Positions 1-51,437 of a stretch of DNA of 51,437 bases are shown piece by piece. The translations under genes were made by a program, and so were the position numbers. The notes beneath the pieces were generated by a model. The model ran no database searches, was not told the origin of the DNA, and saw only the letters and a program-made list of their open reading frames with translations. The DNA lies in NCBI GenBank assembly GCA_001630475.1, contig KV419468.1:1-51437 (forward strand). The letters run 5' to 3'. The first letter of the stretch is position 1. Each line of letters opens with the position of its first letter. Origin of the DNA: Sistotremastrum niveocremeum HHB9708. Lineage: Eukaryota; Basidiomycota; Agaricomycetes; Sistotremastrales; Sistotremastraceae.

Positions 1-1
1 G

Positions 2-136
2 ATCACAATGTCTGTCATCATCTCCGTAGACCAATGCTTCAAGGATCAGGATATAAGCTTGGCTAAACGGCTGTTCAAGCAAGCAGTGACCTCAATCAGT
101 TCTAATGTGATGCCAATCCAGATTCCAGAAGCATAG
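2..136 (+). other. Possible C-terminal exon of an upstream gene
   Basis: The first frame is open from the window edge to a TAG at 134-136 and encodes about 44 residues, including the stretch VDQCFKDQDISLAKRLFKQA, which could form an amphipathic helix. It could be the last exon of a gene that begins outside the window, or chance. No family is recognised and no splice acceptor can be judged because the sequence begins here. Confidence 0.2.
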
Positions 137-687
137 CAGGTGCGTTCTTCACCCCGCATGTCACATCTTCCTCGATTGACGACTGCTCACAAGTCACTGT
201 CTTCTCATATTTTGCATTCTTCATTATTCTTCTGTGCTCTCTTGTTATCCCCCCTCGCCTCTTGATTGTCACCTACGCTACAAGCTCTCGTCCTTGTCAA
301 ACTGCCGTATCCGCGCGTCGACAAGCAGGTGTATAACTGTCGGATGTTTGAAGGCAAGACGGGCTCAAAAACAAAGGTGATGCAACAATTACTCCAGAAG
401 CCACTCAACTACTCTATGTCATATTGCCTCAGCGTAGTCATCAATGCCCTCGGACTGTCCCCAATCATCCAGAATCTCCTTGCGATGACTTCAGCTTCTC
501 ACCTCCTTCGACAATTCCATTCTAATCTGTCTGGATCAAACACGATTTCTGTACTCATAGAGGGAGCAGAGCTGACGTGACAAGAACGATCTGGTCGGAC
601 CGGCAAATTTGGTGTATTATGTGCAGTGACTACTCTCTCAAAGAACGCTCTTTGCCTGTGACTAATAACTGCTGGTCAGGTTACGGC
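137..687. other. Intergenic, no gene recognised
   Basis: Open frames here are short and overlap on both strands without recognisable motifs. I see no RNA gene and no clear repeat. It may contain the 3' flank of a gene to the left. Confidence 0.4.
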
Positions 688-830
688 TAAGGTTGCCCAT
701 GGGCTGGGTGTCACCCGGGTACCCGCAAAAGGTACCCGACACTAGGTATCTGCCGCAGCCAAACCCGGCGGATACGAGTTTGGATTTCTGGAACGACGGG
801 TTACCCGCCATACCCGCGGTAATTAATATA
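688..830. mobile_element. Fragment of a GGTACC-rich hAT-like element
   Basis: The segment starts TAAGGTTGCCCATGGG and carries repeated GGTACCCG and ACCCGC words. The start resembles the TAAGGATGTTA terminus of the complete element at 2180-2557, and the GGTACC repeats are shared with it and with 1735-1850 and the right window edge. I cannot find a matching right terminus or a target duplication, so it is probably a decayed copy. Confidence 0.4.
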
Positions 831-1689
831 TATATTGCTTAAATTCATAAATATATTATATCATCATCATCACGTGGTGTGTTGACCGTAAGCGGCACTC
901 TTGACCATCGATTGGGCGCCTCTTGGGCTCTGCAGCTTCAGCGTCACATCACCTTCGTCCATTAACATCCTATTCACAATATCTCACATCGTTATCACCA
1001 CGGACGTGCCAAAATCTATTCTTGTCGACCTTTCCAATCGTCATCAACAAAGTTCTCTTGTCCCATTTCCACTTTTTCTCTCTCGCATCTGAGTCGTTTC
1101 CGTTGGCTCCTCAAGTCAAGCACGGGTAATCAAGATCGTCTTTCGTGTGTCAGTATCGGGGCTCTGGAGCTGTCTGGTGGGACAAGATGATCGTTGATGT
1201 GATAAGGGCCATGATGTGTTTGGGTGTGTTTTAAATCGTCATTTCGTTTCTTGTACTAACTCTATTTCTTACTTACATTGCGTCCTCCACATGCTCTATC
1301 TCATCTCGCCTTTGATTTCTCCTTGCATGGCACCTCACTTTCCTTCGACATCTACGTTTCTCTTGTCATCCGATTGTTGACGCGTCGCCATTTACCCCTC
1401 CAGTCGGAACCTTTGCCCTTGACGACGCGGCTTTCATCCTCAAGATGCCGCATCTGGATCAATTCCTCAATTCCCCCTTGCCTGCTTTCCTCCATGGGAC
1501 TCAAGTGTGTACATGAACAGGTATAGAGTGCAAATACTGGGGCACGTTGGCTTGAGATCGTATGTTGACATCACTTCTCTGCCTATTTGTCCACTCATTC
1601 AAGCCCGTCTCTCTTGCATTGTAGCGTCCATCTTGTCCTCCAGTGTGATTGATAAATTTGGTCTTTAGTCCCACTCACTGCAATGCCCA
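831..1689. other. Unassigned region with one weak exon candidate
   Basis: AT-rich at the left, pyrimidine-rich further on. One frame is open around 1371-1500 and reads, among others, FALDDAAFILKMPHLDQFL, which has protein-like composition. A TGA lies just upstream in the same frame and no paired splice sites are obvious, so it may be a decayed exon. Nothing else can be supported. The missing 5' exons of the broken receptor gene were looked for here and not found. Confidence 0.25.
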
Positions 1690-2040
1690 TGTACGTACTC
1701 TCTCCACTCTCCTGCCGTTATTCATGGGTTGACGGGTACCTGCAGGGTCTACCCACGGGTTGCAGGTACTTGGGGGGCAGAAACCTGCCGGATACGGGTT
1801 TGACTTCCAAATTTGAGGCAGGTACCTGTACCTGTGGGCAATCTGTCAGGTTGCCTGCCAGTTTGCCCTACAGTCACACAGATTGTACTTTGGAACTCTC
1901 TTCTAAAATAGAGTTCCAAAGTCCAATCTACCTGACTGCAGGCAAGCACAGGTTGTGGTGGGATTGTGACTGGTTAAACTCTTCATCTAGGGTCTGAAAG
2001 TCCAGTCACAAATGGACTTTTTCCATTTTTGCCTGTGACT

Positions 2041-2140
2041 ACTTCTGAAAAAATTAGACCTACTAATTGTACTTTTGAGCGCTCAGGAGCACTAAAAAGT
2101 ACTCAAAAGTACAATTAATAGGTCTAATTTTTTCTGAAGT
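2041..2140. repeat. Near-perfect 39-bp inverted repeat (hairpin)
   Basis: The left arm 2041-2079 and right arm 2102-2140 are complementary except at two positions, with a 22-nt spacer. The arms begin ACTTCTGAAAAAATTAGACC and end in its complement. Transcribed, this would form a long stem. It lies within decayed MITE sequence. Confidence 0.8.
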
Positions 2141-2179
2141 ATGATGAATATGTGGCCATACCCACTTGAGACCTAAAAT

Positions 2180-2557
2180 TAAGGATGTTAAACGAGTATA
2201 TCTTGCGGGTATGGGTACCTGCGCAGAAATTCAGAATCCATACCCACATCTGCCAGGTATTTTGACATGGGTACCTGCTACCTGTCAGGTATACCCACAG
2301 ATATTCAGAATATATTTCCTATTTTTAAAACAATTTTTTCGAGCTGTTTGAGCAATTTGGAGCCATAAAAAATTTGGGGTATCTGAAGACCTATGGGTGA
2401 GGCAGGTACCTGTGGTGAAAATTTCCCAGAACCAATACCTGCATCTGCCGGGTATTGATACATGCAGGTATTGTGTGTACGGGTACCTGTCCTTGGCGGG
2501 TACCTGTGGCAGGTACCCGGGCATGCAATACCGGGTACCACTCATCTAACATCCTTA
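2180..2557. mobile_element. 378-bp hAT-like MITE inserted in an older MITE
   Basis: Perfect 11-bp terminal inverted repeats TAAGGATGTTA (2180-2190) and TAACATCCTTA (2547-2557) are flanked by an exact 8-bp direct repeat CCTAAAAT (2172-2179 and 2558-2565). An 8-bp target duplication is typical of hAT transposons. Removing the element and one repeat restores GAGACCTAAAATACCTTGGG, which matches the uninterrupted MITE near 44480. The interior is noncoding and rich in GGTACC/GGTACCTG words, likely subterminal transposase-binding repeats. It is non-autonomous. Confidence 0.85.
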
Positions 2558-2800
2558 CCTAAAATACCTTGGGTATGCTGCTATAATTCCAGTTCAGTGA
2601 GCATTGGACAAGCTACAACTCGTATTGCCCGTTAGGGTTGCACCTCTAGTAGTATCTTCGTAGGTTATCTTTACTAGTCATCTGCTGAAAACCCTTAAAT
2701 TTTCGCATCTGTATTTCAGGCCATTACTCTCACCACATTCGGAGTCGCCTGCTTCCCACGCAAATCCTGGGGATGTCCCAGTTCTCGAATGGCATACTTG

Positions 2801-3091
2801 TGTTGAGTATTCGAACTCATTCTCTGAGGCTGCAGGGGGAGTTATCGGAGTCTCGGGATTCAGCCGCGCTATGCCACTAGGTTGAGCGGAGTCTCAACTA
2901 TGGCAATCGACTGTATAGATAGTTTAGCGGAGTTTAGACTGAACCTCAGTGTTGTACACAATCACTGAGGTCAGTATTCGTCTTCTATAGTTTCATTCTT
3001 TTGCTGATGACTTGTGTAGCTGTATTTCGCACAGGTAGCATTACTCAATACATTGAGTGTTGTACACAATCACTGAGCTGTATTTCGCACA
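2801..3091 (+). repeat. 5' LTR of the copia element
   Basis: 291 bp, from TGTTGAGTATTCG to GTATTTCGCACA. It contains an internal duplicated motif: GTTGTACACAATCACTGAG followed later by another GTTGTACACAATCACTGAG, and TGTATTTCGCACA occurs twice. It should carry the promoter and polyadenylation signals of the element. Confidence 0.95.
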
Positions 3092-3110
3092 GGTTATGAG
3101 CCCTGCGCTC
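3092..3110 (+). other. Primer binding site for a half initiator-tRNA-Met
   Basis: Directly after the LTR's terminal CA stands GGTTATGAGCCCTGCGC. Its complement, GCGCAGGGCTCATAACC, contains the CTCATAA anticodon loop and the 5' anticodon stem of eukaryotic initiator methionine tRNA, not the tRNA 3' end. This is the arrangement of Drosophila copia and yeast Ty5, which prime with a cleaved tRNA half. Confidence 0.85.
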
Positions 3111-3188
3111 GAAAACTGAAAGCTCAAGTCCTTCACTCATTTTTCTCGACCTTACCACTTCTCCCTTTCAACATACTCGTATCCCGAC

Positions 3189-6100
3189 ATGTCGTCGGCA
3201 AACGATACACTATCAAACGCGTTTAAGAACTTGCCGCACCTCACCGGCAGCGAAGACTACAATGTCTGGAAGGCGAAATTGTCACTTATATTGGACATCA
3301 AAGGACTTCTAGGCTACGTCGACGGCACAATCAAGGAGCCTACGAGTACCGTCGCCGATGTCACAGACAAAGACGGCGCAGTTACGGGAACAAAAATAGT
3401 TCCACCCGATGCCACCCTCCTCGAAGCATGGAACCTTCAAAATAAGAGGGCAAAGCTCGACATCATGTTCAGTGTCAGTAAACCATTGGTACCAATTGTC
3501 AATGCTTGTACTACGGCACGAGAAGCTTGGAGGAAATTCGAAACCTCATACGAAAACCGTGGAGCCCCCCAGATCACCTCCCTCATTCGAAAACTTTTCA
3601 CTACGAGATACGTCGAAGGCACAGATATACAAGAACATTTCAATAATCTCATCACGATGAACAACGAAATGGCCACCCTCAACTTCGTCTTAACCGATTT
3701 CATGTTCTCCTGCACCATCCAGGCATCTATGCCAGAATCCTTTGGAGCTTTCGTCAGCATGATGAGTGTTCAGCCTCGAACTGTTGATGAAACATGCAGT
3801 CTACTCCGTCAAGAAGTCGAACGGCGGAAAGAGTCAAGTCATATCAACACCCTTGCCACCGAGACCGCATTAGCCGCACAGAGAGCCTCTAGACCTCGAT
3901 GTGGCAACTGTGGGATGGCGACTCATTCCAAAGAGATGTGTTGGGGCATAGGTGGTGGTAAACAAGGTCAGGGTCCAGCTGAACGACCGTACGGCAACAT
4001 CAAAACACCCGAGCATCCCAACGGGAAACCGAGAGCTCGTGTTGCTCAAACTCAGGCAATACAACCAGTATCTACGCTGACACCTGTCCCTACCGTCCCC
4101 GCACCAATCCCCCAAGCCAATTTTGTCGACACTCGCATCGATGCCAGGGCCCTGGTTGCTGCTTTTAGCGCCGACATCCTGGACGGCTACGTTATTGATT
4201 CCGGTGCCACTAGGCATATCAGTAACAACATTGCTGATTTTGTTGAACTTCATTCAACAAACATTTCTATTCGAGGACTGGGCGGACACATGGAAACGGG
4301 ATCTGGTGTTGGCACTGTCAGGATCAAATGGTTGGATACTGGTCGAGTATCGGAACTCAACAATGTCCTGTATTCCCCAACGGCCGATGTACGACTCATC
4401 TCCAAATCCGAGCTAGATCTTCTTGGATGGGAGTCCCGATCTAAAAATGGGATTTACAAATGGTTTGACAGCCATGGCCATTTCCTTGGGACGGCTCACA
4501 AACAAAATGGGATGTGGCCCATCAATGCCACTATTGAAGGACCGGTTGCCAACATTGCTTCCGCACCTGGGGGTCCAAAAGCGAACAGATATCTGTGGCA
4601 TTGTCGTACTGGCCATCAGGCTATCTCTACCATCGAATCTATGATTCGTAATGGGACTGTTGAAGGTCTGGAAGTTGACATGAGCGACCCAATTCCAATC
4701 TGTGGTCCCTGTATCAAAGGAAAACACGAACATATTCCGTTCCCTAGCTCAGGGCATCGTGCCACAGCTCCTCTCGAACGTATCCACGCCGATCTATGCG
4801 GGCCTTTCAGCGTCGCCAGTCGAGGGGGTCACAGATATTTTCTGGGACTCACCGATGATTATACCCATATGTATTGGGTGTTCTTTCTCCGAGAAAAGAC
4901 GGGCATTCTCCAGATCTTCAAAGATTTCAAAGCTATTGCCGAGAATCAGTCCAACCAATCCTGGAAACGTCTTCGCAGTGACAATGGCGGAGAATTCGTC
5001 AATGCCGAACTCGAACAGTGGCTTACCTCCCAAGGTATCATACACGAAACGACTGTACCCTATACTCCTGAACAAAACGGTGTCGCTGAAAGAGCCAATC
5101 GCACAATAATGGAACGCGTTCGAGCCATGATCTACGCCCGAAATGTGAGCCTATCCTTCTGGGCTGAAGCTGTGAATGCCGCCACTTACCTCCGAAACCG
5201 TAGCCCCACCTCCACACTTCCTAAAGACAAAACTCCATATGAGTTATGGCATGGATCTAAGCCATCGGTGGGGCACTTACGGGTATTCGGGGTGAAGTGT
5301 TGGGTTCATGTACCGGACGAACTGCGTAAAAAGCTTGATCCTAAGTCGATTGAATGCATTTTCCTTGGCTATTATGAGGACTCGAAAGCCTACCGGTGCT
5401 ATGATCCTAAAACGCAGCGTTACTACAAGTCGTGCCATGTCATCTTTGACGAAACCTTGCACAAAATTGTGGAGGTGCCATTTCCTTCGTCTGCAGGGGG
5501 AGTTAAGCTCCTGGAATCAGATCTCAAGGGTACATCTGAAGAAACCACACCTAATGACGATGACAATCATGTTTCACATTATCAAGATGAACATGATTCA
5601 GATCACCAGACGCTCGACAACGATCATTCTGTTGAACAAGAGAATCAGGAAACACAGAATAACCTCGCTGATGATCGTACCGAGACCCATGAGATTGGTG
5701 GTAATCCAGGAAACATTGCAGCCGAAGAAAGTGGAGACATCGTACCTGAGACTCCAACGAGGGCACCCAGACAGCGAAAGATATATGGACCAGCATCTCG
5801 AAAATCCAGACGAAATGAAGGGCTTGAGGCTGAGCACTTTGTCCCACTAGAAGGGGCCCCAGCCCCTCAGCCGGCGCAGACGTCGACGTCAGGACAAGAT
5901 TCCGACAATGAATCAGAACTTTCAGACGTACCTTCAGGTGCTGGATATATGGACGATGATGATGAACAGGCATTCAAAGTCAACGAAGTCAAAGTATTGC
6001 CGTCAGGGATGGAACCAAAAACCTATCAGGAAGCAATAAACAGTGAAGATAAAGAGCACTGGATTGCTGCGATGAAGACAGAACACGAAACCTTACAGGA

Positions 6101-7610
6101 ATACGGCACTTGGCATATTGGCCCACGCCGTCCTGGAGTTCAACTCGTGGGTTCTAAATGGGTATTCCATATCAAACACGACAAGAAAGGCGAAATACTA
6201 AAGTATAAAGCCAGACTTGTGGCTCAGGGTTTTTCGCAGCGATTTGGCGAATCATACTTTGATGTCTTTGCACCTGTTGGGCGATTTGAGTCGTTGAGGA
6301 TGGTTATTAGTCTGGGCAAGAAACTTGGATGGGTCATCCGGCAAGCAGACGTAAAATCAGCTTACCTTAATGGACTCTTGGAGGAGCAGATCGATCTCAG
6401 ACAGCCGGAAGGATTTATCGAGGGGAACCATGGTGATGTGTGCATCTTACAGGCACCTTTGTACGGCCTCAAGCAGGCTGGACGAGCTTGGTATCTATTC
6501 ATCAACGGAGTCTACAAAGATCTGGGTTTCGAGCGCATTCATGTGGACCATGCTGTATATGCTCGACGTACCAATACAGGCTGCAGCATTATCAATATGG
6601 CAGTCGACGACCTCGCTATGACATCCAGTTCCGATCCTGAAGCTGATAATCTGGAAAGAGAACTCGGTGAAAAGATCAAAATGGTTTTTGGCGGAGAATT
6701 ACACTGGATACTTGGAATCGAAGCCGTCAATCAGCCAGATGGATCCTGCATCTTGACTCAGAGAGCGTACATCGATACCCTCCTTCGTCGGTTCAATCTT
6801 GATGGCCTCGAAGTAAAACCAGTGGCCACTCCACTTGACCCTTCTGTTGTCTTGGATTCGTCTATGTCTCCAGACCTCAGTGATCATAAGACAATCCTCG
6901 AAATGCAAAAGGTGCCTTATCGCGAAGCCATAGGAGCAATTAACTACGCTGTTCATGCCACCCGACCGGATATCGCACATGCAGCTCAGAAATTGGCTAG
7001 ATTCTGTTCTAACCCTGGCCCGGGACATTGGAACGCAGTGAAACGTGTCTTACGATATTTAAAAGGGACCAGGAACCATGGCCTTCGTCTTGGAGGTAAT
7101 AACTCTAATGAGCCACTCGCCATATATTCCGATGCCGACTGGGGCGAAGATCGTGATACTCGACGCTCCACCTCCGGCTACGCAGCCTACTGTTTTGGGA
7201 GTTTAGTCAGTTGGAGCTCGAAGCTACAGCAGACCGTCGCACTGTCGACGCTCGAGGCAGAATACATGGCTGCGTCTCATGCATTACAACAGGCGCTCTG
7301 GATGCGAGAATTCCTCAAAGAATTAAATTTGGAGGAACTTGGACTCGGGAACCTCACCCCCACACCCGTTTACATTGATAATCAAGGCACGATTGCATTT
7401 GCGAAAGGAACTACCAGCTATGGACGGACCAAACACATCGATATTCGACATCACTTCGTCCGTGAACAACTCGATGCTAAACACATATCCATCAACTACA
7501 TTCCTTCAAAAGCCAATGTTGCCGACCTGTTTACCAAAGCATTATCTCGGCCTCTCTTCGAAACTCACCTGAATAACCTCCGGATTCATGAGCTCGAGGG
7601 GGAGTGTTGA
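3189..7610 (+). CDS. Copia-type Gag-Pol polyprotein, 1473 aa
   Basis: Single uninterrupted frame. The N-terminal Gag region (about residues 1-300) ends with a CCHC zinc knuckle, CGNCGMATHSKEMC (from about 238). The aspartic protease signature is VIDSGATRHIS (about 335). Integrase follows: HX5H...CX2C finger (WHCRTGH ... CGPCIKGK), then the DD35E core with D in HADLCGPF (about 533), D in RSDNGGEF (about 597) and E in NGVAERANRT (about 633). The acidic spacer is followed by reverse transcriptase (WVFHIKHDKKGE, RQADVKSAYLNG, catalytic AVDDLAM where YVDD is usual, about 1137) and RNase H (YSDADWGED, LSTLEAEYMA, YIDNQGT). Order PR-IN-RT-RH defines Ty1/copia. The last two codons, TGT TGA, are the first six bases of the 3' LTR, so the purine tract is coding. 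The ATG lies 98 bp after the LTR. All catalytic residues are present, so it is likely functional. Confidence 0.95.
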   Translation: MSSANDTLSNAFKNLPHLTGSEDYNVWKAKLSLILDIKGLLGYVDGTIKEPTSTVADVTDKDGAVTGTKIVPPDATLLEAWNLQNKRAKLDIMFSVSKPLVPIVNACTTAREAWRKFETSYENRGAPQITSLIRKLFTTRYVEGTDIQEHFNNLITMNNEMATLNFVLTDFMFSCTIQASMPESFGAFVSMMSVQPRTVDETCSLLRQEVERRKESSHINTLATETALAAQRASRPRCGNCGMATHSKEMCWGIGGGKQGQGPAERPYGNIKTPEHPNGKPRARVAQTQAIQPVSTLTPVPTVPAPIPQANFVDTRIDARALVAAFSADILDGYVIDSGATRHISNNIADFVELHSTNISIRGLGGHMETGSGVGTVRIKWLDTGRVSELNNVLYSPTADVRLISKSELDLLGWESRSKNGIYKWFDSHGHFLGTAHKQNGMWPINATIEGPVANIASAPGGPKANRYLWHCRTGHQAISTIESMIRNGTVEGLEVDMSDPIPICGPCIKGKHEHIPFPSSGHRATAPLERIHADLCGPFSVASRGGHRYFLGLTDDYTHMYWVFFLREKTGILQIFKDFKAIAENQSNQSWKRLRSDNGGEFVNAELEQWLTSQGIIHETTVPYTPEQNGVAERANRTIMERVRAMIYARNVSLSFWAEAVNAATYLRNRSPTSTLPKDKTPYELWHGSKPSVGHLRVFGVKCWVHVPDELRKKLDPKSIECIFLGYYEDSKAYRCYDPKTQRYYKSCHVIFDETLHKIVEVPFPSSAGGVKLLESDLKGTSEETTPNDDDNHVSHYQDEHDSDHQTLDNDHSVEQENQETQNNLADDRTETHEIGGNPGNIAAEESGDIVPETPTRAPRQRKIYGPASRKSRRNEGLEAEHFVPLEGAPAPQPAQTSTSGQDSDNESELSDVPSGAGYMDDDDEQAFKVNEVKVLPSGMEPKTYQEAINSEDKEHWIAAMKTEHETLQEYGTWHIGPRRPGVQLVGSKWVFHIKHDKKGEILKYKARLVAQGFSQRFGESYFDVFAPVGRFESLRMVISLGKKLGWVIRQADVKSAYLNGLLEEQIDLRQPEGFIEGNHGDVCILQAPLYGLKQAGRAWYLFINGVYKDLGFERIHVDHAVYARRTNTGCSIINMAVDDLAMTSSSDPEADNLERELGEKIKMVFGGELHWILGIEAVNQPDGSCILTQRAYIDTLLRRFNLDGLEVKPVATPLDPSVVLDSSMSPDLSDHKTILEMQKVPYREAIGAINYAVHATRPDIAHAAQKLARFCSNPGPGHWNAVKRVLRYLKGTRNHGLRLGGNNSNEPLAIYSDADWGEDRDTRRSTSGYAAYCFGSLVSWSSKLQQTVALSTLEAEYMAASHALQQALWMREFLKELNLEELGLGNLTPTPVYIDNQGTIAFAKGTTSYGRTKHIDIRHHFVREQLDAKHISINYIPSKANVADLFTKALSRPLFETHLNNLRIHELEGEC
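7594..7604 (+). other. Polypurine tract of the copia element
   Basis: CGAGGGGGAG immediately precedes the TGTTGAG start of the 3' LTR. It would prime plus-strand DNA synthesis. It overlaps the last codons of gag-pol. Confidence 0.85.
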
Positions 7611-8412
7611 GTAGTGTTCTGAGGTCCAGTCACGACTGGACTTTTGACCCCCGGAGGGTGCGACTGGCAACTGCCGGTCCGGTTGCCGTCCAAAATTTGG
7701 TGTGACTGGCAACTGCGACTGCGGTTGCGGTCCGGCGACCGGTCACGGCTGCGACCAGTTGTGCAACCAGTCATGGCCACTTTTTCCAGTCACAACTGGT
7801 CTTTTATCAACATTTTAATCATTATTATATTATATATACTGTATATACACCTCATATGATGTGGTACATGCATCTAGAGATCAACATACACCAGATATGT
7901 CACTATAAACCCCCATTTGGGACCCAAAATACCCTCTGAGTACCCTGGTTGGGGACCCTTAAGGGTCCTCGGTTGCGACCACGGTCACGACCAGTCATGA
8001 CTGCAGTTGCCGGTTGCCTGATTTTCCAAAAACCTAGGCAACCAGCAACTGCGGTCCGGTCACGGTCCGGTCGCGACTGCCGGTTGCCACCGGTCACGGC
8101 AACTGGACCTTGGAACACTAGTGTTGAGTATTCGAACTCATTCTCTGAGGCTGCAGGGGGAGTTATCGGAGTCTCGGGATTCAGCCGCGCTATGCCACTA
8201 GGTTGAGCGGAGTCTCAACTATGGCAATCGACTGTATAGATAGTTTAGCGGAGTTTAGACTGAACCTCAGTGTTGTACACAATCACTGAGGTCAGTATTC
8301 GTCTTCTATAGTTTCATTCTTTTGCTGATGACTTGTGTAGCTGTATTTCGCACAGGTAGCATTACTCAATACATTGAGTGTTGTACACAATCACTGAGCT
8401 GTATTTCGCACA
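7605..8412 (+). repeat. 3' LTR of the copia element, interrupted by a MITE
   Basis: LTR bases 1-7 are at 7605-7611 and the full 291-bp LTR can be read at 8122-8412, because the MITE at 7612-8120 duplicated the 8-bp target GTGTTGAG, which spans the polypurine tract/LTR junction. Apart from the insertion it reads the same as the 5' LTR. Confidence 0.9.
7612..8120. mobile_element. 509-bp hAT-like MITE, copy 1 (inside the 3' LTR)
   Basis: Imperfect terminal inverted repeats: left TAGTGTTCTGAGGTCCAGT, right end complement TAGTGTTCCAAGGTCCAGT (two mismatches in 19). The 8-bp target duplication GTGTTGAG is at 7604-7611 and 8121-8128. The interior is rich in CCGGTTGC/GCAACTG words and has a central perfect palindrome GGACCCTTAAGGGTCC (7953-7968). 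No transposase is encoded. The 8-bp duplication and TAG terminus fit hAT. Confidence 0.9.
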
Positions 8413-8683
8413 ACTTGGTCGTCTCACTGATCTGGAGCTTTGTCTTCTTCGTCGTGATTATAAGTTTCGCCGTGCACAGAAACAAAGCGGAGCCATATTA
8501 CGGAAACACTGGCTACTGTGCGATTTCCTCTAATAAATGGTGACGTTTCAATCATACTAGATTTGAAGGGTGTTGGATCCGTTCTCCTACGTATTGGAAA
8601 GCCGGAATTGGTATATTCCCTTGCTCCCTTTTTTTCAGCGCCTCACTATCTTTTAGGTCTTGAATATGCATGGATGTGGCTTG

Positions 8684-9192
8684 TAGTGTTCTGAGGTCCA
8701 GTCACGACTGGACTTTTGACCCCCGGAGGGTGTGACTGGCAACTGCCGGTCCGGTTGCCATCCAAAATTTTGTGTGACTGGCAACTGCGACTGCGGTTGC
8801 GGTCCGGCGACCGGTCACGGCTGCGACCAGTTGCGCAACCGGTCATGGCCACTTTTTCCAGTCACAACTGGTCTTTTATCAATATTTTAATCATTATGAT
8901 ATTATATATACTGTATATACACCTCATATGATGTGGTACATGCATATAGAGACCAATATACACCAGATATGTCATTATAAACCCCCATTTGGGACCCAAA
9001 ATACCCTCTGGGTACCCTGGTTGGGGACCCTTAAGGGTCCTCGGTTGCGACCACGGTCACGACCGGTCATGACTGCAGTTGCTGGTTGCCTGATTTTCCA
9101 GGAACCTAGGCAACCGGCAACTGCAGTCCGGTCACGGTCCGGTCGCGACTGCCGGTTGCCACCGGTCACGGCAACTGGACCTTGGAACACTA
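8684..9192. mobile_element. 509-bp hAT-like MITE, copy 2 (inside a receptor exon)
   Basis: Same length and nearly the same sequence as copy 1, differing at a small number of positions by eye. The 8-bp target duplication GTGGCTTG is at 8676-8683 and 9193-9200. Removing the element and one duplicate restores the exon reading WMWLAGLSNILLY, which matches the intact paralogue. Both copies seem recent. Confidence 0.9.
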
Positions 9193-9955
9193 GTGGCTTG
9201 CGGGTCTCTCAAACATCCTGCTCTACATCCCCGCTGCCATAATCGTCGTCAAGGCGCGCAAAACCACTCAAACCAGTCCCAATCATGACATAGAAAATTC
9301 AAGCACCTGCGACAAAGTATCATACGGAGGAGATCCGTATGCACGAAGTGTCGCTCTCAATATGTCACTGTAGGTATCAAAATTCCTCCGCGTTGCTTAA
9401 AAACTCAGATCGCACTACCCAGATATCCGATAGTGTATCTCATAACTGTATCGCTACGTTTCCTTTCCTCCGATAATTCATCGGCTCAGTGAGATTTAGA
9501 TAACTCCCATGTCTATCGCGCGCTATATTCAATTCGCTCACCCACAACGACCGACCCCCTTCGAGTACATCATAGCCGCCAGCTTCCTCTTTTCCTCCGC
9601 GGGAACATTCAACGCCATCCTATTCACGTTCACAAGACCGAACCTCGTACCCGGAAAATCCAAAGACGATCGTGAGGAAGAAGCACTCAGGCGACTCAAA
9701 CTGGAAAACTCGATGAAGCCCTCAAGCGAACTGATACTAGAGGGACAGATTTTATTTGTACGATATGTGCGAAGGAGCCTTCATTGGTGTATATGGATAC
9801 TGGATCTGAAGAGACGAAGATTAATGGAGATGCGGTGCGGTCGCAGGATCTGGCTAGGGTCATGGTGTTTGATGTCAGGGAGGATTATCGCGCTGACACG
9901 ATGCGTAGCTTGGGGCGAAGGAGGTCTTCGATATATTGAAATATCTCCGAGTTGA

Positions 9956-12120
9956 CGAAAGAAGTTATGATTACATGTACTAGTATTATCTGGATTTCTA
10001 TATGCGCGAGGGCGATGGGCGATGGAGATTTACTGAAATTGATTTCGCTTGTTTGTGTGTGAGAGAACGAGGTGGCATATCTGATTCTGGGAGTGGGACT
10101 TTGACCCCAAAGAAGAGGAAGGGGAAGAGAAGGGTCCGAGTTGGTGTTGAGCAATGAGTGTCAATGAGTTCGTGGTTGACTTTTTTACGGAGATAGATGG
10201 GGGATTCAAAGTAATGGCGAGGGTATATCAATATTAATATCATTTCCGTGTCGCGTCACCGTCGCGTGAGTGTCGTGGATGAAGCATGCTTAAGCCAGCA
10301 TTGCACTTAAATGTTTCGGGCGACGCCAACAAGAGATGGTCGGAAGCAGATATCATCGGTACCATATTCACGGAGGGTTTGAAAAAATCAAGGTTACATG
10401 AGTACTGTACAGCGACTCCAGAGGAGCATGTTTTCCAAAGGACTTAGAGATTACATGTTCAGGAACGACCCATGGACTCTGTCGCGACAGCGGCCAAAAG
10501 TCAATATTTCCTCGAATTCAAAATATTCACGAGTGGACATCATGAATTCTCAGCCTGCTCAGGGCACGCAAAAGAGTCTCGAACGCATCGATGACAAGGG
10601 AAGAAGAGCCAAATAGTTCGTTTCCAATTTGGTTGTTTTGCCTCGGTTGTGCGCATGCTCCAACCAGATGCTCAGGACTGGACTCGGCTCATCGTGCCGA
10701 AACACAGCAGCTAAAAGCCTGAAACAAGGTCAACAACTCCACAATGATACCATGATGATATAGATGATAGAGTTCAGCTCATTAGTACTCGAACTCTGGG
10801 GAAATGAAAAGTTACAAGGTTACTCAACTTTTGACTCGATCGCGAACAGATGAAGAGGTGATGGTGACCGATCGAGATGGCTAGATCCGGATTCTGGTGA
10901 AGTCGAATGGGATGACGTTCCTGAATCAGGAGCCAGAGCTTGTTTGAGCGTAACTCTCAGTCTAGACTCTGGGGACCGTGCTATTCTGTTTTCATAGATG
11001 ATCCATGGCTGGGCAAACGAGGCTGTGTCTAGGTGGTCGGTGTTCCTGAGATCATATCGTTCGCGATGGGACAGATAAGCCAGTCATGACCACAGTAAGG
11101 AGTGTTGGAGGGTTTGATCAGTAAGACGACGCCGATGTTATTGTTATGGAGTGTGCGTACCAAGTTGTACCCATACAGCCTTCGAAGATCCTAAAGATAG
11201 AAATCTGTGGCGCGACCAACCGCGAGAATAATGCTTCCCTGTAAATTTAAGCCACCTCACAATCGCTGGATTCGGTTCACGATAGATAGGGGAGATAGGT
11301 TGCAAATGGTGCGCAACGGAGGCGTAGGGGAAACGAGGTGGACTGAGCTTCAAGTTGACCTTCATCATTCTTTGGTACAGCAAAGAAAGGAGGTAGGTCG
11401 AACTATGTTTATCTCAAGGGCACAGTATTCGGCATAGATAGGGGCCCTAGCATACAGACTGCGAGGGCAGAGCGACGGGCCAACGGGATGCGTTAACGGG
11501 AACTCAGGGAGTCAGGGGCAAGGAGGCAGCGGACGCAGTCTCGAGAGGCTGTGGACTGGTTCAAGGAGAAATGACTGGCTGAAGGAGGGATGGCACACTC
11601 GCGGTACAGAGACGCATGAGGTTACCGGGGAGGTCGGTGATGGATTGGCGAATGACATGAGAAGTGGATGCGGCAGGTGAGGCGACTCGGATCGGGCTCG
11701 TAAGCATGGGAGAGATTCTCCGAGAGAACTGGCAACCAGGAGGAGCGCGACTCGAACGATCGAAACACAGGAGAAATCTCTCTTGTGAGCAAAGTAGTGA
11801 GCGCATCGGAGGAGAATGGCCTCATGATCGAGTCATTGAGCGATCCCGTTATCGATCACAGATGCCGTCTGCCAAACTGGCGGCATGTTCGATCGACTGC
11901 GGATGACATAAGCAAGGAACAATCTTTTGCTCCCGTTCCGCTCACAGGTCTGCACAACCAAGCAGCATGCGTACCAAGCTGTGCAAAATTTGCTCAACGC
12001 CAGGCACAATCGTCCATCCGTCCGGTCAAAACTATCGACGCATGGTTATCTCTTGCTTAGCCCCACTAGCAACCATCCGCACATCCTCACCCTCGTCCAA
12101 CCCGACCGTGCTTGACGCCG
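9956..12120. other. 2.2-kb intergenic region, no gene recognised
   Basis: Both strands contain only short, overlapping frames of low protein character. I see no motif, repeat end or RNA gene I can defend. The right part should hold the promoter of the receptor gene starting at 12121. Confidence 0.4.
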
Positions 12121-13863
12121 ATGGATTCCGCGACAGCGAATGCTAGTGCTATCAACTGGCAGTACAACGTGGCCAACTCAAGTGGATCATGGACATTCGG
12201 TATCCGTCTCGGCGTCGTATTCATGGTTCAGATCTCTTGTCTTTCGGCTATATCGGTCTCATGTCTCTTATGCTATATCACGGTATGCCATCATTGGGCT
12301 TGTCTCGAAACCGGTACTTACGACTGATGTTAGTGGCAAGAGATCAAATACTTTCGAGAACATAAGAAATGGCAAACACCCTCCCCTATACTCGTCTACT
12401 TCATCTCCCTGCTTTCTTCGGAATTCGTCCAAGCAGCCAGTGGAATCATCAGTAGTGTATGGGTACATCACGCTGTGCGTAACTAAATCCTCATTCTTCA
12501 TCATCTGCGTAGTATCTGATCATCGACTCGGAGCAGGGTGTCGTGGAAGGACCACTATGTACCGCCCAAAGCATCCTGAACCAAATGGGAGACGTCGGCG
12601 TCGCCCTAGGGTCCGTCCCCTCCTCCCCTCCCTGCCCATTACCACTAACCCAAACCACACAGAATCCTCGTACGTTCCCTTCCCCCCTCTTCCCCCTCCC
12701 CCTCCTCCATCCTCATTCCATCCCTCTCAAACACCTCCGATAGTCAATAGCAGTAACAACATGGGGCCTAATAGTGCGCAACTGGCGCTCCTCTCCCTCT
12801 CCAAAGATAGCACTTATAGTCGTCGCGATAATATGGAGTTTCGTGATTCTGGTGACGACGATTAGTCTTGGTGTACATCGGAATAAGGAAGATCCGTATT
12901 ATGGGAATACCAAATATTGTAAGTTCTCCTTTGCTTAGTTTACTTTGAGAGCCAGGGACTGATTTTTGGGCACTGGTAGGGTGTTGGATCAGATCACCTA
13001 CATATTGGAAAGACGGCGTCGGTACGTCCCCTCCCTCTCCCCCCTCCCTCTCCCCCCTCCCTCCCCCTATAAAATATATAACTAATTACTTCCGCAGGCC
13101 TCGAATACGCATTCATGTGGCTCGCAGGCCTCTCAAATATCCTCCTCTACGTCCCCGTCTCGCTCAAAATTTTCGGAACGTACTGGAACAAGCGACGCCG
13201 CGGTGTCGGCGGTGGTGCGGGTGCAGAGAGCGAGATTGATAAGGAGACGAAGGAGAGGGAGAATTCGATGAATAGGGTTGCTTTTCAGATGTCTTTGTAC
13301 GTCTCTCCTTCTTCCTCTCTTAACAATTCCCTCAACTGACAATGGCTAGATATCCCGTTATATACCTCATAACGGTACTTCCTCCCTCTCATTCCCCATA
13401 CCAACCACTAATCAGCGCTAATTGTACGTAGATAACCCCCCTCTCCATCTCCCGTTTCATGGAATTCGCCCGGCCCAACAACCCCCCTCCATTCATATTC
13501 ACAGCCTTCTCCGCCTGCCTATTCTACTCCTCCGGAATATTCAACGCTCTACTCTTCTCACTCACTCGGCCGGCTCTAATACCTAACAATCCCTTCGTAC
13601 ATAATCGGAGGACGGAATCGGAATATTCGAGAGATAGAGAGAGGTCGATGATGAGTAGGATGTTTGGGAGGAAGGAAAAGCTCCGACGAAAAGAATGGTT
13701 TTTGGAGACTGGGATGACGAGTACTGATATTGAGGATGAAGCTAAGGGAGATCTTGCTAATGTGAAAGTTGTTGAGGTACACGTAAGCAGTGTAAGTGAG
13801 AGGGACGAAGAGACCACCAGTACTGTGATTTCTGCTGGTGCTCCTCTTCGTTCTCTTACTTGA
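12121..13863 (+). CDS. Seven-transmembrane receptor-like protein (fungal GPCR type), 418 aa
   Basis: Nine exons by eye: 12121-12282, 12334-12474, 12537-12610, 12663-12669, 12744-12918, 12980-13021, 13098-13296, 13350-13374, 13432-13863; total 1257 nt, in frame. The start MDSATANASAINW is followed by helix 1 (GIRLGVVFMVQISCLSAISV). Helix 2 covers PILVYFISLLSSEFVQAASG; the conserved extracellular Cys is in GPLCTAQS; helix 3 follows with GVALGILSIAVTTWGLIV. Then ALIVVAIIWSFVILVTTISL, a loop with EDPYYGNTKYWCWI, EYAFMWLAGLSNILLYVPV, a basic/acidic cytosolic loop (KRRRG ... KETKERENSM), YPVIYLITITPLSISRFMEF and FIFTAFSACLFYSSGIFNAL. The C-terminal 90 residues are charged and cytosolic. The WCWI motif, Cys spacing and layout fit cAMP/glucose-receptor-like (Git3/CAR) fungal GPCRs. 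Ligand unknown. The broken paralogue is just upstream. Confidence 0.75.
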
Positions 13864-14054
13864 TCGAGCATATATGCATATATGTGAGTTGCGATGGGCC
13901 GGTTGGGATTTGTAGGAAGGTTATAAATTATTTACACGTCACAGGGGTTGATCCCTTTTTGTAATACTGTACAGTTCCAGTTGTTCAACTAGCTATGTAC
14001 CATATTTTCCAAAGCTACACAACCTTCTTCTAAATTGCACAAAAAATACAAACT
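13864..14054. other. Shared 3' region of convergent genes
   Basis: Only about 190 bp separate the stop codons of the receptor gene (plus strand) and the kinase gene (minus strand), so their 3'UTRs and polyadenylation sites must lie here or overlap. Confidence 0.6.
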
Positions 14055-15298
14055 TCACCAGACAAATCTCTCAGGCAAGAGCGTTCCCTTCTCAGAATCA
14101 CTCCCAGGACACCAATCATAAACCCCATCACAAACCCACCCCTCACGCTGCATAACTCCCCTAAAAAGACCTCTCAACATCTCATAATCCGGCGCATCCG
14201 CAAACTCCAACTCCCGACAATATCTCAGATACGTCAAAAATTCGTCCGGACATCCCTTACATATCTCAGCGAGTTTATCAGTATCTTTCATCTCTCCCAT
14301 TATTTTTAGTTTTGCGGGTATGTTGGGAGCGAGGAGGGATGTCCATGGCATGTGTCCTTTATGTAGCCAGATTAGGACGAAGGCGAGTGATTCTAGATCG
14401 TCTTTCCGGCCTTGCTCTTTCATTATACCATCATCAATAATATCTCAGCCGAGACTTTAGGAAATCGTACCATATCCGAGAAAAGCAGCTTGACTACAAT
14501 ACCTCGGCGCACCAATCGGCTCATACCCCTCTCTATACGGAATATGTTCACCCGTTATCACATCTTTATACAACCGCCCTAATCCGAAGTCGAAGAAGTA
14601 GACTAAGTGGGATTTTGGTCCGCGACCCATTGCGAGATTCTCAGGTTTTATATCGCGGCATAGGATACCTCTTGAGTGGATTGATTCGAGCGTCGATATC
14701 TGACTTCTCACGATCAGCCCTCAGTATCAAAAGATATGGCGAGGTTGAGAATGTCGCGCACCAATTGATCGGCGAGCATCAAAACAGATTTAAGGCTCAA
14801 TGTCCCTCTGCAGAAATACCGCAAAGTCTCCAACGTAGGTCCAAGAAGTTCCATAACCAACATATTCGTCCTACCCTCCTTGCCGAACCAATACACATTT
14901 GGGATACCCGTGCATCCTCTCAACACTTGATAAATCGCATGTTCGTATGGTAAGAGTTCGGTCTTTCCGTTTTGGTGGGTGGTGTCTTCGAATTTGATTG
15001 CTACTGGAGCTCCGGAGTGGAGGTGGACGGCGGAATATACTTGTCCTATAATGTGATGTGTTTGAAGATGAGCTTCTCGGGATTGAATGGTGTCAAGGAA
15101 TGGCTGACCGAAAGAACCGCCGCCTAGGGGAGCGAGTGTCTGATAACCACTAGCAGATCTATATGAGGGACCTCTACCGCGTTGCATAGCCATTTTTATA
15201 GGACTGGATAGTGGTTGCGGTTGTTCCGGACTCGGACTCGGACTGTTCGAGGAGGCTTCATCATGATTTTCAAGTTCTTCATTTTGAGGGATTGACAT
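14055..15298 (-). CDS. Casein kinase 1-like protein kinase, 354 aa
   Basis: Four exons on the minus strand: 15298-15109, 15045-14762, 14699-14471, 14416-14055; 1065 nt in frame. After a Ser/Pro-rich N-terminus of about 45 residues comes the glycine loop LGGGSFGQVYSAV, the VAIK lysine (PVAIKFED), the hinge region MLVMELLGPTLETL, the catalytic loop LCRDIKPEN, and the metal-binding DFG (FFDFGLGRLYKD). GAPRYCS fits the CK1 activation segment (GTARYAS in most members), and EQGRKDDLESL with LHKGHMPWTSL is the CK1 signature after it. The HRD histidine is replaced by cysteine, while Asp, Lys and Asn of the loop are kept, so activity is plausible. The kinase domain runs nearly to the C-terminus, so no long regulatory tail is present. 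It is divergently arranged with the first DUF6535 gene, 842 bp away. Confidence 0.85.
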
Positions 15299-16140
15299 CG
15301 AGATAGACAGTGATTTTGATTTTAGACCGATTATCAGGTATCAGAACTTGAAGCTATTAAGGGTGGGTCGGGATCACGGATTAACATGACTGAGGAACAA
15401 GGAAAAGCGGACCCGAGATGCCCGAACAGAATCCGGAACGGCACATCAGTTGTTCGGTTCCACTTGGTAGAAACAGGGGGAAGGTTCTATGGCTTTTGCA
15501 ACATTGTGATGACCATGGGCATGTCTATGAGTGCCAAGGAGAGTCAAAAAAGACGAAGCGATCAGGCCTCGCGAGGAAAATTACAAGGGAAAAAAACGGA
15601 GGAAAACCGCAGACCGGCGGATGCCGGTGACCGCTCTCCCCCGACTCATGCTCAGATCGATGCTTCAGCTTTTCTTCAGGCTTCAGGGATCAAAAGCAAT
15701 AGGTTCCAACGCAGTGCCGCATTTTTCTTTGATTCACAACGACTGAGCCGGCTCAACTGGCTGAGCATCTTCATCTGGATCTGCATTAGCTCAGGGACCC
15801 GATATTGATTTCGCACGGCGGATACGACCAAACTGGAGGCAAGATTAGGCTTTTTGACCCTTGCATGCTGTGCCTTACAAATGCATAAAGACTCACGAAA
15901 TCCTGAGCGGTCTTCGTAATTCTCGCATATGGTGCTTGTCCATCGAGGCAGAAATATTATGATTGGCTGATTGTATGTGCAGACGCTCACAAGGCATTGC
16001 CACGGTTATTGGGTTAAGGCACTGATACTATGTGCCCTCATACTGCGGACTTCTCGGTGTTGTCATTCCCATAATCCCTTCTACCTCTCACGCATCATCG
16101 CTCGACATCGTCTCCCATCGCCCATCCTCGTCACGGCCTG
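15299..16140. promoter_or_regulatory. Divergent promoter region between kinase and DUF6535 gene 1
   Basis: 842 bp between two start codons on opposite strands, with no convincing gene. The right end contains the DUF6535-type 5'UTR intron: donor GTGCTT at 15932, GATTGGCTGATT, acceptor ending at 15982 before ACGCTCA. The region presumably serves both genes. Confidence 0.5.
15932..15982 (+). promoter_or_regulatory. Conserved 5'UTR intron, gene 1
   Basis: Donor GTGCTT, branch-like GGCTGATT, acceptor GTGCAG before ACGCTCA; 51 nt. The motif ATTGG (15962-15966) also reads as an inverted CCAAT. Same arrangement precedes the five other copies; here it lies 158 nt before the ATG. Confidence 0.55.
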
Positions 16141-19100
16141 ATGATGGCTGATCCAGCTACCCAGTCCACGCTGAAAGAGCCATCTTGGTCTGCGATAAGC
16201 GACCTAGGCCAGAAATTCGATGTCATGATTGAATTGATGAAGTCCCACATCAGCATTGTCACGGAGCAGAGCAAGACGCAGGCAGAGCAAAGTCAGATCT
16301 TGAAAGATCACAGCAAGATGCTTGAAGCGCTGGAAAAGGACGCCACGAGAGGTATAGTCGCACCTTCTCATATGATACCAATGTATGTCCTGACCAGCCA
16401 ATAGATGATAAGCCCTTCGATGGAAGGGGGTTGAGAGACGAGTTGACGTGGGGTGCTTTGGATAAAGAAGCTTTGGCAAAGATCAAAGTCACTGTGGATG
16501 GATGGCGAGATTTGATGAACGTTTCGCTGATCTTCGTAAGTCATCGTGTACATTCCATCCGAATTTCAGCTCAAAGTACTCACGATTACCATCAGATCGC
16601 TCTCTTCTTGACAGTCGTCACGGCCTTCATCTCTCCCGTTATCCAGGCCTTCTCGACTCCTCCCAATGACTCCTCTTCAACATCCTCATCCTTAACAAGG
16701 CTACCACTTCCTCCAACTTCGCTCCAGCTTGTGGCTCTCTTCTACTACATGGCACTGATGGTCAGCGTAAGTGGCGTTCACCCGGCTTCCCTCTCAATCA
16801 AGATGCTGATCCGTCCATCAAAGATATTCAATTCAGTACTCTGCGTTCTCGGGATGCAGTGGGCCGGTAAGTTGCTCGCCACGCCAATCGGCAAAAGCAA
16901 CCTGGAGCGTACACTTCTTCGCGAACGACGAAAGGTGCTCGCCGAGCGCCGTCTTCTCCCGCTCATGGGTGTGTTATTCTGGACACTCCTCGCGTCCATC
17001 GCCTTCTTCGTCGCTGGATTCTTAATCCAATTTTGGGCCTTGTCCTTCTCATTCGATGGTCGAGCTCCGATCTTGATCGCTGGTGCTATCTCTGCTACGG
17101 CGATGGCGATCACCATTCTTGGCATCATCCTTGCTACGACGTATCATGCGACGGTGTATGAGAACTCGCCATTCGAAAGCCCCCTCAGCTCTGCTACGCG
17201 GGCAGCTTGGACGTACGTGAGGCATTCCCCTAGAATCAACCTATTCGATACGAGGTACTTGACTCGTTGGCTGCATCGCCAGCCGTCTACTTCGGGGGAA
17301 GTAGGACCCACTTCAGAAGCATCAGCGAAAGAATCTGCAGTGGTGCACCAGACTACACCCGAGACGATGGAAGAGCCCATCGAGCTTCTCCTGATTGAGA
17401 ACCAAAATGACACGGAGAATGTACAGGCGCTCAAGGCCTATGCACGTCTAGTCCTCAGTGCAAACAACGCGGAGGTGCTGGAAAGAGCAGTACCTTCATT
17501 TGCAATTGCGGAGTGGTATCAAGCTGGAACCGAGTTGTGGAATGTCTTTTTAGCCGTACGGGAGCGGTTCCTGGCGACGGATACGTCATTTCAAGTAAAG
17601 CAAACTGTGGACAAGCAGTTGGCATACTTTGTGGATTGGCAGCGATCGCGACGCGATATCATGAACCCAAGCGCGAGTCCAAGTCTCGAGAAGAACTCGA
17701 TTACCGACTGGTGCCGAGATCGGTGCTCTGATCTGGTTAATCGATCAGATGATTCTGAGCGCGAATTTTTCCCTTCTTTGGTTTTCTTCACTTCACTTGA
17801 ACCGAACAATAGCAATTTATGGTGGGAGTGGGACAGTTCATACGAAGAATGCGTTGCTCGAGTTCTCTCTTCCTTTGACCAAGAGGGAAAACCGGGACGC
17901 CGAGGACATGTCTTCGAATTAGCTATCAGGCACTGCACCAGTCTTCTCTTCCACGGAAGATCAGAGGATGTGACTCGTATTCTTTCTCACTGCAACAAAT
18001 CTTCACTTCTCCGTTCTTTGCTTCGGAATCCACACGTGCATTACCCTAAAATCAGCAAGATCTTTGAATTGATCACGCGCGGAAACGAACTAGCTATCCT
18101 GCAAGAGCTCGCTAACTTCTTCTCCGATCCCCAAATCATGGACATGAACCTCATACCCCACTCAGGATTCCCAAATCTAGTGGTTCTTGACTTCCTTGAT
18201 GCTCTCATTCCTTCCCTCCCCTCAAATTTCATTATTCCTCGATCCTTTGATCTTTCCCAAACACTGGCCCTTTTCATGCGCTTCAAAAAAAGGCTTGTGG
18301 TCTTGAATTCACGTCAGTGCAGAACACTTCTATACTACCTTGATCATGGTGGCTTTGAGGCGATCCGATCCCTCCGTTCCATGCATGATTTTTTGCAGCT
18401 CTGCCTCGTCCCAAGTGAGTGGGACCCGGATACTAATAATGCGGAGCGAGCTCGCTTTTACCTCTGTGAATATCACGAGGCTTTTACAGGTTTGTACTTC
18501 TGTTATGACATTGTCTCGTATGATACAACTTTTCTCTAGCACTCCCAGAAAGCTCTCAGTCACATTTTGATGATCTTTTCAATGCGCTTGCAACCCACAG
18601 AAATGACGAGACCTCGACAGTTTCCGAAGACAACTTTGTCGATGCTGTCAGAGAGTGCAATTCTCTCATCAAGGAGCACAAGCGAAGCGAGATACAGGAT
18701 ATCCTTTCCCGCGTGGACCACCTAAATCTTCTCGAATCATTCATTCAAAGTCCACATCTCCGCATTCACCACATATCCTCCCTCGTTTCTCGCATCATTG
18801 AAGGGAAAGAACTCATATATGTCCGTGATCTGGGCCCCATCATCGCCCATCTACCATCGCTGATGATTTGCGATCAATACATTCCAGTCATTGAATTCCT
18901 TGCTCATATTCTCAAGCTTCTGCCTTCCGAGTTTACTGCTCCTCGTGAACTAGATCTGTCCCGTTTAATCCCACTTTTCACTCAAAGTGAGCCAAATGAG
19001 GAAACTTGGCGCAAATACTCGGATACTCTGATGCAGTATTTGCATTGTGGTGCTTTTGATAGTCTGTCCGACCTGAACTCCGTTCGGCGTTTCCTGGACC

Positions 19101-19474
19101 TTTGCACAGAGACTGGCGGTCCGTTCAATTGGTGGAATTCTGCAGACAAAACGAGTGATTCTACTCGCGAACGAGCCACTGCGCTAAAGAACAAACTTCC
19201 TCCCATTGATTCTCGTGCGTAGACTTTCTTGCCAATTTATATCTCTCACTCACGATCCATTTGATGTTCAGCCAGTCCTGCCATCCTCCCTGATGCCGCC
19301 GCCGCAGTCGGATCAGATGATGCAAAAGCACTTTGTGTCCTTAGAGAAGAAAATCCTGAGTCAGCCACTCAAACACGTGCATTTTTCCAGCGGCTCAGAA
19401 ATATCTGGGACTGGACTCGGCGTACGGGGATTACGGGCGCATCTGAAGATGTGGAAAAGGCTATGAAGAAATAG
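16141..19474 (+). CDS. DUF6535-type four-helix membrane protein, array copy 1, 1018 aa
   Basis: Six exons: 16141-16351, 16405-16535, 16596-16766, 16824-18489, 18540-19214, 19272-19474; 3057 nt in frame. The N-terminus (about 1-70) is predicted coiled coil (IELMKSHISIVTEQSKTQAE ... LEALEKDATR). The DUF6535-like core follows: WGALDKEALAKIK, helix 1 VSLIFIALFLTVVTAFISPV, helix 2 LQLVALFYYMALMVSIFNSV with QWAG, a basic linker LERTLLRERRKVLAERR, helix 3 LFWTLLASIAFFVAGFLIQF, helix 4 AGAISATAMAITILGIILAT, then ENSPFESPLS. The remaining 700 residues are soluble and helical, with no known domain. This is the most divergent of the six copies; its N-terminal exon resembles copy 3. The ATG is doubled (MMADP); either could start. 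Family role unknown; it probably sits in an internal or plasma membrane. Confidence 0.8.
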
Positions 19475-21661
19475 GACAGGGACCAGATGTCGAATTTGGA
19501 TCGTTTCTGAGCCGAGAAGATATTCGATGGCTATGGGCCTTCGGATGACGGCAAGAAGCTTTCCATCTACAACACATTCAAGCTCTACATCATTTTTAGG
19601 AGAACAGAATCAGATGGTACAAAAAGTAACGACAGACACAAGATTCGCGCCAGTCACAGCGCGTTGTCACAAAATTCTTGCACTTGGCGTCGAGGAGGAA
19701 TGGCCACTTCTTTGATGCCATTGACACCTACACGATCCAGTGATTCGGACTAGCCGTAGCAAGAATCGCTGCAGATTTTGAGAGGATGGTATCCTTATCC
19801 TGAGTTAGAGACCGAATTGATCGACGTTGGATGGGGTGGAGCTTTTGGGATTCTGAACGAGACGAGCCGAAGGCATGGATTGGAGTTGATAGACGATATC
19901 TTAGAAATTCATGTTGTGGGAAATTTAGTGTTCAAGAACCCTGGGCCATAGGGCAATCTCCAGAGCAGACGCTTGTGAAAAGACTCTACCGAAGATGACC
20001 TGATCATACATGAGCGCAGGGCGACCTCAAGGTTAATCAAGAAGGCGGACTGAGTTTCGAAAGTGAGCCCACGCCAGAGGAGCCATAGTTAGGAAGAATG
20101 CGAAGGCGCAATGGCAGAGGATATCCCGCGATTTAATGCACGGGGAACTATATGCCCCTGGAGCAAAGGAGGACCACTGACACGGTTCAGGCAGAATGTC
20201 CTCGGGCCGAACTGAGCTTGGCAGCTCGGAGCTAATGGACAATCAGAGTACAGTCTGAGCCGGTTTGATCATCTGTGAAAAGGAATAAAGACGAACAAGG
20301 TGCGTTTGTTGTAACCCGCAGGCTCCTATAATCCCCTCTGACCAGCACACTTCTCGGGAATATCGTGTTGGTACTTTGGGTGATGGAGTTATTCCATGGG
20401 ATGAAATTCATGAGCCATTGCAATCATCGATGATAACCGTCGCCGAGTCCTTAGATGTGTGGGAGTATTGGAGGCAGATTGCACGGGGTATATGCAGCGG
20501 CGAGGCCTCCGAGAACCGTCTATGGACGATGACATATACCGACGTACGTAGCCTTCCTGTATCAATCCGTTGACATACAATAGCCCAGGTAGAGAGATTG
20601 CGGAGGCACACCTTTGACTCGGACGTCCAACTTTTTATCATGTCGTACGCAAAACATGAAGTATCACGATTCTTCGTCAGAAGGAACCACTTCATAGTGG
20701 TCAAGTTTTACGAGTGACACTGCCAGGAGCTCGAGATTGGAGTCCTCTCGAGATTCAGGATGATGTAGAAACGAGAATTTGCCATCGAGTCACAGTGCTT
20801 GAGCGAAAAAAAGTAGCAGGTCCGCATTTTTGTCTCACGACCCGAATTGACAATTATTCAAGACAAGCCCCAAAATCTCCCCCACGGGATAGCCAGAGGA
20901 ATGGTGCGAATGATATGCTGTAGAACGGACAATGCGAAGCCAGAGCGATGAGCCAGGATGCGGAACGGCAGTAAGCGCCGGCGAGCTCTCTCCGGGCGAT
21001 CATCACGAGAACCAACTCCTCGTCGAAATTCAGCTCAGCTCGCAGAGCATATCTGTGCCTCATATATACACCCGATTGAGACCCTCGTCCCAATTTTCAT
21101 GTCAACGATGGTTGCTTCTTTGACATTCTCCGTCGTCTTGAGCCACTAGTCTCCCATTCCTGCTGCTAGCGTGGCATCAACCTCGATTACTAGCTGACAG
21201 TCGTCGTCAACCAATCTACACTCTCTAACGACTTCATTCGATGACTGCGTGACTCAATCACCTGGATGTTCAAAGAATCTTTCCCATGGTTCATCGCGAT
21301 TCGTGATACAGCCTCGGAGTGAGATCTTAACCTCAGAACGAACGCAATTCAAAGCGGCCAGGATCGCATTCAACTGATGGCATCTTAAGTCTTATCTCTT
21401 CGATAAAAGCTAAACGTGCGTAATGAACTAACTTGAAAAGGATTCTAATTGGCTGATTTTTCCTTCAGACGCTGAGGAGGCAGTGCAAAGGTACGCCGAC
21501 CTGAGGCGTGCCAGTGCCCGCATTATAGCACGACTGGGTTGCTCCCACACCCACACCCCTCTTTCGCTCCCCCATCATCTCTCTCATCGTCTGCCCTCAC
21601 TGTTGCCTCATCGTTCTCACCGCTCTCCATCGTCACTCAGTGAATCTGCTCGACGTTCAGG
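19475..21661. other. Spacer between array genes 1 and 2
   Basis: No intact gene. The left part is the 3' flank of gene 1, with GTCACAGCGCGTTGTCAC at 19653-19670, a word also found behind genes 4 and 5. The right part is the 5' module of gene 2: block AAGCGCCGGCGAGCTC at 20973 and the 5'UTR intron 21416-21468. The middle (about 19700-20950) contains only short frames that may be remains of a decayed gene. Confidence 0.5.
21416..21468 (+). promoter_or_regulatory. Conserved 5'UTR intron, gene 2
   Basis: Donor GTGCGTAATG, then AATTGGCTGATT and TCCTTCAG, followed by ACGCTGAGG; 53 nt, ending 193 nt before the ATG. In the ATG frame a TGA occurs right after the acceptor, so it is not joined in frame to the protein. 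Confidence 0.6.
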
Positions 21662-24600
21662 ATGGAGAGTATACCACGCTATGCTCGTAGCGAAGGCTTT
21701 TCCGAGACAGACTCATCCAGCGAGTCTGCATCCAGCGAGGTTGCTTCCGATGAGGCTTCGCTCGCTGATGCTCCTGGATCCATACATACACTCGCCGATT
21801 TAGCGCCAATCTTCAGCAGCATGCTTTCTCTGATGAAAGACCAGAACAAGATGATGGCTGAGCAGGGAACGACGCAGAAGGAACAGAGTCAGCTCTTGAA
21901 GGATCATAGCAAGATGTTGGAAGCTTTGGAGAAAGATGCGACCAGAGGTATCATATATTTATTTATTGTGGTCAAGAGAGTTGACTCATAGGGTTGTAGA
22001 TGACAAAGCGTATGAAGAAAGGGGTTTGAAAGACGAATCGACCTGGGGCGCCTTAGATAAAGAAGCTTTGGCAAGAATCAAAGTACTGGTTGATGGCTGG
22101 AAAGACCTGATGAATGTTTCTTTAATCTTTGTAAGTCACCGTGTTCACTTGGATAAATCTGGAACTGATACGATACATGTTGATCAGATTGCGCTGTTCT
22201 TGACGGTCGTCACAGCCTTCATATCGCCTATCATCCAACTCTTCTCAACACCTTCGTCAACCAACTCAAAGCCAGCGCTCCCTCCAACATCATTGCAGCT
22301 GGTCGCCCTATTTTATTATTTAGCGCTCATGTTCAGTGTATGTGCGATTGACAATCATTTGATGGATTTTACTGATCCTGTGTAGATCTGCAACTCGGTG
22401 ATGTGTGTACTAGGACTACAGTGGGCAGGACGGCTGCTCTCATCCCCTCTTGGAAGAACGAATCTAGAGCGCGCCCTGAATCGCGAGCGGCGCAAAGTTC
22501 TCGCTGAACAGCGTCTCCTTCCCCTAATGGGAGTTCTGTTTTGGACCCTCTTGCTCTCCATTGCCTTCTTCGTCATCGGGTTCCTCATTCAATTCTGGGC
22601 GCTCTCGTTCTCGTTTGATGAACGCACGCCTATCCTCATCATCGGTGCCATCGCTGCGACGGCCCTCGCTATCACGATCCTTGGTGTCATTCTCGCCACC
22701 ACTTACCATGCTACCGTGCACAAGAACTCGCCATTCGAAAGCCCCCTGAGCTCTGCTTCGGTCGCGACTTGGGCGTGGCTGAAGCGAGTCATGAAGAAGC
22801 CTGAAAACGAGAGCAAAAAAGAGAAAGGGGGATCACGGCGATGGTATCAGCACGAAGTCACGATCCGATATCTCGACATGCTCCGACATCGTGTTCAACG
22901 CTTCTCCCGGTTGATCGCCAGCGAGCTATCTCTCTCGCTAGGACCACTGTCTCACCAGTCATCGAGAAATGTAGGAGAGCTTCTGGACGATCTTCAGAGT
23001 GAGATGAGAAAGGAGACACCGATTGAGCTTTTGATGACGGAAGATGAAGATGACAGTGAGACCGTTCAAGCGCTAAAAGCTTTCGCGCGTCTCGTCATAG
23101 GCACAAACGACGCTGAGGTACTGGAGAGAGCGGTACCCTCATTCGATTTGGGAGAATGGTGCAAGAGCGGGGGAGACCTTTTACCCGTATTCGTGGCGGT
23201 ACGAGAGCGATTCTTGGCAACAGACACTTCGTTTCGAGTGAAGGAGACCATTTACAAGCAGTTGGCCTATTGCAGACAGTGGCGCGGATGGACAGACTAC
23301 CGAGCCTGGAGAAGAGATCTTGAAGGAAATGCGATCACTCGTTGGTGCAGAAACCAATGCTTGGATCTGGTTTATCAATCACATAAATCTCACCGACGAT
23401 TCTTCTCTGCGTTTGTTTTCTTGGTATCACTCGAAGAAGGCAACAAAGATCTGCGGGGTGATCCAGACGATGAAAGCTACGAGAGAATTATTGCCCGAGT
23501 TCTCTCTTCATTCGATCGAGACGGGGAATTGGGAGACCGATACGATGTCTTCCGTTCAGCTGTCAACGAGTGCAATTCTCTCCTCCGCGATGGCAGATCG
23601 GATGACGTCATCCGCATTCTTTCGGGCAGTGATCAGGCGTCTATTCTGCGCTCTTTGCTCCGCAATCCGAGCCTGAATTGGTATGAGATCGAAGACATCA
23701 TTGGCTTAATCGTAAGAGGAAAAGAGACTACCGTATTAGGAAAATTAGCGAGGTTCTGCTACAATATCCCTGACATCAAACCCGTGAGAGGAGAACTACT
23801 ATTGATCGATTTCCTTGGCTCTCTCATTCGGTCTCTGCCTTCAACGTTCACTCTCTCCCAATCTTTCGGTCTCGCCCCTACCCTTGTCCTTCTCCTCCGA
23901 TATCACGCACGCATTAACTCCTCAGTACTGTCGCGTTACAGTGACACACTCGTTTACTTCCTCGATCACGGCGGCTTTGAGGCACTCCCCTGCCTTCGTC
24001 CCGCTGACGACTTCTTTCAACTCTGTCTCACACTGTCTCCCGACGACACCGTGCAGAGCACGAACTATCAAGAACGTGCCAGATTCTATCTAGAGCGACA
24101 TGGGGCTCTCGTCGGTACGTCCCTAGCCTGAGCGTCCATTTCTTTGTGACACCTTCTACCAGCTCTTCCGCCACCCTCTCCTGAAGAGCTTCAGCGTCTC
24201 ATCGATGCACTTCAGTCATACCAACATAACTGGGCCTCACAAGATCTGGAAGAGAGTTTCGCTGACGCTATTATAGAATGTGACTCGCTTTGCCAGGAAG
24301 GCACGCGAGCCCAACTCAAGACCCTTCTCTCGCACGTTGATCGTGTTCCTCTTCTGAGTCTTGTCCTTCAAAATCCACGCTTCTCTGGACAGCACATCTC
24401 GGCTCTTGTGCCTTTGATCGTAGAAGGGAACGAGCCAGAGCATATACGTGCTGCTCCTGATCTAATCACCGACGTCTCGCTGATGGCACGATCTAACGGA
24501 CACCTACCTATTCTTGCATTCCTTACAACGCTCATTCCGTTCCTCCCCCCAGACTATGTCGTTCCTACGGGATTTGATCTCTCTCAGACCCTCAAGCTCT

Positions 24601-25111
24601 TCATGGACAATTACCCTAATCAGCACTCATGGCGCAAACACTCTGATACTTTGATGCACTACCTTCATCGTGGTGCTCTGGATGCCCTTTCTGATCAAAA
24701 CTCGGTCCGAGAATTCCTCGACACGTGTATTCGTGCTTTTCGGTGGATGGACGACTGGAATGAGGATCAACAAACGAGTACACTTACCCGCGAACGAGCT
24801 GTTAAACTCAAGCGGAAACTCGAAGAGCTTGATTACGGTACGTCTTTGTGAATTTAAACGCCCTCCTTGGCTCCTCACCGTCAAGTGTAGCACGCTGTCG
24901 AGCGCGGCAATCTCTCATCGCAAGTCGTGTGCTCGATGAGCCCCCAGATCCTCCGACCACTGAAGAAGCGGTTTATCCATGGTCATCCGCTCTTCCAACA
25001 GATAATACACTCAGAACACGGCTAACAGATTTCTGGAGATGGAAGTGGAGAGGTCTGACAGCAGCTGCAGTTAGCGATGTGGAGAAGGCTCTGCGTCAAA
25101 GCGTGACCTAG
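21662..25111 (+). CDS. DUF6535-type four-helix membrane protein, array copy 2, 1063 aa
   Basis: Six exons: 21662-21947, 22000-22130, 22188-22337, 22386-24114, 24163-24837, 24891-25111; 3192 nt in frame. Exon 1 adds a Ser/Glu/Ala-rich start (SDSSSESASSEVASDEASLA type composition) before the coiled coil LSLMKDQNKMMAEQGTTQKE ... MLEALEKDATR. Core: WGALDKEAL (about 111), helix 1 LIFIALFLTVVTAFISPIIQ (about 137-160), helix 2 LVALFYYLALMFSICNSVMC (about 175-200), basic linker LERALNRERRKVLAEQR, helix 3 LFWTLLLSIAFFVIGFLIQF (about 240-262), helix 4 GAIAATALAITILGVILATT, then HKNSPFESPLS. The tail has conserved islands ARLVIGTNDAEVLERAVPSF and RERFLATDTSFRVKE. Exon 5 begins ALPPPSPEELQRLI. The first part of exon 4 is almost base-identical to copy 5. 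The exon 6 end WRWKWRG ... SDVEKALRQ is shared with copy 3. Function unknown. Confidence 0.85.
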
Positions 25112-25978
25112 ATATTTAGTGTTTCGAATTTTGCAATTGTTTCGCTCGCCGATTTTTGTCCCTTTGAGAGAAATCGATCCATCAAGTGTTGCTGGTTTGC
25201 TTTACATGTTTCAAGCAGGCTGATGGAACGTTCCAGTTTGCTATTTACCGTAAAGTGACTGATGATGGCTTCGACTGAGAAAATGCTCCCTACAACAAGC
25301 GCCGGTGAACTCATCCTCCACGACGATCATCAAATTCGACTTCTCGATGTCCAGCCCATCGTCCGCGATCTCGGAGAGCATATTTGGCCTCAACTCTCCA
25401 TCCGACTTGGATTTCCTGTCCCGAATTCTACCTTGAACGATTATCGGCGGCGCTTGATTGAAATTCGTCGATGTGGCATCAGAGTTTTCCATGTCTTATG
25501 CCGGCGTGAATGGCAACAACCTCATGTTTTAGCTGTATTTCACCACAAGCTCGTTCATCTGCTCTGAAGGCTTCGTGAGCTTCCCGAAGAGGTCCATTGA
25601 TTCGACATTCTTTCGCTGCGATGCTTCGTCGCGACCCGCTTGGACCCGCCAGGTCTTCGAACTGGGATTCAAAGTGAGAACGAACGATCTGATACTTCCA
25701 CAGTCTCATTCATTCATCCCACGGCATCGTCAATTCTGCCTCTTCAATATGAACGAACCGTGCGTAATGGATGAACTCACACATATTTTAATTGGCTGAT
25801 TATTCTCTGCAGACGCTGGAGAGGCAGTGTCAAGGTACTAACCTGACAGGTGGCCGCATTGTAGCATTACTTCGTGCTCATACACCCACATCATTTCCCT
25901 CCTCCTCTTCTCCCATCTCTCCCATCATCTCCCGTCGTCGCCCATCGTCTCTGCCATCTTCCTCAAACTACGCTCAGG
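25112..25978. other. Spacer between array genes 2 and 3
   Basis: 867 bp. It holds the upstream block AAGCGCCGGTGAACTC at 25297, with an open frame (25262-25567) reading SAGELILHDDHQIRLLDVQ; gene 2's block reads SAGELSPGDHHENQLL. Also the 5'UTR intron 25760-25812. The shared peptide words suggest the block descends from a coding exon, but stops differ between copies. Confidence 0.5.
25760..25812 (+). promoter_or_regulatory. Conserved 5'UTR intron, gene 3
   Basis: GTGCGTAATG donor, AATTGGCTGATT, acceptor CTCTGCAG before ACGCTGGAGAGG; 53 nt, ending 166 nt before the ATG. Confidence 0.6.
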
Positions 25979-28900
25979 ATGGCGGATCCTGAACAGCAGA
26001 TCACTGTGACGGCAAAAGATGGATCTTCAACATCGATAGGCGATCTCGGCATGAAATTTGATGTGATGATCGATTTGATGAAGTCTCACATGGCCATCGC
26101 CACCGAACAAAGCCAGATCTTGAGGGATCATAGCACGATGTTAGAGGCCCTCGAGAAAGATGCTACGAGAGGTATGATACCCTCGTTGTGTGAGAGTATA
26201 TTCGCTGACGACTTGATAGACGATAAAGCCTACGAAGCGAGGGGTTTAACTGATGAATCGACCTGGGGTGCGCTGGATAAGGAAGCGTTGGCAAAGATCA
26301 AAGTTTTAGTTGATGGTTGGAAAGACCTAATGAATGTGTCGTTAATCTTCGTAAGCCATCGTGTTTCCTCGAATAAACCTGGAGCTGAAAGATGCATGTT
26401 GATAAGATCGCACTCTTCCTAACGGTTGTGACCGCATTCATCTCTCCCATCATTCAGCTATTCTCAACACCTTCATCGACGAAGTCAAAACCACCCCTCC
26501 CACCCACATCATTGCAACTTGTAGCGCTATTTTATTATCTAGCGCTCATGTTTAGTGTAAGTGAGGCCTAGGCATGCTGATCAACAATTGACTCTTCTAT
26601 AGATCTGCAACTCAGTGATGTGTGTCCTGGGGTTACAGTGGGCAGGAAGACTGCTCTCAACTCCTCTTGGCAACACAAATCTAGAGCGCGCTCTAAACCG
26701 CGAGCGTCGTAAAGCCCTGGCTGAACAGCGCCTCCTTCCTCTGATGAGCGTCCTCTTTTGGACCCTTCTGCTCTCCATCGGCTTCTTCGTCGTTGGCTTC
26801 TTGATCCAATTCTGGGCAATCTCATTTTCCTTCGATGAACACGCGCCTATTCTCGTCATCGGCGCTGTTTCTACTACCGCGCTCGCGATCACTATCCTCG
26901 GCGTCATTCTTGCCACCACTTACCATGCCATGGTACACAAAAACTCTCCATTTGAGAGCCCCCTGAGCACTGCTTCGGTCGCGACTTTGGCGTGGTTGAA
27001 GCGAGTGACAGGGAAGAGCGAGAAGAAGACCACAAAGAAGCGCGATGAAAGACGACGATGGTATCAGCAAGGATTCATGATCAAACAAGCCAACTCGTTC
27101 CGACATCGCGTCCAAGGCTTCCCCCGGTGGGTCGCTGCCAAGTTAAACCTCTCACCAGGATCGCCGTCTCACAAGTTGTCGGGAGAGAAAGAAAGACATG
27201 AAGACAATCCTGAGCCTGAGACGGAAGAGGAGAAGCCAATCGAGGTCTTAATGAAAGAAAGAGCGGACGATAATGAGAATGTGCAAGCTCTCAAAGCGTA
27301 CGCGCGTCTAGTCATCAACACAAATGACGCCGAAGTACTAGAGAGAGCAGTGCCGTCGTTTGAGATTGCAGAGTGGTGCACAAGCGGAGGAACGCTGCTA
27401 CCCGTCTTCTTGGCAGTGCGAGAGCGGTTTATGGCAACAGACACTTCGTTCCGGGTGAAGGAGACGGTGACACAGCATTTGGTCTATTGTATAGAGTGGA
27501 GTGAATCGAGATATAGATCATGGTGGAGAACAGATCTTGAAGACAATGCGATTACTCGTTGGTGCAGAGATCAATGCAAGAATCTGGTTCGACAATCACA
27601 CGAATCTCATCGACAATTCTTCTCTTCTTGGGTTTTCTTCACTTCTTTCGATCCACATACCGAAGATCTGCGGGGATATCCGTGGGAACAGTCATACGAG
27701 GAAAGTGTCGCACGAGTTCTCGCTTCATTCGACCAAAATGGGAAATTGGGAGACCGAGAATATGTCTTCTCTTCAGCTGTCGAAGAGTGCGGATCTCTCC
27801 TCCGCGATGGCAGATCGGATGACGTCACACATCTCCTGCCTTGGGCTTATCGACCTTCTATTCTCCAATCTCTGCTCCGGAATCCGCACATGCGGTGGGG
27901 ATACATCGAAGGTATTGTTGCATTGATCACAAGAGGAAATGAAGTTGCTGTATTGAGAGAAATGGCGGGGTTTTTCTCCAATCTCCCCGATGTTAAGCCC
28001 ATCGATGCTGAACTGCTTGTGATCGAGTTCCTCGGTTCTCTCATTCCATCCCTGCCCTCGACGTTCACTCTCCCCCGGTCCTTCGATCTTGCTCCCACCC
28101 TTAGTCTTCTCCTCCGCTATCAGTCAAACATTTATCAAGGTTCACTGCCAGGTTACTGTGACACACTCATGTACTTCCTTGATCACGGTGGCTTTGAAGT
28201 ACTCTCGTCCCTTCGTCCCGCTCACGACTTCTTCCAACTCTGCCTCGCGCTACGTATGTATGAAGATCACCCGAACACGTTTAGACGAGTCCGTGCCAGA
28301 TTCTATTTGGAGCAACATGGCGCTCTCACTAGTACGTACTCCTCCTCAGCGTCTATTTCACTTGTGACACCTTTTCTTAGCTCGTCCGTTGCCGTCTCCT
28401 CGAGAGCTTCAGAATCTCGTCCAGCTTCTCCAGTCAAACCAGAACAACGAACCCTCAAGATACCTGGAGAACAATTTCGTTGATGTAGTCAAGGACTGTG
28501 TCGCGCTTTGTCGAGTAGGCGAAGAAGTCAAGATCAATAACCTCCTCTCAGACGTTGATCGCGTTTCTCTTTTGGGTCTTATTCTTCAAAACCTACACTT
28601 TTCAGGACGGGACATTTCGGCCCTTATCTCCTTGATCATTGACAGGAACGAGGCAGAACACATACGTGCGGCTCCTGATTTAATCACCAAGATCTGGCTG
28701 ACCAACATCTGGCCGATGGCACGATTTGACGGAGACCTCCCTGTCCTCGCATTCCTTACATCTCTCATTCCATCCCTCCCCTTTGGTTACATTGTTCCTC
28801 AAGAATTTGATTTAAGTCAGACTCTCTCACTTTTCATATACTATGAATTGGATCCGCAAACTTGGCGCAAGTACTCGGATACTCTGATCCATTACCTCGA

Positions 28901-29332
28901 TCGCGGAGCTCTTCAGACGCTTTCTAACAAAGACTCTGCTCGCGATTTCCTCAATCTCTGCATTGACCCGTCTCAAAAAATGCAGAATGAATGGACTGAA
29001 GATCAACAAACCAGCACATTTACCCGTGAACGAGCCATTCAACTCAAGAAAAAACTCGAGGAGCTTAATACGGGTACGTTCTAGCGGATCTTGTCGATCG
29101 GCTATGTTTCTTATCAACATAATATTCTTCATTAGCTGCAACTCCTGCTGTTGTGGACCCCCCCATTCCTCTCAACCCTGAAGTAAAGGCTTGCGCACGG
29201 TTGTTGGGTCTTCGAATAAGGGATGCGTTCACACGACGGGTGGAAGATATACGGAGATGGAATTGGAGAGGTCGAGCAGCGGCCACAGCTAGCGATGTAG
29301 AGATGGCTTTGCGAGATCAAAGCGAGACGTAA
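25979..29332 (+). CDS. DUF6535-type four-helix membrane protein, array copy 3, 1030 aa
   Basis: Six exons: 25979-26171, 26220-26350, 26407-26556, 26603-28331, 28381-29073, 29136-29332; 3093 nt in frame. The N-terminal exon is the shorter type seen in copy 1 (MADPEQQ ..., LGMKFDVMIDLMKSHMAIAT ... LEALEKDATR). Core: WGALDKEALAKIK, helix 1 ending TAFISPIIQLF, helix 2 LFYYLALMFSICNSVMCVLG, linker LERALNRERRKALAEQR, helix 3 LFWTLLLSIGFFVVGFLIQF, helix 4 GAVSTTALAITILGVILATT. The tail carries ARLVINTNDAEVLERAVPSF and a repeat-like region with DFLDHGGFE-type words shared by all copies. Exon 5 starts TRPLPSPRELQNLVQLL as in copy 2. The last exon has RRWNWRGRAAATASDVEMAL. Function unknown. A membrane-anchored helical protein with an N-terminal coiled coil facing the same side as the tail is inferred from four helices. 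Confidence 0.85.
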
Positions 29333-31558
29333 AAGTGCTTTGTTCTCCCTTCTTTTTCGACTAGCCGACTTTTATTTTGGACTTGATCGATGGAATGTCG
29401 GTTTTTCTATTATATCCGTGGCGTATTTAGTAGCTATATGGAAATTTGGAAAAGGTGTAATATATAGAACACTGGACATTTTCAACTTGCAAAGCGCTCA
29501 GCTCTCAGAGCTCGCTCAGGCTGCTGTTCCCTTGAACAAGCGCCGGTCGCTTCCTTCGCTCTTCGACATCGACATCCTATGCTGGCATCAGGTCTCTTCA
29601 AAGTTTCTTCAGCTACAAGTACATCAGGTGTCCTCTTCGTAGCTCAGGAACGGTTGACTCTTCGCTGGCTCTCGATTTATGCGACCCTGGACCATTGATG
29701 CCACCGAATCGCACTGCGGTTCGTCTGCGGATGGAAACTCCAATGACATCGCCAAAGTTCAGCCATAACTAGTCTCAAAATCATCACCAGAAGTTTTCCA
29801 TGCGATCCGGGTGCAGGTGCGCATTCGAGGATGAACCTACGAATATCCTAACTGGCTGATTATGGTCTCCGACTCGGAGACCCTGCTGTCCAAGCTACGA
29901 CACGACTGGAAGTCTAACCCGGCGCATGCACTGTCTCCTAATTTCTTTGATTCGAAGCATTCAAGGCCCATTCCACTGAAATTCCGTGGCTGTCGACACA
30001 GAATTGAGGAATAACGCGCTTGTATTTGTGAGTAATTCGAACGCTCTTTCATTCTCGTAGAAGCCTCGAAGGGTGTAACTCATCGCCACTTCTTTCAGTT
30101 TTCCGTTCTCTCAACAGCGTCCCCATTTTCCCAATCCCCGTGCCATTGCCGAAGTACCGCAGAACCGATATTTGTAGCAGCCGTCGAAGCTTAGTCTTTC
30201 TTGATGCGAAGGCAACGATACGCACATCAACGGTATTTCTTTCCATCCGATGAGCAAGCTACTCCCGCCTAGATTGCTGATCTGAATGCTTTTCTGCTTG
30301 TCATCAATTCCCTCTCCTCCACTTCGTCTATCAACCTGCCTTGCACCTTCAGAATTTGCCTCCATACAGATCGATCTTGAACTTTCGTGACGTTTGTTCC
30401 GGATCACGCAAAGAGACTTGCTCTGATATCTGGCTGTCTTGATCCACTAGCTTGATTCAGTGCTCTGATGTTATTTCTTCGATAGAAATCCGACAAAACT
30501 TCTTTAGGCCTATTCCGGTGGTGGTGGCCTATTCCGGGATGATAAACTGGAAAAGTGGATTGACGAATCTCCTCGGACAACGAATTAAAAATACCACTTG
30601 CTCCCAGGCAGATACAGCCGGAAGTTCTTCATGGTGATGTTTTTCTTGATCCACTACTCTGCGAAAACCATGGCTTTAAAGTTTGAACTTTGAGCACGAG
30701 ATGGGTAGACGAGGATATTATGCAATGCCTTACACTGCGGCGAGAATGATAGCGATATGTTCAGATATTCATGAAAAAAATGAGGTTTCTAGAGAGCGGT
30801 CGACATGCTTGACTTGACACAATATGTTGCTGCTGATTCGATGGTCCAAAAATCTGGAAGAGCTCTCAGCCTTTCGTTGAAGCTGATAAGCGCCGAGGAG
30901 CTTTCTCCGGACGATCATATAAGTCCTCCACGATATCCAGCGCATCGTTCGCAAGCTCAGACGACATAAGAGGCCTTTGGGTCTGTTCAAATTGATATCG
31001 CTCCTCTGCATGCTATCCTACTCTCTAATCATTTTCTGTACGTCAATCTGTGAGCCACAGGTCTCCCAGCGCTCCTGCTAGCATGGCAGCAATCTTGAAC
31101 ATCAGCTGGCCATCGCCCTCAGCCAGTCCACGGCATCGAACGACTTCCTGTTCCTCGCCGCCCGGATAACTCCATACCCCGTATCCAAATTTTCAGCGAT
31201 TCTTCACCACCATTCGCGCTGGCTTGAAATGAGATCCAACACTCAAACCAAACGCGACCTGGACGTCCACTGTCTTCCAGAGTCTCATTCAGTTATTGGC
31301 ATCTACATCCTCTCCTCTCATTATGAACGAAACGTGCGTTGTCTCATGAACTAGAAAATATTCCAATTGGCTGATTCTCCTCAGACGCTCAGGAGGCAGT
31401 GTCAAGGCACACCTGTCTGACAGGTGGCCTCATTGTGGGCACGACTTCGTGCTCTCACTCCCACACTCCTCTCTTTCCCTCTCCCATCACCTTCATCGTC
31501 GCCCACCGTCCTTCACCATCTCTATCCGCGATCGACCGACTTCCCCTCCGGCCTGAGG
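29333..31558. other. Spacer between array genes 3 and 4 with an orphan 5' module
   Basis: 2.2 kb without an intact gene. It contains two 5' modules: an orphan (AAGCGCCGGTCGC at 29538, intron-like 29817-29879) not followed by a DUF6535 reading frame, and the working module of gene 4 (AAGCGCCGAGGAGCTT at 30888, intron 31334-31384). The stretch 29880-30880 holds only short frames. A lost array member is the simplest reading. Confidence 0.55.
31334..31384 (+). promoter_or_regulatory. Conserved 5'UTR intron, gene 4
   Basis: GTGCGTTG donor, CCAATTGGCTGATT, acceptor TCCTCAG before ACGCTCAGGAGG; 51 nt, ending 174 nt before the ATG. A TGA follows in the ATG frame. Confidence 0.6.
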
Positions 31559-34500
31559 ATGGCCGATTCTCAACCACAGGCGTATCCTGACCAGGCTCCC
31601 ACAATTATGAATACGCTTGGAGACTTAGCGCCGGTGTTCACTCGAATGCTTTCGCTGATGGAAGACCAGAATAAAATGATGGCGGACCAGGGAAAGACGC
31701 AGACGGAGCAGAGTCAGCTCTTGAAGGATCATAGCAAGATGTTGGAAGCCCTGGAGAAGGATGCGACTCGAGGTATGACAGCCGTTTTCTATTGGACGAT
31801 GATCGCTGACGATAAGTCCGTAGACGACAAAGCGTATGAGGGACGAGGGTTGACAGATGAATCGACTTGGGGTGCTCTAGATAAAGAAGCTCTTGCAAAG
31901 ATGAAAGTGCTAGTCGATGGCTGGAAAGATCTCATGAATGTATCGCTTATTTTCGTAAGTCATCATACTGCGCGATATAAATTTGTAATTAATATGTGCA
32001 TCTCATTCCATTTAGATTGCTCTCTTCCTGACAGTTGTAACGGCCTTCATATCTCCTATCATCCAACTGTTCTCAACTCCTTCGTCGACGAAGTCAAAGC
32101 CATCCCTCCCTCCGACCTCGTTACAACTCGTCGCGCTATTTTATTATTTAGCGCTCATGTTCAGTGTAAGTAATATATTCAGGGACGCTCAATCAATGAC
32201 TCAACTATGCTCTGCAGATATGCAACTCAGTAATGTGTGTGCTGGGGCTACAGTGGGCAGGACGCCTGCTCTCAACTCCGCTTGGAAAAACAAATTTGGA
32301 GCGCGCATTAAACCGCGAGCGCCGTAAAGTCCTGGCTGAACAGCGTCTCCTCCCTCTCATGGGTGTCTTATTCTGGACTCTACTCCTCTCTATCGGCTTC
32401 TTTGTCATTGGATTCCTCATCCAATTCTGGGCGCTCTCGTTCTCCTTTGATGAACGCGCGCCTATTCTCGTCATTGGCGCTGTTGCTGCTACCGCGCTCG
32501 CTGTCACCATTCTCGGTGTCATTCTCGCGACTACATATCATGCCACCGTGCACAAGAACTCACCATTCGAAAGCCCTCTGAGCTCTGCTTCGATTGCAAT
32601 TTGGGCTTGGATGAAGCGAGCGACGCAGAAACGTGAGACCGAGAACAAGGACGGGAAGGGGGAAGGGCGATGGTATCCGCACCAATTCACGATCCGATAT
32701 CTCAACGTGCTCCGACATCGCGTCCAACGCTTCTCCCGATGGATCCTTGCCAGGCTATCTCTCTTGGGAGGTTCAGCGTCTCGGCCGTCAGGAGAGAAAG
32801 AAAGGTCTCAAGACGATCCTGAGTCTGAGACGGAAGAGGAGAAGCCACTCAAGGTCTTGATGAAAGAAAATGCCGACGACAATGAGACCGTGCAAGCGCT
32901 AAAGGCTTACGCGCGTCTAGTCATCAATACGAATGACGCCGAGGTCTTGGAGAGAGCTGTCCCTTCATTCGCATTCGGCGAATGGTGCCAGAGCGGAGCA
33001 GATCTTCTACCAGTCTTCTTGGTCGTGCGACAGCGGTTCTTGGCGACAGATACATCTTTTCGGGTGAAGGAGACAGTGAAGCAGCAGTTGCTCTATTGTA
33101 GAGAGTGGAGCGGATGGAGAAAAAATCCGTGGAATTGGAGAGATAATTTTGAAGGAAATGCGATCACTCGATCATGCAGAGATCAATGCAGGGATCTGGT
33201 TGATCGATCCCACGAATCTCGTCAACAATTCTTCTCTGCGTGGGTTTTCTTCACTTCTCTCGATCCGGGCAACGAAGATCTGCAGGGAGATCCATGGCGT
33301 GACTTGTACGAGGAAAGTGTCTCACAAGTTCTGTCTTCATTCAACCACAACGGGGAATTGGGAGACCGAGAATATCTCTTCGGTTCAGCTGTCATCGAGT
33401 GCAGAGATCTCCTCCGCGTTGGCAGATCGGATGACGTCACCCGCATTCTTTCTAGCGGTTATCAATCTTCTATTCTCCGCTCTCTGCTTCGGAATCCATA
33501 TATGGTATGGGATGAGATCAAAGGCATTGTTGCGTTGATCACAAGAGGAAACGAAGTAGCTGTATTAGGAGATTTGACCGAATTCTTCTCCAATCTCCCT
33601 CACATCAAACCTGTGGGATTCTCCGGAGATTTGCTTGTGATCGAATTCCTCGGTTCTCTCATTTCGTCTCTGCCGTTGACGTTCACTCTGCCGCGATCCT
33701 TCGATCTTGCCCCTACCCTTGCTCTTCTCCTCCGCTATCAGTCAAACATTTACTCCTCGGCACTGTCGCATTACAGTAGAATACTCATCTACTTCCTCGA
33801 TTGTGCTGGCTTCGGCTTCCAGTTGCTCTCGTCCCTTCGTCCCGCCCACGACTTCTTCCAACTCTGCATAGTGCGATCGTCCAATGGGCAGCTCGACAAG
33901 ACTGTCTCAGATCGTGCACAATTCTATCTTTCCGAACATCACGGGGCCTTCACTCGTAAGTTTTCGCTCTTTGCCTTGGATTCATCTCTGACTCTTTCGG
34001 ATAGCTCTCCCGGGTCCGTCTGATCAAGATATCGAGGATCTCGTTGATGCACTCGTTGCGTACGAGAAGAACATGTCGTCGAAAGAGTTAGAAGAGGATT
34101 TCGTTGATGCAGCTATGGAGTGCGACTGTCTGTTACGCGAGCAGAAGAAGGACGAGGTTACAGATATTCTGCTGCGCGTGGGCCACCTCCCCATCCTTGA
34201 CGCTTTCATCCGCAATCCCCGCCTCCACCTCAAACACATATCGTCTCTTGTCCCCTATACTATAAAAGGAAGAGAACATACTTATCTCCGTGATCTGAGT
34301 CCTGCCATCACCGATCCGTCATTGTTAGACCTCCCTGACGCCTACAAACTCATCATCGGGTTTCTCGCATTCCTTCTCCAACATCTTCCCTCCAACTTCA
34401 CCGCTCCTCCGCAATTTGATCTATCTCTACTCTTGGCAATCTTCATGCGCCATGACCCTGATCATCGTACCTGGCGCAAATTCTCCGAGACTTTGATGCA

Positions 34501-34957
34501 CTATCTGGATCATGGCGCACTGGAGGCGCTTTTGGACAAGAACTCTGCTCGACCTTTCCTCAATCTCTGCGTCGAACCTTCACTTGACATGCGGCAATAT
34601 TGGAATCAGGACCAACGAACTAGTAAATCTACCTCCAATCGAGCCGCCGAACTGATGAAGAAACTCGATGAACTTGATGCAGGTACGCAAATCTTTGAAG
34701 TCGTATTCCTTCCTAACAAATATAACTCGCGACGTGTAGCTCAACGTTCTCCTGAGAGCACTCGTCTCAATGATAGTGCTAATCCGCCAGAGCCTATCGA
34801 CACCGAAACAGCGGTGCCTCGAAAATCACTCATCCCTCGAGTTTGGCACGCATTCCCCTCAGCGCTGGCCAGTTCTTTGAGTTGGGCAAGAGTGGACAAG
34901 CGGGCTGATAGTGATCAAGATGTCGAGCTTGCTCTGCGATCTCAGGACCGTGCATAG
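31559..34957 (+). CDS. DUF6535-type four-helix membrane protein, array copy 4, 1042 aa
   Basis: Six exons: 31559-31772, 31824-31954, 32016-32165, 32218-33955, 34005-34682, 34740-34957; 3129 nt in frame. The N-terminus has the copy 2/5 type coiled coil (LSLMEDQNKMMADQGKTQTE ... LEALEKDATR). Core: WGALDKEALAKMK, four helices as in the other copies (helix 3 LFWTLLLSIGFFVIGFLIQF, helix 4 GAVAATALAVTILGVILATT), then HKNSPFESPLS. Tail islands ARLVINTNDAEVLERAVPSF and RQRFLATDTSFRVKE. Exon 5 begins PLPGPSDQDIEDLVDALVAY and is close to copy 5 over its whole length (HLKHISSLVPYTIKGREHTY). The last exon, with RVWHAFPSALAS, also resembles copy 5. So the front resembles copies 2/5/6 and the back resembles copy 5. 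Function unknown. Confidence 0.85.
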
Positions 34958-35957
34958 ATACTTATCACCCGATGGCCCTTCGACTCGTAACCCTTACTCT
35001 AGAACGGGTTTTGCTTTGGACGTCACCGAATCCGGCTCCATCTTTGTCAACTCAGAACATGTTTTGAACCTCGAAGCTGGTGTATCATTGCATAACTCTC
35101 TGTGTACAAATATAAATGTGATAGTCAATTTAATCTTGCAACGCCGCTGAACATAAAGGACCCCAAACAAGAAAGTGAGATGACAACGCGGTGGTCACAG
35201 CGTGTTGTCACATGAGAACAAGCCTCCAATCTGTGAATCACTGTGTTCGCCGTGGTTGGCCATGTCTCTCAGAGTCAGGAAGAGTGCAGGGGCACCTGAG
35301 AAATGGACATATCAATACTAGACCGAGAATGAAATATCTTGCTGCAAGGAAGTCGCCAAAGACAAGATGCGAAGCTGGCACTCGCTACGTTTGAATGTAT
35401 AAGCTTTCGAGATGTTCGGTTTCGTGATACGCGATCAGGACCTGGAAATTAATCGGTCCGATCATTGCAGGGAGATGGGTGAGAGAGAGGACAAAACTGA
35501 TGATAGCTGGAAGGTCGATATCATCATGGTAAGATGACGACAACGATAAGTGCCGTATAACATGCAGTTGCATCGTTCCATTCCGCCAGAATTGATAGAA
35601 TAAATGAGGTTTTACTAGTGGGAGAGGTTGAGGACGAGGAATTGCAACACAGAGACGAAGTGTCAGACACATGACTACTGATCACGGTCGGATGAATATT
35701 GTCGACAAGCTGAGAATGTTCGCTTTGAACTGCGGATGCGAGCGATAGCCACGGAGAATATTGATAGACGAGAAGGATGCTAATAGAGATGAAGGAGAGA
35801 ACTGTCGCCAGTCATATTGGAAGGGATGAGAGCCCGGGGCGGTTGTGATAACAAATTTTGCAAACATTGTGAACTACGTTTTTGAAACGAGGATTAGAGC
35901 GCACCACTGGCAGAATTCAGAGGAAAGACCAAGTCAGAATTTCGAATCGATTTCGTC

Positions 35958-35982
<25 letters not shown>
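34958..35982. other. 3' flank of array gene 4
   Basis: No gene I can defend. It contains GTCACAGCGTGTTGTCAC (35194-35211), also behind genes 1 and 5, and AGCTGAGAATGTTCG (35708-35722), matched behind gene 5 at 43325-43339. The 3' flank was therefore duplicated along with the genes. Minus-strand frames at 35385-35672 and 35682-35867 are open but unrecognised. Confidence 0.45.

Positions 35983-35988
<6 letters not shown>
35961..35988. repeat. (GT)14 microsatellite at the LINE target site
   Basis: Fourteen GT units, directly followed by AAGACCGTG. It is part of the pre-insertion locus and overlaps one target duplication of the LINE. Confidence 0.95.
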
Positions 35989-35992
<4 letters not shown>

Positions 35993-35997
35993 CCGTG

Positions 35998-38409
35998 AGA
36001 GAGAGAGAGAGAGAATCTTTGTATTTAACGTGCGAGCAGGCTGCCCTTTAGGGCGCCAAGGTACACGAATACTATCCTACTGGCTTTCGGAGAGTATCGG
36101 AGTCGAAAGTAAACGGTGAAATAAAACGGTTAAAAAATCAGTCAAGTGCTTGGGATACTGCGTGATGTCTGAGAACTGGGAGGTGGTGTAATCATCGGTC
36201 GAAAAGTGATAAAATAAAAATAACATAAGAATCGGGCTTTGCTGATTGTTTTTTCGTTGGACTGGTCTCCTATACGAGCGTTGGCCAAACCTTCAATACT
36301 TCTTTCGCCTGCTTGGAATTTCTCTCGGGGGGCTGGTACGGCTCTGCTACAACTGGGTCGTCAAGCCAGGAGCACACTTAGTGGCCAGTTAAGCGGAGCG
36401 AATATCTCCCAGCCCCCTTCCAGAAAGTCTTCGCAGGTTCAAATTTCTTGTTGGTCGGCCTCGGCGTCGATTGAGGGTGGTCCGTCTGAGATGATTTTAA
36501 TGCTTCGTTATGCGCCGCGATTAATGAGAAGAGAAAGGGAGTATTAAGAAATGCAAATTGGGTGATTGGTTTTGGAGTGGGGAGGGGTTTCGATCTCGTA
36601 GGGTTCTACTATGTCTCCTGGGGTTCGGGTTCGAGTCGTTCGGTCTTCTCAAAGGCTCCTGATTCCTTGATGAATTCCGAGAGGGCTATGATACCTTCGT
36701 TCGTGCCGAAGATTGTCTTATCTGTCATGTCTATGAGTGAATCGGTTAGTTTTCGACGTGCTGCTGTGTGCAGATCACAATCTCGTATGATATGATTACG
36801 AGTCTGGTATTCCTCTCCGCATGGGCATCCAACATCTTCGGGAACGCGCATGTGGCTGTAATATTCGCCGAAGAAACCATGGCCTGTCCTGCACTGCGTG
36901 ACTCTGCCGTATAGTTTCCGAGGGAGCTGTTTGAAGTGATTGCGGGGTTTTCGTGATGGAGGGAAACAGTTGGCAGGGCCGAATAGACCCTTAGGAGGGG
37001 TCTTCCTCCATTCGTTCGTCCACTCTTCTATGGGTTTGGCCCTTCGTGTTCGTCGAGCATGAGCTAGGGTGGTGAGAGATGAGGGGGTGAGAGATTTTGC
37101 GGCCTGCTTTGCTAACGCGTCGGCCCTTTCGTTTCCTCGTATGTCCTGATGACCTGGGCACCAAGCGAGTTCGAATTCGTTCAGTGGGTTTTCATCTAAC
37201 CATCCAAAAATCCTATTCCTGAATCGGATGGATTTCGTTTGTCCTCCGATTGGAAGACCTTGATGTATGATCTGGAGTGCAGAAATATTGTCAGCGTATA
37301 AATGGATATACTGAATCTCTGGGTGTGATCCAGCATATCGCAGGGCTTGTTCGGAGGCTCTCGCCAGTCCTGATAGCTCTGCGTCGAAAACTTCAGAGTG
37401 CGTGCCAGTGTTCAATTTGATCGAGAAGATCTCTTCGTCTCGATGGTATCCTACTACTCCCGCTCCTGTTGTGTTCGTTCCCTCGGGAAGCGATAACAGA
37501 GAGCCGTCGGAGTATATGTGAAGGTGTTTGGGGTCGGAGGCTGTCGTCCTGTATCTCAGCATGTGTTCCCGTGCTGCTTTGTCTTTCGTATCTGTTGCAA
37601 AATCAGTCAATTGAACTCTGTATCTGACGTCGGCGTCATCAAAAGTTCTCCGCCATGGCGGATGGTCAACAAATGACACCTGTTCCATGTTAACTGGAAC
37701 ATTGGTCATGAGTTCGTGCAGTCTGGTTGCGGGTCTTCGTCGTTTTAATGGTGCCACTGCAGTTTTCCTTGCCAGTCGCGGCTTAACTGGTGGGCCAAGG
37801 AATGCCATATCTGCGCATCCTTGATGTCTCCTCCGTTCGTCTGTCAAGCGTAGAGTTATCGGATGTGATTTGGGAAGAGTGGTAATGCGAATGGCAGCTC
37901 CATGGCTGAGTTCGTCCAAGTGGTGTTTGATGGGGAGGATGGACGCCTCGAGTTCGAGTGCGTAGATGGGTGTGGTTCGGAAGCCGGCACATATGAAGCG
38001 AAGAGCCAAGTTCTGCACTGTGGTCAGAGTTCTCATGATCCCGACTTGGCCCTTCCACCACACTGGGCTTGCATAGGTCATGATGGGTCGTACACATGCT
38101 CCATATAGATTGCGTAGGTGCGATTGCGAGAGGCCTCGGACCGTATTGCCGAGCATCTTCATTGCGTTGAGACACGTTTTTGCCCTGTCTGCTAGAGATT
38201 TGACATGTTCTAAAAATGTCAGTTTTCGATCAAATAGAACTCCCAACCACTTGACAGTTGTCTGCGGTTGGAGTTCGGCTACGGTTCCATCTGAGGATCG
38301 GAGAGTTATTGAAGGTGAGATGCTTTTGTCTCGGGTTCGGCGCGTGAGATGTAGGAACTCTCGTTTCACTTTGTCGATTACGAGACCATTCTCGGAGGCC
38401 CATTTCTCA
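35998..38409 (-). mobile_element. 5'-truncated non-LTR retrotransposon (LINE)
   Basis: On the minus strand the element starts at 38409 in the middle of the reverse transcriptase gene and ends at 35998 in a (TC)n-like tail (GA repeats on the plus strand at 35998-36014). It is flanked by an exact 15-bp direct repeat: CACGGTCTTACACAC on the minus strand, at 38410-38424 and 35983-35997. A long variable target duplication, 5' truncation and a simple-repeat tail are hallmarks of target-primed reverse transcription. Removing it joins the GT microsatellite to CCACCCTTCAATGC at 38425. The 3'UTR is about 610 bp. Confidence 0.88.
36609..38409 (-). CDS. LINE ORF2, C-terminal part: RT remnant and RNase H
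   Basis: About 600 residues, intact to a stop at 36609-36611. It begins within the RT domain after the catalytic motif (EKWASENGLVIDKVKREFLH, then VKWLGVLFDRKLTFLEHV). The RT thumb region is followed by a type I RNase H with all key residues: D in IYSDGSLL, E in FDAELSGLA, D in LYADNISAL, and D in GNERADALAKQA preceded by CPGH. A C-terminal zinc-binding segment CRTGHGFFGEYY ... CPCGEEYQTRNHIIRDCDLH closes the protein. This order fits I/Tad-like fungal LINEs. The frame is open a little beyond 38409, but those codons are target-site sequence. It cannot retrotranspose by itself because the endonuclease and RT core are missing. Confidence 0.9.
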
Positions 38410-38424
38410 GTGTGTAAGACCGTG

Positions 38425-39481
38425 CCACCCTTCAATGCTTCTTAGATGATTATGTTGATCTTCCGAGATGAACCACAAGCAGGAGGCCTGGCATCTGACC
38501 GTATGGTTGAGTGCTTGTCTCCATAGCTATCAAGGGAGCTGGCCTTACATGGTTCTATCGCTCGAGTCCAGTTATGCCTGAAGGATATTGGCAAGGACTA
38601 TTGCCACATGCCGCATCTTCTGGTCATCCAAAGAATAAACATTACGAGAAGGAAAGACGAACGTGATATGGCTAAGACGACGTTCTGAATCAGAGCTCAA
38701 ATCACTGCAACATTGATGTGAGACCTCAATGAAAGAGCTTGACGACGAGCGCACGCATTGCCAATTCACTTCGATTAGCATCACGTAAGCGCCGGTGCCC
38801 TCTTTTCGTTTTGACGACGACGATGACCACACCGCCACCCACGACCTCGATGAGCATAAATCTCTCCTGTATCATATTCGAAAGCCCGTGTTTCCGTCTC
38901 ATTTCTGGTCTTAGGGGAGTAAGGCATGATTGAAATGTGCGTCGATGGTCTGATCAGTTCATACCACCTGGCTTCATGTCTTTCTACGACAGCACTGTCC
39001 TCAATTCCTATGTTCAAGTCTTGCACCATTTTCATGTGGATCGCACCGATCATTCGATTGGCCCACGATGTATAGAGCCCCGTCCGCTCATGTCAGAACT
39101 CTGGCACGCTGAAGCCGTCGTGAACGACTGGCAATCGACGATCGACCATGTCCTAGAAACGTCCGATCTCATGATCGTCTATCCCTTTCCCTTGCGTGAT
39201 GGTGAAACTCACGACATTCTCGACTTTAGAATGTGGAAAAGGTGCGCACATAATGATCGTATAATGAACCTGTAAAGAATTGCCTTGGCTGATCATTATG
39301 ACAGACGTGCAAATCCTACGCTATGGCATGCTTGATGCATTGCCTCAGATTTGGTGCAGCTTCCAGCATATCTTTCCCCTCCCCCCCTCTGCCTCTTACC
39401 CTCTTACCATCACCACCACCACCCTACTTCTTCCCCATCCCTCCCTTAGCTCGAACCCCTATCCTACTTCGCTATGTTAAA
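38425..39481. other. 5' flank of array gene 5
   Basis: Holds the upstream block AAGCGCCGGTGCCC at 38787 and the 5'UTR intron 39242-39304. A frame at 38937-39241 is open right up to the intron donor and has protein-like composition (MRRWSDQFIPPGFMSFYDST ... DILDFRMWKR). It could be an upstream exon or small gene, but equivalent frames in other copies are broken. Confidence 0.45.
39242..39304 (+). promoter_or_regulatory. Conserved 5'UTR intron, gene 5
   Basis: Donor GTGCGCAC, CTTGGCTGATC, acceptor TGACAG before ACGTGC; 63 nt. The inverted CCAAT seen in the others is lost here (CTTGG). It ends 177 nt before the chosen ATG. Confidence 0.5.
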
Positions 39482-42400
39482 ATGCGAAGTCGAAGGACTT
39501 CATTGAAGGAGGCTCCTATCACAGCTCCGAAGGAAGAACTCGCTCCGCTGTTCAGCCAGATGCTCGATTTAATGCGAGAGCAAAACAAAATGATGGCAGA
39601 ACAGGGAAAGACACAAACGGAGCAAAGTCAGATCTTGCGGGATCACAGTAAGATGCTGGAAATTCTTGAGAAAGATGCAACTAGAGGTATTGTATAGCTG
39701 CCTCGTTTCGTTGGAGAACAGCTGCTGATAAGGTCGTAGACGATAAAGCGTATGAAGCACGGGGTTTAAGAGACGAATCTACGTGGGGTGCGCTGGACAA
39801 AGAAGCGTTGGCAAAAATGAAAGTTATGGTTGATGGATGGAAAGATCTTATGAACGTGTCTCTGATTTTCGTGAGTCATCATATATATAAGTCCGATTTT
39901 GGGCTAACGCGAGTTATATTGTCAATAGATCGCTCTCTTCTTGACGGTAGTCACGGCATTCATCTCTCCTATCATCCAACTATTTTCGACTCCTTCGTCC
40001 TCGTCAACCTCTAAGCCAGCGCCTCCTCCCACGTCATTGCAGCTCGTGGCTCTATTCTATTACCTAGCGCTCATGTTTAGTGTAAGTGAGATTCCAAAGT
40101 AGTTTTTCAAGGACTTACTCACATGTTTCCAGATCTGCAATTCCGTGATGTGTGTCCTTGGGCTACAGTGGGCCGGACGACTGCTCTCCATGCCCCCAGG
40201 AAAGACGAACCTAGAGCGCGCTCTGAATCGCGAGCGGCGCAAAGTACTCGCTGAACAGCGTCTCCTTCCCCTAATGGGAGTTCTGTTTTGGACCCTCCTG
40301 CTCTCCATTGCCTTCTTCGTCATCGGATTCCTCATCCAATTCTGGGCGCTGTCGTTCTCTTTTGATGAACGTGCGCCTATACTCATCATCGGCGCCGTCG
40401 CTGCAACAGCGCTCGCTATCACTATCCTCGGTGTGATCCTCGCGACAACCTATCATGCGGCTATACACGAGAATTCCCCATTCGTGAGCCCGCTTAGTTC
40501 TGCGTCGATGGCAACTTGGTTGTGGATAAAGCGAGTCACCAAGAAGAGCAAGATGGAGAGACAGACAGAGACAGATGAGGCACCACAATTGAACAAACGC
40601 TTTGCCATACCCGCCCATCTTCCCTCGCGCTTCCGCCGCATTCAGCGCTCTGTCAAGAGAATTTTCAGGGAGCCGGATCTTGCTCCGGAAGCACCGTTCC
40701 ATGAGTTGTTGGGAGGACGAGAGGGCGCTCGGATTGAGAGCGAGGAGAAGGAGGGAGAGCCGATCGAGGTGTTGATGAAAGAAGCAGCAGACGACACTGC
40801 GACTGTGCAAGCTTTCAAAGCGTACGCGCGTCTAGTCATCAACACGAACGACGCTGAGGTTCTGGAGAGAGCTGTACCATCGTTTGTGATCGGCGAATGG
40901 TGCAAGAGCGGGGGAGATCTGCTACCGCTCTTCTTGGCAGTACGTGATCGGTTCTTGGCCACAGACACCTCGTTCAGGGTGAAGGAGACAGTTCAGAAGC
41001 AGTTGGTCGATTGCAGAGAGTGGAGTGGATGGACAGACGAGGATGGGTGGTGGAGAAGAGATCTTGAAGGAAACGACATCACTCGCTGGTGCAGAGATCA
41101 ATTCAAAGATCTGGTCAATCAATCACATGAATCTCATCGACAATTCTTCTCTGCGTGGGTCTTCTTCACCTCACTTGACCCGAACAACGACGATCTGCGG
41201 GGAGATCCACGGGATGACTCACACGAGGAAAGTTTGGTCCGAGTTCTCTATTCATTCGACCAAGAAGGGGAATTGGGAGACCGAAGAGATGTCTTCTGGT
41301 CAGCTGTCTGGGAGTGCAGATCGGATGACGTCACCCGCATTCTTTCTCGCGGTTATCAATATTCTGTTCTGCGCTCTTTGCTCCGGAATCCTTACAGACC
41401 GTGGGATGACGTTGGCGGGCTCCTTGGCAGGCCCCTTGGCCGGATCAAGGACGTTGTTGCATTCATCACAAGAGGAAACGAAGTTGCTGTATTGGGAGAA
41501 TTGGCCAAATTCTTCTCCAATCTGCCTGACATCAAGCCCGTGGGAGATTACTGTAAAAATCTGCTTGTGATCGATTTCCTTAGCTCCCTTACTCTGTCTC
41601 TGCCCTCGACATTCACTGCCCCCCAATCCTTCGATCTTGCCCCCACCCTCAGTCTTCTCCTCCGCTATCAGTTCGTCATCGGGTATTCACTGCCGCGTTA
41701 CAGTGCAACACTGATTTACTTCCTCGATCACGGCGGCTTCGAGCTGCTCTCCTCCCTTCGTCCGGCTCACGACTTCTTCCAACTCTGCATCACGCGATCG
41801 TCCAATGACCAGATTGACGAGACTGTCTCAGATCGTGCCCAATTCTATCTTTCCAAACATCACGAGGCATTCACTCGTAAGTTATCTCTCTTTGCCTTGG
41901 ATTCATTTCTGACTCTTTCGGATAGCTCTCCCTGGTCCGTCCGATCAAGAACTTGAGGATCTCGTTGATGCACTCGTCGCGTACAAGAAAAACCCATCAG
42001 CGCAAGATTTAGAAGATCATTTCGTAGATGCAGCTATGGGGTGCGACTGTCTTATACGTGAACAGAACAGGAACGAGGTTCAAGATATTCTCTCGCGTGT
42101 GGGCCACCTCCCCATCCTTGAGGCTTTCGTCCGCGATCCCCGCCTCCACCTCAAACACATATCGTCTCTTGTCCCTCTCACTATAAAAGGAAGAGAACAT
42201 ACTTATCTCCGTGATCTGAGTCCTGCCATCACCAATCCGTCATTGTTGGACCATTCTGACGCCTATCAACGCATCATTGAGTTTCTCGCCCTCGTTCTCC
42301 AACATCTTCCCTCCGACTTCACTGTCCCTCAAGAATTTGATCTGTCTCAGGTACTCAGCCTCTTCATGCGCCACAACCCTGACTATCGCACCTGGCGCAA

Positions 42401-42875
42401 ATTCTCTGATGCATTGATGCAATATCTAGATCATGGAGCCTTAGAAGCACTAGTACTTTCTGACAAGAACTCTGTTCGACCTTTCCTTGATCTCTGCGTC
42501 ATGCCTTCTTTGGAAATGGAGTTTTATTGGGATCAAAATCAACAAACTAGCGAATCCACCTCCAAGCGGGCCGCCGAACTGTTGAAGAAACTGGATGAGC
42601 TTGATGCAAGTACGCAAATTTTGTCATGAAGTCGTGTTTCCTACTGACAAATACCACGACTTATAGCTCGCCGTGCTTCTGAGGCTACTCGCATCACTGG
42701 CGGTGCAAACCCGCCAGAGTCTATTAACGAAACCACAGAGCCTCAACAAACAGTCATGCCTCGACTATGGCACGCATTCATCTCAGCGCTAGGGGGTTTA
42801 GGACTGAAAGGAAATGAACGGAAGGCACGAGGTGGAGATGTCGAACTAGCTCTGCAATCTCCGAGCGGATCCTAG
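39482..42875 (+). CDS. DUF6535-type four-helix membrane protein, array copy 5, 1041 aa
   Basis: Six exons: 39482-39686, 39740-39870, 39929-40081, 40133-41876, 41926-42609, 42667-42875; 3126 nt in frame. The start MRSRRTSLKEAP matches copy 6; an upstream in-frame ATG at 39323 would add a Pro/Leu-rich stretch not found in the others and is not preferred. Coiled coil LDLMREQNKMMAEQGKTQTE, WGALDKEALAKMK, helix 1, helix 2 (ALFYYLALMFSICNSVMC), linker LERALNRERRKVLAEQR, helix 3 LFWTLLLSIAFFVIGFLIQF, helix 4 GAVAATALAITILGVILATT. Exon 4 lacks the CNSLLRDGR-type segment seen in copies 2-4 (here VWECRSDDVTRIL) and has an added GLLGRPLGRIKD loop. Exon 5 is close to copy 4. The front of exon 4 is nearly identical to copy 2 at the base level. 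Function unknown. Confidence 0.85.
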
Positions 42876-44161
42876 CTATCACACGATTAGCTTTCGGTCT
42901 TCACTTGATAGAGGAGGTTTCGCATTCGCAAGCGCTTTCAAGTTCGACATCGCTGCATCCGCCTGTATCTTCATCAACTAACAAACATGGTCTTTGAGTC
43001 GTACTGCTATTGTTTTTCATTCTTTGTACAGATATAGATGTGATCTTTGATCCAGAATTGCGAGCACGCCTAACCTGAGGGACTCGAAGGTTGAAAGTGA
43101 AATGAAATCGCGGATGTCACAGCGCGTTGTCACACTTGCCAAACCTTTTGGCTGCGGCATTGGGTCCATCAGTCGCGATGCCGGTAATTTGCTGTGTCTC
43201 GAAAGCTAAGGGAAATGCGGGATCCTCATATGGTCCTGGATAATCTCATTTTTGGGGAAGAATCACATATAATTAAACAGACAGAAAGTTTGAATCACAA
43301 GATGAGACTCGGATAGAAACGAAAAGCTGAGAACGTTCGACTTGGGGCTCGAAGGAGTCCCGTATCTTGACACCGCGCATGCTAGCACGATCAGTTTCAG
43401 TGCTAAAATCGTTATTCCAAAGACTGATTTAAATGTCAATGGTGGCAGAGCGGAGGTCATCGTGTGTCGCGTCGAGACGGGCATCAGTACCATTGCCATA
43501 ACTCTGGAGACGATCCAAATTTGTCAGAGGCTGGGTTGACGGACGAGGTTTTTCTTGATTATGGGAAAAGGCCAGCAACGCTGAGGGAAATAGCGAGACA
43601 TTGTAGGCCGATTTTGTTCAGAAAGACATCTTCGAGCTGTGGACTGATTGATGGTCAAGAAAATCTTCACGGATGATCTTGAGGCTGGGAGCTGGTGTGG
43701 GTGTTGATTTCGAAGGTGCTGTAGTAGTGTGAGAACTGGACGATGCGCCTGAGTCTGGACATCCGGACTCGAACGAAGAGCTGTTTGATGATCCGAGCAT
43801 CCACACGATCATCTCTTTCAAGAATTGGCAGGGAATTTTCTTAGTGCCGGAGACCGACTTTTGCCATCGTGTGGGTGTTGGGGCTAGCTCAAAGAATACG
43901 CAACTTATATCAACCTATCTGAGGCGACGCGAACATCTCGTCGACAGGGCCAGAAGTGTTGGTGTCTGATCTTGATATCGCATCGGACACGCATGTATCT
44001 CAGGCTTTCGAAAGACTGTCTGTAGAGGGAAAATCGTTGGATCATTCTTGTATTTTGTCGAGATTTTGTGGGACGCCGCACCAAGGCATCAGAGGAAGAA
44101 CGCACTGCAATCCAAAATCCGCCGCATTGATTTCTAGTTTCTAGCTGCTCACTATCGTTCC
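42876..44161. other. 3' flank of array gene 5
   Basis: Shares GTCACAGCGCGTTGTCAC (43116-43133) and AGCTGAGAACGTTCG (43325-43339) with the flank of gene 4. A minus-strand frame at 43618-43821 is Ser/Thr/Pro-rich (DSGASSSSHTTTAPSKSTPT) and could be part of a decayed or unrecognised gene, but no start, splice sites or domain can be defended. Confidence 0.4.
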
Positions 44162-44677
44162 TAGGGTTTTAAAGTCCGGTCACGACTGGACTTTTTCCGT
44201 TTTTGCCCGTGACTGGCAACTGCCGGTCCGGTTGCCTGCCAAAATTTTGGGCAACTGGCAACAGGACTGCAGTTGCGGTCCAGCAACCAGTTGCCAAAAA
44301 GACCAGTTGCCTGACCAGTCATGGCCACAACCTGAGGTCACAACTGGTCTAAATCATTATTTTATTCAATTATATATTACTTTTGGGTCTTATTGGTGGT
44401 CATATAGTATCTAGTAACACATAGGAACACTATATAATACAATATATGATGAATATGTGGCCATAAATACCCACTTGAGACCCAAAATACCTTGGGTATG
44501 CCCTTTCCTAGGACCCTTAAGGGTCCTCAGTCACGACCACGGTTGCGACTGGTCATGACTGCAGTTGCCAGTTGCCTGATTTTCAGAAATCCAGGTGACC
44601 GGCAACTGCAGTCCAGTCACGACCCCACCACGACCTTCAGTTGCCTGCAGTCACGTGGACTGGACCTTCAAACTCTA
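44162..44677. mobile_element. 516-bp hAT-like MITE upstream of array copy 6
   Basis: The left end TAGGGTTTTAAAGTCC and the right end (complement TAGAGTTTGAAGGTCC) are imperfect inverted repeats. The interior shares the palindrome GGACCCTTAAGGGTCC and the GACCCAAAATACC stretch with the 509-bp MITEs, but the ends differ, so it is a related subfamily. No 8-bp target duplication is visible (ATCGTTCC left, AGCATGCT right), so it is old or rearranged. It occupies the place where the block about 680 bp upstream of the other genes would be. Confidence 0.75.
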
Positions 44678-44734
44678 AGCATGCTACAATCGACTTCTAC
44701 CATCTTGTCTTCGTGAACTTCTACCATGGATACG

Positions 44735-44784
44735 GTGCGCATATTATAACCTACAAATATTCTCATTGGCTGATTTCCATATAG
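44735..44784 (+). promoter_or_regulatory. Conserved 5'UTR intron, copy 6
   Basis: GTGCGCAT donor, TCATTGGCTGATT, acceptor ATATAG before ACGCTC; 50 nt, ending 132 nt before the ATG. It is kept although the gene body is truncated. Confidence 0.6.
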
Positions 44785-44916
44785 ACGCTCGAAGCTATGC
44801 TCAGGGACGCTCAACACGTTGCCCCAGTGTATCAACCCTACCTTCTCTGTCGCCGTCTTGCATCTCCTGTCGCCCTCACATTCCCCTCTCCTTCATCTAT
44901 CCCAGCGTCTCTCAAT

Positions 44917-46712
44917 ATGCGAAGCCGAAAGACTTCCACGAATTCCTCGAAAGAGAGTCCTGTGACGACTACGAAAGGGGATCTAGCGCCAAGATTTGAT
45001 CGCCTGATTAGTCTGATAGAGGAGCAGAACAAGATAATGGGAGAGCAGGGGAAGACGTTGAAGGAGCATAGCACGATGTTGGAGGCATTGGAGAAAGATG
45101 CAACTAGAGGTATTGAATTAGTATGTCTGTTTGTTGGAGAATATTTGCTGATAAGGTTGTAGATGATAAAGCTTATGAAGGCAGGAGTTTGAAAGATGAA
45201 TTGACCTGGGGTGCTCTGGATAAGGAAGCATTGGCCAAGATGAAGGTCGCAGTCGATGGATGGAAAGACCTTATGAATGTGTTGTTGATCTTCGTAAGGC
45301 ATCATGTTCGGTGACACAAACATTGAGCTAACATGTGTATTTCATCACATTCAGATCGCTCTCTTCCTGACGGTCGTGACCGCTTTTATTTCTCCAATCA
45401 TCCAACTCTTTTCGACACCGTCTTCGACAAATCCTTCGTCGTCATCGTCATCCAAGCCGCCGCTTCCTCCCACATCATTACAGCTGGTCGCCTTGTTTTA
45501 CTGTTTGGCACTGATGTTTAGCGTAAGTGAAGTCCGGGAACACCTGCCTAAGGACTTACTAATTCTCTATAGATCTGCAACTCGGTGATGTGCGTTCTTG
45601 GGCTACAGTGGTCAGGAAGATTGCTCTCTGTACCTCAAGGAAAAACCAATCTAGAACGCACGCTGAACCGGGAGCGAAGGAAATTGCTCGCAGAGAAGCG
45701 TCTCCTCCCCTTGATGAGCGTTCTTTTCTGGACCCTCCTCCTGTCCATTGCATTCTTTGTCGTTGACTTCCTTATCCAACTCTGGGCGTTATCGTTTTCC
45801 TTTGAAGAAAGAGCATCCATTCTTATCATCAGCGCCGTCGCTGCTACTGCTCTCGCTATCACTATCCTCGGCGTCATTCTTGCTACGACTTATCATGCAA
45901 CGATATACGAGAACTCGCCTTTTGAGAGTCTGTTAAGCTCTGCATCAATCACGGCTTGGGCCTGGATTAATCAAGTCCTGAAGAAAGTCAAGGCAGGGAG
46001 CAAGAAGCGGAAGGACAGCGGACAGCGATGGCATCTGCACCAACCTACGATTTCACCTCTCGACCGCTTCCAACGTCGTGTCCAATGGACCGTTGGAAAA
46101 CTATCTCGCCCGCCAGGACCATCACGTCACGAGTCCTCGAGAAAAGCAGTAGAGGTTATAGGCAAAATTGAGAGCGAACAAAGAGAGGAAGAGCCGCTGG
46201 AAGCGTTGATGACAGAAAAGGCAGAGGACAATGAGAACGTGAAAGCGCTCAAAGGCTACGCACGTCTGGTGATCAACACGAACGATACTGAAGTCTTGGA
46301 GAGAGCAGTAGCCTCGTTTGAGATCACAGAATGGTGGAAGAATGGCGCAGAGCTGCTCCCGGTCTTCCTGGCCGTGCGAGAGCGATTCTTGGCGACAGAC
46401 ACGTCGTTTCGGGTGAAGGAGACTGTGACTAAGCGGTTGAGCGATTGTAGGGAGTGGAGTGGGTGGAGAAGCAAACATGGATGGAGATCGGATATTGAAG
46501 GGAATGCGATCACTCGCTGGTGCAGAGACCACTGCAACGAGCTAGTCTATCGGTCTCGCGAATCTCACTGCCAATTCTTTGCCGCCTTTGTTTTCTTCAC
46601 TTCGCTCGATTCAAACAACAAAGATCTGCGAAAACTGCCGTGGGAGGGCTCTTACGAGAAAAGTGTCGTCCGAGTTCTCTCCTCGTTTGACCAGGACCAG
46701 CCATATGGTTAG
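44917..46712 (+). pseudogene. Truncated DUF6535-type gene, array copy 6
   Basis: Exons 44917-45109, 45163-45293, 45355-45522 and the beginning of exon 4 (45573 onward). The start is MRSRKTSTNSSKESP, followed by the coiled coil LISLIEEQNKIMGEQGKTLK, WGALDKEALAKMK, all four membrane helices (helix 3 LFWTLLLSIAFFVVDFLIQL, with a charged Asp inside it) and the islands ARLVINTNDTEVLERAVASF and RERFLATDTSFRVKE. After VLSSFDQDQ the sequence leaves the family. At 46710-46712 the reading ends at a TAG that belongs to the terminus of a hAT-like element. The remaining part of exon 4 and exons 5-6 are not found downstream. The product would be 543 residues with the membrane domain intact but half the tail missing, so it could still be a shortened functional protein. 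Confidence 0.8.
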
Positions 46713-46925
46713 AGTTTGAAAGTCGAGTTGCACAACCGAAAAAAAACTGGAAACCGAACCGCAAAAAATCAGTTGCAACCGGACTTCTGGTTGCAGTTTC
46801 CAAAATATTATATGACTGCAGTTTCAGTCGCCACGGAAATTTCCAAAGTCCACAACCGCGGCAAGACCGGCTCCATCGGCTTCAACCGGTCGAGTCGATA
46901 GTCGGTTGTGCGGGTCGGTTGTAGA
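46711..46925. mobile_element. hAT-like element end that truncates array copy 6
   Basis: Begins TAGAGTTTGAAAGTCGAGTT (first T at 46710), matching the terminus of the MITE family at 44162-44677. The interior is CAACCG/GGTTGC-rich as in those elements. No right terminus or target duplication can be identified, so the element seems to be truncated or fused to the sequence with the tRNA-like unit. Confidence 0.6.
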
Positions 46926-46934
46926 GCCCGAGAA

Positions 46935-47020
46935 GGCTCAAAAGCACTAACTCGGGGAATCGAACCCAGAGCCATCCGAACGTTACATGTGCGCCGAGCC
47001 ACTCGGCCACGGAGCTGTTA
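46935..47020 (-). ncRNA. tRNA-like pol III unit (tRNA pseudogene or SINE head)
   Basis: On the minus strand an A box TGGCCGAGTGG and a perfect B box GGTTCGATTCC stand at tRNA-like spacing, followed by a TTTT terminator (in GTGCTTTTGAGCC). The D arm GCCG AGTGGCT CGGC folds. But the acceptor ends do not pair well and no proper anticodon stem forms, so it is not a working tRNA. A tRNA-derived SINE fragment or degenerate tRNA is likely. Confidence 0.5.
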
Positions 47021-47136
47021 GGATCCTCGGGTGATTGCGGCTTATGTGCCTATCGCTCGGCACACCGGTTGCGAGACTCGAAGACATCGGCTTATGTAAG
47101 GCTCGCCGCCTCGACAGAATTTTTCACTCTACTAAT

Positions 47137-47478
47137 CTAGCTACGCGCGCGATTATCGATCAGCTCTTGAAACCTATCAGACAACTCTGGAAGCTCTTCA
47201 TCCGACTCATCGTCGCTGATATCGACATTCCGATCGGTGACGACGGTCCTGAACGTTTGCGAGAGCGGGATATTCCATGCCCGAAGAACGGCATCCTGTA
47301 TTCATTATGTTTCGATTAGCACGCATGTCATTGTATATACGAATCGACTCACTCCATAGACCTTGGCATATTGATGCAGCATGATCGAGGCCGTACACCA
47401 ACGACGTAGCTCGCACGGCATAATCGAGTAGATGGTGTTATCTATTGTAAAATAGACAGACCTGCGTCTCGTGGCCAT
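47137..47478 (-). CDS. Small hypothetical protein, 91 aa, two exons
   Basis: Exon 1 47478-47362 (MATRRRSVYFTIDNTIYSIM ... HQYAK), intron 47361-47296 (GTCTAT...ACAG), exon 2 47295-47137 (DAVLRAWNIPLSQTF ... ISDDESDEELPELSDRFQEL), in phase. The acidic second exon has strongly protein-like composition. Exon 1 lies in the left arm of the large inverted repeat; the right arm has a related frame on the plus strand. The opposite strand is also partly open here (VDGVIYCKIDRPASRGHCDI), so the true coding strand is not settled. No family recognised. Confidence 0.35.
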
Positions 47479-50125
47479 TGTGACATACTGTAGGGACCAT
47501 TTTAAAACCGGAAAGGCCCCGTGGTAATTATCATAGGGGCCCATGAGCTTGTGATCATCCCTGGCTCATACTCAGATCAGGATCATGGTCCAGGTGAATA
47601 TCTGGGGGGTATTTTTCGCATTTTTTCGATTATATTGGGTATTTTCAGGGTATTTTTGTGCAGCCTGCTACGGGCTACCAAATAGGGACATATGGGTACC
47701 GTTGGGATCGGAAAAATCAGGAGAAGCCAAATATGACAGCAACAGGACCAAACAAAGCCAAACAAAAACCGAAAATAGCATATATATTCACCAGAAGCGG
47801 AATTTTCAGGGGAATCCAATGGCAGGGTCCATTTCATGTGATTCTGCATATCAGGGACTATTATCCAGGTATATACCCCTATACAGGCAGGTTGCAGCCC
47901 AGCCCAGCCCTTCTGCTGCTTTCCTGGCATTAAATAGCATATATTGGCAGAAATATTGATGCAGGGGCATTGGGGTAGCTTCTGGGGACCCTTTGGACCC
48001 TTCCTAGACCCTTTCCCACACTTTTCATTTTTTTATCGCCGGCTCCTGGGGAGTATTTTGGCATTTGCAGGCCAGGGACTTGAGATATTGAATTTATTTT
48101 TTCACATTTGGAATATACTCATATATCCCCACATATTCACTCAGGGTCCCCACCTGCTTACCATTACCACTGTATATATATATCAATACATATACTGGAC
48201 CCCAATTTGGACCTGAATACCACCCAGATATATGCCCAGACACTTACACAATAGTTCAGGGAATATCAGTGCTCCTGACCAGGGTCCACTTGGGCTGTGA
48301 GTCTGGTGGACATATATGCTGGAGTATACATTTTTTGTGACCTGTAGCACTTTTTTTCAGGTCAATAGCTTTGGAAATGCACTCTCCATAAATCATACAG
48401 TTTTGAGCAATTTTGATTTTCTGGACATCTGTATGGGTCACTGGACACACATATGAAGTCATAGAACATGTCTCTGACACTTATCCAACATATACTTGAA
48501 GTTTTGTTACCCCAAGTTTACTCCCTGACAAGGATACCTGGCTTGAACCATATGCAACTCTCTGTTGGGATCTGGTCATTCTGAGGTACTTTGTGTTCAA
48601 TTCCCAAAGTCCCAAAATACCCCAAAATATGAAATGTGCCATTTTTTGAGTAGAGGTCGAATCCATTTACAGATTTTCAATAGCTGCTCTGGTTCCTGAG
48701 ATATTCACTGTTCTTGCTCAGAATTATTAAATTTGTTCAATTTCTGGAGGGCCAAGGACTTGACCAAATGACACCAAACTCTGTCAGTGATTTGAAGGCT
48801 ACTATACCTACCCAAAGACAGAAGATCCTACATTTATACATCCTGACCATGTCACCATTTGTCCGTCAAATATGGAAGAAAGATAAATCAATAACATGAG
48901 AACCAGACATGCTATTGACTTGATCTAAGTGACAGCGAGTAGATATATATGAGGGGTATACACTGACAGAGTAACAGTAGTGCAGCATTTTTCCCTGGCT
49001 CTACAAAATTCATATACTGGTTCCCAATGTGCAAAAGGGCACTGTAGAAGGGTGTATATTGATTGAGAGTGACCCAAACTTTGTCAGGATGATGAAAGTG
49101 TATGCCCAAACAATTTCAATCACCGCCCTTCACCTGGTCAGTGCTCTGCTAGAGGAGAGTACCCAGAAACAAAAGTACAGCCCCTGGCTCAAGTAGGGAA
49201 GAAGGGCAAGGGTTGAGCACATGAACCAGAGTCTATTGGCATATGGGGAGGTATTGAAGACCCGGATGAAGTACTGGACCACCTTAGTGCCCATATCCAG
49301 AGTGCCAGGCCAAGAATGCCCCTGCCAGGCCCAGATCATGTCCAATGGGTGTATTCTACATACAGATAGACCAAATGGACTGAAGTACATCTACTATAGT
49401 GGGTCTGATATATAATAGCCCCAGCAAGGCCCAAATGCTTTAGAGCAGCTGTGGTAGACCCCCATAAGGGCAGATCTTGCAACTGATACCACTATTGGAT
49501 AGAGCTGTGAAAATGCTCCCAGAATCACCTACATATGTGCCTGAATGCCCCCTGGATGCTGAGATATCCCAAAACAGGCAGCACCATTGTTCCAGGCTCC
49601 AAAAATGGTCCCTGGATGATATATGATGTTGCTTGGACCCTTTGTTTGCATATGTTTGCTCCAAACATGCCCCTGAAACCAGCACGGTTGAAACGGGGCA
49701 ACAAATCCGCTCCAGAATCACCTACATGCTATTTTCGTTGTTTATTTGTATTTGTTTGTTGATCTGATGCTATATTTGGCTTCTCCTCACTTCCCCGATC
49801 AGAACGGTACCCATATGTCCCTGAACGGACCAGCGGATCAGGAGCTACAAAAATACCCAGAAAATCCTCCATATATTCAAAAAAATCTCGAAAATATCAC
49901 TCATATATTCACTATCTGGATCATGGGCATGATCCTACTCACCCGGTGCTCATAGGGGATCACCTCACGTTCCCTGGATAATCATAAACACAATGGCGCC
50001 TGAGGACATTTTAAAATTGTGCCTTGCGTATGTCACAATGGTCCAAAGGGAAATGCCTATAGATTTTAAAATATCTAACACCATCTATTGCATAATCACC
50101 TTCCTACCCTTCGCGCGGTTGTACG
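47370..50125. repeat. Large imperfect inverted repeat with 1.9-kb spacer
   Basis: Left arm about 47370-47800, right arm about 49725-50125. Matching pieces, left versus complement of right: GATGGTGTTA, CCATTGTGACATAC, ATTTTAAAA, GGGTATTTTTGT, GGGACATATGGGTACCGTT, AGGAGAAGCCAAATAT and GAAAATAGCAT, in the same order. The spacer (47810-49720) is AT-rich and noncoding, with short repeated phrases (CCAGAATCACCTACAT at about 49519 and 49712). It may be a non-autonomous DNA transposon with long terminal repeats or an inverted duplication of a small gene with its flank. The exact outer ends and any target duplication were not found. Confidence 0.65.
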
Positions 50126-50428
50126 CCAAGGTAAATTCATATATCTAGAACGGATTAGCACTAGACTAATTAATACGCGAATAGAACGTACCTTTTGATA
50201 TGCTTTGTCGAGGGGATCACCCGCTTGGATCTTTGGGAAGAGGGGCTCTCCGAGACCGGTTTGGTGAACATTGACGACGTCGTGGAATACATTGGCGTGC
50301 ACCGCGATAAATTGGGGGAAATTCTCGTCGGTGTTTAAAAGAACCGGGTTGGTGATCATGTTGAAATGATGATGGATGTGAGCCACATCGTGAGGAGGGA
50401 GATGTTCGAGGCCGGGAGCGAGAGCCAT
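50011..50428 (-). CDS. Hypothetical protein, 109 aa, two exons
   Basis: Exon 1 50428-50192 (MALAPGLEHLPPHDVAHIHH ... IQAGDPLDKAYQK), intron 50191-50104 (GTACGT...GGTAG), exon 2 50103-50011 (EGDYAIDGVRYFKIYRHFPL DHCDIRKAQF), in phase. Exon 2 falls in the right arm of the inverted repeat and its peptide resembles a plus-strand frame of the left arm at about 47420-47480 (VDGVIYCKIDRP, HCDI). No family is recognised. The exon 1 start lies close behind a plausible short pyrimidine-rich leader. Confidence 0.35.
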
Positions 50429-50513
50429 TGTGAGGGGTTATCGATAGGGGATAGGGGAAATGGGGGGTAATATAGCAATCTGAGGGCGGAGAAAGAATTT
50501 GAGCGACGGAGAA

Positions 50514-50720
50514 TTAAAATAAATGATTTGGAGAACACTTAGCGTGCCGCGATATGCGCTCTTGAAGTGTAGCAGTGCCTACAATCGTGCCGACTCGCGC
50601 GAAAGGAGTTGGGGGGCTGCCAGGTAATATTCTGGGCTGCTTCAGCGGTTTTGGCGTGTCGGCGTAGGGAGGATAGGGGTCGCGGATCATCTGGAGTGTC
50701 TCTTGGAATTGTCCTGCCAT
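50514..50720 (-). CDS. Short hypothetical ORF, 68 aa
   Basis: Open from ATG 50720-50718: MAGQFQETLQMIRDPYPPYA, then a Pro-rich part and VGTIVGTATLQERISRHAK. It may be a first exon, spliced after HAK (GTGTTC donor) to something downstream on the minus strand, possibly the gene at 50428. No family recognised. Confidence 0.3.
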   Translation of the reverse strand: MAGQFQETLQMIRDPYPPYADTPKPLKQPRILPGSPPTPFARVGTIVGTATLQERISRHAKCSPNHLF

Positions 50721-50859
50721 GAAGTGGATAAGTATATTTTCATATTTGGCCTGAAATATAAGCCGACCGCAAATTTTCACTTAACTTATCTTCTTCTCCC
50801 TCCTCTCTTCCATTGTCCCTCGTACAGAGGCGATGGCAGGTAACCAGGATAAGTCCTCC

Positions 50860-51090
50860 AACCCTCGTGGTCAAACCCCTGCCTTGCAAACTCGAGCCCA
50901 GGCCATAGTGTTTGAAGGTCCGGTTTGGTCCGGTTTTCAGTGCCCCGCAGGGCCGGACCGGACCAATTTTGCAGTCCGGTTCGCTCCAAAAGTGTCGGAC
51001 TGAGACCGCAAACCGGTTCTCACTAGGACCGGTTACGGTCCGATCGGTTTGCGGTCTGCCAACCGGTTCGAACCGTTGTGTATGAAGGCC
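50860..51090. mobile_element. CCGGTT-rich hAT-like MITE fragment
   Basis: TAGTGTTTGAAGGTCCGGT begins at 50906 and resembles the TAGTGTTC..GGTCC termini of the 509-bp MITEs. The following 180 bp are dense in CCGGTT/GGACCGG words in both orientations. No right terminus or target duplication was found. Confidence 0.5.
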
Positions 51091-51393
51091 GGTCAGCAAT
51101 CCACTACATATTGCTATTGGTTGTTACAATTTGCAGGCTTTGCCGAGGACCCTATTGCGACGATAGCCCAGGAAATTGTTACAATGTAAGATATTGTAGG
51201 CCCACTTACAATGTGAGCATTGTACAACAACAACAGGCGAAGCCTGGCGACGAATATATAGAGTGATTATACATGAATACAGGCTAATCAACATGATCGG
51301 GCTCATGGATATTGATTATTTCGAAGATTTTTCGATTATTTGACTGAATTAGTTGGTATTTTTGTATCTCCACAACCGTTGGTCCGTTCAGAG
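51091..51393. other. Unassigned AT-rich sequence
   Basis: Short direct repeats (TTACAATGTAAG / TTACAATGTGAG at 51179 and 51207) but no gene or recognisable element. Confidence 0.35.
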
Positions 51394-51437
51394 TAAGGCC
51401 TCCAACGAATATGTACCTGTGGTACTCAGGTACCTGC
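51394..51437. mobile_element. Left end of a GGTACC-rich element at the window edge
   Basis: TAAGGCCTCCAACGAATATG followed by GGTAC-containing repeats (GTACCTGTGGTACTCAGG) resembles the left end of the 378-bp element at 2180 (TAAGGATGTTAAACGAGTAT, then GGTACC). It continues outside the window. Confidence 0.4.

What the first reader, a model, noticed from the sequence alone, without database searches (positions are those of the whole stretch)
16141..46712. Six-copy head-to-tail array of DUF6535-type membrane proteins with a shared two-sided architecture
Five complete copies and one truncated copy, all on the plus strand, share six exons with identical intron phases, an N-terminal coiled coil, four helices and a 650-750-residue helical tail. 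Between-copy differences are spread over the tail while the core (WGALDKEAL, QWAG, RERRKVLAE, SPFESPLS) hardly changes. A locally expanding, divergent membrane family of unknown function is a candidate for self/non-self recognition, stress sensing or a structural membrane role. That role is inference.
Basis: partly seen in the sequence, partly recalled or inferred. Interest (0 to 1): 0.75.

Follow-up and report, generated by a model that had tools for sequence, protein, structure and literature searches.

The report
Mosaic fungal membrane-protein gene array
A fungal chromosome carries a long row of related membrane-protein genes of unknown function whose membrane part is nearly fixed while their tails differ and have been swapped between copies, a pattern also seen in recognition genes, though what these proteins do is not known.

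Summary
In detail: five intact six-exon genes and one broken one, all plus strand, intron phases 1,0,0,1,1, all over the DUF6535 (PF20153) cut-off. The interpretation needs changing. (1) It is no private six-copy expansion: the genome holds at least about 160 DUF6535 loci, 115 of 160 clustered, and window genes are as close to genes on contig C19 as to each other. (2) Copy 6 is a gene split by a DNA transposon; its 3' part, with the same 8-9-base target duplication, lies on C91, so the array probably runs on through C91 and C19 as 13 head-to-tail genes, facing a 7-gene array. (3) Genes are mosaics: N-terminal, core and exon-5 classes occur in mixed combinations, and near-identical tracts (98% over 982 bp) sit in otherwise diverged genes. 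(4) The core is strongly constrained (median dN/dS 0.04); linker and tail are looser (0.22-0.62), not shown above 1. (5) The tail holds a duplicated unit of about 185 residues. The mode of diversification resembles Podospora hnwd recognition genes, but no NACHT or WD40 domain was found. Function, expression, structure and strain variation could not be tested; a recognition role is inference, barely ahead of a plain membrane role.

The parts
16141..19474 (+). c1: DUF6535 gene, exons 16141-16351, 16405-16535, 16596-16766, 16824-18489, 18540-19214, 19272-19474; most divergent copy
   Evidence: model; PF20153 73.1 bits; 51-56% identical to the ten other A-core genes compared there
21662..25111 (+). 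c2: DUF6535 gene, exons 21662-21947, 22000-22130, 22188-22337, 22386-24114, 24163-24837, 24891-25111
25979..29332 (+). c3: DUF6535 gene, exons 25979-26171, 26220-26350, 26407-26556, 26603-28331, 28381-29073, 29136-29332
26867..27270 (+). Probable gene-conversion tract in c3 (TM4 and linker), 94-99% identical in 100-base windows to L012 (C19:444 kb); next windows 89-90%, falling to 62-83% further out; bounds approximate
   Evidence: sliding identity; linker dS 0.04 for c3-L012
31559..34957 (+). c4: DUF6535 gene, exons 31559-31772, 31824-31954, 32016-32165, 32218-33955, 34005-34682, 34740-34957
39482..42875 (+). c5: DUF6535 gene, exons 39482-39686, 39740-39870, 39929-40081, 40133-41876, 41926-42609, 42667-42875
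44917..46709 (+). c6: 5' part of a DUF6535 gene split in exon 4; exons 44917-45109, 45163-45293, 45355-45522, 45573-46709. The next three bases, which give the stop, are the end of the inserted element
46702..46710 (.). CATATGGTT, also at the start of the c6 3' part on C91 (21697-21705): target-site duplication of 8 bases (9 if the last T is counted)
   Evidence: the word occurs once in the window
46710..46730 (.). Terminal repeat of the inserted DNA transposon (TAGAGTTTGAAAGTCGAGTTG); 18 of 21 bases agree with the reverse complement of the end on C91. hAT-like by duplication length and ends (family features recalled; transposase not tested)
   Evidence: 0 of 20000 random pairs as good
33310..33870 (+). 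Tail unit 1 (end of exon 4), shown for c4; bounds approximate
   Evidence: profile comparison with unit 2: probability 99.9, E 1.3e-36
34022..34582 (+). Tail unit 2 (exon 5), shown for c4; bounds approximate
36612..38441 (-). Retroelement open reading frame with RNase H, between c4 and c5
   Evidence: PF00075, E 1.8e-9

Best explanation
Shown: a large, clustered family of DUF6535 genes, each with a variable N-terminal stretch, a nearly fixed four-helix membrane core, a fast-evolving linker and a long tail that includes two related units of about 185 residues; parts have been exchanged between copies by recombination, and some copies are broken by stops or a transposon. Inferred from hydropathy and the positive-inside rule: N terminus and tail both face the cytosol. 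Inferred, most likely function: membrane-anchored intracellular recognition proteins, in which the tail binds variable partners (proteins of another individual after hyphal fusion, or of a parasite) and the fixed core, perhaps as an oligomer, acts on the membrane. Recombination among about 160 copies would supply new tail and core combinations.
For: Family size and clustering. Incompatible splits, each with ultrafast bootstrap 99-100: core A/B against exon-5 X/Y with all four combinations, and N-class I against X/Y with all four; by identity classes, N I, II, III occur with X and Y in 6 of 6 combinations. Tracts of 98.1% over 982 bp (L017-L033, on facing arrays) and 94-99% over about 400 bp (c3-L012) in otherwise diverged genes. 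Median dN/dS: core 0.04, N 0.15, tail-a 0.22, exon 5 0.29, unit 1 0.42, exon 6 0.60, linker 0.62. Synonymous difference drops from 0.57-0.83 in core windows to 0.31-0.37 at c4 residues 521-590. Loop 2-3 holds 6-8 K/R, loop 1-2 holds 1-2. The Podospora hnwd recognition family exchanges repeats within and between paralogs (abstracts of PMC2873952 and PMC1805685).
Against: No segment has a median dN/dS over 1 (largest single pair 1.32, linker). No Pfam family but DUF6535 passes its cut-off in the 20 pieces scanned of the six genes, so no effector or switch domain is in sight. The two tail units do not exchange within a gene (same gene 27.8%, different genes 27.6%), unlike hnwd repeats. Gene conversion is common in tandem arrays and does not itself imply recognition. 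Topology is not shown by experiment or structure. The tree-conflict test alone is weak: odd and even halves of one segment also conflict in 8 of 10 tests. N classes II and III rest on identity, not on supported branches.
Confidence: 0.38

Rival explanations
1. Environment- or stage-specific membrane proteins (transport, signalling or stress), expanded for dosage and specialised expression. Tail mosaicism is a by-product of gene conversion in arrays, and the tail is simply under weak constraint.
For: Median dN/dS below 1 in every segment; conversion is expected between array copies; one DUF6535 transcript is listed among down-regulated genes in Flammulina at high CO2 (PMC12387923, one table passage).
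Against: Does not readily explain why N, core and exon-5 classes recur in mixed combinations in intact genes, nor the scale, about 160 loci against 47 matches to the NLR-type family NPHP3_N in the same genome (other NLR-type families not searched).
Confidence: 0.35
2. Structural membrane scaffold: oligomers tether a membrane such as the septal pore cap or the endoplasmic reticulum, with tails as spacers.
For: Nearly fixed core, long tail, weak heptad pattern at the N terminus.
Against: About 160 diverged copies with broken members are not typical of a structural part (general knowledge); the tail keeps conserved columns, so it is not a free spacer.
Confidence: 0.12
3. Decaying family: mostly drifting, little-used copies kept by duplication.
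For: 4 of 20 genes in the two facing arrays look broken (c6, and L023, L029, L033 by my automatic models).
Against: 5 of 6 window copies are open over more than 1,000 codons and core dN/dS is 0.04.
Confidence: 0.08

Closest known systems
DUF6535 family (Pfam PF20153, IPR045338)
   Same: Core domain over the curated cut-off in all six copies.
   Different: The profile covers 177 positions of the membrane core; the tail pieces scanned, with the duplicated unit, have no Pfam match over a cut-off, and the family has no assigned function.
Podospora hnwd (het-d, het-e, het-r) NLR recognition genes
   Same: Paralogs exchange segments of the C-terminal part; the family includes pseudogenes (abstracts and section titles of PMC1805685 and PMC2873952).
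   Different: No NACHT domain and no WD40 repeats found here; four membrane helices; two long units not exchanged with each other; positive selection not shown, whereas it is reported for hnwd (abstract).
LRRC8 and similar four-helix channels with a cytosolic repeat domain; plant ACD6-type proteins (both recalled, no call)
   Same: Four-helix membrane part with a long cytosolic tail that contains repeats (here by hydropathy and sequence only).

Membership tests
DUF6535 (PF20153) | Profile match over the curated cut-off of 23.9 bits | tested here: met
   6 of 6 copies, 30.0-73.1 bits, five of them from exon 4 alone
DUF6535 (PF20153) | Several membrane helices in the core | tested here: met
   four hydrophobic stretches in 6 of 6 by hydropathy; not by experiment
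Fungal NLR (STAND; features as in passages of PMC10197012) | NACHT or NB-ARC nucleotide-binding domain | tested here: not met
   none at E up to 1 in 20 pieces (exons 2-3 of c2-c6 not scanned apart); none of 47 NPHP3_N matches lies on C75
Fungal NLR (STAND; features as in passages of PMC10197012) | C-terminal WD40, TPR or ankyrin repeats | tested here: not met
   none in exon 4 of six copies or exon 5 of five
Recognition family with recombining specificity region (hnwd-like) | Exchange of segments between paralogs | tested here: met
   splits
Recognition family with recombining specificity region (hnwd-like) | Exchange of repeat units within one gene | tested here: not met
   unit 1 to unit 2 identity 27.8% in the same gene, 27.6% between genes (c1-c5)
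Recognition family with recombining specificity region (hnwd-like) | Positive diversifying selection at exposed residues | tested here: inconclusive
   pairwise only, medians below 1; site-wise step not available
Recognition family with recombining specificity region (hnwd-like) | High polymorphism between strains and a role in incompatibility | not testable with these tools
   one genome of this species held; no strain data
hAT DNA transposon (element splitting c6) | 8-base target duplication and inverted ends (features recalled) | tested here: met
hAT DNA transposon (element splitting c6) | hAT transposase | not tested
   the element is not in one piece in the sequence held

The most novel reading that the evidence does not exclude
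DUF6535 proteins form a membrane-anchored recognition repertoire of mushroom-type fungi without a nucleotide switch, larger in this genome than the NPHP3_N (NLR-type) set, and supply some of the unidentified genes of somatic incompatibility in basidiomycetes.
Probability: 0.13. Interest if true: 0.85.

Novelty: new variant of a known kind. Interest (0 to 1): 0.5.

Why it matters
The mechanisms of somatic incompatibility in basidiomycetes were called completely unknown in 2021 (PMC8229728, passages read). A large, mosaic, membrane-anchored family gives a concrete candidate to test by strain comparison and array removal. In the library searched, DUF6535, IPR045338 and PF20153 occur in a single paper, in an expression table (open-licence papers only).

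Tried and rejected
Local six-copy expansion: rejected, identity within the window is no higher than between c1-c5 and seven A-core C19 genes in any of 7 segments. C75 as an allelic copy of another contig: no evidence; window 9300-16100 found no second copy, only one match of 138 bases at 72% (3 of 3 candidates scored; very common words are skipped), while one search had scored only 40 of 207 candidates, nearly all of a short repeat. A tRNA-derived SINE cutting c6, my first idea: dropped; 46705-47420 found no other copy and the ends fit a DNA transposon. Tree conflict by AU test as sole proof of mosaicism: rejected after a control; odd and even halves of the same segment conflict in 8 of 10 tests, lnL differences 15-60. 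With half data between segments, both directions exceed 60 for N and for core against unit 1 and against exon 5 (64-345); one direction does for N-core (110), N-tail-a (72), tail-a-exon 5 (346) and unit 1-exon 5 (136); core-tail-a and tail-a-unit 1 stay within the control range. A like test on 11 genes (9 of C39, one each of C10 and C28) conflicts in 5 of 6, without such a control. tail-a as a third tail unit: no profile match. Relatives in viral contigs: 15 stretches matched a pattern, none was confirmed. Solved structures: nothing significant. NPHP3_N matches near DUF6535 loci: 10 of 47 within 20 kb against a mean of 3.9 in random placement, 3 of 47 within 5 kb against 1.7; weak, and contig lengths were partly approximated. 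The HET-domain search rang nowhere, controls included, so it says nothing.
Full report
WHAT IS THERE. The window is contig C75 of a 34.7-Mb genome in 111 contigs, by its genes probably a basidiomycete fungus (inference: short introns, DUF6535; species not known). Six DUF6535 genes lie on the plus strand. I rebuilt them: five intact genes of 1018-1063 residues with six exons, GT-AG introns of 46-62 nt and phases 1,0,0,1,1, and a sixth that stops in exon 4. All six pass the PF20153 cut-off.

ANATOMY. Hydropathy gives four membrane stretches in the core (plus one weak stretch in the c3 tail and two in the c4 tail); the loop between the second and third holds 6-8 K/R, that between the first and second 1-2, so both ends should be cytosolic (inference by the positive-inside rule). 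The N-terminal stretch has a weak heptad pattern (3 of 6 copies). The end of exon 4 and exon 5 are related to each other (tblastn to E 5e-27; profile comparison 99.9% probability over 183 positions, E 1.3e-36): the tail contains a duplicated unit. The units do not exchange with each other within a gene. The part before them, tail-a, is unrelated to them by profile. In 20 pieces of the six genes no Pfam family other than DUF6535 reaches its cut-off.

COPY 6. The 3' part of c6 lies on contig C91 (end of exon 4 from about 21705, then exon 5). Both breaks carry CATATGGTT, and the inner ends are inverted repeats (18 of 21; 0 of 20000 random pairs as good). The stop codon that ends the window ORF is formed by the first bases of the insert. 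C91 and C19 hold identical sequence at their ends in reversed order (4107 of 4107 bases of L026/L027; all 3365 bases of L018 within L017), which I read as a contig overlap. Thus C75, C91 and reversed C19 probably form one head-to-tail row of 13 genes (c1-c6 plus 7), facing a row of 7 at C19:434-468 kb. The C75-C91 link rests on the duplication, the inverted ends and the complementary gene parts, not on continuous sequence.

GENOME. Merging the listed hits of two searches gives 163 loci on 38 contigs. Three are on C91, two being doubles of C19 and one the c6 3' part; without them there are 160 on 37 contigs, 115 of 160 in clusters and 74 of 82 neighbours on the same strand (with C91, 118 of 163 and 76 of 84). 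This is a lower bound, as 150 of 312 and 75 of 270 candidates were scored; some loci may be fragments. The genome holds 47 NPHP3_N matches; other NLR-type families were not searched.

MOSAICS. Of the 20 genes in the two facing rows, 15 entered the segment comparison (c1-c5, L011, L012, L013, L017, L019, L020, L021, L025, L026, L028); left out were c6, L023, L029, L033 (broken) and L014 (incomplete model). L017 has no exon 6 in my model, and L020 needed a GC donor set by hand. Classes, set by me from the identity tables: core A or B (between 64%, within 91% and 77%), exon 5 X or Y (between 40%, within 65% and 60%), N-terminal I, II, III (51% between, 81% within I) (c1 was not counted in the core and exon-5 means). 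Combinations seen: I-X, I-Y, II-X, II-Y, III-X, III-Y, and core B with both X and Y; c1 is neither X nor Y, and L021 and the three B genes have no N class. The splits A/B, X/Y and class I have ultrafast bootstrap 99-100, II and III do not; A/B against X/Y, and class I against X/Y, show all four combinations, which one tree cannot give without exchange or repeated change. Recent tracts: L017 and L033, 982 bp at 98.1% with sharp edges, windows outside mostly 45-80%; c3 and L012, about 400 bp at 94-99%. AU tests reject the other segments' trees in 20 of 20, but the control also rejects in 8 of 10, so I rely on the splits, the tracts and the larger likelihood gaps. An assembly artefact is unlikely for copies this diverged, but the 98% tract was not checked against reads.

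SELECTION. Over 66 pairs of 12 A-core genes, median dN/dS is 0.04 in the core, 0.15 in N, 0.22 in tail-a, 0.29 in exon 5, 0.42 in unit 1 and 0.62 in the linker; for exon 6 it is 0.60 over 55 pairs. Pairs with saturated synonymous change (34 of 66 in N, 6 in the core, 1 in the linker, 6 in tail-a, 0 in unit 1, 8 in exon 5, 9 of 55 in exon 6) drop out of the dS and dN/dS medians. Synonymous difference per window is 0.57-0.83 in the core, 0.43-0.56 in the linker, as low as 0.31-0.37 at c4 residues 521-590 and 0.36 at 661-690 in unit 1, and 0.55-0.72 in exon 5. Lower values in linker and unit 1 are as expected if those parts are exchanged more often (inference). No segment shows an average above 1.

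FUNCTION. I commit to a membrane-anchored intracellular recognition role with a tail varied by recombination (0.38), with weakly constrained environmental membrane proteins nearly as likely (0.35). Shown: copy number, mosaics, contrast in constraint, broken copies. Inferred: topology, binding by the tail, any effect on the membrane, any link to incompatibility.

KNOWN OR NEW. The domain is a known Pfam family without function. The way it diversifies is like hnwd genes (abstracts), while the protein is not an NLR by the tests made. In the held library only one paper mentions the family.

Noticed in passing
window 3120-7610: Copia-type retroelement open reading frame of 1496 codons without a stop (RVT_2, rve and gag matches).
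   Followed up: partly
window 9000-9195 and 7928-8123: Repeat of about 193 bases; 41 further copies listed at 94-99% identity, with 40 of 207 candidates scored, so a lower bound.
   Followed up: no
window 47425-50090: Stretch 97% identical to C36:82157-84826, with shorter matches of 85-90% on several other contigs: a multi-copy element near the contig end.
   Followed up: no
window 14714-15340, minus: Open frame that looks like a casein-kinase-like kinase fragment by eye (recalled); no Pfam match at E up to 0.001 for this piece.
   Followed up: partly
C19 and C91 contig ends: Identical sequence at both ends in reversed order (4107 and 3365 bases compared): an overlap that the assembly left unjoined.
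   Followed up: yes
L020 (C19:449.7 kb), exon 4 donor: GC-AG intron where the window copies have GT-AG; the reading frame stays open.
   Followed up: no
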